Shown here piece after piece: positions 1 to 64,000 of a stretch of DNA of 64,000 nucleotides. Position 1 is the first letter of the stretch; each line of letters starts with the position of its first letter. This stretch comes from Amblyomma americanum. Its lineage: Eukaryota; Arthropoda; Arachnida; Ixodida; Ixodidae. The position numbers and the translations under genes were made by a program. The notes under the pieces were generated by a model. It was given only the letters and a program-made list of their open reading frames with translations, did not search any database and was not told the origin of the DNA. The stretch lies in NCBI RefSeq assembly GCF_052857255.1, contig NW_027526708.1:1-64000 (forward strand), in the 5' to 3' direction.

Positions 1-514
1 ATCAATTGTGATTGTTCTTTTCGGAAGGCAAGAAGAACGACGTCAGGAAAAAGTGCCCCTCATACATTAGGCAGAAACGTCGCAATGTCACGATAAAAAA
101 ATGAAGGAGCACAAAATCTTCGCCTTAAGGGTATGACGCGAAAGCTTTAATAAAATAATACCCATGCATGAAGAATTGGTCATTCTCTACTTAACATTCA
201 CAGATCCCTGGGAGTCATGATACCACTCCTTGCGCTGTCGCGTCGCGGTTAACTGATGCGCCACAGCCCTGCGATGGCAGGGGCTGCCACAGGCGGGGCA
301 CGTGCGACCAAGGTTGCTCTTAAAGCGCAACTTCTCGCAATATTACTTGTCTAACCGCCACGTGCCACACTGCGCAGTTCGCGCACAATCAGGTGGGCAG
401 ATTGTGATGACGCCACAATGTTAGCGGACCTAGGTGGCCCACCTGCATCCTAGATTGCTTCTCTGGGGATTTTTCATCAATTCATCGCTCACGGTCAATG
501 ACACCGACGACGTC

Positions 515-690
515 ACCGGATTTTGTAGCGACAGCTACATTACGCTAGCATTTCGAGCCTTCAGCGTGGCACCCCTTGAGCTCAGTGGCTTGTCACGTGG
601 TTGGCCACGTGGTTCCACTCAGGTTTCTCTCGGCCAGCTGTAGCTATCGCGTCACCCCATGTTTAACCAGAGCTATTTTCCCGTTGTTCT
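515..690 (-). repeat. Direct repeat unit A1 with CACGTG motifs
   Basis: This unit resembles 1,525-1,885 in the same orientation. Both share, on the - strand, a start like tctggttaaac, then gtgacgcgatagct, a stretch of repeated cacgtg/accaac words, gtgccacgctgaagg and an end like tagctgtcgctacaaaa. The two units flank the LINE reverse-transcriptase piece at 700-1,502. The mirrored copy is near 35,583-35,758. I do not recognise the family. The near-inverted words gcgatagct and agctgtcgc at its two ends suggest a small terminal-inverted-repeat element. Confidence 0.5.
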
Positions 691-699
691 GCATGTAAA

Positions 700-1502
700 G
701 GCCCAGTACTCAGAGAGTGTGCACCTCCGAGATGTATCGGTTTTGCAGTGTCACGGTAATAGGAGCTGCGGTGCTGTTTCGGGTTGTAGGGCGGATTATG
801 AGGGGCTCCGATTTCTCCGGAGAGCATGAGAGCCCTAAACTCCGCGCACGTGTTTTGGAGAGGGTAGCTGCCAACTTTAGAGTATTCTCTATGTCTCCAT
901 CACTGCCATGGGTGGTCCATAGAGTGATATCATCGGCATCGAGTGTATGCTGAAGGTGAGGGATGTCGTGTAGCTTGCGGCCAAGGGTAATGATAGTGAC
1001 ATTAAAGAGAAAAGGGGCGAGGACAGATCCCTGGGGGAGGGGTGGTGCCAACTGCACTAAGGGTGTATGGGTGGTATGTGTGGAGACCGAAGTGAATTTC
1101 GGCAGTGCGATTAGTAAAAAATGCTTGAATATAGGTGCACATGCGTTCCCCTACGTTCAATGGGGAGATGAATGTCATGATCGTTTCATGGTCTAGGCGA
1201 TCAAAGGCTTTGGAGAGATCCAAGGCGAGGACAGCTTTTGTGTGGCCGGGTATGAGGAGGTCGGAAATTTCTTGTCTGAGTTGGAGCTGGCATCCTGTGC
1301 TGACAGGTGGGGACGGAAGCCCATCATGCTGTTCGGGTAGAGGTCTTGCTCCGTCATGTGCTGGGTGAGTCGGGCAAGTGTGACATGTTCGAAAAGCTTG
1401 CCCAGGCATGAGGTTATTGAGATGGGTCAAACTTGCGACCCCGCTGACGGCTCGAAAATCTGACCTAGTGAAGCTTTCCGCTTCAAAAGCTTCGTAGAGC
1501 AA
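700..1502 (-). pseudogene. LINE reverse-transcriptase fragment (left arm)
   Basis: The - strand translation contains reverse-transcriptase landmarks in broken frames: LALDLSKAFDRLDHE (palm motif A), a degraded GTPQGS-like turn followed by PFLFN, and DADDITLW in place of the usual YADD box. These belong to the RT of non-LTR retrotransposons. Endonuclease and the rest of ORF2 are absent and the frame is interrupted, so this is a dead fragment. The right-arm copy (34,756-35,590, +) keeps YADDITLW but has Y in place of D in the SKAFDRLDH box, so the two copies have decayed independently. Confidence 0.75.
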
Positions 1503-1524
1503 TGCCAGGTGAGGTAGACTCGTG

Positions 1525-1885
1525 GTTTTGTAGCGATAGCTACACTACGCCACCTCTTCGACCCTTCAGCGTGGCACCACTTGAGCTCCATGGCAGCGCC
1601 GTTGGTCATGTGGCTGGTCGCGTGGGTTGATCACGTGGTGCGGCCGTTGGTCACGTGGTTGGTCAAATGGGTTGGTCTTGTGGTGCGGAGCAGCTGCTGC
1701 TGCTGGCGGCGCGGCGCGCAACAGCTGCAACAGCTGTGCGCATGCGCCGTGTCAAGTGGGTCGAAGATGAAGGTACGCCTAGCGAAATGGAGCGGCGAAA
1801 GACTGACTTTTTCAATTCGACTGAGCGAGTTCCACTAGGCCAGATGCAGCTATCGCGTCACAGCAGGTTTAACCAGAACTAAACC
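1525..1885 (-). repeat. Direct repeat unit A2 with CACGTG cluster
   Basis: A longer relative of unit A1 (515-690). It carries a run of words related to cacgtgaccaac on the - strand and a GC-rich block with a CAG/CTG-like stretch near 1,690-1,740. It sits immediately upstream, in - strand sense, of the LINE RT fragment. The mirrored copy lies near 34,416-34,748 and is about 28 bp shorter, which accounts for the small shift in arm alignment. Function unknown. Confidence 0.5.
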
Positions 1886-1917
1886 ACAGCCATTTTCTTC
1901 CGACACGAGCTCTATAA

Positions 1918-2155
1918 TCCGTGGCGGTGTCTCAGTGGTTATGGCGCTCGGCGGCTGACCTGAAAGACACGGGTTCGATCGCGGCCGTGGAAGTAAAATT
2001 TCATGGAGGCGAAATTCTAGAGTCCCGTGTACTGTACGGTGTCAGGGCACAATAAAGAACCCGAGGGGGTCGAAATTTCCGGAGCCCTCCACTACGACGT
2101 CTCTCATAGCGTGAGCAGCTTTGGGATGTTAAATCCCCATAAACCATAAAAACAA
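1918..2155 (+). mobile_element. Ruka-like tRNA-derived SINE
   Basis: The head ccgtggcggtgtctcagtgg with a B-box-like gggttcgatc is followed by the SINE body (gaaattctagagtcccgtgtactg) and the tail ggtcgaaatttccgg...gatgttaaatccccataaacc. A 7-bp direct repeat tctataa flanks it at 1,911-1,917 and 2,156-2,162, fitting a target-site duplication. The mirrored copy is at about 34,146-34,383 (-) in the right arm, so the insertion predates the inverted duplication. Confidence 0.85.
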
Positions 2156-2838
2156 TCTATAAAGCTATACAGAAGCGCACCTAATGTTTCTTCGTACTTC
2201 GCCAGCGCCGTTTCACGCCTGGAGGTCATTTCGGAACTTTTGTTCGGGTACGTTTACGTCGGTGATGGTGCTGCAAAGATTTTTATGTGCTTATTTACCA
2301 AGACGTATTGCATGGACCGGGCTTGAAGGACCCGGCCCTCACAATCTCTAGGAGGAGTCCTTAGTCCGGATCCCCGGTGGTGTCCGCGGCAGCTTGGGCT
2401 GTCACCAGGGATCGTTGGTCCAGGAGAGTCGGAGCTCATTGAGTCAGCAACGTCTTCACTGGTACGCGTGCTGCTGGCACCACTGGCATTCCCTTTTTCA
2501 TTGTGCGCAGGTGCCGTCCTGCTTGCAGGTGCAAGAAAGAGGTGTTGCCGCTCGTTGTGCGTCATGGCTGGAACTGCGCGGCGTTCAAAGAGTGATAACC
2601 TATTGTTTCGTCGACTTGCTCCTCGCCTTTCTCCACTGTATGGTTTGTGCAGGACGGCTTCCCGTGGCTAGAAAAAAAATGCACACAGAACTATAGTATG
2701 CTTGCATTGCCCTTGAACGCCAACCTTGAAAGTGCGTATTCCACAGCTTATTTTAAGCCGTTGCTTTTCAGGGCATTACCACGAAAGCTGAAAACATATG
2801 GCGTCAGTTATACGGCACATTTATTTTCCAAAATTTTG

Positions 2839-3816
2839 CATGAAGCTTAACATTTAGAGGACTAGGCATTACTCTAGTTATTCACGGATTAATGTTCATA
2901 TGGCCGAAAGCAATTTATAAAGAAGTAGTTAAGTGTCAAAATTTTTGTTTGCATATAAATCAGCTCGTGCATATGAAAGATGGCTCTGTAAATAAATTGC
3001 TTTGGGGATGCGCGTGTGCTATAACCGGCATTCATATAAATATACCTTCCGTTTACCTCAATAGTATTGATTAAATAAAACTAGAGCATTTTTTCTGTTG
3101 ACCATAAGTGAGCATATGGAAGGCGAATTTCGTGCGTGTTCTAATTTTTCCCTTCAGCCTCGCAAATCGCCTCAAAAGCACTTTATTCTATCTTCAGATA
3201 AAGATTATTGTCATTAATGTTCCGCTAAAGGGTAACAATATCCAAATTATTGGGTCAAGAGAACTGCATGCACCAAACTCCTCAGCCATCTAGCAAAATT
3301 GAGTATTTTGCGGGAATTATGACGGAATAAAAAAAGCTTTGCCTCGAATTTCGCGCTGCATATGATCTTGTCATTTGCTTACGACGCACATTTCGCCGTT
3401 TAATGTAACGGCGTTTTCGTCAAGGATCTGCTCCACGGAATGAATATAAACTAGTAGCAGCTCTCCTTTCTTCAGGTTAGCGCTGGAAAAGCAAAATCCG
3501 CGGTCCACCATTTCTTTGAACCCAAGTCATTGAGGCAGTTTCCTAATCTTCTGAAGGCCGCCAATGTTGAAGCGCGAGGAAAAAGCAGACGACTACGTAA
3601 ACATAATGGCAGGCAAACAAACACGTGCAAAGCACGTGCAAGACTGGCCTCTTTCGAGAGCAACGTCTGAGGCCTTCCTTCCTTCCTTCAAGAGCAAGCA
3701 CGCTGCTCACGAAGCTATTCGGTGGGATGAGTGACCGGTCAGCCCGGTCAGTTATGCAGAGTCGCCCGGAGAGGGCGCTTTTCACTGGCGCCTGCAGCGC
3801 CCCTCCACCCCTTCTC
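2839..3816. other. Segment present only in left arm, no gene seen
   Basis: This AT-rich block of about 980 bp is absent from the right arm, where the flanking sequences join directly (near 33,470) with only one or two bases of shared sequence. No element ends or target duplications are visible at its edges, so a deletion in the right arm is likelier than an insertion here. The stretch around 3,661-3,691 matches 61,909-61,938 in reverse complement over about 30 bp, with a GGAA-repeat core. No convincing coding region. Confidence 0.6.
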
Positions 3817-4489
3817 CTGCGATGCTGCTGTCTCCTAGCGGTCTTAAATGGTAGGCTTGTTTCATATTTGGCAGCACTATTCTTGAACTTTCCTATCATA
3901 GTTTTATGTTAATGACGGTGAAGCGAACGCGCACAGTCCCACGAGCCTGCAAGGCTCATGGCTTCGCTGGATGCTCCACTCGTCCCACAAAGGTTTCTGA
4001 CACCCTCAAATAGCACGATAATGCTGGACACTTTTTGTTTGCTATGTTAATGCCGTTGGTCCGGGACAAAGCCTAAGCGGAAAGAAGAATGAAAGCGCTT
4101 TGTTTTAAAACTCACGAGTATGGGCTGTTTCTGCTCCTGTTGATTATGATGACGGCAAAGGCATCACACAACTAAAGCTAACATGTTTTCCAGGAATAAT
4201 GGAAAGCTGGACGACTTCGTTTTTCTTGTAGCAGATGGAGCAGAAAAACGAGGTCAACACGAACATCCCCATCCCTCCTCCTGTAGGAGAGAGGCTCCTG
4301 TCTACTTGATGGAAGCGCCTTCGTGTAGTAGAGGCGGCGCCCAGCGTTGTGGTGCAGTGTGCACCACCTACCACGACTGGCAGGCGTCAAAGTGGAGAGA
4401 AAAATCTTCCTCTACACATTTAGGAGAGAGAAGGGAGAGGTCGGAAGGTGACCGGCATGGGAAGGACCCCGAGGCTGCTACCGCCGCCG

Positions 4490-4690
4490 GGTACCTACCG
4501 GTGATACAATGGGTACAAGCTTTCGCCTGGTTAGGTGCTCGGCTTATTTAGGGTGATATGCCTGGGAAATGGGTCGCTGAACCCGCCTTGAGGAGTCGAA
4601 AATACCTTGTGCAAGGGCGCTTTTTGGCCATAGACGCCCTTGCGCCATAAAAATTCGCAATCATCATCATTAGTTTTTCTGTTATTTTTT
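4490..4690 (+). repeat. Short interspersed repeat, copy 1
   Basis: Shares with 5,075-5,245 the ordered words atg/aatgg-tacaagctt, gtgctcggctt, gaaaataccttg(t/c)gc, and the end cgccataaaaatt followed by an ATT/ATC-rich tail. The tail makes it look like a retroposed element. Family unknown to me. Confidence 0.55.
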
Positions 4691-5074
4691 AATTGTCTTG
4701 TACAAGGAATTTAAACTTCGATGTAAAATAACCAAGCAATTGTTTCTTGAGTGCATTTTGACTATTCCCGTTCACAATCAAGCTACTTGTGCATTGATTA
4801 TAACGTGGGTGGTACGAAAAGAGATAACTATGCATATCTGTTAGAGAAGCCCTTTCTTCTCTTGTGCTTAATGGCGCTTTTGATGATGGTGGAGAAACTA
4901 CCAGTTACTTCCTCGTTACAGGCGACTTTTATGAGGAGTAGGCTAATCATTGTTCATTAACTTTTGTATTTCGGCTGCAATAACGGTCGCCCTTTTAGGG
5001 ACCAAAAGTGCAGTGTTCATGGAGAGGCATGACTTAATTCCTTTACAGTTCGATCCTTAGTGGCGCTTGTTATC

Positions 5075-5245
5075 CTCCGTTGATAAAATGGTTACAAGCT
5101 TTACAGGGGCCTAGTGCTCGGCTTCTGGCTGAAATACTTGAGAAATGACGCTTTGAAACCACTCTGAATAGAGGAAAATACCTTGCGCCATGGCACTCTT
5201 TGCCCATAGGTGACTTTTCGCCATAAAAATTATTATTACCATTGT
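5075..5245 (+). repeat. Short interspersed repeat, copy 2
   Basis: Diverged copy of 4,490-4,690 in the same orientation, about 400 bp downstream, ending in cgccataaaaattattatta. Both copies lie in the segment missing from the right arm. Confidence 0.55.
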
Positions 5246-6604
5246 TATAGCTAAGTCGAGGTAGCCGATATTCAGGACGTTTAACTACCACAATCAGCGC
5301 ATGTAATCGGCCCAATATTGCAAATATATTGGCAAAGGCCGGTCGTACAAAGGACCAGGGTAAAACAATCTTATTCCAATATTGAGCCGATTACCTGTGC
5401 TGTTACCATGTGGTTTTGTTTCGCAGAGGTCTCAACTTTCCTGGCTTCTGTATTTTTCCGCAGAAGCCTGTTAATTAATATGCTTTGTTCATTTGCGGCC
5501 TGATGCATTGCTGTTCCGCCAAGAAAGATTAATACAATGGGTAATGCATAGCAGAGAGCTATTCTTCCCTCGAGCGGAGTACTGAGCGGGCCGCTGTCTC
5601 TTTGCCAAGGTCGAAGAAGAGGCCTTTTGAAACAATTCAAACAGCATACTCCTAAAAGAGCTTGACTATAAGTGGGAAAACGCTATCATGATTTCTCAGA
5701 ATGCTGAATGTTTCACCGCTTTAGCGAATGTGGTATTCACGCATTGTATGTCCTGCTCTTTCTTTTTAGTTTCAACAACAGTACAGTCATCCACACACCT
5801 ATCTAGAGCGCTCCGGCGGGAAACTGGATTATACATTGTTCAAAGTCGCCGCTCCCTGGCGTTTAATATAAAATGTTTAAAGGCATGGGGAGTTAAAAAC
5901 GATCCATATTAATGTGCCTGCGCGATGCGGGTTTTGTTTCCAGCACTTGACCACTCGTAAATCATGCCAATATGCTCCTAAGTGCGTCGGTCGAGCGCTT
6001 AAGGCAGGGCTGAGAACGTATGAAAACGCAAAGGCGTTCACACTTTGCGTGTTCTATTTTTGGCGTCAGCAACAAGATGGCAAGGTTGTCGACACAAGAG
6101 CATAGAGCCGACTGACTAAAACCCTTTGAGTTGAGTGGAAAGTTATTTAGGCAAGGAAGGTGGCATGACAATGGGTTGGGGTGGGGAGGTTGGGGGGGGC
6201 GGGGCGGTATCGAGCACTAAGCAGAATTTCCAATGTTTGCACGCTTCCTATTCACCTCGTATTGCTCTAATCAGGCCACTAACGTAGACATGTCTTTCAA
6301 ATTCCGTTTGAACATCATAGTCGGTTGGTAAACGGTGGCGATAGTTAAAATGGAAGTGTGCGATCACGGAACGCATAAAGAAGAAAAATTCCCGTTATGA
6401 CGATATGAATGCGGCGTCTAAAGCTTACGGAGACTTTGGCATGTAGAATGAACTTGTAATGTAGAGTAAGTCCCCTTACTTTAAAAACTGTCGTACAGTC
6501 TTGGTCAAAAGTGATAAGGCCACAACATTGAGCGCATAAGCGCCGTCACTTGTTTTTTTATTTGTCATATTTCCTAGGGTTTCTTTAAATGCCACAAAAT
6601 AAAT

Positions 6605-6838
6605 GCCACGTATGGTTTATTGGGGCTTAACGTCTCAAAGCGACTCAGGCTATGAGGGACGCCGTAGTGAAGGGCTTCGGGAATTTCGACCAACTGGGGT
6701 TCTTCAACGTGCACTGACATTGCACAGTACACCGGCCCCTAGAATTTCGCCTCCATCGAAATTCAGCCGCGGCGGCCTGGATGTAACCCGAGTCTTACGG
6801 TCCAGCCGAGCGCTAACCACTGAGCCACCGCGGAGGCT
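6605..6838 (-). mobile_element. Ruka-like SINE (left arm)
   Basis: On the - strand it reads from a head gcctccgcggtggctcagtg through the tRNA-like promoter region to the tail gagacgttaagccccaataaacc near 6,605. The mirrored copy is 31,974-32,207 (+). It is a complete element by layout and shared by both arms. Confidence 0.9.
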
Positions 6839-6975
6839 TAGGAGGTACGTTTCTACAAAAGATTGCATTGGTTCTTTCTTAAAGCGCTTTTAAGCTTAAC
6901 TAAATGCACGTGACCCTAAAGTGATTATTTTGAATTTTGCATAATTGATCTTACCTAAGTACCTAATTAATCTAA

Positions 6976-7691
6976 GCCCCAGAGCGGTGCATCTGCTTCA
7001 TGCAGATGTTGATCAGTGGTGACACCACGGGTTCCCGAGCATCCGAATTGACATTCCCGCAGGGGATGATGGTGAACAGTGCATCGCTACACTTCTGAGA
7101 ACCCGTGGCCGCGGAAAAAGGGATCCTGGTGGTTGAGCCGATGCCGAGCGTTTGGATCTTTAAGGCTATCGGCGGAGGCAACACACCACTTTGGCTCTAG
7201 CTTCCTGTAGACGGCACCTCTGGCCTGACCCGACCGGAGGAAATCGGCAGTCGCCCTTTCCTGTTCTCCCCTTCATATTTAACTTTCCTATCTTCTTTCT
7301 CGCAACTCTCTTATCTTCTATTCACTTCTGAGTTTTTCCTTTTTTTTTTCCTGGCGGCGAGGGTTAACCTTGTGTGGCGAACTACCCTGGATTTCGTCAT
7401 ATTTGGTTACAGTTGAGGTGAACAGCTGGCGTGGGCAGGACTTGCAAGTTCCTGACCCGTCCTCTTGTTGGGCTCCGTGGTGGGTGGCTGGCACCATGAC
7501 TGAAAAACTAAAATTTTTATGGCTCCCCTTCTTTCCAATCCTGATCGCTCTCTCAAAAAAGGGCGGAACGATGAAGACTTTTTCTGAAGAGAAAGATAAC
7601 ATTCTCAAATTCCATGTTGTCGATAATAAAACAGAAGATAAAATGCAAAACTCATATCCCCATTCCGAGTCTCAAAATGCTTGACGGACGC
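6976..7691 (+). mobile_element. 5' part of LINE-D (left arm)
   Basis: A GC-rich leader is followed by a pyrimidine-rich stretch and the start of an ORF1-like reading frame at about 7,498. The frame reaches the word cttgacggacgc at 7,680-7,691, where a different LINE begins. In the right arm the same join is at 31,120-31,131. There, the rest of this ORF1 is found beyond the inserted composite at 23,909 and below, because the peptide LTDA continues as LTDALGISYK. The N-terminal frame is already shifted relative to that continuation. Confidence 0.6.
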
Positions 7692-9012
7692 GAAGAAGAA
7701 GTGGTGGTACCGAACGTCTCAGCCGGCCTTATTCTTTTCTCATCATTGGCCACGGTATCAAATGCCACAAATTATGTTAACGAAGAACAGTGTAACACCG
7801 ATTGGTGTTGATCTCAGTTCTTTGCAGTGGGTTGTTGGCACGCCGGCAGCAGTGGAATTCTATTTCGACCACATCTTCCCATCTCATGCGAAACTGAAGC
7901 CGGCAAGCATTTTAAACGGCCTTCTCTCTGATCACATAGAGGAATACCCCTATCATATGGTGTTTTCTACCGATGCCTTCGTCAGCTGCCTAAAAGCTGC
8001 AGTTTGTATCTTTTCGCAGGATTTGGCCTGGAGCTATTTTGTCCGCATCCCTGATTATATTCCTATATTCTTTGCAGAATTTTTGGCTCTTGGATTGGCC
8101 CTGCAAAACATTCCATGTCATGTGTCTCACGTTATTATTCTCGCTGATTGTTTGAAAGGTTTAGTCTACCTTGAAGCGTCACAAAAAGATTCTCTAAGCC
8201 GTTTCCTGCTATTTTTTGTCTCATGCACTTTGAAGGAGGTTCGTTTTGTCTGGGTCCCTGCCCATGTAGGTATTCATTCAAATGAGGTGGCTGACTACTT
8301 AGCAAGGTCGGCTCTTGACAGGTCAGTGACACATCTTGTCCCGAATTTCAGCCTGCTGGCCATTTCCAGGTTTCAGCGGTTCCAGCACATATCAGCCAGG
8401 TTACGTGATCTCTTACTAAATACCACTTATTATCAGCACTTAGCATATAATTGGAATGGCCGTTCGTATAAAACCAGGCTGTGTGAGGTATCAATGACGT
8501 CGTTGCGGTGCAGGATTCCCAGTTTGAATTTGTATCTAAGCAGGTGTGGGTTGACACCTGAAAATCTACGTGACGCATGCGGGGAACTTGAATCTGTAGG
8601 CCGTTTTCTCCTAGCTCTACTCTCCACTGTTCGCACTTCAGAGCAAGATTCACCCGGAGGTTCCTCTCTCCAGGTTAGGGTTCCCGTTATCTCTGCCAGT
8701 GTAACTATCGTTCGGTGCAAGCGCCAAAGGATTTGCACTGGATTCAATTTGTGGAATTCTCCATGATTACATTGTTGCAACTGGTGGGTTTATTTGCTAA
8801 TTCTTTTAATATTCTTCGAGCTCTTCTTTTTTCACCAAACTGCTGTCTGTTATTTTACTTTAAATATTCTTCTGTCGTTTCCATTGATACCTTTTTCAAA
8901 ATTCACGCTTGGTAATCTTCTATGGAAATTTCCTTGTTTTTGCCACTACACTTGGCCAATCCCCCATGTGTGTAAGTGACATGCCTTAAGAGGACAAAGA
9001 AGAAGAAGAAGG
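7692..9012 (+). pseudogene. LINE-B 3' fragment with RNase H (left arm)
   Basis: An open frame to 8,766 encodes the C-terminal part of a non-LTR ORF2. It has an RNase H domain (FSTDAF near residue 95, FVWVPAHVGIHSNEVADYLA near residues 190-210) followed by a degraded zinc-finger-like tail (CRIP...CGELESVGRFLL). The upstream endonuclease and RT are missing. A 3' UTR follows and the fragment ends in an AAG-repeat tail at about 8,996-9,010, directly abutting the ORF1 of another LINE. The right-arm copy has only about five residue changes. Confidence 0.8.
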
Positions 9013-10385
9013 TCCCTTGCGTCCTCTCGTCGTCACCGTCTCAAAGACTGCGGCTCCACCAGCTGGCAACTCCCGTGCCGTGAACGTCGCTGATGTGGAG
9101 GTTCCAGATTCGCCTGATGAATGCACGGTGACAGGTATAGAATCCGACAGCAGCAGCTTCACGCTTGTTGAGTCGCGCCGCCTGAAAAGGAAGTTGCGCC
9201 GGACATCAACAGCGGTTGAGTTGCCTACGAGGACTATTGACAAGCCAGGAGTTTTCTCAGTGGCATTCGTTCCTACAACGCAGACGACTATTCTGAACAC
9301 CATTAACAGGCAACGGCCAACCCTGTTTTTCTACCGGGTGGTTCCGGAACAAGTCTGTGAAGTCAGAATTAATGCATGGAACAATGTCCTGACAGCAGAT
9401 GTTAAATCTTAGGCATCAGTCGATAAGCTGAAAGAAGCTAGTGTCCTCGGTGGCATGGCGGTCCGCTCCTACGTTGCTCACGGGAAGCCGACTACCACTG
9501 GAGTTATCACTGATGTTGACCCGGAGAGAGATGACATTCATCGCTTCGGCCGCTCCAAGTGTGTCAAGTTAGTTTTTGAAGCTGACGCTCTCCCATCCCA
9601 CGTCAAGGGGGAGGGGGCTATGTGAGGCATCCTGTCCGCCTGTATGTTCTAAGGCCTGTTCAGTGCCTTAAGTGCAACAATTCAGGTTTCATCAATGCAA
9701 TTCAGGTTTCATCAATGTATGACTACAAGCTATGTCGTTTGTATAAACTCTGTTTACTAAAGAAATAATGACGCCATAACAAGCTTAGCACAACTAGCGG
9801 AAAACTTCCCTATTTATAATGTTCGCCATCCGGAAGTGTGGTACGCCGCCAAATGCAGAACCAATTATGGACATCAAATGTTGAAATTTTTACTTCCCAC
9901 ACTTCTAAATCGCGTGTTAAAAGAAACTAACATTGACATATCTGGTATATCACCAAAAGAACTGCGTGAAGTGTTTGTATAATGATGACATACACTGACC
10001 TTTTTTTTTCTCTTCTTTGTCTTCCTAGGGCTTTCCTCTTCGAATGATTTTGGTTAACTCATGTATTTGTTTTGTCCAAGTGTACTTCCTTAGCCGCACG
10101 TTTTTTTATGCTGTCCATGTGCAAGGGGGTCAGGGCTCTTCAAGCTGTTTCGCACAGATTTTACCTGCCCTCCTCGTAACTTTTTTGTTGCGGAATATAT
10201 TTGATTGATTTGATTTGAAAGATAGGTCATGTGAGTGCTGTTTGCAACAATGAGGTATCCTGCCGTCGATGCGGCGGGATGCACCAGCATGACACCTGCA
10301 CGACCGAGACTATAAAGTGCACCAACTGCTCGGGTGCCCATGAAGCCACAGCTAAGGACTACCCTAAGCTGAAAAGAAAAAACTC
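9013..10385 (+). pseudogene. LINE-A ORF1 (gag-like), left arm, truncated
   Basis: ORF1 nucleic-acid-binding protein of a non-LTR retrotransposon, lacking its true 5' end. The first part (9,017-9,412) runs to a stop and the frame continues afterwards through the words SYVAHGKPTTTGVI and RPVQCLKCN. The zinc knuckles CxxCxxGHxxxxC, CRRCGGMHQHDTC and CTNCSGAH are visible, but the first is split by a 540-bp insertion (9,683-10,224). Arm homology ends right after the knuckles, so the ORF2 that follows in the right arm is missing here. Confidence 0.8.
9683..10224 (+). mobile_element. LINE-C 3' fragment inserted in zinc knuckle (left arm)
   Basis: It carries the end of a non-LTR ORF2 (peptide words YNVRHPEVWYAAKC and RTNYGHQMLKFLLP), a stop, a short 3' UTR and a terminal TTGAT-type repeat (10,192-10,220). 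That tail is typical of CR1/L2-like elements. It interrupts the first ORF1 knuckle of LINE-A between QCLKCN and GHVSAVC. A 20-bp duplication (caattcaggtttcatcaatg) sits at its 5' edge. The mirrored copy is about 28,588-29,129. Confidence 0.7.
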
Positions 10386-10869
10386 AGTGGGGAATTGGCC
10401 AGCACTTGGTGCTGATTAAAAAAGAAGAAAAATTCATCCAGGCTTATCTGAAGCGGCTCATGAATAAATAGTGAGAGGGAGGAAAAATGAAGAAAAATGA
10501 CGAATTCTCGAGATATTTTGATGAGACTGGAAAGAAAATCCACGAAACATAGAGGTGAAGGTTCGACTAAATTAATTAAAAAGTAAAATAATAAATAAAC
10601 AATTTTTGAGAGAAAAGTAAAGAGAAGAAAGACTTAACATAAAGATTTCCCGGTCTCGATAACATACTTGTGAAGAAGCTCACGTAAGAGCTCAAAGGGG
10701 CTCTGAAACACCTTCCGAGGAGAACACATCAACTCGCTCAACCACTGCGTTGTGTTGTCATGAGAACCTGAGCCAACTAATACAATTCTACGCACATCAG
10801 AGGGCCGACAATCACGCACGAAAGTTGGCGAGCCCTCCCTGGTGATTTTTTTATCCTCGCACCCTCCTC

Positions 10870-11375
10870 CGTCACTAGCACCTGCGTATACAAGTTGAGA
10901 GGCAGCTATTGGTTATATTCTTTGAGACGTCAGGCAGCTACCATGGCCGTGGCCAATAAGACGCGTGTGTTCGACGTGTCAGGAAGCTCCGCCCCGGAGG
11001 TTGGGCCGGGAGAGGAGCACAGACCTTCTCACTAAGGAGGAACATGTAGTGTTACGCAAACGACAAACTAATGCATACCCACACCTCAGCCTTCTGCATA
11101 GGATGCATGTATCTCGTGCTATATCCAGATAAATGCCCATTTTGTGGAGAATACTCGAATATATTTCATACGATGTGGGCATGCCAAAAAAACGAGGAGC
11201 TAGCGATCATCACAAACTCCACAATTGAGCTGTGGGAAGGGATGCCGACCAGCTCACGCCTGGAGGACCAGAAAGCACTGGTGCAACGGGCGAGACAGGC
11301 GGCTATCTTCAATGGGGTCCTAGACTGAGGACTGCACTCACTTTTTTTTGCTCATAAATAGTTTTGTTCATTCAT
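10870..11375 (+). pseudogene. LINE-E 3' fragment
   Basis: C-terminal part of a non-LTR ORF2: a word LLTKEEHVVLRKRQTNAYPH, then a CCHC finger CPFCGEYSNIFHTMWAC and the ending QKALVQRARQAAIFNGVLD followed by a stop at about 11,328. The same ending pattern occurs in the - strand fragments at 45,179-45,435 and 62,274-62,716, so all three belong to one LINE group. It is 5'-truncated and lies just inside the left-arm boundary. Confidence 0.75.
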
Positions 11376-11399
11376 TCCAGCGTGCGAAAAGTGAGGGGA

Positions 11400-12830
11400 C
11401 AGGCAAAGGCGCGTAAAGGCATAAATTCAAATTCTGACTACAGATAACTCAGCTTCTACAAAACGCATTAACAAACATCCTGCTGGACAACATTCGTGAA
11501 ACGGCGTGCTTTAACATCCTAGGCATACAGCAACTTTATTGCTGTCCCTTTCAGAGCCCTTTTAAGGGCATGCCCTTTGATAGTTACACCGCAAGAGAGG
11601 AGGACAGGAAGAGTAAATGGCAGCCATAATCGAGCCAGGCGAATTTGCAAATACTTAATTTCCTGCCGTGAAAACCGCCGGCAGGACAGGATGCTATTGG
11701 TATAAAGATTCAGCGTCCTCGCATGACGCAACATAGTTTCGACGGCATGAACCCAGAACGGCATAAATAAAGATTGATACGAGGAATCTTGCAGCGCAAT
11801 AGTGCCATAGAAACCTCACATTGCCTTGGAGCGCATGAATGAACGTTCCATTGGAATTTTAAGTGTTCATAGTCCGCTGTAGCGAGGATGGGCTCATTGC
11901 TCAGGTTCTAGTGTAGCTGGAAACGTTCATAACGGGACGCAGTCAGCAGGGTAAGGTTTGGAACGGCGTGGGCAACAGACCCATCAATGGCTGATATCGC
12001 AAAAAAAAATCGACCATCGGATTTACACTAATGCGCAGTGCCCAGGAATCCACTGGAAATGCACTCCTTGCACATGAAGGGGCACAAAGAACATTAGGAA
12101 CCGGCACAAGAGGCTAGTGCTCGAGTTTCCAAGTGCTACCAATACTGAGAGACAGTGAGAGATTGATTCCATGACAACAACGTTCGCTGCTGCCAGACCC
12201 ACGCTCAGGCACTCGTCTCCTCTTTATCGTCGTTTTCTACCGGAGGTACCATGTGGTGATCTTCATCTCAAGAACATGTATACCGTTCTTTTTTTTTTAA
12301 ATCCCGACATAGATAGCAACGTATGCTAGCCTCTATGTTCTACTTTACAATTTCATACAACCTGTAATTTGAATTGGTTCTCTGCCTTACCGCGCAATTA
12401 AATACAAAACACTAAATGATGGTGCCTTTAGCAAAATCCTCGCAAACAACTGTCCCCTCGCTACTTGTCAGTGTGGCTTTTGCTTTTTCTAACGACAAAA
12501 CAGGGGAATCACCTTCAACGTTTTATATGTGTGTAAAGCTACTACGCTACCACCTCATCCCGCATGTCTTCTATGCTTAGCGGTTAGATTTTTTTCGACA
12601 GCAGCCACTTGGACTGAAGGTGTACTCGAAATCATTTTTTTTTCTTATAAAATAGGAAATGATGCAGCAAGGACGCTCTATTCTACAGAGGTGCAACCAG
12701 GCAAAGTGTCATTGTTCCGTTTAATATACACGTAAATAACTGTCAAGAACTCTTGCTCGCGTAGTGGGCATTATTTCGTGGCATGTTTCGACTCCTCATA
12801 CTAACAACTGACTTGTCTCTGCTATTCCAG
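11400..12830. other. No gene recognised; upstream flank/intron of TIL exon
   Basis: Mixed sequence without convincing coding or element structure. By its acceptor, the exon at 12,831 must have an intron here, but I found no matching signal-peptide or 42-nt exon in this stretch. Confidence 0.4.
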
Positions 12831-13027
12831 CAAATCCCTGCACACACCTCGAAGAATGCCACCCGGGCAGGGGGAGTTGCGCCGAAAAGAACTGTGCAGA
12901 TTTGTATCGCCCTCGATTACCGGCTATGTGTACAGCTGAACGGTTGCCCAAGTGCTTCTGTAAGCGTCATTTATATAGGAGAAACGAGGATGGCAAGTGT
13001 GTCAGGAGACGCTTGTGCAAACAGTGA
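12831..13027 (+). CDS. Terminal exon of TIL-like secreted cysteine-rich protein
   Basis: The exon follows a clean acceptor (ttgtctctgctattccag) and enters in phase 1, encoding 64 residues to a TGA. The protein is cysteine-rich: NPC, EEC, GSC, KNC, AMC, then PKCFC, DGKCV and RRLC. From the third cysteine the spacing is C-x4-C-x11-C-x7-C-x-C-x12-C-x5-C, exactly the spacing of the exon at 62,869. The CxC...GKCV...C ending is that of trypsin-inhibitor-like (TIL) domains, which in ticks include secreted serine-protease inhibitors and antimicrobial peptides (ixodidin, BmSI-7). One canonical cysteine between the x11 and x7 blocks seems missing. Target protease and role cannot be read from sequence. 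No upstream exon was found in the window, so it may be the tail of a broken gene or of one beginning further left. Confidence 0.8.
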
Positions 13028-13085
13028 TAGCTGATCATCCACCCATCAAGGGTCAAGTTACAGAGCTCTTTCTTTCAGACCGATG

Positions 13086-13091
13086 AATAAA
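13086..13091 (+). terminator. Poly(A) signal of TIL-like exon
   Basis: AATAAA 59 bp after the stop codon at 13,027, followed by a GT-rich stretch (ctctgttggtta). It supports 12,831-13,027 as a real terminal exon. Confidence 0.7.
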
Positions 13092-13331
13092 GCTCTGTTG
13101 GTTACCACTACAGCCAAATGCGTGCTCTTTTTTTCTTTTCCTTTCGCTAGCGCCTTCCTTCTAATATCACGCCTGCTCCTTTTGGGACATCACTTCAGGA
13201 CGAACTATGCACGGTCAATGAGGCAGCAAGTTCTATGTCTACCATCCTTGCTGGTTTGGGAGTAAAGTTCGCGGGATACAGTCGACATTCTCTCTATAGT
13301 CCGCTGTGATCATATAATTATTTATTTATAT

Positions 13332-13704
13332 TGTCACGTAGTGGTGACGGCAGTCGAAGCAGCGATGAAGACGGAAGAAAGGGTCTTGTAAAAGAACTGT
13401 TTATTGGGCTGACTTGCACCCAAAATGGACTGAATCACTCGGCGGCGGCGAAGCGACAAGCGTGCTCGGCGGTCGTCGAACAGAATGCCCGCCGCTGTCG
13501 GCCGTGCTCAATTTAAAGCTGATAGCGAACATGCGAGATAAAGGGCGCAAAGTTACTAGAACATTCCGGAACAACGTAGAATTAGCTTTGCCTGGCTGCG
13601 ATCAATCGAGATAAATCTAGTCGCGTCTTGCGTCGCAAACAAAGCGATAAAGTGGTGTCGCGGCAGATTTGAAAAACGAACAAACACTGCAAATATTCGC
13701 GGCA
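13332..13704 (-). repeat. 3' LTR of gypsy element
   Basis: TG...CA ends, 373 bp, near-identical to 18,890-19,262. By orientation this is the 3' LTR. Confidence 0.95.
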
Positions 13705-13722
13705 TTACTCCCCTCTCAAAGA
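13705..13722 (-). promoter_or_regulatory. Polypurine tract
   Basis: On the - strand the sequence next to the 3' LTR is a purine run, tttgagaggggagtaa, the expected start site of plus-strand DNA synthesis. Confidence 0.75.
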
Positions 13723-13812
13723 AGCATCGACCCGATGCATTAAAACAAATAATGCGACTAGTAAGGGAAAAAACGGATCTTGCGAAAATAGAGCATGGAA
13801 ACGCAGCGGCCT

Positions 13813-16800
13813 TTAGCGCGCATAATACGGCTTCAGACGGACTAGATGGACAACTTCTGGTCGTACGCGGCGTCGCTGGGATGCAGTCATTGCGTCAGGG
13901 ATGACTTCATAATCCAGTTCACCCAGCCGACGAAGAACCTTGTACGGGCCGAAATAGCGGCGCAAAAGCTTTTCACTCAATCCACGGCGGCGAATGGGCG
14001 TCCACACCCAGACTTGGTCTCCTGGCTTGTATTCCGCGTTGCGTCTTCGTAGGTTGTAGCGTCTGGCGTCGGACCGCTGGTGATCTTTGATCCGTAATCG
14101 GGCAAGCCTTCGAGCTTCTGCGCGTTGAAGGTAGGCGGCAACGTCGACGTTGTCTTCTTCTGTAACGTTGGGCAGCATGGCGTCTAGCGTGGTCGTGGCA
14201 TCCCTGCCATGGACGAGCCTAAAAGGCGTCATCTGGGTGGTCTCCTGCACTGCGGTGTTGTAGGCGAAGACGACGTAAGGCAGGATGACATCCCAGGTTT
14301 TGTGTTCGGCATTGACATACATAGCGAGCATATCGGCGATGGTTTTGTTCAGGCGCTCGGTCAGTCCGTTGGTCTGCGGATCGTATGCAGTTGTCCTCCG
14401 GTGGCTGGTTTGGCTGTAGCGCAGGATGGCTTGCGTGAGTTCCGCCGTAAATGCTGTTCCTCTGTCCGTGATGAGCACATCGGGGGCACCGTGTCGAAGA
14501 AGAATGCACTCCACGAAAAATTTGGCCACTTGTGCTGCTGTTCCGTTCGGTAGGGCTTTCGCCTCGGCGTAGCGGGTCAGGTAGTCGGTCGCTATGATGA
14601 TCCACTTATTTCCAGATGTTGACGTTGGAAAAGGGCCAAGCAAGTCCATGCCATTCTGCTGAAAGGGCCTTGAGGGAGGTTCAATGGGGTTCAGAAATCC
14701 TGCTGGTCGTGTGGGAGGAGTCTTTCGTCGCTGACAATCTCGGCATGTTTTCACATAGTGTGCGACATCGGCAGACAGTCGGGGCCAGTAATACTTGTCT
14801 TGAATGCGGCGGAGGGTGCGAGTAAACCCGAGATGTCCAGCTGTCGGCTCGTCGTGTGAAGCCTGTAGAACTTCTTCGCGGAGACAAGTAGGTACAACAA
14901 GGAGGTAGGCTGTTTTGTTCGCTGTAAAGTTCTTCTTCACAAGGACCTCATTCTGCAAACAGAAGGAAGACAGTCCTCGCTTGAATGAAGCGGGGGGTGA
15001 AGAAACCTTGCCTTCCAGGTACTCGATGAGGCCTTTTAGTTTGGGGTCCGAGCGTTGCTGCTGAGCAAAAGTGCTTGCGCTGATGGGTCCCAGGAAGGCG
15101 TCCTCATCGTCGTCCAGCGGCGGTGCATCTACAGGGGCTCGTGAGAGGCAATCGGCGTCAGTGTGCTTGCGTCCGGACTTGTAAACGACGGTGACGTCAA
15201 ACTCCTGGAGACGCAGACTCCATCGAGCGAGTCGGCCAGAGGGATCCTTCAAATTGGCAAGCCAGCAGAGCACGTGGTGGTCGCTGACCACCTTGAACGG
15301 CCGTCCGTAGAGGGAGGGGCGGAATTTCGACGTAGCCCAGATGATGGCAAGGCACTCCTTCTCAGTGGTCGAATAGTTAGCCTCGGCCTTGGAAAGGGAA
15401 CGGCTAGCGTATGCGATGACCTTCTCCAGCCCGTCACTTTTTTGAACGAGAACGGCGCCTAGTCCCACGCTGCTTGCGTCGGTATGAACTTCAGTATCGG
15501 CGTTTTCATCAAAATGCGCAAGGATCGGTGGGGACTGTAAACGACGCTGAAGTTCCTTGAAGGCTTCTGCTTGCGGCGCTTCCCATTTAAATGGCACGTC
15601 TGCCTTCGTCAGTTGGGTCAGGGGCTCGGCGATGCGCGAAAAGTTTTTCACAAATCGTCGGTAATATGCGCATAGACCGAGAAATCTGCGCACTGCTTTC
15701 TTATCGGCCGGCGGTTGAAACTGTTCAATAGCAGCTGTTTTCTGCGGGTCTGGGCGTACTCCTTCCTTGCTAACGATGTGGCCTAGAAACAGCAGCTCTT
15801 CGTAGGCAAAGTGGCATTTCTCTGCTTTCAAGGTTAGGCCAGACGACTTGATTGCGTCTAGTACTGTTCGAAGTCTTTTGAGGTGCTCTTCAAAGTTCGA
15901 GGTGAAGACAACGACGTCATCTAAATATACCAGACAAATCTGCCACTTCAGGCCTGCCAGCACTGTATCCATTACTCGCTGAAACGTCGCTGGTGCGGAA
16001 CAGAGACCAAATGGCATCACCTTGAACTCAAACAGCCCATCCGGAGTTATGAATGCTGTCTTCTCGCGATCTCTTTCGTCGACCTCAATTTGCCAGTAGC
16101 CGCTCTTGAGGTCCATCGATGAGAAATATTTGGCGTTGCAGAGGCGGTCCAGTGTGTCGTCGATGCGGGGGAGGGGGTAGACGTCCTTCTTTGTTATGTT
16201 GTTCAAGCGGCGGTAATCCACGCAGAATCGAAGTGCGCCGTCTTTCTTTCTCACTAGAACAACCGGTGCCGCCCATGGGCTGTTTGAAGGCTGGATGACA
16301 TCGTCGCGAAGCATTTCTTCGACTTGGTCCCGGATGGCTTGTCGTTCTCGCGGAGACACACGGTAGGGGCTTTGACGGAGAGGTCGGACGTGTTGATCCG
16401 TTATAATGCGTTGCTTGGCAATTGGCGTCTGTCGCACCTTCGGCGATGTCGAAAAGCACTCACTGTAGTTTTGAAGCAGATTGCGGATCTGGTCTTGTCT
16501 GCTCCGGTGCAGGGCTGGGTTGATGTCGAAAGTGGGCGAGTTCTCTTGGTAAGGCGGATCTTCTGCGGAGGGGTCGGAGAGGGCGAAGGAGTCTCGTACG
16601 TCAGATATTTCGTCGCAGAAAGCAATCGTCGTTCCTCTGTTAACATGCCGGTATTCTTCGCTGAAGTTAGTCAGCAGTACTTCGGCCTGGCCATTGCGGA
16701 AATGTGCGATGCCTCTTGCGATGCTGATTCCTCGGTCTAGTAGCAACTGCATGTTCCCCTCGATGATGGCTTCAGTGTTTATGGCTTTCGTGGCGCCTAC

Positions 16801-17489
16801 GGTCACGATAACGCTTGAACGGGGTGGGACGCTCACTTCTTCCTCCAGGACACTTAGGGCAACGTGACTTTCCCGAGTTCTCATCGAAGCGATGGCCTCG
16901 TCCGTCGAAAGCGTGATCAACTTGGATCGCAGGTCGATGATCGCCTGATGCTCATTAAGGAAATCCATACCCAAGATCACTTCGCGGGAGCATTGCGGTA
17001 GCACAACAAAGGTTGCAGGATAGGTATGTCCTTTGACAGTCACTCGCGCTGTGCATCGTCCTGATGGCGTAATGAGGTGGCCCCCAGCGGTGCGAATTTG
17101 TGGGCCGTCCCAAGCCGTGTGACTTTTCTGAGCTGCGCAGCGAATGTTCCATACATCACCGAGTAATCGGCTCCTGTGTCGACTAGAGCGGTGACTTTCC
17201 GGCCGTCAATAGTCACTTCTAGGTCGGAGGTCCTGGCTCTTGCATTGCATGTCGCTCTCGGCATCGGGTCACGGCTTCGTCGCGTATGCGAGTCACGGGT
17301 TGGGCGTGTGGTCGAAGCTCCTCTGGGTGGCGGCGTCGATTTCAAGGTAGCTTGCGTCGTGGTCGAGGTTCTCATTGTGTGCGGCGTCGGTGCAGCGAGT
17401 GTCGGTTCTTCACGCGGCGTCGCGGGTGCAGCGTCTTCATGGGGCGTGGTCAGTGGAGGATCTTCGGCGTTTAGCTCGTGAGCAACCAC
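13813..17489 (-). pseudogene. pol: gypsy pol polyprotein, frameshifted in protease
   Basis: Replicative polyprotein of the LTR element. The first part (17,040-17,489) has a low-complexity start and an aspartic protease motif DTGADYSVM near residue 104. A one-base shift around 17,115-17,122 then moves the frame into the long 1,076-residue segment (13,813-17,043). That segment carries the protease tail (ILGMDFL), RT with YLDDVVVF at about residue 372, RNase H (TDASSVGLGAVL, about 520), the integrase HHCC finger (H...H...CRDCQRR, from about 728), and the integrase catalytic D (MDLLGPF), D (TDRGTAF) and E (TNGLTERLN) at about 800, 857 and 895. A GPY-type C-terminal module (GPYKVLRR) follows. Everything except the protease frame looks intact. 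The long segment's first methionine is internal and not a natural start. Confidence 0.95.
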
Positions 17490-17509
17490 ACCTCCAGAGG
17501 TTGCTGCCT

Positions 17510-18862
17510 TTAGTTTCCCCTACGGGGGCTGGGAGACCTTCCTCGTACCGCGGCTGCGTAGCTGCGGCGTGGCGACGCAAAGCGCGAGGCTGACGGCGAT
17601 TGTGAGCGCGAAAAGCGGTTCGGCGTGTACTCTTCTCGACGCAGGTACTCGTCGATTTCGTGCGGACGTTGTCCGAAGCGTGGTAGTGGGGCGTTAACGG
17701 CAAATCCTCGAAGACCGATACGTCGGTACGGGCAGTGACGAAGAATATGGCCGGCCTCACCGCAATGGAAGCACAACGGCCGGTTGTCGGAAGTCCTCCA
17801 GGCGTCGCATTTCCTGGGGCTTGAGCGTCGGTCATAGGCTGGGCGGGCGGGGGCTGGGAGGCGGCGTTGTGGAACGATTGGCTCATCTCGGGGAGGACGT
17901 GGGGGTTGTCGCTGGGGCTGAGCAGTACTTACTGCAGCGGCGTAGGTCATGGCCTGGGGTTCTGTGGCCGTCGGGGTGCCAAGTGCCTGTTGCACTTCTT
18001 CCCGAACCACATCCATCAGAGTCGCTTCTTGTGGCTGTGGGGAAGATGGCAGTAATCGGCATAGCTCATCTCGGACGATTTCGCGGATAAGTTCCCGCAA
18101 GCTGTCGCTGGAGGTGGCCGGGGTGTCCGAACGGATTGCACAGGCAGAGGAAGGGCGATTGTACTGCCGAGCTCGAACGTCGAGGATCTTCTCAATCGTG
18201 CAGGCTTCTTGCATAAACTCCTCGACTTTTTTTGGCGGCTGGCGGACGAGGCTTGCAAAGAGTTGTTCTTTTACGCCGCGCATTAAAAACTGAACTTTCT
18301 TTTCCTCGGTCATCCCGGGATCGGCGCGGCGAAATAGGCGCTTCATATCCTCGACGTAACTGCAGACGGGCTCATTCGGAAGCTGGATCCTGGACTCGAG
18401 GAGTCGTTCGGCTCTTTCTTTCCTCACAACAGTGGTGAATACCTTCAATAGTTCTCTCTTGAATAGCTCCCATGTCGTAAGGGACGACTCGTAGTTTTCG
18501 TACCACGTGCGTGCGGAGCCATCTAATGAGAAAAAAACGTGTCCAATCTTAGCCGCATCATCCCACTTGTTGAATGACGCCACGCGCTCAAATTGGTCCA
18601 ACCATTCTTCAGGGTCTTCGACTAGGGATCCACTGAAAGTTGGCGGCACCCGCGGCTGCTGCAGTATGATCGGTGTCGACATCTTCGGCGAGGTTGCGGT
18701 GCTCGTAGCAGCGTCTTTTCGCTGTCTGGTGCGGTCCGGCAGTTTCCCAAACTCAGGCTCCTCTCCCTGGAGACGTCGGCTGGCTCGCTGAGCTGCTGGT
18801 TCGTCCTCGGGTGTGAAGCGCTTAGGGCTGGGTTCACGACTTGAAGGGGGCGTCCGGAACAT
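17510..18862 (-). CDS. gag: gypsy gag protein
   Basis: Structural capsid/nucleocapsid protein of the LTR element, 450 residues and apparently intact. The central part resembles the retrotransposon gag capsid domain (EEWLDQFERVASFNKWDD, then ARTWYENYE and RLFRRADPGMTEEKK). The C-terminal third has one CCHC knuckle CFHCGEAGHILRHC at about residues 364-377, followed by an Arg/Ser-rich tail. The start codon lies only 27 bp inside the 5' LTR boundary, immediately after the primer site, so the leader is essentially the LTR transcript. The stop overlaps the end of the -1 frameshift signal leading into pol. Confidence 0.93.
   Translation of the reverse strand: MFRTPPSSREPSPKRFTPEDEPAAQRASRRLQGEEPEFGKLPDRTRQRKDAATSTATSPKMSTPIILQQPRVPPTFSGSLVEDPEEWLDQFERVASFNKWDDAAKIGHVFFSLDGSARTWYENYESSLTTWELFKRELLKVFTTVVRKERAERLLESRIQLPNEPVCSYVEDMKRLFRRADPGMTEEKKVQFLMRGVKEQLFASLVRQPPKKVEEFMQEACTIEKILDVRARQYNRPSSACAIRSDTPATSSDSLRELIREIVRDELCRLLPSSPQPQEATLMDVVREEVQQALGTPTATEPQAMTYAAAVSTAQPQRQPPRPPRDEPIVPQRRLPAPARPAYDRRSSPRKCDAWRTSDNRPLCFHCGEAGHILRHCPYRRIGLRGFAVNAPLPRFGQRPHEIDEYLRREEYTPNRFSRSQSPSASRFASPRRSYAAAVRGRSPSPRRGN
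17513..17519 (-). promoter_or_regulatory. -1 ribosomal frameshift heptamer GGGAAAC
   Basis: On the - strand the gag frame reads AGG GGA AAC TAA. GGGAAAC fits the X-XXY-YYZ slippery pattern and is followed directly by the gag stop. Shifting back one base gives CTA AAG GCA GCA ACC, which is the open pol frame. A downstream pseudoknot was not modelled. Confidence 0.75.
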
Positions 18863-18871
18863 GGAAGGCTA

Positions 18872-18889
18872 CCCCGCACCTCCACCAGA
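18872..18889 (-). promoter_or_regulatory. tRNA primer-binding site
   Basis: On the - strand the sequence beginning one or two bases inside the 5' LTR is TGGTGGAGGTGCGGGG. It starts with TGG, complementary to a tRNA CCA end. I cannot name the tRNA. The small LTR element at 54,099-54,829 has an almost identical site. Confidence 0.75.
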
Positions 18890-19262
18890 TGTCACGTAGT
18901 GGTGACGACAGTCGAAGCAGCGATGAAGACGGACGAAAGGGTCTTGTAAAAGAACTGTTTATTGGGCTGACTTGCACCCAAAATGGACTGAATCACTCGG
19001 CGGCGGCGAAGCGACAAGCGTGCTCGGCGGTCGTCGAACAGAATGCCCGCCGCTGTCGGCCGTGCTCAATTTAAAGCTGATAGCGAACATTCGAGATAAA
19101 GGGCGCAAAGTTACTAGAACATTCCGGAACAACGTATAATCAGCTTTGCCTGGCTGCGATCAATCGAGATAAATCTAGTCGCGTCTTGCGTCGCAAACAA
19201 AGCGATAAAGTGGTGTCGCGGCAGATTTGAAAAACGAACAAACACTGCAAATATTCGCGGCA
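18890..19262 (-). repeat. 5' LTR of gypsy element
   Basis: 373 bp, partner of 13,332-13,704, and the transcription start side because the element lies on the - strand. Confidence 0.95.
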
Positions 19263-20515
19263 ATATATTACAACTCTTAAGCCCTCAAGTGCAGGGTATT
19301 ACATATACATAGTAATACATAACACTAGTGGGAGTGGCAAACTAACAACCTGATTATACCCAATAAAAACAAGAGAGAGAGAGAAAGAAAAACAGAAAGG
19401 CATGGAGGTTAACTAGGCAGCGCCCGGTATGCTACCCTACACGTGGGAATGGGAACGGAGGGAGAGATAGAAAGGAGAAAGAACAAAGGGAGATGATCAC
19501 TTTTCAATAAATACAAAATAAAAAGTGAATTAGATATTGCAGGTAAGTACCGGTACAAAACAAAATAACAATACATCTGAATGAAAGAAGCGACAGAATC
19601 AATGAGCAATGCTAGACAGATATTTCAGTCAGGAAGTCCTGAAACATAAGATTACCTTCTGTTGCGATGTGCGATGTAGATTATTCCAGTCGACTAAAAG
19701 TCCGAGGCATGGATTATTTTGCACAAGAAGTATGTCATGAAATGCGTTTTATTTTGAACGGATGATCGAGGCGCGGCGTGGAAAAAAGTTGCGTGCGATC
19801 GCAATAAATCGTCATGGAGCAAAACATGATGATAAAGTTCATGTAGCAGTGTTAGGTGTGGTAGTTTGCGACGATGTGATAACTTGTCATGGTCGGTGCG
19901 CGCCTTTAGTGCGGTGACGCTTTTATGACGAGAAAAATGCCAAAAGATGAATCTGACAGCACGGTTTTGCAATGCGTCTAACTCATGAATATCATATGCC
20001 TGATCCGAGTCCCAGAGGGTGATGCGTACTCGATTTTAGGCCGCAATAATGTAATGCATGTCAGTTTTCTTAGATGGAAAGGGGATTTTTGAGGTGACGT
20101 TTTAAAAGAGCAAAAGAGCGGTTAGCAGCTCTTTCACTCCCACGTTTGTCTCTTCCCATACCGAACGATTTGGGTGTCCACCGAGATATGTTAGACAGTT
20201 ATTGCGTCATTTCCTTTCCATAGAGCCAGATTTCAGCTGCCAGAACTTGGTTAATGAAGTAATTACATGTTAGAATGAACATGAAGGCCAAGATATTTGT
20301 AGGTTGTAGACAGTTCAACTTGGCTGTTATGGAGAGTGTAAGATGTCAGAATACGGCATGGCTTGCGATTGAAAGGGATTGGTTGCGTTTTAGAGGCATT
20401 AAGGTTCATTAACCAAGTTGAACACCAGTTGTTAATGGAATCCATATCAGATTGCAAGGTTTGACAGTCAATGTAATGGGTATTGTGGCGGTATATAACA
20501 ATAATTTGCAAATAA
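19263..20515 (-). pseudogene. CR1-like LINE 3' remnant (LINE-H)
   Basis: The - strand translations include the RT thumb region (DMDSINNWCSTWLMNLNASK, TYKYLGLHVHSN at 20,263-20,511) and the C-terminal region (QNRAVRFIFWHFSRHKSVTALK at 19,694-19,972), in broken frames. This is the pattern of a jockey/CR1-type ORF2 end. Between them, around 20,150-20,225, sits a degraded SINE tail (gagatatgttagacagttattgcgtcatttcc). The gypsy element lies at its 3' side. Confidence 0.65.
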
Positions 20516-20559
20516 TCTTTTTGTTACTATATTGTCCGCTTCCAGTACACAGCCGCCGC

Positions 20560-22850
20560 CCGGTACATAAAATGGCATTATGAATTTCCTGACATTAGGT
20601 CATAGTGAAAAGAATATGCCGTGTAGTCCGCGCCCTGAGATACTGTGTAAAGATAAAGCCAATTTTTATACATTAACAAAAACCTTTTATATACCAAAAT
20701 CAAAGGTATTCATGACTCCTCGCTTACAGAAACAGGGTTATTTCAACACAGCGCGAGGAACAACACAGGAAAATATCTGGCCTTGGCTGTGGTGTCGTTG
20801 TGTTATTCTGTTCTCTGAATGCAACAGTAGCGCGGATTGCTGTATGAAACGACCACATTTCATTGTCATGCCAGCTACTAAAAAATGTGGTACTGAATTT
20901 TCGCCTTTTAAACCAGGAAATGAAGCACCTACTCGCGGAGTCCACATCATTCTGCACAGGTCATTTCTGCGCATTACTGAATGAAAATTGCATTATAGCA
21001 TCTAAATGTGCAAACGAAATCCGTTGCGCCCAAGTGCCACTCGCCGTTACATTAACATCATTTCTCAACCGTTTGCTAACACTATATAAAGGCTGCCAAT
21101 ATTTTCAGATCAAGTAACGGCAAAAGTACACTGTAAGTTTGGTATTTCGTCTCCTTTTTCTTCAATTTCGAATGTAGTGTGTGGTTGTAATAGGGGGGAT
21201 AAATACATTTTTCGCGCTTAACCACGGCTGGCAGAGTTCAAAACCGCCCGGACTCCACGTCGTGATCGCGCGCGCTATCGAGCGCACGCCGAACACGGCG
21301 GGCCTAGCTCTGAGGGAAAGAAAGGAACAACACTCTGTGTGACACAGACATGGCATTTATTCCTAAAACAACAATTACCCCAGCCAGCAACAAAATACGC
21401 TAAGGAATCGAGGTCGGCCAACTGACCAGCAAGATTACGAGGGAATGTTCGCCCACACTAGGGCAGGGGTGATAGTGCAGGGGCCATACTCCGAGGCCGG
21501 ACGGGACGAGGCGCGAGACAACGTTTTCCTCCACGAGGCCTCGCCCCGCGGGCGGACAGCGGAGCGACGCGGGCGATACGTCAGCGCCTGTCGAGTCTCC
21601 CGAGTCGAGTTTCCCCAGTCGAGTGCCGAGTTTTTTTTGTTTGCTTTTTGTCTTTCTTCTTTTTGGGCAACACGCCTAATGCTGGGAAAGGATTCAGGCT
21701 TTCAAACCGGCGTTTGGCGAAAAGTCAGGGAGAGCCCCACCACTTATAACACCGTCTTCCTACTGCTCACTACACAGATTGCAAGGATTAGTTTAAAGAA
21801 GGCGCATGCTCATGAACTACATAAAAGAGGTTGAAAAGCGTTCGTACTAGAATACGTGAGCAGAAAACAACGAATCTGGGTACCTGTCTGTGACGTTAAC
21901 CCACAGTTACCGTAAAAATGAGCAAAACAGTCAATGGCTCGTCTACAAGGACACTTATTTTCTGGTCGGAGCTAAAACAATGAAAATACAAGCGCTAACG
22001 ACCATGGTCTATCATGAACTGAGCGTTGGCTTTTCTAGGAGGGAAGAGAAATCAAATGTGGGTTACATTAGGAAACAAGCGGTAGAGCTCGGCGCCACTG
22101 CGGGAGGAATGCTACTCTGCAGACCACTGTCTACGGACCGCTGCAAAGGTGGACCAGAAATAATGACGAACAAAAAACCTGTTCACATGAGACCTAGTAG
22201 ATTGTAACTGCATACAGCACCTTAATTCTGAGTAAAACTTGTTCTATATTATGCTAGATGTCTGTATACGGCAAATAGAAAGCAGGAAGAACAGCAGTCG
22301 ATGTACAGGAAAACAGGAAAGGGGGAACAAAGATGAGAGAGAGGCTCATTATAGGGGTTTCGTGAAGGCCGAACACTTGCATGTGGCCTTTACAAGGCAA
22401 AGAGAAAAATTTGCAACTTTTATAAAACGTCCTGGTAAGTCAATGGCTCCAAATCCTGCCTGCACTCAGCAAGTGGAGAATGCGCCATTTTTCAAACGTG
22501 GAAGAAACACTGGCTGGCTCGATCTGCGGGCACTGTAGGAGTAAGGCCCACACCTTCTTACTTTCGGACGCAGTTCTGCGGTTCTATGAAAAACAATCGA
22601 ACAATATTTGATGCGTCTTATTGAAATTTTGTGCACATTAGAAGAGCTTTCCTTAGTTGTTTATAATCGCGTGAGTAGCAATTCTTTTCTTAGGCTACTT
22701 TGGGCTGTAAGACGTCAATTCTTTTCTCTCATGGATGAAATGTGGCGTACAAAACTTCCCGCGGTCGGTGCGGGGCTAGCAAAAAGAGGAACCTAGCTCG
22801 TATGACGGATTCGTCTATGTGACATCAGATGTCAGATATGTGGCGTAATT
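20560..22850. other. No host gene recognised; contains candidate solo LTR
   Basis: Apart from the GC-rich block 21,173-21,672 annotated separately, I see no coding exon or element here. The short open frames have no family features. Confidence 0.35.
21173..21672 (-). mobile_element. Candidate solo LTR
   Basis: A 500-bp GC-rich block bounded by TGTAG... and ...GGCAACA on the + strand, so TG...CA on either strand. On the - strand there is a central AATAAA (about 21,356-21,361) placed as in an LTR R region. No clear target duplication was found at these ends, so the boundaries or the identity may be wrong. Confidence 0.35.
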
Positions 22851-22950
22851 CCAGCTGTATATCCCGGCCTCCTCCAAATATAGACGGTCATGTCTCCACA
22901 GCCTCGCAAATTGAACCTCTCGAACATCGCATCCAGCATCAGAGAAACCA

Positions 22951-23014
22951 ATCAGGTGGACCGTGCTACTCGTCTTTGCTGCTCTTCTCTCCTTTGACAC
23001 CGTGCTTGCATACG
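22951..23014 (+). pseudogene. Orphan signal-peptide exon, start codon lost
   Basis: The frame reads RWTVLLVFAALLSFDTVLAY and ends in phase 1 at a strong donor (tac g|gtgagt). This matches the length, hydrophobic core and phase of the signal-peptide exon at 36,581. Where the other exon has ATG this one has ATC, and no in-frame ATG occurs before an upstream stop. A TATA-like tgtatatcc lies about 90 bp upstream. No terminal exon follows before the next signal exon; the intron runs straight into LINE sequence. I infer a dead 5' exon of a second family member. A non-ATG start or alternative 5' exon remains possible. Confidence 0.55.
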
Positions 23015-23095
23015 GTGAGTATACGTATTTACTTGCCGCAGAGTTTAAATGCAAAAACAAATGCTACGCACGAGGACCGGGCCGTTACCAGCCGT

Positions 23096-23920
23096 CTTTA
23101 GGATAAAAAAAATCTTAGCCACATTGACTTTCGAGTTAGATATTCTTCGACCTGTGGAAGAGGTCCTGAGGCCCACCGACCCGTGGGTCTGCGAGGCCTC
23201 CTTTGGGGTTGGCGGAGTAGTGTTAGATACTCCACCCGGGGGGCGCGGATGGCCCCGCCACTGGCGCACTGCATGTGGCCTGGGCATGCAGGTACCGAAC
23301 CTTTGTTGCGTGCCGCGCCCATGCACCACATCGGTGAAGTCTGTTTTTGCAGTGAAGGAGAATCTGTTTTCTTCTTTCACGAAGGACTTGTCCTGGAGTA
23401 TGCAGCATGTTCATCACAGTTTGCGCAGCGTGGCGCACAGTCGCATTTATCAGAAGAGTGATCCTTCGAAGAGCATTTTACGCAAATTTTGCGACCACGG
23501 CAACTCTGTGAGCCATGGCCGAACCTTTGGCAATTGAACCATTTGCGAGTGTTGGGTATATAAGGTCTTACATTGATTTTCAGATATCCCTCTTCAATGG
23601 TTTCGGGCAATATGCTTGTGTTGAAGGTCAGGATCATGTGTTTGGTGTCTATTTCTTTGCTATCCTTCCGTGTATTTATCCGGTGTACATCTAGTACATC
23701 TTGGTCAGTAAGCCCATCAAGCATTTCTTTCTCAGAGGGGTGGACAAAATCGACTTCAGAGATGACGCCTCGCACACTGTTCAGAGACCGGCGTGGAGTG
23801 ACAGTTACAGGAATGTCCCCGATAGATGCAGTCGTTGCAAGTTTTGTGTGTTGCACGTAAATCGCCGCTAGACATTTTTGACATTTTAGCTTATAGCTAA
23901 TGCCCAAGGCGTCCGTCAAG
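23096..23920 (-). pseudogene. LINE-D ORF1, C-terminal part
   Basis: ORF1 RNA-binding protein of a non-LTR retrotransposon. It has the conserved words VTVTPRRSLNSVRGVI and IEEGYLKINVRPYIPN, and the knuckles FNCQRFGHGSQSC, CVKCSSKDHSSDKC and CANCDEH, then frameshifts and a proline-rich tail to about 23,096. The N-terminal part is at 31,120-31,836: the two halves were separated by the 7.2 kb composite insertion 23,921-31,119, flanked by gcgtccgtcaag on both sides. The ORF2 is missing, which is unusual because LINEs normally lose their 5' rather than 3' end. Confidence 0.8.
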
Positions 23921-24087
23921 AGAGAGAGGGTTCATTGACGGAAAAGGCCGAGAGGTTGGCCTGAAAACTAAAAATCTGGCCTGCTACTCTGCACTTGGGA
24001 ACGAGAAGAGGAGAAAAAAGAGGGTCACGATGGGTGTTTACGATGATGGGAGGAGGCAGCTGAAAAAAAAAGGTACACTTTCTAACA

Positions 24088-27000
24088 TCACAAACGCGAG
24101 GCAAGGTCCGTGTCGCTTAAAAAGCGTGAGAGCGCTCGCGTTGCCTGTACAGTTTTCAATCTATCTGGCCAAGCGCCGAGGGTCAAATACTCCGAGAGGG
24201 GCGTTGTGTCCATAGACTTCAAAACAGATGCAAGCAGAATTCTTTCACGTGCATATGCTGGACACACCACTAAAACATGTTCTATAGTCTCTAGCATGTG
24301 ACATGTGGTACAGTCCGGGGAGTGTGCTTGTCCTATTAAGTATAAGTGTTTGCTCGTAAAGGCGACGTTTAAACGTAACCTATGGATTATGCAGGCAATA
24401 GGGCATGGTATTCCGCGAGGAACAGAAAAGGACATCGCCGGATCTAGCCGTTTAAGGCAGATGTGTCGAGGTTCTGGCAGGGCCCAGTACCTAGCCGTCG
24501 CACTCCTCATTGAATCCGAATGGAGACAAGTGGTGTCCGGTCTAGAGATCGTCACAGCTGTACGCAGGCAACTGTTGAAGGCGCTGCTTGCTTCAGCGTC
24601 GTCGGACTCATTTCCATCGAGTCCGCAGTGTCCACGGATCCACTGGAACGCTATACGGTGGCCTTTTTTCTTAGCAAAGAACAGGAGACTAATGATATTA
24701 CAGCCAGAGCTTGGTAGGTAGTGTGGCCTAGGAAGCATCCCAAAATTTGTAGCGCAGGTTTACAGTCAGTGAAAATACACCACTCCTGAGGCGGTTCACC
24801 GCAGGTGCTGTGAATCGCTTCCCGACGGCCCGCAAGATCTGCAGCAGTTGTAGTAGATTCGTTTCCTAAAATGAATCTGCGGGTCGTCTGCTGACCGGGG
24901 ATTATGAAAGCTGCTGTTGATGCCTTTGGTGACGCAGATCCTTCCGTGTAGACGTGCAAACAGTTTTGGTATTGTGTCTAGATGTAGGCAAGAGCAAGTT
25001 GCTTCAGTCCGCTAACCGGCATCGCAGATCTCTGGATTATGCTAAGGACATGCAGGCATACTGAAGACTGAGCCGTAACCGATGGTGGCTGCAAGGGATG
25101 ATGCAGCAGGGCATAGTCTGATGGGAATTCGGATCGATGGAAGCGTAGCGCACGTGCAAAACTGCTGTCCAGTCGCTCATCAAAAATCTTCGTCAGTGGG
25201 TGACAGCGGTGCCGTGTAAGCGCGCGCAAATATACACGAAGTGGTTAGTGTGACATGTAGATCGATATTGGGCACGGACGAGATTCCTCCACTGTACGTA
25301 CCTTTGTCCGAGGCACAACGTGGTAATCCGAGGCATATCTTGAGCGCCTGCGCTTGGACACTCTCTAATTTCCGCAAGCAGGAGACGTTCATGGTAGAGA
25401 GCACAGGAAGGCTGTAACGAATGTAGCCTATAAAGAGAGTATAGTAAAATCTTAGCAAGGAGTGCTCCGTTGGGCCCCATTTAATGCCAGCTACGAAGCG
25501 AAGGACATTGCAAAAACGAGTGAGTCTTTTCTTTAGCATATTTATATGCCTCGGTCAAGACAGATCGCGGTCAATGATAATGCCGAAAATTCTGTGGTGG
25601 GAGACGTATGGTATTGCAACCCCTTGAAGTGTCACCAGGTAGCGGCGGACAGACTTGTGCGTGACTGCGACCACAGCACATTTTTCAGCTGCTAAGTGCA
25701 AACCCTGACGTCGTAGGTACCTTGAAGTAGATGACACGGCACGTTGTAATCTCGCGCCCGTTTGCGCACGTGTCGAACCCAAATCCCAGATGCAGATATC
25801 ATCAGCATAGGCACTGATGTGAATGTCAGTTCACTCACCAGTCGAATCAATGCCACGTTAAATAGGGTTGGGCTGAGAACTCCTACCTGAGGAACTCCAA
25901 GACAAACCTGATGACGGATAGTTTCTCCGCCAGGCGTAGACATGTAAACGAACTGGCCGTTGAGGTAGCTCACAATCCACGAGTACATCCGACCGCCAAC
26001 GCCTATGTCGTCAAGGGCATCAAGGATTTGAGACAGAAATGGTAATAGCGCTGCAATTAGACGTACACAAGAAAGACTGGCACAGGACATGCGCATGTCC
26101 TGTGTCAGTCTTCCTTGTGTACGTCTAATTGCAGCGCTATTACCATTTCTGTCTCAAATAATGCACCATCTAGCCCAAACTGACGTTCTTCTAAAAGGCA
26201 TCAAGGATGGCGTCAATGAGTACATTATCGTAGGCCCCTTTTATGTTCAAGAAGACAGCAGCAACGAGTCGGTAACTACGTTTTTCATGTTCCACTGTCA
26301 ATATGAGGTATATTATGCTGTCAATCGAAGGACGTCCCCACCGGAACCCGGTCGTCATGTCCGGATAGAGAGCATTCTGCTCTAGAAACCATTGAAGCCA
26401 CGCCAGCGCCATTCGCTCCATAACCTTAACGAAGCAGCTTGCTAGTGCGACTGGCCGGTATCAGTTAAGCTCATGAGGAGGCTTTCCAGGCTTCAAAAGA
26501 GCAACCAGACGGCTGATCTTCCAGTGTTCAGGAACGATTCCCGAAGCCCATGTATCATTGTAGTAGTTGAGCAGCACAGTTCGGCCTTCCATGCCAAGGT
26601 GAGAGAATGACGCGTATGAAATCCCGTCAGAACCAGGTGTAGATGCACGCCTACAAGAGGAAAGAGCAGCTTCTAGTTCAGACATCGTGAATAGCATGTC
26701 GTAGTGGTCGTTTGGTGAAGGTGGCACAAAAGCCTCCAAACTGTTTGATGCTTCCGGAGTTCTGCCCACAACCTTTTTGCAGAATTATTCTGCTACCTAT
26801 ACATAATTACGGAGTTGGTAAATGGACAGGGCATGGAAAGGATACCGTTCTTGCGGGGGTGAACGCGAGCTCCTGGCTACATGCCAAATACGCGACAGCG
26901 GTTTGCGAGGGCCCAGCGATGAACAGAACTGCCTCCAACGTTCTCTCCCTAATCTCGCGAGGTGGCGCTTTATTTGTCGTTGAGCTCGGCGACATAAGGC

Positions 27001-27915
27001 GAGATCATACGTGGCTTTAGTTCTTCTGTATTTCCTTTCGACGCGCCGACGGACTGCGCGTAGCATTTCGAATCCCACGTAAATAGTAGATCCCGGCGTA
27101 GGCGCACTTATATACCGCGTGGTCTCACCGAGAGAGGACGTAATCAGGTCTTCTGTTTCAGACGGTGTTGTGAGGTCCACACAGGAAGTCTCCACGGGCG
27201 TCCTAAAGGCAGGCCAGTCTGTATATCACACGCGAGGCGAAGTAGTAGGTGCGTACCACTTGACGCATACATACGTTGGAATGTGGTCACTCCCATGTGT
27301 TTCCACGTCACTGCACCAGCTGACGTAGGACAGGAGACTTGTTGAAACTAACGCCAGGTCCAAGCAGCTGCTGTACGACGTGCCACGCAGAAACGCAGGG
27401 GAGCCATCGTTGATATTGACGAAATTCTGGGAGTGCATCAAGTCAAACAGGTTCTTGCCTCGGTTATTCTTAACAGCACCGCTCCACTGAGGGTGATGAG
27501 CATTAAAATCGCCCGCTATTATATGAGGAGCTGTGCAAATCTGGATAGCTGAATGTAGGTACGAAGTATCGATATCATCTCTAGGTGGAATGTAGGCACC
27601 GATTATCGAAAAGACCCGTCCTTTTAGCGTCACTGTCAAACAGATGCAATGGTTTGTGTTTTGTGGCTTTAGGACTTGGCGGACGTGCGCAATGTCTTGG
27701 CGTATGCAAACTCACACTTTGCTAGTTTCGTCTTCTGTGCGAGACCACAGCAGCACGTATCCAGAAAGGCGGAAAGGCGACGGCATGTTGGGCTCACATA
27801 TAACCAGCACAGGGAAGCGGTACTTGTGGACGCGTTGCCAGAAGTCACTCTGACGACCTCGTAGGCCTCGGGCATTCCATTGCACCACTACACTACGGCG
27901 CACGTGCATTGTCAC
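24088..27915 (-). pseudogene. LINE-A ORF2: endonuclease, RT, RNase H (broken)
   Basis: ORF2 of a non-LTR retrotransposon of the RNase-H-bearing I/jockey-like type. In order: an AP endonuclease (VVVQWNARGLRG at the start, GDFNAHH near 27,500, GSDHIP near 27,285); RT with STPGSDGI and WKISRLVALLKPGK (about 26,500-26,680), GVPQVGVLSPTLFN (about 25,880-25,905) and YADDICIW (about 25,790-25,812); RNase H (YTEGS near 24,945, where the usual first catalytic Asp is Glu, and FQWIRGHCGLDGNESDDAEAS); and a C-terminal finger C..C...HVLVVC. Frame changes occur near 25,815 and 25,545 among others, and a foldback element splits the RT at 26,028. Not functional as read. Confidence 0.88.
26028..26196. mobile_element. 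Foldback element, copy 1
   Basis: A 169-bp insertion flanked by the 12-bp direct repeat ggcatcaaggat (26,016-26,027 and 26,197-26,208), interrupting LINE-A RT. It is mostly a hairpin of 65-nt arms with no loop (26,028-26,092 and 26,093-26,157, about two mismatches), containing agcgct near the outer part of each arm. It ends with an unpaired tail that includes atctagcccaaactg. The element at 51,832-51,980 has the same plan. Confidence 0.85.
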
Positions 27916-27959
27916 AGAGGAGGCGGGTTTCGTTGGGCCATAATGAATTACTGCAATGC

Positions 27960-29800
27960 CGCCAAGAGCGGCTTAAGTGCATCCAAAAACTGCACAACCA
28001 TCTTTTCTATTGGCATGTTAATGCCTGAAAGGAGCACGTGCATTGAACACACAAGCCTTTTTAACATAATGCTCACATCCTGACCTTCGGGCTTGCCAGC
28101 AGTGCAAGCTGGAGTGGCAACCAATCTTGGTCTTGCCGTGGCGATGTCCTTGGATGGCAGAGCAGGCCATTCAGCATCAGAGGAAGTTGATAACACAAAC
28201 GCATCAGACTGAGCCACTGCGGTAACATGGGACACTGCCGCAGGCGTCTTGTTATCGTTTTTAGGCTCATGCTGCTGTGCCGGATGAGCTGATACTTCCT
28301 GCGACTATGGTGCAGGTGGACTAGTATTGTGTGGATCCGGACGACGCCGCCGGGTAACGATGTATGCGGCGACGAATACGCCGCTTCTTGGAGGGTCGAA
28401 TTGTCCTTCACCCTTTTTTTCAGGATGAGTTTTTCTTTTTCAGCTTAGGGCAGTCCTTAGCTGTGGCTTCATGGGCACCCGAGCAGTTGGCGCACTTTAT
28501 AGTCTCGGTCGTGCAGGTGTCATGCTGGTGCATCCCGCCGCATCGACGGCAGGATACCTCATTGTTGCAAACAGCACTCACATGACCTATCTTTCAAATC
28601 AAATCAATCAAATATATTCCGCAACAAAAAAGTTACGAGGAGGGCAGGTAAAATCTGTGCGAAACAGCTTGAGGAGCCCTGACCCCCTTGCACATGGACA
28701 GCATAAAAAAACGTGCGGCTAAGGAAGTACACTTGGACAAAACAAATACATGAGTTAACCAACATCATTCGAAGAGGAAAGCACTAGGAAGACAAAGAAG
28801 AGAAAAAAAAGGTCAGTGTATGTCATCATTATACAAACACTTCACGCAGTTCTTTTGGTGATATACCAGATATGTCAATGTTAGTTTCTTTTAACACGCG
28901 ATTTAGAAGTGTGGGAAGTAAAAATTTCAACATTTGATGTCCATAATTGGTTCTGCATTTGGCGGCGTACCACACTTCCGGATGGCGAACATTATAAATA
29001 TGGAAGTTTTCCGCTAGTTGTGCTAAGCTTGTTATGGCGTCATTATTTCTTTAGTAAACAGAGTTTATACAAACGACATAGCTTGTAGTCATACATTGAT
29101 GAAACCTGAATTGCATTGATGAAACCTGAATTGTTGCACTTATGGCACTGAACAGGCCTTGGAACATACAGGCGGACAGGATGCCTCACATAGCCCCCTC
29201 CCCCTTGACCTGGGATGGGAGAACGTCAGCTTCAAAAACTAACTTGACACACTTGGAGCGGCCGAAGCGATGAATGTCATCTCTCTCCGGGTCAACATCA
29301 GTGATAACTCCAGTGGTAGTCGGCTTCCCGTGAGCAACGTAGGAGCGGACCGCCATGCCACCGAGGACACTAGCTTCTTTCAGCTTATCTACTGATGCCT
29401 AAGATTTAACATCTGCTGTCAGGACATTGTTCCATGCATTAATTCTGACTTCACATACTTGTTCCCGAACCACCCGGTAGAAAAACAGGGTTGCCCGTTG
29501 CCTGTTAATGGTGTTCAGAATAGTCGTCTGCGTTGTAGGAACGAATGCCACTGAGAAAACTCCTGGCTTGTCAATTGTCCTCGTAGGCAACTCAACCGCT
29601 GTTGATGTCCGGCGCAACTTCCTTTTCAGGCGGCACGACTCAACAAGCGCGAAGCTGCTGCTGTCGGAATCTATACCTGTCACCGTGCATTCATCAGGCG
29701 AATCTGGAACCTCCACATCAGCGACGTTCACGGCACGGGAGTTGCCAGCTGGTGGAGCCGCAGTCTTTGAGACGGTGACGACGAGAGGACGCAAGGGACC
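27960..29800 (-). pseudogene. LINE-A ORF1 (right side, with continuation to ORF2)
   Basis: The right-arm counterpart of 9,013-10,385. Here it continues beyond the zinc knuckles through an ORF1 tail (28,411-28,073 and on) to just before the ORF2 start. The first knuckle is again split by LINE-C (about 28,588-29,129), so that insertion is older than the inverted duplication. Its 5' end directly abuts the AAG tail of LINE-B at 29,801, without an ORF1 start or leader. Confidence 0.78.
28588..29129 (-). mobile_element. LINE-C 3' fragment (right arm)
   Basis: Mirror of 9,683-10,224, with the same TTGAT-type tail and duplicated 5' edge. It splits the first ORF1 zinc knuckle of LINE-A. Confidence 0.7.
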
Positions 29801-31119
29801 TTCTTCTTCTTCTTTGTCCTCTTAAGGCATGTCACTTACACACATGGGGGATTGGCCAAGTGTAGTGGCAAAAACAAGGAAATTTCCATAGAAGATTACC
29901 AAGCGTGAATTTTGAAAAAGGTATCAATGGAAACGACCGAAGAATATTTAAAGTAAAATAACAGACAGCAGTTTGGTGAAAAAAGAAGAGCTCGAAGAAT
30001 AATAAAAGAATTAGCAAATAAACCCACCAGTTGCAACAATGTAATCATGGAGAATTCCACAAATTGAATCCAGTGCAAATCCTTTGGCGCTTGCACCGAA
30101 CGATAGTTAAACTGGCAGAGATAACGGGAACCCTAACCTGGAGACAGGAACCTCCGGGTGAATCTTCCTCTGAAGTGCGAACAGTGGACAGTAGAGCTAG
30201 GAGAAAACGGCCTACAGATTCAAGTTCCCCGCATGCGTCACGTAGATTTTCAGGTGTCAACCCACACCTGCTTAGATACAAATTCAAACTGGGAATCCTG
30301 CACCGCAACGACGTCATTGATACCTCACACAGCCTGGTTTTATACGAACGGCCGTTCCAATTATATGCTAAGTGCTGATAATAAGTGGTATTTAGTAAGA
30401 GATCACGTAACCTGGCTGATATGTGCTGGAACCGCTGAAACCTGGAAATGGCCAGCAGGCTGAAATTCGGGACAAGATGTGTCACTGACCTGTCAAGAGC
30501 CGACCTTGCTAAGTAATCAGCCACCTCATTTGAATGAATACCTACATGGGCAGCGACCCACACAAAACGAACCTCCTTCAAAGTGCATGAGACAAAAAAT
30601 AGCAGGAAACGGCTTAGAGAATCTTTTTGTGACGCTTCAAGGTAGACTAAACCTTTCAAACAATCAGCGAGAATAATAACGTGAGACACATGACATGGAA
30701 TGTTTTGCAGGGCCAATCCAAGAGCCAAAAATTCTGCAAAGAATATAGGAATATAATCAGGGATGCGGATAAAATAGCTCCAGGCCAAATCCTGCGAAAA
30801 GATACAAACTGCAGCTTTTAGGCAGCTGACGAAGGCATCGGTAGAAAACACCATATGATACGGGTATTCCTCTATGTGATCAGAGAGAAGGCCGTTTAAA
30901 ATGCTTGCCGGCTTCAGTTTCGCATGAGATGGGAAGATGTGGTCGAAATAGAATTCCACTGCTGCCGGCGTGCCAACAACCCACTGCAAAGAACTGAGAT
31001 CAACACCAATCGGTGTTACACTGTTCTTCGTTAACATAATTTGTGGCATTTGATACCGTGGCCAATGATGAGAAAAGAATAAGGCCGGCTGAGACGTTCG
31101 GTACCACCACTTCTTCTTC
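29801..31119 (-). pseudogene. LINE-B 3' fragment with RNase H (right arm)
   Basis: Mirror of 7,692-9,012. The open frame 30,045-31,130 encodes the same RNase H segment, with the histidine loop now FVWVAAHVGIHSNEVAD (Ala for Pro). It ends in an AAG-type tail at 29,801-29,814. Confidence 0.8.
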
Positions 31120-31836
31120 GCGTCCGTCAAGCATTTTGAGACTCGGAATGGGGATATGAGTTTTGCATTTTATCTTCTGTTTTATTATCGACAACATGGA
31201 ATTTGAGAATGTTATCTTTCTCTTCAGAAAAAGTCTTCATCGTTCCGCCCTTTTTTGAGAGAGCGATCAGGATTGGAAAGAAGGGGAGCCATAAAAATTT
31301 TAGTTTTTCAGTCATGGTGCCAGCCACCCACCACGGAGCCCAACAAGAAGACGGGTCAGGAACTTGCAAGTCCTGCCCACGCCAGCTGTTCACCTCAACT
31401 ATAACCAAATATGACGAAATCCAGGGTAGTTCGCCACACAAGGTTAACCCTCGCCGCCAGGAAAAAAAAAAGGAACAACCCAGAAGTGAATAGAAGATAA
31501 GAGAGTTGCGAGAAAGAAGATAGGAAAGTTAAATATGAAGGGGAGAACAGGAAAGGGCGACTGCCGATTTCCTCCGGTCGGGTCAGGCCAGAGGTGCCGT
31601 CTACAGCAAGCTAGAGCCAAAGTGGTGTGTTGCCTCCGCCGATAGCCTTAAAGATCCAAACGCTCGGCATCGGCTCAACCACCAGGATCCCTTTTTCCGC
31701 GGCCACGGGTTCTCAGGTGTGTAGCGATGCACTGTTCACCATCATCCCCTGCGGGAATGTCAATTCGGATGCTCGGGAACCCGTGGTGTCACCACTCATC
31801 AACATCTGCATGAAGCAGATGCACCGCTCTGGGGTT
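31120..31836 (-). mobile_element. 5' part of LINE-D (right arm)
   Basis: Mirror of 6,976-7,691: leader plus N-terminal ORF1 of the LINE whose remainder lies at 23,096-23,920. The two halves rejoin across the 12-bp duplication gcgtccgtcaag. Confidence 0.65.
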
Positions 31837-31973
31837 TAGATTAATTAGGTACTTAGGTAACATCAATTATGCAAAATTCAAAATAATCACTTTAGGGTCA
31901 CGTGCATTTAGTTAAGCTTAAAAGCGCTTTAAGAAAGAACCAATGCAATCTTTTGTAGAAACGTACCTCCTAA

Positions 31974-32207
31974 GCCTCCGCGGTGGCTCAGTGGTTAGCG
32001 CTCGGCTGGACCGTAAGACTCGGGTTACATCCAGGCCGCCGCGGCTGAATTTCGATGGAGGCGAAATTCTAGGGGCCGGTGTACTGTGCAATGTCAGTGC
32101 ACGTTGAAGAACCCCAGTTGGTCGAAATTCCCGAAGCCCTTCACTACGGCGTCCCTCATAGCCTGAGTCGCTTTGAGACGTTAAGCCCCCATAAACCATA
32201 CGTGGCA
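31974..32207 (+). mobile_element. Ruka-like SINE (right arm)
   Basis: Mirror of 6,605-6,838, reading from cctccgcggtggctcagtgg to gacgttaagcccccataaacc. Confidence 0.9.
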
Positions 32208-34145
32208 TTTATTTTGTGGCATTTAAAGAAACCCTAGGAAATATGACAAATAAAAAAACAAGTGACGGCGCTTATGCGCTCAATGTTGTGGCCTTATCAC
32301 TTTTGACCAAGACTGTACGACAGTTTTTAAAGTAAGGGGACTTACTCTACATTACAAGTTCATTCTACATGCCAAAGTCTTTGTAAGCTTTAGACGCCGC
32401 ATTCATATCGTCATAACGGGAATTTTTCTTCTTTATGCGTTCCGTGATTGCACACTTCCATTTTAACTATAGCCACCGTTTACCAACCGACTATGATGTT
32501 CAAACGGAATTTGAAAGACATGTTTACGTTAGTGGCCTGATTAGAGCAATACGAGGTGAATAGGAAGCGTGCAAACATTGGAAATTCTGCTTAGTGCTCG
32601 ATACCGCCCCCCCCCCCAACCTCCCCACCCCAACCCATGGTCATGCCACCTTCCTTGCCTAAATAACTTTCCACTCAACTCAAAGGGTTTTAGTCAGTCG
32701 GCTCTATGCTCTTGTGTCGACAACCTTGCCATCCTGTTGCTGACGCCAAAAATAGAACGCGCAAAGTGTGAACGCCTTTGCGTTTTCATACGTTCTCAGC
32801 CCTGCCTTAAGCGCTCGACCGACGCACTTAGGAGCATATTGGCATGATTTACGAGTGGTCAAGTGCTGGAAACAAACCCGCATCGCGCAGGCACATTAAT
32901 ATGGATCGTTTTTAACTCCCCATGCCTTTAAACATTTTATATTAAACGCCAGAGAGCGGCGACGTTCCATCAAGTAGACAGGAGCCTCTCTCCTACAGGA
33001 GGAGGGATGGGGATGTTCGTGTTGACCTCGTTTTTCTGCTCCATCTGCTACAAGAAAAACGAAGTCGTCCAGCTTTCCATTATTCCTGGAAAACATGTTA
33101 GCTTTAGTTGTGTGATGCCTTTGCCGTCATCATAATCAACAGGAGCAGAAACAGCCCATACTCATGAGTTTTAAAACAAAGCGCTTTCATTCTTCTTTCC
33201 GCTTAGGCTTTGTCCCGGACCAACGGCATTAACATAGCAAACAAAAAGTGTCCAGCATTATCGTGCTATTTGAGGGTGTCAGAAACCTTTGTGGGACGAG
33301 TGGAGCATCCAGCGAAGCCATGAGCCTTGCAGGCTCGAGGGACTGTGCGCGTTCGCTTCACCGTCATTAACATAAAACTATGATTGGAAAGTTCAAGAAT
33401 CGTGCTGCCAAATATGAAAACAAGCCTACCATTTAAAACCGCTAGGAGACAGCAGCATCGCAGGAAATTTTGGAAAATAAATGTGCCGTATAACTGACGC
33501 CATATGTTTTCAGCTTTCGTGGTAATGCCCTGAAAAGCAACGGCTGAAAATAAGCTGTGGAATACGCACTTTCGAGGTTGGCGTTCAAGGGCAATGCAAG
33601 CATACTATAGTTCTGTGTGCATTTTTTTTCTAGCCACGGGAAGCCGTCCTGCACAAACCATACAGTGGAGAAAGGCGACGAGCAAGTCGACGATACAATA
33701 GGTTATCACTCTTTGAACGCCGCGCAGTTCCAGCCATGACGCACAACGAGCGGCAACACCTCTTTCTTGCACCTGCAAGCAGGACGGCACCTGCGCACAA
33801 TGAAAGAGGGAATGCCAGTGGTGCCAGCAGCACGCGTACCAGTGAAGACGTTGCTGACTCAATGAGCTCCGACTCTCCTGGCCCAACGATCCCTGGTGAC
33901 AGTCCAAGCTGCCGCGGACACCACCGGGGATCCGGACTAAGGACTCCTCCTAGAGATTGTGAGGGCCGGGTCCTTCAAGCCCGGTCCATGCAATACGTCT
34001 TAGTAAATAAGCACATAAAAATCTTTGCAGCACCATCACCGACGTAAACGTACCCGAACAAAAGTTCCGAAATGACCTCCAGGCGCGAAACGGCGCTGGC
34101 GAAGTAGGAAAAAACATTAGGTGCGCTTCTGTATAGCATTATAGA

Positions 34146-34383
34146 TTGTTTTTATGGTTTATGGGGATTTAACATCCCAAAGCTGCTCACGCTATGAGAG
34201 ACGTCGTAGTGGAGGGCTCCGGAAATTTCGACCCCCTCGGGTTCTTTATTGTGCCCTGACACCGTACAGTACACGGGACTCTAGAATTTCGCCTCCATGG
34301 AATTTTACTGCCACGGCCGCGATCGAACCCGTGTCTTTCAGGTCAGCCGCCGAGCGCCATTACCACTGAGACATCGCCACGGA
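34146..34383 (-). mobile_element. Ruka-like SINE (right arm, second)
   Basis: Mirror of 1,918-2,155, again flanked by the ttataga/tctataa repeat. Confidence 0.85.
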
Positions 34384-34755
34384 TTATAGAGCTCGTGTCG
34401 CAAGAAAATGGCTGTGGTTTAGTTATGGTTAAACCTGCTGTGACGCGATAACTACATCTGGCCTAGTGGAATTCGCTCAGTCGAATTGAAAAAGTCAGTC
34501 TTTCGCCGCTCCGTTTCGCTAGGCGTACCTTCATCTTCGACCCACTTGACACGGCGCATGCGCACAGCTGTTGCAGCTGTTGCGCGCCGCGCCGCCAGCA
34601 GCAGCAGCTGCTCCGCACCACAAGACCAACCCATTTGACCAAGCACGTGACCAACGGCCGCACCACGTGATCAACCCACGTGACCAGCCACATGACCAAA
34701 GGGTGCCACGCTGGTAGTGTAGCTATCGCTACAAAACCACGGGTCAACCTCCCCT

Positions 34756-35590
34756 GTGGCAGTGATGCTAGCATTGCTCTACAAAGCTTTTGAAGCGGAA
34801 AGCTTCACTACGTCAGCTTTTCCAGCCGTCAGCGGGGTCGCAAGTTTGACTCATCTCAATAACCTCATGCCTGGGCAAGCTTTTCGAACATGTCGCACTT
34901 GCCCGACTCCCCCAACACATGACGGAGCAAGACCTATACCCGAACAGCATGATGGGCTTCCGTCCCCACCTGTCAGCACAGGATGCCAGCTCCAACTCAG
35001 ACAAGAAATTTCCGACCTCCTCATACCCGGCCACACAAAAGCTGTCCTCGCCTTGGATCTCTCCAAAGCCTTTTATCGCTTAGACCATGAAGCGATCATG
35101 GCGTTCCTCTCCCCTTAACCGTAGGTGAACGCATGTACACCTATATTCAAGCATTTTTTACTAATCGCACTGCCGAAATTCACTTCGGTCCCCACATATA
35201 CCACCCATACACCCTTAGTGCAGTTGGCACCCCCCACCCCCCAGGGATCTGTCCTCTCCCCTTTTCTCTTTAAAGTCACTCTCATTACCCTTGGCCGCAA
35301 GCTACACGGCATCCCTCATCTTCAGCATACACTCTATGCCGACGATATCACGCTATGGAGCACCCATGGCAGTGATGGAGACAGAGAATTCTCTAAAGTT
35401 GGCAGCTACCCTCTCCAAGACACGTGCGTGGAGTATCAGGCTCCCATGCTCTCCGGAGTAATCGGAGCCCCTCATACTCCGGCCCGCAACCCGAAACAGC
35501 ACCGCAGCTACCATTACAGTGACACTGCAAACCCGATACATCTCGGAGGTGCACACTCTCTGGGTACTGGGCCTTTACATGCAGAACAAC
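34756..35590 (+). pseudogene. LINE reverse-transcriptase fragment (right arm)
   Basis: Mirror of 700-1,502. Palm words VLALDLSKAF, TPQGSVLSPFLF and YADDITLW are visible in shifted frames. Non-functional fragment between the two A-type repeats. Confidence 0.75.
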
Positions 35591-36501
35591 GGGAAAATAG
35601 CTCTGGTTAAACATGGGATGACGCGATAGCTACAGCTGGCCGAGAGTAACCCGAGTGGAACCACGTGGCCAACCACGTGACAAGCCACTGAGCTCAAGGG
35701 GTGCCACGCTGAAGGCTCGAAATGCTAGCGTAATGTAGCTGTCGCTACAAAATCCGGCGGCGTCGTCGGTGCTATTGACCGTGAGCGATGAATTGATGAA
35801 AAATCCCCAGAGAAGCAATCTAGGATGCAGGTGGGCCACCTAGGTCAGCTAACCTTGTGGCGTCATCAAAACCTGCCCACCTGATTGTGCGCGAACTGCG
35901 CAGTGTGGCACGTGGCGGTTAGACAATTAATATTGCGAGAGTTGCGCTTTAAGAGCAACCTTGGTCGCACGTGCCCCGCCAGTGGCAGCCCCTGCCATCG
36001 CAGGGCTGTGGCGCATCGGTTAACCGTGACGCGACAGCGCTAGGAGTGGTATCATGACTCCCAGGGATCTGTGAATGTTAAGTAGCGAATGACCAATACT
36101 GCATGCATGGGTATTATTCCATTAACGTTTTCGCTTCATACCCTTAGAGCGGAGCTTATGTGCCCCTCCACTTTTTTATCCTGACATTGCGACATTTTTG
36201 CCTAATGTATGAGGGGCACTTTTCCTGACGTCGTTCTTCTTGCTTTCCGAAAAGAACAATCACAATTGCTTTCCACCACACTGCCGGGGGAACGTTTTTC
36301 GTTATGCGTGAAAAATAGCGGCGAACAATACACCATGTGTTTACGCAGTGTAATAAAGGTTGAAAATACGAAGTGTTCTTTTTTAGATGAATAAAAGGCA
36401 TTCAACGGAAAAGATGTGCTTGCAAGACGAAATTCCCTCCATGACGACAGATGTTCAAACGATTTTAAAGAAACTACAGCTGTTGCAGCCACTGTTTCTG
36501 A

Positions 36502-36507
36502 ATAAAA
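36502..36507 (+). promoter_or_regulatory. Possible TATA element of TIL-like gene
   Basis: ATAAAA about 75-80 bp upstream of the ATG at 36,581, followed by cggccggg. The orphan signal exon at 22,951 has a tatat box followed by cccggcc at a similar distance. The spacing would place transcription start some 45 bp before the ATG. Weak, unproven. Confidence 0.3.
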
Positions 36508-36580
36508 TTCGGCCGGGAGGCCCAGGAATAGGCACACTGAAAAAAGTGGGCGTCGCATTCTGTAGCTGAGACTCCAGACA

Positions 36581-36641
36581 TGAGAACACTACTTGTCGTC
36601 CTCGGCGCACTTTTCGTTCTCGACGTGGCCCTTGCGAGGCG
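36581..36641 (+). CDS. Signal-peptide exon (exon 1) of TIL-like gene
   Basis: ATG followed by a hydrophobic run (RTLLVVLGALFVLDVALA) typical of a secretory signal, ending after 20 codons plus one base at a strong donor (agg c|gtaagt). The phase 1 end matches the acceptor phases of the 42-nt exons (48,052, 50,551) and of the terminal TIL exons. It resembles the orphan exon at 22,951. It lies about 310 bp outside the right arm of the inverted repeat. I infer it is exon 1 of a secreted cysteine-rich protein ending at 63,080. Direct splicing to any one exon is not proven. The leader would send the product to the secretory pathway (salivary gland, gut or haemolymph is a guess). Confidence 0.75.
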
Positions 36642-36849
36642 TAAGTAAACTTTCTCTACGAGGCTTATTTACTGTGAAGTTTAGAAGCGAAGCACGCATT
36701 TATTGAGAAAAGGCGTTCAGATACCATTGCGCTAACGTACACAGTTAGCAGATCGACAGGTGGGGCCCTTTTTTTTCTTGTAGTTACAGCTGATAGGCGA
36801 CTGTTCCTGCGTTTCGCGTCGTAGTAGCAGTAGTCAGCGTAGCCGGTGA

Positions 36850-37420
36850 TTGTGCTGCCTAGGAAACCTGTCGGAGGGCGGCTAATGTGGAAGGAGGAGG
36901 GTACGGCGAGTGAGTGGGTAACAGTTGGGTGGTTAACACCGACACCATCAGGAAAGTGATTAGCTTCGCAAGAGGAGGAAGTGGTGAGAACGGATTAATC
37001 TTCAGCTGGAGGATTACTACCCATGAAGGAGGAGGGTATGACGAGAGCGTAAGAAGGTGCAACCGATGGGTGGTTGCACTGGGAACAACCTGGAGGTTTG
37101 TTTCCTTGGAGGGAGGAGGAGGAGGGTTACCGTAGAATGAGAGGTTATGGCGATGGAGTAGTAAGGCGGAACCGGGGGGATATTACTACGGGACCCATCC
37201 GGAAGGTGGAGGAAGGGTGGGAGGAGGAGGATGTGGCGAGAGCGGAGGGATCGCCAACCAGAGTCATATTAACGGGAGGGCGCAGAGTATGGTGAGAGCA
37301 TAGGAAAGATTAACTGGAGCGTGCTGGCCACGGAAGATACCAGGTGGGTAGTTACCCTGGAAAAAGGAGGAGGGTTATCTCGGAAAGAGGAGGGCGTGAG
37401 GAGAAAGTTGGAATGCATAA
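36850..37420 (+). repeat. Purine-rich degenerate minisatellite in intron
   Basis: The + strand is dominated by G and A, with diverged repeats of words such as ggaggagggta-tgg-cgag and ggtgggt-gtta-c-ctggaa. The cgag landmarks fall at about 36,905, 37,041, 37,150, 37,234 and 37,291, so the period shrinks from about 135 to 60. Located just after exon 1. Confidence 0.6.
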
Positions 37421-37817
37421 CCGGAGAGTTGTTACCACTCCCGCGTATTAGCACACTGGACAAGGCGCTAATTCGTCATTTATTCAATTGCGTGTTACCG
37501 CCGTTCCTTATACCTGACAGTATAATCAACCTGCCTAGCCTTAATGACCAACACGCCCGAAACAGCTGATGACCGGCTGTATTGTAATCTAGAATGTCGG
37601 CAAAAAATAAACTTTGGTTTTGTCAGAGAAAGAAATGAATTTAGTGATGGCTTCACATAGAACAATCATGAAAGAGAATTAAAAAAGAGTACAGTGAGCC
37701 GCTGGGAACTGAGCCCACTCTATCTGCATACCACTTATGCTGCTCCAGCAAACTAGCTACCACACCTGGTCTTCGTCTTCTACTTTTCATGATGTTCATG
37801 TTACATGCAGGCTAATA

Positions 37818-38720
37818 CCCTGTCACACTAGCAAACTTAATGTCATTCGTTTCGAATGACATTCGCACCTAATGCGATTAACCTGCTGCTACACGGGAAC
37901 ATTTATTGTCATTACGTTCGAATGACATTCGCTATCGGATGAGTCCACGAAACTCATTCGCATTCGATGTCGAACCGAATGTGCACTCTGGACACCATAC
38001 GCACAGCAGAAACAAGCGACGCGAAAAAATAGTGTGCACACTGTCAAAGTTAGAAATTGTATTTATTTAGTTCTGCTAAAAGACATGTAAATTTTGGCGT
38101 GAACTTCTCCACATTTGTAGCTGTCGTGGATAGCTATTACTCTCGGTCCCAGCGGTAGCCAACGGCAGCAGCCGACCGTGACGCAGGGCCTTTCCCGCGA
38201 CCGCCGATCATATTGGGTTGCGTGTTTCTTGCTGGTTGGCGTTACATGTTCGTTTAGCTCGGAAGTACTTAAAGATGTCACTGAGCACTTCACCTTTCAG
38301 AAGTCATTTCCACGCTCCACGCATGGAGGAAGGAAAAAATGCTCCACGCGTCGCCGCGCACCACCGTGTTAGCCATTTTGTTTGTTTACATTTTTCGGAT
38401 TTGTGGTTGAGACTTTGTACTTGGCTTGGCTTTTGATGGCTGAAGTGTCGCAGAATGGCCAGACATAATTTTTTAAGCTTATAATATTGCACAGTAATGT
38501 TCTCACCCGGTCTTAAAACACTACACAACAATTTGTAACATATTTTATGCGCGTTGATGTGTTGGAATTGCACTAATTTTTTTTTTCACTGATCGTCACT
38601 GCCATCATTTTTGAATGACATTATTTTTTACCGTGTAGCACCGAAAGACACCGAATGACATTCGAGGCATCGAATGACATTCGATTGGTATGACATTAAA
38701 TTTGCTAGTGTGACAGGGGT
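37818..38720. mobile_element. Non-autonomous TIR transposon (about 0.9 kb)
   Basis: The ends are inverted copies of ccctgtcacactagcaaa followed by c/t-ttaatgtcat (37,818 onward and back from 38,720), flanked by TA-rich bases that could be a TA duplication. Inside each end are copies of the near-palindrome cgaatgacattcg (two near each end). No transposase is visible. Superfamily not assigned. Confidence 0.7.
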
Positions 38721-38729
38721 ATAACATTG

Positions 38730-39950
38730 ACATTGGTAATGAAATCTGTAATCAAATATCTACAGCATAATAAGCACACGTTTCTACCCTTCTGGAAGCT
38801 TAGTGCCTATCTAGGGCTTGTCGAATATCGTCTCGGTCGTTAGTATGAAATGTTTGTTCTAGTGTAGTGGTAAGCTGTATCGAAATTCAGAAAACGATTT
38901 CACCCAAGAGAATAGGCTTGAGGTAGTGCCATTTGCTATATGCTACGGATATCATGATCTCAACTTCAGATAAAACTCGTGTTTGCGCACTTAACTACCT
39001 GAGTTGAGTGTTATTTTTGAATAGTAATGAAGATAGAGTGAAAGATGTAATAAATGAGTTATATACAGTAAGGTATGATTTAGAAAAAGAGACGGAAGCA
39101 CTTAATATAGGCTCTGATTCGTTCCGCAGCTCAAGTACTATTTTCTGGCGAAGTTTTCGTGCGCTGGCCTAAGTTCTTTACACTCTTGCATAACTGTGAC
39201 GAAGAATGGCTGTTCCGTGCTCCAAACACAAGAATCCTAACTTCTGCTTATTATCAAGCATAGACATTCCAGTCTAAAGAGCTATGACAGAGGCTAGTTG
39301 GTATTTCATCACGTGTTCAAACAGCGTCAGCTTTCAAACGCGTACACTAGTGGGGGGAATGAACACGGAGTTGCTCATGAGAAAGCGGAACTATTTATAT
39401 TTAGAATAGAACATTGGATAATATTTAGAAATTTGCGTCACATCATGTGCGCGCCAAGGGTGAAACGCCAAAGAACGGATGACGTTGCTTCATGTGAAGA
39501 AACAGGAAAGAAATGATACGCGCACGTTAGCGCTGCGTAAGATCCCTAAGGTGACTGAAGGCGCGATTACGCAGCGATTCTCAGGAGCTCTCCTCGTGGT
39601 AACCGCCTCAGTGATTTCATGTCCCGTTACGTTTTTGCTCCAGCTATCACGTTCGCGTTTTGCAGCAGTGTTACAAAAAACGCCTAATAAATCGTGCCCC
39701 ATTTTATTAAGGGAAGTGTCCGTGAACAATTCCTTAAATAAACGCGATAAAGATAGCATGTAGATATAGTGTTCATATCATTTTTTCGGCCCCACTAAAG
39801 TATTCAGACAGCGAATGAACCCTAAACACAATAGAAGTTGGGCATGCCGTTAATTCTTACCAGACTTCAGTAGATTACGAAGAGAATGTGTTCTCCAAAC
39901 TTTCTTGAACTCGGAACGCGCCTACGTGGGTCAGACGGGGCGGTGCCTCC
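38730..39950. other. No gene or element recognised
   Basis: AT-rich intronic-type sequence without supported features. Confidence 0.4.
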
Positions 39951-39956
39951 ATAAAA

Positions 39957-40655
39957 ACCTAAAGCGGTAACCGCATGAGGCGATATTCCTTCGCGATACG
40001 TCGCGCGATGACGCCGCCGTCGCCCATCGCTGCCGCTAGCGCAAACCGCACGAAGCGACGCGTTTTCAGTGTTGCTCGATTACGGCAGCTTCAGCATTCA
40101 GTCATTTTGCGTTAATTAACGCGTAAAACAACGCTCTTAAGGCTTCATACAAGATAAAACACAATAAAAGCATTGGAAAATATATTTAATAAATTTATTT
40201 TTAGTCGACCACACAAAGTCACGTGACGCAGAAAAGCGCGCCCGAGGGACGCTGCGATGAGGCACCAGGTGACATTCATGGGCTCTTGTGACTTATAGTG
40301 CGTGTAGGACATATCCCACAGCCCCCTTTACTTTTGAACTTAATTAATTAGCCTTTCATTAAATTCTTCCATAGCTGCCATGGTGAGAGATGCGTCGGCT
40401 GTTGCTCCGCTGAAAGCCCGCTAAGAAAAAAAAAAAGAACATCGACTTTCGCGCGCAAAACTGATCGGAATAGTTACGCACCCGCAAGGCCTACCATCAT
40501 TGGCTAGTCTCGCACGGAACTTCCGGGCGATAGGCGAAATTTTCTGCAAACCCAGAACGTGGGCAACGCGATGAGCGACACTTGCTTCGGCGGCCCTCAG
40601 CCCATGCGCGGCGTGTCGCCGCGAATTGTCGCCTCATGCGGTTAGCGCTTAAGAG
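39957..40655. mobile_element. TIR element, possible piggyBac-type MITE
   Basis: The left end agcggtaaccgcatgaggcgat and the right end (reverse complement gcgctaaccgcatgaggcgaca) form imperfect terminal inverted repeats. The right end is next to ttaa and the left next to taaa, compatible with a TTAA target with one change. The interior has GC-rich ends and an AT-rich middle with no ORF of note. Confidence 0.5.
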
Positions 40656-40858
40656 TGCACGTTCGACCACGCGAACAGGTTCCACATCCGGAATATCTAT
40701 CACCACAATGCGTAAACTGCAGATAGACATTACTAATGGAAAGCACGAAGATGATAGCTACAGCAAAAGCCAGGAAGTAGCACGCGTGGAATCAATGATG
40801 CGTTTGCCATGAACATGTTTGATGAGAACCACAGCGCCTGTGCGCCTTCGTTCATCTT

Positions 40859-41489
40859 CATCATCATCATCAGCCTTACTACACCCACTGCAGGGCAAAG
40901 GCCTCTCCCATGTCTCTCCAATTAACCCTATCCTTTGCCAGCTGCATCCACCCTTTGCCTGCAAACTTCTTAATCTCATCCGCCCACCTAACCTTCTGCC
41001 GTCCCCTGCTGCGCTTACTTTCTCTTGGAATCCACTCCGTTACCCTTAAGGACCAGCGGTTATCTTGCCTTCGCATTACATGCCCTGCCCAAGCCCATTT
41101 CTTTCTCTTGATTTCGACTGGGATGTCATTAACCCGTGTTTGTTCCCTCACCCACTCTGCCCGCTTACGGTCTCTTAACGTTGCACCTATCATTTTTCTT
41201 TCCATGGCTCGCTGCGTTGTCCTTAACCTAAGCTGAACTCTTTTCGTTAGCCTCCACGTTTCTGCCCCGTAGGTGAGTACCGGTAAGATAAAGCGGTTGT
41301 AAACTTTTCTCTTGAGGGAAATTGGTAAACTGCCACTCATGATCTGCGAGAATTTGCCATATGCTCTCCACCCCATTCTTATCCTTCTAGTTATCTCCCT
41401 CTCATGATCCGGATCAGCTGTCACTGCCTGCCCTAAGTAGACGTATTCCGTCACAATTTCCAGGCTTTCGCTTCCAATTGCGAAGTGTT
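40859..41489 (-). pseudogene. RTE-type LINE 3' fragment
   Basis: The 191-residue - strand frame (40,879-41,454) is the C-terminal region of an RTE/BovB-class ORF2: FILPVLTYGAETWRL, then MERKMIGATLRDRKR, WAWAGHVMRRQDNRW and GRQKVRWADEI. It ends in an ATG/ATC-repeat tail. A 9-bp repeat gttcatctt at 40,850-40,858 and 41,490-41,498 marks the target duplication of a 5'-truncated insertion. Confidence 0.9.
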
Positions 41490-41505
41490 GTTCATCTTAG
41501 GGAAG

Positions 41506-41747
41506 GTTGATTTTTGGGTTTATTGAGCGCTTCACGTCCCAAAGCGATTAAGGCTATGAGGGATGCCGTAGTAAAGGTCTCCAGAAATTTCGCCCACCTG
41601 GTGCTCTTTACCGTGCACTGACATCGCACAGTACACGGGCCTCTAGAATTTCGCGTCCATCGAAATTGGACCGCCGCGGCCGGTATCGAACCCGCGTCTT
41701 TCAGATCAACAGCCGAGCGCCATAGCAACTGAGCCACCACGGCGGCC
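41506..41747 (-). mobile_element. Ruka-like SINE, head-to-head partner 1
   Basis: A complete SINE in - orientation with its tRNA-like head near 41,745. The 13-bp word catcttagggaag lies on both sides (41,493-41,505 and 41,748-41,760). Confidence 0.9.
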
Positions 41748-41760
41748 CATCTTAGGGAAG

Positions 41761-42001
41761 AGGGCCGCCGCGGTGGCTGAGTGGTTATGGCGCTCGGCTG
41801 CTGGCCCGAAAGACGCGGGTTTGATCCCGGCCGCGGCGTTCCAATTTCGATGGACGCGAAATTCAAGAGGCCCGTGTACTGTGCGATGTCAGTGCACGTT
41901 AAAGAACCCCAGGTGGTCGAAATTTCCGGAGCCCTTCACTACGGCGTTTCTCGTAGCCTGAGTCGCTTTGGGACGTTAAACCCCGATAAACCAAACCAAA
42001 C
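41761..42001 (+). mobile_element. Ruka-like SINE, head-to-head partner 2
   Basis: A complete SINE in + orientation: ggccgccgcggtggctgagtgg, box-B-like gggtttgatccc, tail ending aaaccaaaccaaacc. The same 13-bp word catcttagggaag flanks it (41,748-41,760 and 42,002-42,014). Confidence 0.92.
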
Positions 42002-42019
42002 CATCTTAGGGAAGAAGAA

Positions 42020-44980
42020 ACATGAACTTTTTGAGGAGATTAATGTCACGCAACTTTGATGCGCTCACCTCGTTTCTTCGCGGTTTTTTCGCCGCCATCT
42101 AGGCGCTGCTGCATTCTATGGACCTCCTTCACCCCGCGACGTCACGAAGATGCGGTGGCGCTGATGTTAGCAGCGACTTTCGCATGGTAGGCAAAACAGG
42201 TTCCGCTTTCCCGTGCCTACCGCAGCTGCCGCAGCTACCGGCGGCTGTTTCGAGCCTGTGCACTGCAGAAGCAGCATGTATTGACCAGCTGCGTCACTGC
42301 TGGATCAGCGTAGTAGCATAAAAAATATTAAATTAGCCTTGATAGGTTTCTCGCGCATAAATGCCGCATTCGGAAACTGGCTAACAGGCATTGGGCCACG
42401 GTAGTAAAGCGCGAAGTCTGGGAGTCGATAGGCACTGCCACTCAATGCACTTCATCGCATGCAAGTTACTGCGTTCATTCACCTGAACTTCAGTATAGTA
42501 GGCTGATAATTGCTCAAGGAAAAAAAAAAGATATGTGCACTGCACACGTACTTATCACCTTGAGCCGGAGTGCACGGGGCGCCGACAGGTTCACTCGCCC
42601 CCAACGAATGGTTTTTTTTTGTTAATAGCACACCATGTTTTAATGGCGCGTTTTATCACATTTAATATTTACTTGAAACTGTTTCTTGATAAGACGACGT
42701 AATTATTTCATTCGAGTAGAAAGAAGTCTGGTAAGTTGTGTCAATCTTGCGCGGTCGCGTTGGTGTACTTAGAATAGCGTACCTTAAGTGTGCTAAACGC
42801 CATATGCTTTTTCATTGCATCATGCATGTGTTATGTTTCATGAGGTAGTACATGATCTCGAAGCTTGTTTGGAAAGAAGCAGCCGCAGGCGTGCTACTAA
42901 CAGACACGTGGCGAGATTGAGAGGGGACGCGGCAATGAAAAGTGTTTTCGTTATTCATGCATGCGATATGTAACTAAACTTGGTGCAAATATGAGATTCC
43001 TACGCTAGTTTTAGTTTTCCTTTTATTTATAGCTATACCTGGTGCAGTTCTGGGTAATTATAATTAACACGGTCGTCAAGTCCCCCCAAGGTCTCAAATA
43101 ATTGAGTAGATAGTGCGCAGTTTTTTTATGCCAGCATGTACATAAAGCCCTGTTCTGTACGATGACGCGATTAGTTCTTTTTCTATATGATCAGTACTTA
43201 TGCATGCATAGTTACATGAAAACGTTTCTTACAAGAAATAACCAACACAGTACTGCACGTGTAGGGAAAAAGATCGAGAGATTTATTACGCTCCTCAACG
43301 TCTTAGGAATAGTTTGCGACAAATGAAATCATTTGATTTTCATGCGAATTGCGAAGGTGAGTGATCCCGTCGCAGAAAATGTGAGAGGTTACAAAACGAA
43401 CCTTAAAGTTTATTCCCTCATTTATGGCATCTTCGCTTTCGCTTTGGTCAAAGAAATGCGGCAATGAAATCAAAGAAATTACCTTACAATTTTTGACGAC
43501 CACACTTCTAAAAAGCGCAATTTATAAATTTGTACTCAATATTTTGCTATAATTTTTCGTCACGAAACTAGACCTCAGGGCCAGGAAAGAAAATAATTCT
43601 AGAAATCAAAAATTTTCACCAAATCGACCAGCTTAACAAGAGGACAAGTCGGCCTGGCTGGTGCGTGGTCATGCGGCTAAAAACAGCGCTAAGCGAGACA
43701 GGAGATCAGGGACACGACGCTGTCCCCACTTTTCGCACAGCGCGACACGTACGTATGGCAGTAGACGATGAGCGCACGTCTGCTCCGACGAAACAAGGCC
43801 ACCACTTCCCCTCACTATTGTCCCGAAGTAAAATCATTCCGGCTAGTGCAGAGTGTCAAAACTTGTTTTATTCAATGCCTAGCGCATAAATAAACGGCAG
43901 GAACGATTTCTACATGTTTAATACTAACCATATATACAATACAGTGGCAAACTATTTCTCTTTATAGGCCGCACGTGGCCAAGCGAGCTCGTGTACTTCA
44001 ACAAATTACTAAGTTGGAAGCATCGACCATTGCTATGATTCGCAGAAACTGGAAACGCGCCTACAAGCCTTGAAAACCCGCGCTAACACCTATCAGCGAC
44101 GCCACTCCCCGACCTTTTGCCTACCACGAGCTCGCTAGCGACTGCAGCGCCACCTCATTTGTTTACAAACATGCAGGAGGTCTATACAGTTTCAACTTTT
44201 CTGTGCACAGGATGCGACGTCGATTTGTGGATATTATCCCATATCCTATTCCAAAACATTGTATCTTCCTCCCATCTACTGGTTTCTCCTTTTGCAAGCT
44301 AGCCCTTTTAGAACATAAGATGGATAATCGACGTCTGCTCTTAACCATTTCTGCGGGCTGGCTGACTTCAAAATAATTTCTCGGTGGTAAAGACCAATTC
44401 AGTGGTGCGGCGTTTTGGGGTGCAAAATGCAACATAAAGAGTTTAAATGAACGAGGCTAATAAGAATAAACACTTGCACTCAATCTGCATTCAAGTGACT
44501 TGGGGCATAGTGCGTTCTTCAATTAACTGCAACACTTCAGGTGTGCAACATTCAGGCTCTCAACAGCTGCCGGTGCTTCATAAAGTGGTTGAACACGTGT
44601 GTTCAACTACCACTGCCAAACAAATGTTTAGAGCCATGCGCTAACTTTTTCAGACTCTCTCTTTTAATCTAAAGGAAGTTTCAATTCTAGCGGGGTCGGG
44701 AGAGGTGTTTCTTTTCCAGATTTAACTTTACTGTTTCCATATTTGAAGCATTGTATAAAATGAAAGAAAAAGACTACCTTGATGCGCAGTTATATAAATC
44801 TGTCCACACGATTCATTTGAGAACTTAGCCCGCTGAACAGCACCGAAAATTTGTTCCAACGAATACTGATAAAAAACTCACCAACTATATCGTCGTAGAG
44901 TGTAGATGTAAGCATAAAATGCACTGCAGGACAGGCGCAGAGAATACGAGGGCAGCTCACAGATATATATAGTAACACTA
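42020..44980. other. About 3 kb without recognised gene
   Basis: Intronic-type sequence. Short open frames lack family features and no mobile-element ends were recognised. Confidence 0.4.
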
Positions 44981-45132
44981 GGGCCTTAGGAGGCGTCCCT
45001 CCTCGGCCGCCATTTTTTTCTTAACTTTATTTTCCGAACGACCGCACGCTCGGCTTTCTTTGTCGCTCTTTACGTATGGTGACTCGCTCGACCAGCCGTT
45101 GCACCGTGCTGAACAAGACGGAATGGTGGCAT

Positions 45133-45162
45133 CTAGAGTCACTAAATAAATAGTGACTCTAG
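45133..45162. repeat. Perfect short hairpin
   Basis: ctagagtcacta, loop aataaa, then tagtgactctag: twelve perfectly paired bases per arm. It lies next to the LINE-F tail; its role is unknown. Confidence 0.8.
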
Positions 45163-45178
45163 TGGCACCCGTGGTGCA

Positions 45179-45435
45179 CAGAGAGAGAGAGAGAAAACTT
45201 TATTGGGAATATATATGGAGGAAGTATGAGAGGGCCCTGAAGGGACCCTCCCTTACAAACACTAGGTGGCCTCCTCGTTACAGGAGCCCATTGGCCTCCA
45301 GGGCTGCTCGGGCTCGGACGACTAGGGCCTTTTGGCTTGTTAGGTCGGAGCAGTTGAGCAGGGCTGCCTCCCAATCCTCCGGGACGGCGTTGGGTTTGGG
45401 GTCTAGGTTCGGGGTTGACTGACATGCCCACACCA
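45179..45435 (-). pseudogene. LINE-F 3' end with CT-repeat tail
   Basis: The - strand peptide ends PEDWEAALLNCSDLTSQKAL then VVRARAALEANGLL, the same C-terminal signature as LINE-E and the 62.3 kb fragment. The 3' tail is a CT repeat. Seven-base repeats tggtgca at 45,172-45,178 and 45,436-45,442 fit a target duplication. Confidence 0.75.
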
Positions 45436-45664
45436 TGGTGCATCCATGGTGCCAGCACTATGGATCCCACCATCACGTCTTCTGCCGGGCGTCGCCGTCG
45501 CTAGCGCCTCCTGTCGTCGCACACCGCTTCCAAGAAATACAACCTAGGTCTGTGGCCATGCCGATAGATGGCGCATCAAGACCTGCACTCCTGGGCTTTG
45601 TGTTCCAGGCGCTGTAGGGTTCTCTCGCCGGAGCACGCTAAGCGTAAAAACGGCAAATAACGCC

Positions 45665-45972
45665 CGCCGCGGTGGCTCAGTGGTTAGGGCGCTCGACTAC
45701 TGATCCGGAGTTCCCGGGCTCGAACCCGACCGCGGCGGCTGCGTTTTTATGGAGGAAAAACGCTAAGGCGCCCGTGTGCTGTGCGATGTCAGTGCACGTT
45801 AAAGATCCCCAGGTGGTCGAAATTATTCCGGAGCCCTCCACTACGGCACCTCTCTCTTCCTTTCTTCTTTCGCTCCCTCCTTTACCCTTCCCTTACGGCG
45901 CGGTTCAGGTGTCCAACGATATATGAGACAGATACTGCGCCATTTCCTTTCCCCACAAAAACCAATTATTAT
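45665..45972 (+). mobile_element. Long-tail tRNA-derived SINE
   Basis: Head cgccgcggtggctcagtggt with box-B-like gggctcgaaccc, middle gcgatgtcagtgcacgtt, and a distinct 3' part (gcggttcaggtgtcc, then atactgcgccatttcctttccc) ending in ATT repeats. The repeat taacgcc at 45,658-45,664 and 45,973-45,979 is a likely target duplication. Fragments of the same tail occur near 20,200, 52,560 and 62,740. Confidence 0.88.
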
Positions 45973-46457
45973 TAACGCCGCGCAATCGCAGTCGCCTACA
46001 GGTCCGCGCGTTCGCCTCTCGGGGGGAAGGACTGAACTTCGGCTCCTTCGTGCGGTGCACGAACTTCGCCCAACCTGGAGCCGTGGAGAAACTGTCCTTG
46101 GCGCATGCGCCGCTCCAGTGGCGGCACAGAATTTAGGCACGAAGGCAACATGTAGGGGAGAAGGAAAGTTGCGCCATTTTTCCTGTAGGTTCTGCTCCGT
46201 TCTGGCGCGAAGGTCACCCGCTGATGCGCTGACAACGGAAGCTAAAAGCGTTTCATGCCTAAAATGGTCTGCCCGCAGACACTCGGAAGATATTTTAACG
46301 AAGTGAAAATTCGCATGAGCAGGCCTTCAGTCGTTCCTTTTATTAATAAATTTACCTGTGACTTCTACTGAGGGGTTAGCGTTTTTCTGCCACTATAGTA
46401 ATGTGCACGATGACGCCAAAGAACTCAAGCCGGCCGATAATAATGTGTTGCAGAAGT

Positions 46458-46532
46458 ACTTGCTGTTGGGCTAGTTGGTTCGTCATAAAGTTGAATGGCG
46501 CAAGGGAACGAACGCAGAGACAGAAAGAGCGC
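46458..46532 (-). repeat. Partial foldback-family copy
   Basis: On the - strand it reads from gcgct to the tail gacgaaccaactagcccaac, matching the tail of the foldback elements at 26,028 and 51,832. Only one arm remains, so no hairpin forms. Confidence 0.5.
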
Positions 46533-46742
46533 CTGTTGGGGCAGGGAAGTTTGTGCTAGCAAACGAACCTTCGTCGAAACAGCAAGCTTCTCTCGGTGGC
46601 ATCAGCGGTGCGTGGGGAGCACTTCGAGGTGCCCATTACTTTTGGCGATTGTGTGTGGCTTATCGACGGGCTGAAGTGATAATTATTCCTTGTTGCAGAA
46701 AGACGATGCGGTATCAACCCTTCTTCCAGACCTGCGTGTCAA

Positions 46743-47390
46743 ATGAAATACGTCCAAAACGACAACAAATACAGCGAGTTTCCGCTACCGGAACAGAGCC
46801 CGCGTAGAGTGCATGCTTGGCTCGGCTTGGTGGGCACGAATCGTGTGGATGACGTCAGCGAGATTGTGACAGCAGCAAGCATGCCTGCTTACCGAGACGC
46901 TATTGAAAACAAGCTAACATTCCAAGATTACAGCCACCACATTTTAAAGTGCAGCTGTATACAAATTCAAGTGTCAATGAAAATCGGCTCGCACACCAAG
47001 AAAAAGCGCTTGGTGCTTCCTTGCCATAGTATAAGTTGCGTTACAGCATGCTATTATTTCAGCAACAAAGAAATAATTTTTTTTGTTGCCAAACTGAAAA
47101 CGGATAATACTATACCCGTTAAAAAGTGTAACGTGTTAAGAAAACGACGAATGAGATTACCGCATGCATTGCAAACAGTTGATAACAGCTATCTTACTAT
47201 GAAACGATCAGTTGTCGGCAGATATTGTTCAAAAGATTTGAAACCTCTGAGTCGCGTTTTCTCATATCGATTTGCATGTCAAAAGATTTCGCACAGGGTT
47301 CGGGAACAATGCGCCGCACCACCTGACTACTTTCTACAGAAAATGCCTCGCGCGAAGGGCGCCCCGGATTCCAGTAGAGTGCAGTGGTAA
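46743..47390 (+). CDS. Uncharacterised 215-residue open frame
   Basis: The longest + strand frame in the right part that no known element explains. It is open upstream to a good acceptor-like site (aattattccttgttgcag, ending 46,697), after which the frame begins RRCGINPSSRPAC in phase 1. The first third is hydrophilic. The middle is cysteine-richer (KCSC, LPCHSISCVTACYYF). The end is basic. I recognise no domain or transposon motif. It may be a chance frame or an old coding remnant. Low confidence that it is expressed. Confidence 0.2.
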   Translation: MKYVQNDNKYSEFPLPEQSPRRVHAWLGLVGTNRVDDVSEIVTAASMPAYRDAIENKLTFQDYSHHILKCSCIQIQVSMKIGSHTKKKRLVLPCHSISCVTACYYFSNKEIIFFVAKLKTDNTIPVKKCNVLRKRRMRLPHALQTVDNSYLTMKRSVVGRYCSKDLKPLSRVFSYRFACQKISHRVREQCAAPPDYFLQKMPRAKGAPDSSRVQW

Positions 47391-48051
47391 CCATCGTTCT
47401 CGCTATTTCCATGCCATCTCTTGGCGAGTCGCCGCAATGTGGTCACCCAACGCCGCACTACTGTGCAATTTCAATGGGCCGCTGTAAGGATATCTATTAT
47501 ATTCAACCACAGTGACGTTTACACAAAATTGTAGCACTGGGCTGCGCAACATGCAAGTAGCCGGTCGCCATGAAACTGCACCGCGCAATGTCAAACTTTG
47601 CTAGCATTGCACGAAGAGCCAGGGGTGTTGGCATTTGAAAATTCACACATCACCCGTGTCTCGAAGATCAATGAATGCGGAACAATTCGATGGCCCACGA
47701 GCCTCTCAAACAGGCGTGCCTGTACTTGCACTTTTGACCGTGGCTTTGCAAATAATATTATAAAAATATCAACGCTGTAAATGGTCCCTCGGACGTGTGT
47801 TCTTGTTGTTGAAGTATCAGAGAGCTAGCAAGACGTCGTTCAACGTATTGCACAAAGAAACGGGGACGTTTTAACATGTAAAAATATCCTCAGTGCACTT
47901 TCTCGTTTCTTTTTCGATAGGGCAATAAATATCAAGCGATGTGATGTCTTTTCATAGAGAACACGTGTCTCTTTAAGAATGTTCGCATTAACTGTGTATT
48001 TTTTTGTCATACCTCTTCCTCCCTTCCCGCTTTATTGCGCTCACTTTGCAG

Positions 48052-48093
48052 AACCTTCGAAAAAGATATGTGTTCCACCAAGCCCGGGAACAC
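48052..48093 (+). CDS. 42-nt internal exon A (phase 1-1)
   Basis: A long pyrimidine tract and acceptor (ctcactttgcag) precede the exon, and a strong donor (c|gtgagt) ends it. It encodes PSKKICVPPSPGT between split codons. Exon B at 50,551 has exactly the same length, phase and cysteine position. It would add a short linker with one cysteine between the signal peptide and the TIL-like domain. A G-rich run starts about 60 bp after the donor. Confidence 0.7.
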
Positions 48094-48150
48094 GTGAGTT
48101 GTGGTGCTGTATTGTTTCGTGGGCGTACTCCTATATTCATTTTTTTTTTG

Positions 48151-48184
48151 GTGTGGGGGAGGGGAGGGGCGGGGGGGGGGGGGG
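48151..48184 (+). other. G-rich tract with quadruplex potential
   Basis: Runs of four or more G (ggggg-a-gggg-a-gggg-c-gggg...) lie in the intron shortly after exon A. The + strand, hence the pre-mRNA, is the G-rich strand. Confidence 0.6.
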
Positions 48185-48199
48185 ATTTACGCTGTGGTG

Positions 48200-50540
48200 A
48201 AAGAATGTGTTTCTAACAACTTAACAACACCGAAAAACAGTAATCGTAGATATGAACGTTCATAGACTATCTAATCGCGGACAGATGTGCTCAATATCTC
48301 CTTACAGAAAAAGAGCCATGTCCTCAAAGGTCGCTTTTCACTCCGTGAGTTAGTTTCATCGCAGAGTAAATTTACATTGCTGTTGAAATGGCTCGCACAG
48401 AGAAGCCTCAAGGCACCCCTTTGCTGAGAGATTCTTGCAATGTTCCCCAACATTAAACACACTTTTGTGCCTCTTCCAGTGATCCATGATGACCGTTCAG
48501 TCTTTCACACGAAAGGTTTACAGCGTCTATAAGTGACATAGCCAGTGTTCTAGATGTCTCAAAGGTATACGTTTTCGTAAAAACAGGACAAGTATTGTAC
48601 ATACATCAGCGTGCTGTATGCAGGTGCGGATAAAAAATATTAGAGCTCAAGCTGTGCTCTGTACTCCCGAAAAAAGCTTCTTGAAAAGTTTATGAAGGCG
48701 GCGTTTAGGAAATTGCAGTTTTATAGCCTAGGATACCAAACTGCTTTCTGTCGTTTTCATTCGGAAAACACGAATCTACAAAATAACCTTAGACGCCCCA
48801 ATAACCACGGCTATACGCTCTACATAAATGGCTGACTCCTCTATATTCTCTGATGTCAACTTCATTTTCATCCCCTTCATTCAAATTCGGATAGCGGAAA
48901 AATACAACAAAAAGCTCGCAGAAGTGTTAATAACTAGCCTTTCACGCCTTCCATACATGCCGTTGTACTACGTGTGAAGGCATTCTTTCACATATTCAGC
49001 ACCGTCGTAACCTGCTTGCCTTTCATATCGCCATGCATCTCTGCTTTGATGACAGCATTCTGAAAATAATTTAGATCTTGCTTCCTGATTTCAAGTCACA
49101 GCAGCTATGATTTTTTGCTATTACGGTCCTTAGCACGTCCGATCAAAAATGCCCACAGCATAAACACATGTACTACCCTTTTCCCCTAAGAAGATCTTCT
49201 CTTCATTTACTGACAATAAGATATGGCGGTTTCCGCCTAAAAACTTTTCTAATTGTCTCTTTTACCTTGCCAGTCGGTTAGCCTTCGTGGCTACTTCGAG
49301 GTTTCGCATATATAGTGAGGAGGTTACATGCGTAACAAGCGCCCTACAACAGAAAGTGGGATATATCCAGTCTTTATATTCTGGAGTTCTTCATGAGGCG
49401 ACAATTTCTGTTCCTTCACATCAGGGTGCTTCCGTGCCGCACGTTAGCTATGAACGTGAATATGAATATTCTCTACTGATGCTCGCCAGCCTAAGCTTAG
49501 CCTGAATGGCAGACTATTCTGGCGCGTCAAGAGGTCGGCGTTCAAAATTCTGCTGTACGCTTTGGCGAGAATGTCGCAAGAGAGCCCACACAGCGAGCGA
49601 TGAAATATTAAAAATGTAACGGCGGTTGCGGCCCTGCTCAACTTCTGCCCGCCGCAGTTTTCAGACGTGGTTGAAAAAAGAAAATTACAGAGTGCTTTCC
49701 TAGCTTCAAGTCATATAGCACAGCGTAGAAAGCAGGACTCAAGCATTTTAAATTGGTGTTGATATCGATCGTCAGTGGGCTAACGATAGTCAGTGGCGAC
49801 GGTAGAGAAAGACTGAATTTAAAGATAAGTTCAAAAACTATGTTTCAGAAACAAGGGAGCAAATTACGCATACTGTCTAGACGCCTTATTTGCGTAATCG
49901 TATTAAGCACTGCACACGCTAACGATGTCCCGTTCCAATGCACTTTGCGTTTAAAGTGGTCGCTGTCGTAAATGAGCACTTTATTTGTGCATGAAGGCAG
50001 GCAGGCCATGCCCAAACGCAGATATGCTGGGGAGTAGGTGGTGATGTATGCTGTGGAAGAACTGAAATTAACAAGAAAAGAAATATCTGATTTAGTGAAG
50101 TTTTTCGTACAACCTGCTCCCTGTTTTATTGAATAAGCATAAAAAAGAGAGCATCATGTATCCTTCATAAAAACGAGTGTTGATAGCAATGGTGTTTTGA
50201 TTCCCAAAGTTAAAAGAAAAAATTTCGACCACGGAATTCTTTCCGAAGAACCTTCTACCGTGCTGACTTCTAGATTGTGAGTGATCACCTTAAATTTAAT
50301 ACCCGAGCCGTAGAAAAAATAAGATTTCAGAAAGAAGGGTTCTAAGTATACACAAGCTGTGACTTCTTTCATTTTATGAAATATAACCAGTGCAGTCTCG
50401 AATCTTCTTCCATGTGTACTATAATGTTAGTGCTGCAATGTCTTGCAGGAGGAAGATTAACAAAGTGTTAGTATACTTCATTTAACAAGTTTGTCTGCTC
50501 GTCCATGTCACCTCCACTCATCATGGTTTCTTTCTGCTCC
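48200..50540. other. Intron between 42-nt exons, nothing else recognised
   Basis: No element ends or coding similarity seen in about 2.3 kb. Confidence 0.4.
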
Positions 50541-50550
50541 TACCATGCAG

Positions 50551-50592
50551 CGAAGAGTCTCCCGATCTGTAATATACACCCAAATCAGAAAC
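50551..50592 (+). CDS. 42-nt internal exon B (phase 1-1)
   Basis: Acceptor tttctgctcctaccatgcag and donor c|gtaagt bound an exon encoding KSLPICNIHPNQK between split codons. Aligned with exon A it shares S at position 2 and I-C at positions 5-6, with identical length and phases. This suggests exon duplication. The two may be used together or alternatively. The terminal exon at 62,869 is phase-compatible. Confidence 0.7.
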
Positions 50593-50619
50593 GTAAGTTG
50601 ATTCATTATGTTCTCTTGC

Positions 50620-51820
50620 GAAAGCTATACCTTCTTCGTCAGAAAGTTGATTCGTATCTCGAGGTAGAATAGAGAACATTGGGATAAAGAGGAAGGGCAA
50701 GGAAGCGAGAGGAATCAGAAGGGTGTTGGAGTTGCCAGCCTGCACTAACTGTAGGACAAAAGCGGATGTAAAGGGAGAAGGAACATACAGTATTGTGGAT
50801 CTTTATCGTGAAGACTTCAAAAAAGTTTCTCGCCTCAACCGCTGGCACGTTTTCTTTAAACCTGAGCACACAGCTTGCGTATTGTGATATCTTTTGTCTC
50901 GTAGCAAGTTTTGCAATGATACTTAGTTGATTCCGCCGCGAATTATGAAACTCTATAATCGTCTGCACAGAGAGCGACGAATTGAAAGCCGCCAGCACAG
51001 GATTGCCGCGAAGGGCGGCAGTGGCGCCATCAAAGGACCTCCGCAGTTTGTAATGCTTACCTCGGCGCCTTTCGCGTCGTGGCGCTTTCCTTTGCAAAAA
51101 GCAGATGGCGCCACCAATCCTCTTCGGCGAAAACTTTGCGTTGGCGGTTTCTGCTTCGTTGATTTCGAGGCAGATGATTACAGGTTTGCATCATGCGCTG
51201 TTGAACCAATTACTTACTACGAGGAAAAAGTTACCGCAATATCCAAGTTCTGTGCGCATTTTCACCTTAGCCGAGCCAGTTATTGAGGCGCGAGTTTTTT
51301 TTTTAAATTCTTCACAATAAAGATGCAATATACTGTAGAGTAATGGCTTGTGCAGCAACAACATCAAGTAAGAAAATGCGTGCTGCAAAGTCAGCCTCTA
51401 GCGTAAACACGATGCTTTCAGGAATCGATCGACGCTGTCTGCAGGTGCCTGCAGAGCGTTTAAATTATTCCCAGTCCTACATTGCGCCCATAGGGCATTA
51501 CAGTAGGGTGATATGTTACAAAAAGTGACATGTAAAAGAAGGTACAATCGTAAAAACAATCATCACGAACGGCAAGTCCTCAAGCTAACAGTGAAACAGT
51601 CAAGTGAGAAGACGGTAAGCAGGTAAGCAGTCTCGACACAGACAACTCGCAAGCAGTATTCTGAGCTAAAAAGGAAAACAGGACTGTCATCTTTGCACTG
51701 AAGCCCGTAGATGCTGCATCAACAGAACCGCCAAATGTGTGGTCCGTTGCTGAGACGACACGTTCTGATAGTCTGTTTCATTCTCCTATTGGTCGTCGGA
51801 AAAAAAAAGAGTATTGGTAT
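50620..51820. other. No gene or element recognised
   Basis: Intronic-type sequence upstream of a foldback element. Confidence 0.4.
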
Positions 51821-51831
51821 ACAAATGTGAG

Positions 51832-51980
51832 AAAATGCGAACAGCGCTAGACAACAGGACCAGAGAGAGGAGGAGACAAACACGGCGCAGTGTTTGTCTC
51901 CTCCTCTCTCTGCTCCTGTTGTCTAGCGCTATTTAAATTTTCTGGTTACCATGGAACGCCAACTCACCCAATCTGCCGTC
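51832..51980. mobile_element. Foldback element, copy 2
   Basis: 149 bp between exact 10-bp repeats caaatgtgag (51,822-51,831 and 51,981-51,990). It contains a 41-bp-arm hairpin (51,843-51,883 and 51,890-51,930, one mismatch, 6-base loop) whose outer ends are agcgct. An unpaired tail contains cgccaactcacccaatctgcc. Same plan as 26,028-26,196, but the hairpin stem sequence is different. Confidence 0.85.
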
Positions 51981-51984
51981 CAAA

Positions 51985-53720
51985 TGTGAGGCAGGCTATT
52001 TCCCGTATTTTGTAAAAGTGGTCTTTTCTAGCGGAGATAAATGTAGTTGGTTTTAGATAAAGATCGCGATCAACTGAAACCTTTCCTCGCGCTATTTGCT
52101 TCCGCAGTGTAAGCCTAGATACAAAATTGCGTGTTTCGAGAGGGTGCCAAGAAAGCGCTTCCTTCAAGGCGGTAACGCTAGTCTGATACATGTAGGAATT
52201 CGCCGCCAAACATGCGGCCCTATTTTGAACAGCTTCTAATTTATAAGTGTAGTGTAATTTGGGTCAAAGACTAAGGCGGCATATTCTAAGATAGAGCGGA
52301 TATTGGTAAAATTTAAAGTTTCCTTAACATCACTAGGGACAGCCCTGAAATTTCGCTTGATAAAATTAAGTGCCTAGCCAGATTTCATAGTCACATATTC
52401 TGTGTGTTTATTACATGTGAGGTTTGAAGAAAATATTATGCCAAGGTATTTAAAGCTATCAGCCAAAAATATATTTTCTGTATCCAAGTAATACATTGCC
52501 TCCTCATTTGTGCGCTTCCTATAATAATTATCATTATAATTAGTTTTTGGGGAAAGGAAATGGCGCAGTATCTGTCTCATATATGGTTGGATACCTGAAC
52601 CGCGCTGTAAGGGAAGGGATAAGGGAGGGAATGAAAGAAGAAAGGAAGGGAGAGGTGCCGTAGTGGAGGGCTCCTGAATAATTTCGACCTCCTGGGGATC
52701 TTTAACGTGCACTGACATCGCACAGCACACGGGCGCCTTAGCGTTACCCCGTGTGTTGTGCGATGCCAGTGCACGTTAAAGATTCCCAAGTGGTCGTTGC
52801 GCTGAACCGGATATAATTACATTTTGAAAAGTAAGTTTTATGCTCCATTTGTAGCACCATGACGTGATACGATTAATATCTGTTAGCAGCTCAGCAGCAT
52901 CGGCCTGTGTGCTTATATTTCTGTTAATGATTTCAATAATCGGCGTATGATCAGATATGTGAGGTGATGCTAGTACCTACGTAATTTGTGTCGATTAGAA
53001 AGAGTAGTGGTCCGAAAAATGACCGCTGAGGAACCCCAGACCTTACGCAGGGTAAATCGGAACCGTATATTAAGACCTTCTGGAGCGACCAGATAGATAT
53101 TGTTCTATCCATTTCAGAACTGTGGGGTGTAGACAAAGGTATGAAAGTTTAAAAAGGAGCAAAGAGTGTGGCACGGTATGGGAAGCTTTTTTTTAAATCT
53201 TATAAAACACAGTCGACTTTCATGCCGGAATCAAATGCTGAAAATACATCGTTAGAGAATTCTTAGAGCTGGATGGCGCAGGAAAAGCCCGCCCTGAAAC
53301 CATGTTGAATATCAAGAAGAAAATTGTTAGCCCAGCTGCAAGTGATGGATTATGTTGGAGTAGATGATGTCTTCTAAGGCCTTGCAACTCACAGAGTTAA
53401 GGGTAATGGGTCTATAATGAAGCGACGACCCGCTTTTTGTACCGGCACTAAGTTGGCCGTTGTCCATTTTACGGGCAACTCATTTGTTCCCAAGGGCCTA
53501 TTAAATATGACAACCAGGAACCTGGCTACGCTTGTCGCGCAGGCCTTTAAAACAGAACACGAGATAAGAACTGGGCCAGAGGCTGAGTTGGGCTTTAGAT
53601 CAGTAAGCAGTTTCTTCATTACTTCGTAGGTTGCTAAGATCTGAGACATTGAGGGTAGGTTTTAGCTCCGCGAATCTTGGTTAACTGAAGGAATGGGAGT
53701 AGAAAAACCGAATTGGAAAT
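51985..53720 (-). pseudogene. CR1/jockey-like LINE 3' remnant (LINE-I)
   Basis: The - strand peptides include LLTDLKPNSASGPVLISC and CATSVARFLVVIFN (53,389-53,649), RSGVPQRSFFGPLLFLI (near 53,020), a thumb word FKYLGIIFSSNLTCNKHTEYV (near 52,440) and a C-terminal piece (51,964-52,209). The frames are broken throughout. A SINE fragment interrupts it at about 52,535-52,800. Confidence 0.75.
52535..52800 (-). mobile_element. SINE fragment with inverted overlap
   Basis: The 3' two thirds of the long-tail SINE lies in - orientation (about 52,535-52,745). It is followed directly by a second short piece in + orientation (cgtgtgttgtgcgatgccagtgcacgtt, to about 52,800), giving a small inverted duplication of the SINE middle. 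Confidence 0.7.
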
Positions 53721-54098
53721 AATTGTTGAACCAGTTAGCTTTCTCAACCTCATCAGTAACGTAGCCTAATATATCCGGAAGGAAGGCGCTACATCGAATA
53801 ACAAAATTCTGTCCACAAATTTCTATTGGTATAGTTAGCAGTAATAATCACGTTGCGAATATGGGAATACTTGGGCGCCCGACTAGATAGTAATTTTTCA
53901 TAAAAATGATTCCTTTTCCAAGCACTGTATACATGCATTTTCTTGTCATGCACGAGACGACGAGTTTCAAGTGGATGACTTTGGCTACATTACTGCTCGT
54001 TGCCTTATATAAAAGCACCTGATCGCAAAAATAACCGAAGAGCATTGTGCACGACTCAGGAGTACTGAAAGACCTATGCAGAGTTAAATTGTTCATAT

Positions 54099-54829
54099 TG
54101 TTATGTGGCGGCCAGCCGAAGAACGAGACACGATGATCGATGGCAATGACATGATTTAATGGCTGCTGGCCGCTCCTGCCCGCGCCACTGCACAGTTCGT
54201 CGTCTTCTTCGTCACACTACCCGGGGCCACGGAGCGATCATCCCGATCAGTGACGAAGAGACACGCGAAGTGGTTACGGGCTTAAGAGGATGGTTGGACA
54301 GAAACGATAAAGTGGTGAGGTCCTGGCCGCCACGATGAATGAGATGACTGAATGTTTCCTGGTCTTGAAGCTTCCGGGCCGCAGGTCCCCAAGAGCCGAC
54401 GGTCGAGGCCCCAGGACGCGCCGAACGGCCTGGACAGGGGAACGGTGTCTTCAGATGTAAGCGGCGTCTTGGGTCGGTGGGTTCGAAAGGTCAGGTCCTT
54501 GCGTCGGGTTCAGTTCGTCGTGTTGAGGGTCTGGGCGGGAGACGAGGCGGGGTATACAACGGTAAGGTCGGTTAGGGTCTGAAAGGCTGGGGCACGGCCG
54601 AGCGACGCAGGCCAAGAACTCACGGCTGACGACCGCGGCTGACGCAGGACGCCAAAGCTTCCCGGACCAGTATGTCGATTATACCCAACACCTCCACCAA
54701 ATGTTACGTGGCGGCCAGCCGAAGAAAGAGACACGATGGTCGATGGCAATGAGATGTTTTAATGGCTGCTGGCCTAGCGCGAGTGCTCCTGCCCACGCCA
54801 TTGCACAGTTCGTCGCCTTCTTCGTCACA
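54099..54829 (-). mobile_element. TRIM-like non-autonomous LTR element
   Basis: Two LTRs (54,099-54,216, 118 bp; 54,702-54,829, 128 bp) begin TGTTA and end CGTCACA on the + strand. They differ mainly by a 10-bp insertion in the second. ATAT occurs on both sides (54,095-54,098 and 54,830-54,833). The 485-bp interior has no gag or pol. Next to the right LTR the - strand reads TGGTGGAGGTGTTGGG, a primer site nearly the same as that of the gypsy element, so LTR orientation is -. It must rely on proteins from an autonomous element. Confidence 0.88.
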
Positions 54830-54839
54830 ATATCATGCT

Positions 54840-56360
54840 GTGTATCCAACAAGGAAAAGTGAAATAATTGTGAAAAAATCGGCTTTTGCATCGTAGAGCG
54901 TGGCGCAGATTATCGCTGTGTCAAGGGTGAACAGGAGACAACTGAGAACTAATGCTAGTATTTATTCTCTGGAGATAGCTCTAATGTCGGGTCCCATTGG
55001 GTATACATATACAATTTTCGGTGCCGCAGTCCCTCTTCCGTCGGTGTGGGCACTATTTGGGCAACATATGAGCAAGCCACAATCGGCCTTGCTTCTTGAA
55101 GTAAAAAAAATGCAAAGCTAGGGCTAACCAGGCTCACTATTTTGTATGCAGCCTACGCTGTCTGTCCTATGGCATCATGAGAGCAGACTGGATGTCGATG
55201 CAATAAAACATCGACAAGGCAAAACTGGACAGTCGATAAAATGCTGAACTTTGCCTTATATGGGCAGCAAGGGAGATGAACGTCCAGTATATGTCCGAGT
55301 CAAAAGCCTCGTAAAGCATATAGGAAGGGAGATTGTGCAGAAAAAGTCCTGGCATGTTCAGCTCGGGCTACGAGCTCAGCACCACATTAGGCTCGACGCT
55401 GGCCATGCCGCAGCTGAACAAGCCAACACGCGTGCATATTACCAGCATAGGTCACGTGCTCGCTCCTTGAAAACAGGTGGAGGAGAGTGTTTCAGCTTCA
55501 CGAGCCAAGAATTTGAATATAGAGGTAATTAACGTCAGCCACCACCACGACGCTGTAGGCCCTACTAGAGGCGCACAAATCGGCGTTTCTACATTGAAGA
55601 AATATCTACCGCTGTTCGCTAATTTAGAGCCGTATTAAGTTTAGATTATGCCCTTCGTAAGCAACTGATTAACAAGCCAAAATCAAGAGCCAGAATACAG
55701 CTCCCTGCGTTTTACCGGAGCCGGTCATATAAGAGCATTTCAAGGACCAATCGTTTGGCGGCATGAATATAGGCCATAATCGATCTGTAAAGTTGGCTAG
55801 GTTCGGTGGCACTGCCGTCACTGAACGGGACTAGATGGTTGGATCGGCGCCATTAAAAATACATGCAAAGAAAGGTTCACAAATCTGTTTAGTTATTTGC
55901 ACCTTTGAAGGCATATTTGAAGTCGACCTTCTATGGACATCTCACGAGTTTACTTTAAAAGAAAATGTGAACACATGAAACCTTAAATCGAAGCCGATTT
56001 ATTTTTAAAACGCTATGGTATTTGCGTATTTACATCAGCGATTCATCCCGGGTAGGATTAACGTGCAGGCGCACCGCAAATAGAAACGCATAAAGATAAA
56101 TAAATCAAAGTAATATTCAAATGTCACGCTCCACTTATGAAGCGAAAAAGCGAACCCTACATTCACAGCTGACGAGTTTACCATGGAGCATAACGCGACA
56201 GTTTGGAGTGTCATTTGCCGATTTATTATTAAAACGTAGCTGTAAATGCGTGTTGTGAACCAGGACACACCGAAACTCTGCAGAGGCACTAAATCACCTC
56301 AAAATTGACGGATCAAGTCAAGATGCCTCGTAGATTCTTACTGTGCATTTTAGCGTAATT
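54840..56360. other. No gene recognised
   Basis: About 1.5 kb of intronic-type sequence, without supported features. Confidence 0.4.
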
Positions 56361-56367
56361 CCAAAAT

Positions 56368-56462
56368 ACCCCAGGTGGTCGAGATTTCCGGAGCCCTTCA
56401 CTACGGCGTCCCTCATAGCCTGAGTCGCTTTGGGACGTTAAACCCCCATAAACCCCTAAACC
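56368..56462 (+). mobile_element. 5'-truncated Ruka-like SINE tail
   Basis: Begins accccaggtggtcgagatttcc and ends gggacgttaaacccccataaacccc; the tRNA-like head is missing. Confidence 0.85.
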
Positions 56463-56479
56463 CAAAATACGATATACAT

Positions 56480-58390
56480 CCCCGGTCGTTAGCTGATCTC
56501 CGGAAATAAAAATGCTCCAGGAGACCTTGCTGCGCCCTCCAATGACTTCGCACATCTGCCGGAAAGAAATGCTCAATTAGGAACGTATGCTTGAAGTGTG
56601 CTGTATTGCAAAGCAAAACAACATTATATCAAACATGAGATTTTGAAGCTTTGACCCCATAACAGGTCGAGTTGAGAAGCGGAATGCTTACGATGCTCAG
56701 TGGGGATAACGAAACGCGACGAATATCTGTAGCTGCGCCGCACTATAATTCGTTGAGGAAGCCATAAATATTGCTTCTGAATGTAATATACTTAACGACA
56801 TGCAGAAACGTCTCGCAGGCGAGCGACTGAGGTGTAAATTTCATATCTGTTGGCATACAGAATAGAAAAAGGCACAAGGAGTGATACCAGCAGAGCCGCA
56901 GACAATCATCAGATTGATGCTTATTAAAGTGGTGCTCTTTTGGAAAACGATTAGTAGTTGATACTGTTGCCAAAATACCCTGAAGCGGCAGCACACAGTT
57001 TCCACTCAGGTATTAAATTGTTTACCGCAATACGTAAACTATAGCGCCATTTGCTGCCCTCATGAAGCTGCCGTAACAATAAAAAATTTAAGGGACCATT
57101 CAGCGGATTGCGACGACGCAGATGATCGCACTCCCATGGGTTAATTCTACACAAGCGCTCAGTGCTTATGGCATGTAGAAGCCTAGTCCGTATTATTTCC
57201 TTCCTACTGTGCATTGAGTGCTTCAGCCGCACTTACCGATGGTTGAATGTACGGTTGAAAATTAGCTATTTTTTTTAGAAACCCCGAAGTAAAAATAAAT
57301 ATGAGCGCCAGGTTCTCGCGCACAAGATAACGAGGCATTGCCATTGCGGCCTAAAGCGTAAAAAAAAAACGATGACAAAATCTGTAAAACTCACACCTGC
57401 TTGTATATACAAATATAATATTTCATTTTCGCCGGAGAAATTCCAGTCTTCGCTAAATTTCTTTACGTCCCGCGCACAAATGCACAATAAGGTAATTCCT
57501 CATATTTCTAACGAGAAATGCTCCAATACACCGCTCAGAAAAAGTGCACGCCAACTATAGCATTGAAAATAATCTGCCTCATGACGAACCGATGGTGTGA
57601 TAGCCATTTGTCGCTCCATCAGTAAGACTGTAAGGCAGTGCGTCGAAAAGTGAACGGGAGCTAGGCGAAGCTCAAAGAACGACCGCAACTACAACGCACA
57701 CTTTTTGCCTGGCACGTGCGCGACCAAATCTTTCGAGCAGCTTCGAATGGAAGGTTGGAATTGCGGGTGGTCTTGAGTGAAGGGCGCAAAAATGTCACAA
57801 GGCATTAATACAAGAAATGCAAGAAAAAGGAGTATAGTTTTTCAAATTTATTTTGTGTCTCTGGCAAGCCTTTGGTGAAGACTACCATAGACAAAAACCA
57901 TAAGAACGGTCAATGTAATAAGTGCATGGTCCCATTTTCCCCTTTTAAGCTATGCTCACTTCCATGAGCGTGCGGTATCTGAAAAGACAGCTAAAATTTT
58001 CTTAATCCAAAAGAAATAGATGCCGAGAAATTGCGAACAAATTGGCAGCGCAAACTTGTTTTCTATTGTTTCGCTATGTTCACCTTTGTTTAGCCTTTTA
58101 TAAGCATGCATTCGAACTGCACCCAAATCTTCTTCCAGTCGTTATTCGGATTTTCTCTTGCGGTAAGCCGCTTGAGCGGCTCGTTACGATTGGATTCGTC
58201 GTTTACTTTGTTCGGCGGTCTGTGGAGTCACTTGTACTCGCTTCTGTACTGCACATTCTTGCGGCGACTTCTACATTCGCCTTTTATGCTACAGCGTAAA
58301 TTCTCCGTACAGGAGAAAACGCGGTTTCGGGGTTGCCGTTGGCGGGACAGAAAAATTAGGAGTAGTCAATTACAAGAGGCTCTCATAGAT
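56480..58390. other. No gene recognised
   Basis: About 1.9 kb without a coding region or element I can support. Confidence 0.4.
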
Positions 58391-58394
58391 GGCG

Positions 58395-58475
58395 CCACCT
58401 GCACCAGTGGCGCGTCGAAAACCCGTGACCCTCGGGACCTCGGTAGACACGCTACCGCTACACCAGGCAGACACG
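58395..58475 (-). repeat. tRNA-like SINE head
   Basis: On the - strand tggtgtagcggtagcgtgtct resembles an A box and gggttttcgacgcg a B box about 45 bases later. The cloverleaf is incomplete, so this is a retroposed head rather than a tRNA gene. Confidence 0.5.
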
Positions 58476-58519
58476 TTCGTACGGCTTGGTTAAAGCGGAG
58501 CTTTATAAGCATTCCGTAG

Positions 58520-59490
58520 TGGTATTCCTCATAATTATTATATCCGTGAAAGAGTAAACAGTGTCCGTGTCTGCGAGGGCACCAGGAGCCGCTGTAGCGT
58601 CATGCACTTAAAGGTGGAGCTTAAGTGTCCACCACTTCTTCGTTCTATCTCGTAGCGTTTCTTGCTCTTGAGCAGTTTTCGTTGAGGCATCTCCCCGTCT
58701 GACCCACATAGTGCTACCACCTAAAATTTGATCGATGAGCATTAAGTTCATTGCGTTCAAGGCATATATTAGTTATATAAATTTTATCGCTAACAAAAAC
58801 AGGTTTACCGTAGACTTCAGTCAACCAAACGACGACGGTACCTTTCATAAAGGCTTCTCTTCAAATAGTCATGGTAGTAATATGAATCAGTTAATTACAA
58901 GAAAGCATTATACTCAGGCGGATTCTGCATGCTAATACCTCTTCTGCAGAGTACAACAATGCAGAAGAGGCGTATAGAAAGCACTGAAAAATGTCGATAA
59001 TGGCTTCACAGCAACCACAGTCCTCCATTGAGAAAGCAATACAATCCCAATAAAGAAGTTTGTCAGGGCGGGAAACATGACCCCTAAAGCACAATAACCA
59101 CGATTCAACAGCAGTCATTAAGGCACCTTGATTTGGATGATTTAAACAGTCAGTTATAGAAATCTGCGCTTGCCTGATTAGTATTCTATACAAGGGAGGA
59201 GTTGCAATGCATTATCAGTGACCTAGACATGCAAAGCAAGAGCTGTGGGTCGAAATAATAACATTCTAAAAAATAACACATAAGTAATGTTCAACAACCT
59301 CGTAAAGGAACAGTAGTCTACGATAGGGAGGGAAGTATTCGAACTGATGACATCAGTTTTTAAAATGAAAAGATAGTACTTCTTTTCAGGGCAGGTTGTG
59401 ACCACTCATACGAACCACGAATCTGAAATAACAAGAAAAAAATTGCGGAGGGCACTGAATGCTTACGTGCTGTGAATTCTAAAACCTAAA
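58520..59490. other. No gene recognised
   Basis: Nothing supported in about 1 kb. Confidence 0.4.
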
Positions 59491-59494
59491 TGCG

Positions 59495-60660
59495 GGGTGT
59501 TCGGCTGTGGCGATGGCGTATTACTCTAATGCAGTAGCCAGCGAAGCTCATCTGTTCACGAAGCCCGAATGGAAGTTAAGACGACGATACCCAAACCCAG
59601 AGCAAGAGGCTACCAATGGGAATGTTTGCTCCACTGCTCAAAATTTTCTCATAGAATCAAAATGTCTGCCATAAAAAGGTTCCGTTATGCCGCTTTTATA
59701 GATTAATTTTCGGACTTCTCCTTTTTGCTATTCCTATATCTGTTTTTCTTTTTTCATTACCTCTGACAAATTAAAGCTTATTAGGCCTCTTTACCCCCCT
59801 CAACTACCTCTGTCACGGAAAACAATAGTTGCTCAAATTTTTATACCATCTAATTTTTGCCGCATGCAATTTACAAAGCTGCAAACGGGAGGATTGTTGG
59901 GCCAGTTGGTTCATGATTCAATACTGAAAACGGCGAAAAACTGGTAGTCCCCGCCTGGTCATGCCTAATCCGCTGGTGAGTATGTGCCATTTCATGAGGC
60001 CAACAGCAATGACAACACCAAGTGACTGACAATTTAACGCTTGGCGTTTGGTGCTACGATGATGGCGTACTACTCTACTGCAGTGGCCAGCGGAGCTGAT
60101 CTGTTCGCCCCGTCCGAATGGGTGTTGATGAAGATGATAATATGGTTGAGGTTGTTGCAGCTACTGGTGTGGTAAGCCTTGTAGATGACGATACCCAAAC
60201 CCAGCGTGAGAGACTGCCAGTTTAGCTCTTCGGGTGTTGTGCAGCGATAGTGGCGTACCACTGTAATAGAGTGGCCAATGAACGTGATCTGTTCGCGCCG
60301 CCCGAGTGGAAGTTGATGAAGACGACGATACCCAAACTCAGCGCGATAGACTGGCCATTTATCGCTTGGAGTGTTGTGCGGTGGTAATGGCGTACTATTC
60401 TAATGCAGTGGCCAGCGAAGCTGATCTTTTCGCATTGCCCAAATGGAAGTTGTTGACTACGATACCCAAACCCAGCGTGAGAGGCTGGCAGTTTAGTGCT
60501 CGGGGCGTTGTGCTGCTGGTGGCTTAGCGGGTTTGATTTCTATGCAATAAAGAAAAAAAAATCTGCGGTGATGGCGCAGCGCTCTAAAAAAGTAGCCAGC
60601 GAAGCTGGCCTGTCCGCGCCGGCCTAAGTTCGATACCTACTTCAGACGAAATATTATTTT
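59495..60660 (+). repeat. Tandem array of tRNA-SINE-like units
   Basis: Successive units contain atggcgta-tactctaatgcagtggccagcg, aagctgatctgttcgc and gatacccaaacccagcg. Near-complete units lie around 60,187-60,530 with a period of about 130-141 bp, and more diverged ones at 59,507 and 60,057. The final unit (about 60,570-60,640) ends in a B-box-like aagttcgatacc. The element at 63,641 shares the same core, suggesting the array arose from a tRNA-derived SINE. A foldback-family tail fragment sits at about 59,890-59,930. Confidence 0.7.
59890..59930 (-). repeat. Foldback-family tail fragment
   Basis: The - strand reads catgaaccaactggcccaac, the conserved tail of the foldback elements at 26,028 and 51,832; no hairpin remains. 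Confidence 0.4.
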
Positions 60661-60664
60661 CCTT

Positions 60665-61585
60665 TCTTTCTTGATGAAGTAACTACTACCGGTGATGTCA
60701 TCAGGTAAAGTGGGTTTTGGGTCCATTTCTCGTGGACGGAACACCGAATTTTATGACTGATGAACCATGAATTGCTTTCGCATTAATAGCAATGGTGAGT
60801 GGTGCATTTGCCATTCACTCACAGATCATGACAGTTTATTAGTGTCTCTCAAGAGTAAGAAATCTACCAGCTGTATATTACCTGTGCTCACTAATTGGGC
60901 AGGGACATCGAGGCCAACGAAACGGGCTGAACTTAAGCTGAAAACAATGAAATGAGCTACGGGAAGTAAATTATTGATGTAACGTTAAGAGCAGGAAGAC
61001 AGCAGTGTGGATTAGAGAAGGAACGCGAGTTACTGGCAAACTAGTCGAAATTATACAAACATGGGACATGGGTAAGAACTCAAGCTGAAGGGATGATGAC
61101 CAAGTGTGGTTTAAGGTAATTGAATGGATTCCAAGGAGAGACTAGTGTAGCACAGCAAGGCATAAAGAGAGGTGGTCGGAAGACAATAGGTAGTTTGCAG
61201 ATATAATTTGGCCACAGCGGTCACCGGCCAGGCTCAGTTTGAGATAACGCAGAGGCCCTTGTCATGTGGTGGGAATAGATAGGCTAATGACGTGCACATT
61301 CCAGGGTGGCTTTAGTAGCAAAGCGGCAAGCCATTCCCTCGCGTTTTTCTCCAAAGCCGGACTTGAATAATCTTCCTGGACACATACATGATTTTTCGCA
61401 TTCAATATGCTTTGGGAACTGGCCACTTTGATTTTGACATAAGCTTTTACATACGTCACCAAATATACTGCTATTTAAACAACCAAAATTTGGAGCATGC
61501 ATTTTTAGATAACGCGTTTTTGCTTTTTAACCAGCAGGTGATGTCATGTTGACAGAGCGTGAATTCATGCACCTCCTGACCCCGG
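60665..61585. other. No gene recognised
   Basis: Nothing supported in about 0.9 kb. Confidence 0.4.
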
Positions 61586-61589
61586 CGCC

Positions 61590-61800
61590 CCATTTAGATG
61601 GAGGCGAAATGCAAAGCCCGTCTGCTGCGCCCGTCTTCTGCGCAGTCTGTTGTGTCCGTCTGCTGCGCGATGTTGGTGGACGTAAAAGATCCCCAGATGG
61701 TTGAAATTATTTCTGAGCTATCCACGCCGGCCCTTCTTTCTCTCTTTCTTCTTTCACTCCCACCTTCCCACCCGCCTTCCCGGCACGGTTGAGGTGGTGG
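61590..61800 (+). mobile_element. Long-tail SINE fragment
   Basis: Reads atggaggcgaaatgcaaagcc, a partly duplicated middle (repeated gtctgctgcgc), gatccccagatggttgaaatt and the pyrimidine-rich part with cggcacggttgaggt. The head and extreme tail are lost. Confidence 0.7.
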
Positions 61801-62199
61801 CCTAAGGGAACCAGACAGCCAGACAGACGTCATTGCCTGGCGTCCACAATTATATGTTGCCAGGCCCGGTCAGCCAGGCGTAAACCAGACTATGCGCAGA
61901 CTGCGCAGAAGGAAGGAAGGAAGGCCTCAGACGTTGCTGGCACATACCCACTACGGGGGAGTGGCCAAAACACAGACGGTTAATGGCTGGATACAGGAAA
62001 CTTTTGACGGGAAAAGGAGTGGTAATAGTATGTAGTCTGATAGATTGGAAGACGGAAGGACAGGGGTCCTGTTAACTTGGAAATCGAAGACGAGACAATG
62101 GCTTAATGTGCATAAAAGTATACAATGCCTGTAATGTTTCAATGCCGTGCTGACTGAGAGCGGGAAAAAGAAATTAGAATGGGAGTCGCTGCGTTTCTT

Positions 62200-62273
62200 G
62201 AGTGAGTGAGTGAGTGAGTGAGTGAGTGAGTGAGTGAGTGAGTGAGTGAGTGAGTGAGTGAGTGAGTGAGTGA
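62200..62273 (+). repeat. (GAGT)n microsatellite, LINE tail
   Basis: About 18 copies of gagt. Because it directly follows, in - sense, the 3' end of the LINE fragment at 62,274-62,716, it is best read as that element's repetitive 3' tail. Confidence 0.9.
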
Positions 62274-62716
62274 AAAACTTTTATTGAACGTTTGCGTAGT
62301 TCGGCGGCAGCAGGATCCGCGTCGTCTTCATATCAGGCGATCCCGGATCCCGTCTTCGCAAGGTCGGGCCCTCAGTCCAGGGCTCCGCTGAGCCGCGCTG
62401 CCTCGTAAGCGTGCTGCACCAGGGACCTTTGGACCGTGAGCTCGCTGCTGACGAGCCGGCTCTCCCATTGCTCCGCACTTGTGTGTTTGTGTTGGTGGAA
62501 TTTTATGTTTCGCTCACATTCCCATGTGATGTGGTACAGCGTTGGTACCACCCCGCACCACGGGCATGTGGCTCTGTATTGTGTCGGAAACATCTTGTTT
62601 AGTATGTGTAAATTTGGAAAAATAGAAAATCTTTTTGGCCCGCGCACTGCGCGTAAGTGGCGCGCGTCGTCTTCTTCTTCGGCCGGACCATCGTAGCACG
62701 TGGTAGGCCGCTGCAA
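62274..62716 (-). pseudogene. LINE-J 3' fragment
   Basis: The - strand frame 62,372-62,716 contains NKMFPTQYRATCPWCGVVPT, YHITWEC and VQRSLVQHAYEAARLSGALD, the finger and C-terminal signature shared with LINE-E and LINE-F. It is 5'-truncated and ends in the gagt/actc tail. A short SINE tail (gctgcgccatttccttttc) follows near 62,745. Confidence 0.8.
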
Positions 62717-62868
62717 GGTTGTCTCACCGAGAAGTGAGACGGTTGCTGCGCCATTTCCTTTTCAGAATCCATCAACAGTGCTTACTGCGTTTGCAAGGTT
62801 CTTATAAATGATTCTCCGAAATACTCAGACTTCTTCCAATCATACTCTTTTTCTTGCTTCCGATCTAG

Positions 62869-63080
62869 GATTTGGCAGACCTTGCTGCAGGAAAAACGAA
62901 GTGTTGAAGTGGGACGGGAGCCGATGCGGAGAAGACAGCTGCGCGTGTTTGAAACACGGAGGAAAACCGTTTATTTGCCCTCTAGATTTAGCACTTGCGT
63001 GTTTCTGCAAAGATGGATTTTTTAGACACTCTAAAAGCGGCCTTTGCGTTAAAAAAAGGCAATGTGGGATGCTCCAGTAG
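62869..63080 (+). CDS. Terminal exon of TIL-like secreted cysteine-rich protein
   Basis: Acceptor tttttcttgcttccgatctag; it enters in phase 1 and encodes 69 residues to a TAG. The sequence has a TIL hallmark start (CCRKNEVLKW) followed by SRC, DSCAC, FIC, LACFC, SGLCV and RQC. The spacing C-x4-C-x11-C-x7-C-x-C-x12-C-x5-C is identical to that of the exon at 12,831. Compared with the usual ten-cysteine TIL pattern, the sixth is absent and an extra cysteine precedes the first. It is probably spliced to the signal exon at 36,581, with or without the 42-nt exons, giving a secreted peptide of about 90-118 residues. Protease inhibition or antimicrobial action is the family expectation, not shown here. 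Confidence 0.85.
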
Positions 63081-63124
63081 GTTGTCGAAAGACAAGCTTT
63101 TAGCATCGGTCCTCCCTACCTCGC

Positions 63125-63130
63125 AATAAA
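63125..63130 (+). terminator. Poly(A) signal of TIL-like gene
   Basis: AATAAA 45 bp after the stop at 63,080, followed by GT-rich sequence (agcagatgtgcttgg). Confidence 0.75.
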
Positions 63131-63134
63131 GCAG

Positions 63135-63635
63135 ATGTGCTTGGCTGCTCAAAGGCTGCGAGTGTTTTTTTACGTTTGCTTCTTTCCCGTTCGAAAAACC
63201 GAACAGGAATTTTTTATCCTTGCAATTTTTCTGTCACGGCAAAAATTTTCGTTCCTTGCATAGTAGCAATACTTTTTTCTTTAGGTGTCGGAGAAAAGTG
63301 TTTTATTGCGACAAATAAGCTGTCGTCGCCACAGATTCTGGTTACGCAATAAAAAATTCCTAGACTTTTGATGTAGTTAAACCGAAGCTGTCGAGCTAAA
63401 GGTGCGTTTTGGTTGGTTCATCTTGGTTTAGCTTTTTTTGGTTTGGTAATTATCACTCGGCAGTGATCTTCAAGTCGCGGCACGTCTTGCGATGAGATTA
63501 GTTCGATAGCAGTATTAGCTGATGAACCGAACGACATGCAATGCACAGCACGATAGTGCGTTGCACTTTAACAAGAGACACCAAACGCTGGCCAATCCCC
63601 CACCGTGGGTATGAGCCATCGTATTTGAGGCAACA
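63135..63635. other. Downstream intergenic, nothing recognised
   Basis: No supported feature. A second aataaa at 63,346-63,351 has no gene attached. Confidence 0.4.
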
Positions 63636-63640
63636 ACAAC

Positions 63641-63755
63641 AACAAGAGGCGTGTTTGGCTGCAGCGATAGCCTATAGGGCTCTAGCGCAGAAGCCAGCGG
63701 AGCTGATATGTTCGCACTGCCGTGGGTTTGAATCCCAATCGCGGCAATATTTATT
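63641..63755 (+). mobile_element. tRNA-derived SINE, single copy
   Basis: Reads gcagcgatagcctatagggctctagcgcagaagccagcgg, then gggtttgaatccca (B box) and an AT-rich end (atttgtttatttattc). Its core matches the repeated units at 59,495-60,660. Confidence 0.65.
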
Positions 63756-64000
63756 TGTTTATTTATTCTCAGCTTGAGTTAACGCATCAGCAATGAACCG
63801 GCTCTTGTAGCTTTGGTTGTGAAGTAAAGCTTTCGCTCTAAAAGTAAATCTTGTCGCTAAAGAGGCGACCACTTATCACAGCATATCCTGCCGGGTGAGA
63901 GCTAGCAGTCATCGAAATATAAAATTAAGCAGTGGCTTAGCTCGGCTATGCCAGGATATACGTAGCGTGAGCAGCAATTTCGCTCTCCTCCTCTATGGCT

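What the first reader, a model, noticed from the sequence alone, without database searches (positions are those of the whole stretch)
1..36270. A 36 kb near-palindrome: two arms of 8-10 kb around an 18 kb spacer
The arms are about 98-99% identical over at least 7.8 kb in opposite orientation. A large young inverted duplication next to a secreted-peptide gene family is a plausible engine for copy-number change. Differences between arms (substitutions, 28-bp indel, two kilobase gaps) argue against a simple read-foldback artefact, but two haplotypes placed in opposite orientation in one contig remain possible.
Basis: seen in the sequence. Interest (0 to 1): 0.75.

Follow-up and report, generated by a model that had tools for sequence, protein, structure and literature searches.

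The report
Inverted duplication of tick transposon DNA
A stretch of tick DNA made largely of old jumping-gene remains appears twice in opposite directions about 18 kb apart; it looks like an ordinary inverted duplication, though only raw sequencing reads can fully rule out an assembly error.

Summary
The near-palindrome is in the sequence. Arm A (1-10386) matches arm B (28426-36270) in opposite orientation around an 18,039-bp spacer. Identity is uneven: 98.8% over the inner 5.7 kb, about 95% over the outer 2.1 kb. The alignment reaches window base 1, so the outer ends are not visible. Arm A carries 978 bp and 1527 bp that B lacks, with no target-site duplication seen, which suggests two deletions in B. 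At B's inner edge a tick LINE ORF1 continues across the junction in colinear order; at A's inner edge it breaks off. So B is the native arrangement, and A is the derived copy or a false join at 10386. Domains found in arm A are retrotransposon only; no TIL-type secreted-peptide exon was found in either arm. One lies in the spacer, and a two-exon gene model of that type lies outside. Recombination between inverted arms would flip the spacer, not multiply it, so 'engine for copy-number change' is not supported. Best reading: an ordinary young inverted segmental duplication in a tick (probably Amblyomma). Misassembly stays open because the host assembly and reads could not be reached.

The parts
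1..10386 (+). Arm A (derived copy, or the misjoined side); reaches the window start; contains 978 bp (2837-3814) and 1527 bp (4315-5841) absent from arm B
   Evidence: self-BLAST and global alignment
28426..36270 (-). Arm B, inverted relative to A; native arrangement at its inner edge
10387..28425 (.). Spacer, 18,039 bp; the only match to the arms found is a weak 124-bp one of 68.5% (11703-11826)
   Evidence: whole window, E up to 1e-10; 10380-13331 and 19263-28425, E up to 1e-3
1..2158 (-). Outer part of arm A with higher arm-to-arm divergence (4.9%): LINE reverse-transcriptase fragment (RVT_1) plus a SINE-like repeat at 1924-2158; partner in B about 34143-36270
2837..3814 (.). A-only segment 1 (978 bp, ends uncertain by a base or two); no target-site duplication or terminal inverted repeat seen; read as a deletion in B
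4315..5841 (.). A-only segment 2 (1527 bp, ends uncertain by a base or two); B has one extra base at the join; read as a deletion in B
9017..10386 (+). 5' part of a LINE ORF1 in arm A, cut off at the inner junction
   Evidence: tblastn of 7 ORF1 relatives
24088..29797 (-). LINE in arm B and spacer: ORF1 29797-27951 (with an insertion shared with arm A) continuous across the inner junction 28426, then endonuclease (27226-27639) and reverse transcriptase (from about 26478); extension down to 24088 by ORF inspection only
13332..19262 (-). Ty3/gypsy LTR retrotransposon in the spacer; 373-bp LTRs differ at 5 positions; ATAT on both sides
12831..13027 (+). TIL-like cysteine-rich last exon (secreted-peptide type) inside the spacer; acceptor CAG before 12831, stop at 13025-13027; just under the Pfam cut-off (23.5 vs 24.5 bits); first exon not found
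36580..36640 (+). Signal-peptide-like first exon just outside the visible end of arm B, with consensus donor GTAAGT at 36641, phase 1
62869..63077 (+). TIL-domain exon outside the palindrome (26.1 bits, above the cut-off); AG acceptor before 62869 in phase 1, so it can be spliced to 36580-36640 (model, not proven)

Best explanation
An ordinary inverted segmental duplication with a spacer in a tick nuclear genome. Shown: B's inner edge lies inside a colinear LINE ORF1, while A's inner edge breaks that ORF, so the B side is the source arrangement. [quoted passage not shown] Shown: the arms now differ by about 1.2% evenly spread substitutions in the inner part and by two kilobase segments; inferred: both segments were deleted from B. 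The outer LINE part is more diverged, perhaps by exchange with other LINE copies (inferred, weak). No function is shown; the one expected effect is occasional inversion of the 18-kb spacer by recombination between the arms.
For: Three colinear inverted blocks, SINE-like repeats in matching places in both arms, and a shared ORF1 insertion. All 7 LINE ORF1 relatives match B on both sides of 28426 (for P0001, residues 261-309 at 28593-28447, then 342-475 at 28355-27951); in A the match of all 7 ends at 10371-10389 and none matches the DNA beyond. Inner substitutions are spread evenly (18 bins of 250 bp, mean 2.8, variance 2.3), with 3 small indels in 4545 columns. Within the window no sequence is shared across the A junction on which overlapping reads could have been wrongly joined. 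ATAT on both sides of the spacer's LTR element suggests that its flanks belong together; modest evidence, only 4 AT-rich bases.
Against: No raw reads, coverage or second individual was available. The outer junction is outside the window. Whether a genome-wide repeat lies at the A junction could not be tested. The 7 relatives were found with a query that already contained the B continuation, so relatives with the A continuation were not sought there; the one search that did (66-aa ORF across the A junction) found no candidate, which is uninformative but not supportive. The fourfold higher divergence in the outer 2.1 kb is not predicted by a single duplication event alone.
Confidence: 0.62

Rival explanations
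1. Assembly artefact: arm A is the other haplotype (or a paralogue elsewhere) of the B locus, joined in inverted orientation by a chimeric read or a wrong path, with the false join at or near 10386 or inside the spacer's LTR element.
For: Only one inner edge (B) is colinear with known elements, as expected if A's join is false. Divergence of 1.2% plus kilobase differences is also compatible with alleles. Tick assembly papers mention potential uncollapsed haplotigs in other Dermacentor assemblies (PMC12341941, passages) and substantial allelic variation in Ixodes scapularis (PMC10561763, passages). The window begins inside the palindrome, so it may sit at a contig end (not testable).
Against: No sequence shared across the 10386 join within the window. 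Matching ATAT flanks the LTR element.
Confidence: 0.32
2. A composite or fold-back transposable element whose long inverted arms move together with the spacer.
For: Long inverted arms around a spacer resemble fold-back elements in outline.
Against: The inner edge falls in the middle of a LINE reading frame, the arms are mosaics of LINE and SINE-like pieces, and no transposase domain was found in six-frame Pfam scans of arm A (such scans miss weak or short matches). Element ends cannot be judged because the outer ends lie outside the window.
Confidence: 0.05

Closest known systems
Inverted segmental duplications with a spacer (repair- or replication-born; recalled class)
   Same: Two long, highly similar arms in opposite orientation around a spacer; one native and one derived edge; later changes in one arm
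   Different: Nothing that the window shows; outer edges and mechanism of origin are not visible
Haplotypic or chimeric inverted joins in draft assemblies of heterozygous genomes
   Same: Percent-level divergence and kilobase differences between the copies; one edge without natural continuation
   Different: No overlap sequence found at the suspicious join, within the window
Gene-conversion palindromes such as those of mammalian Y chromosomes (recalled)
   Same: Inverted arms around a spacer
   Different: Those usually exceed 99.9% identity (recalled); these arms differ at 2.2% of compared columns, so no recent homogenisation is seen

Membership tests
Inverted segmental duplication | Two copies of at least 1 kb and at least 90% identity (recalled criterion), in opposite orientation | tested here: met
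Inverted segmental duplication | Not simply two insertions of one transposable element: the duplicated block is a mosaic in the same order in both arms | tested here: met
   LINE reverse-transcriptase fragment, SINE-like repeats, RNase-H-like ORF (below the Pfam cut-off) and ORF1 in the same order in both arms
Inverted segmental duplication | Both junctions physically present in the genome | not testable with these tools
   no reads; search of the host assembly did not complete in 10 of 10 attempts
Conversion-maintained palindrome | Arm identity close to 100% (recalled) | tested here: not met
   173 of 7832 compared columns differ; 1.2% inner, 4.9% outer
Misassembled haplotypes | Arm read depth about half of the flanks; no read through the join | not testable with these tools
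   no reads available
Fold-back transposable element | Defined element ends with target-site duplication and multiple genomic copies | not testable with these tools
   outer ends lie outside the window; genome search not answered

The most novel reading that the evidence does not exclude
A real, population-variable inversion switch: recombination between the arms flips the 18-kb spacer and so changes the orientation and neighbourhood of a TIL-type secreted-peptide exon, perhaps joining it to different upstream exons in some ticks. The evidence does not exclude this, but nothing seen supports it directly.
Probability: 0.04. Interest if true: 0.45.

Novelty: new member of a known kind. Interest (0 to 1): 0.15.

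Why it matters
Mostly as a caution: tick genomes are large and rich in repeats, and such inverted blocks can be real duplications or assembly faults. The continuity test used here (which junction keeps a transposon reading frame colinear) gives the duplication a direction and names the single junction, 10386, that a read or PCR has to verify.

Tried and rejected
Chance similarity: rejected (best of 5 shuffles 38.3 bits). Read fold-back: rejected because of divergence, kilobase differences and the long spacer. Codon-position bias of the differences in the outer LINE, as a sign that the arms carry LINE copies that diverged while active: inconclusive (positions 1:2:3 = 13:4:12 in 710-1057 and 8:9:4 in 1058-1502). 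Protein-level search for an independent contig with the A junction (66-aa ORF 10219-10416): no candidate. Terminal repeats or target-site duplications on the two A-only segments: none seen by eye or in a short-word self comparison. Signal-peptide-like ORF present in both arms (A 4077-4172, B 33107-33202, one base different): considered as a first exon, but no GT donor lies between its hydrophobic stretch and its stop; the next GT, at 4185, is beyond the stop. Of 24 signal-peptide-like starts in the window, 13 begin at or below 36000; apart from this one they were not followed up. A seven-cysteine ORF is in both arms (2352-2693 and 33608-33949); the TIL queries did not match it. Pfam scans of long frames with stops as X miss short exons: the TIL exons at 62808 and 12812 were missed in the long frames. 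The absence of TIL exons in the arms therefore rests mainly (phmmer of two TIL exons, a third cysteine-rich ORF and one signal-peptide ORF against all window ORFs of at least 15 aa; the two TIL exons find each other at E 0.0004 and 0.008, and no arm ORF scores better than E 0.41).

Full report
What is there. Self-comparison of the 64-kb window finds three colinear inverted blocks: A 5842-10386 with B 28426-32966 (98.75% over 4545 columns), A 3815-4314 with B 32965-33465 (98.8%), and A 3-2836 with B 33465-36268 (93.96% counting gaps). Between these blocks arm A carries 1527 bp (4315-5841) and 978 bp (2837-3814) that B lacks. The spacer is 10387-28425. The best inverted match in 5 two-mer shuffles of the window has 38.3 bits, against 7930 for the longest block.

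The arms are not uniformly alike. Of 7832 compared columns 173 differ. A 2159-10386 has 70 of 5718 (1.2%) and A 1-2158 has 103 of 2114 (4.9%), P = 1.6e-19. The inner rate is even (variance below the mean over 18 bins). The outer rate is patchy (9.6% in 1-220, 3.8% in 221-780, 8.3% in 781-1180, 3.4% in 1181-1923) and drops at the SINE-like repeat that begins at 1924. I cannot explain this step firmly; exchange with other LINE copies, or polishing of a high-copy repeat with foreign reads, are candidates (inference). The alignment reaches window base 1, so the outer ends of both arms are out of sight.

Which side is original. Seven LINE ORF1 relatives were found (2 of 7 carry names, from the ticks Dermacentor albipictus and Haemaphysalis longicornis). 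On the B side P0001 matches in order from 29797 down to 28447 and on from 28355 to 27951, across the inner junction at 28426. The other six also match on both sides of it; their second stretch begins at 28355 (P0002) or at 28196-28169 (P0003-P0007) and ends at 27951 or 27954. On the A side the match of all 7 ends at 10371-10389. A caution: the search query contained the B continuation, not the A continuation. The order in B goes on with an endonuclease and reverse transcriptase. B's inner edge is therefore the natural one and A's the derived one. The two A-only segments show no target-site duplication or terminal inverted repeat, and B's second join carries one extra base. The simplest reading is two deletions in B after the duplication; it is not proven.

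What else lies there. The spacer holds a Ty3/gypsy element 13332-19262 with 373-bp LTRs differing at 5 positions and ATAT on either side. Its pol is 97% identical over its whole length to a protein of Amblyomma americanum, which makes an Amblyomma tick the likely source. LTR divergence (1.3%) and inner-arm divergence (1.2%) are similar; which event came first is not resolved. Six-frame Pfam scans of arm A (E up to 0.01) give only RVT_1 and an RNase_H match below its cut-off. A TIL-like last exon lies in the spacer at 12831-13027 with a good acceptor. A TIL-domain exon at 62869-63077 can be paired in phase with a signal-peptide exon at 36580-36640 that ends in a consensus donor, which would make a 26.5-kb gene just outside the visible palindrome (a model, no transcript seen). 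Not scanned with Pfam as whole frames: arm B beyond 29900, plus-strand frames of 19263-28425, minus-strand frames of 10380-13331 and of 36270-64000, and one plus frame of 50670-64000.

Mechanism and consequence. Most likely a repair- or replication-born inverted copy of the B-side DNA was joined at 10386 (inferred). Recombination between inverted arms flips the spacer; it does not multiply the TIL exon. If the arms reach further than the window shows, they could include the signal-peptide exon at 36580; that is untested.

Real or artefact. For real: no sequence within the window that is shared across the 10386 join, substitutions and kilobase differences between the arms, and matching ATAT around the spacer's large repeat. 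For artefact: only one natural edge, no reads, and tick assembly papers that mention potential uncollapsed haplotigs and substantial allelic variation (passages of PMC12341941 and PMC10561763). The search of the host assembly did not complete in 10 of 10 attempts, and the one protein-level test of the A junction found nothing. I put about 0.62 on a real duplication and 0.32 on a false join.

Literature. Tandem and possibly segmental duplication in ticks is already described at gene level (PMC4793754, passages). The listings (1 paper shown; 6 shown; 12 of 23 shown) named no paper on this locus or on tick palindromes, and one search returned none; these searches cover only the held open-licence library and I saw titles and abstract beginnings.

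Noticed in passing
window 26026-26159: A 134-bp nearly perfect palindrome without spacer (97% self-complementary) lies just after the first reverse-transcriptase stretch of the LINE in the spacer (26478-26194).
   Followed up: no
window 41514-41995: 482-bp inverted pair of SINE-like repeats (86% self-complementary); ARAGORN and Rfam call a tRNA there (41766-41839) and at 45665-45739. A tick SINE named Ruka is described as tRNA-Ser-like (PMC3160391, passages); that these are Ruka copies was not tested by sequence.
   Followed up: partly
window 36580-36640 and 62869-63077: Possible secreted TIL-domain gene with a 26-kb intron: signal-peptide exon with donor GTAAGT in phase 1 and TIL exon with acceptor in phase 1. 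The first exon starts about 310 bp outside the visible end of arm B, so a partner copy could lie left of the window.
   Followed up: partly
window 4077-4172 and 33107-33202: A 32-codon open frame with a signal-peptide-like start, present in both arms with one base different, without a splice donor before its stop.
   Followed up: partly
window 62199-62273: Perfect (TGAG)n microsatellite, 18.8 copies.
   Followed up: no
window 9678-9717 and 29094-29133: Exact 20-bp tandem duplication in both arms, next to an insertion of about 0.5 kb in the LINE ORF1 that both arms share; it probably predates the duplication.
   Followed up: partly
window 1-1923 versus about 34378-36270: Patchy, roughly three- to eightfold higher divergence between the arms in the outer LINE fragment, unexplained.
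   Followed up: partly
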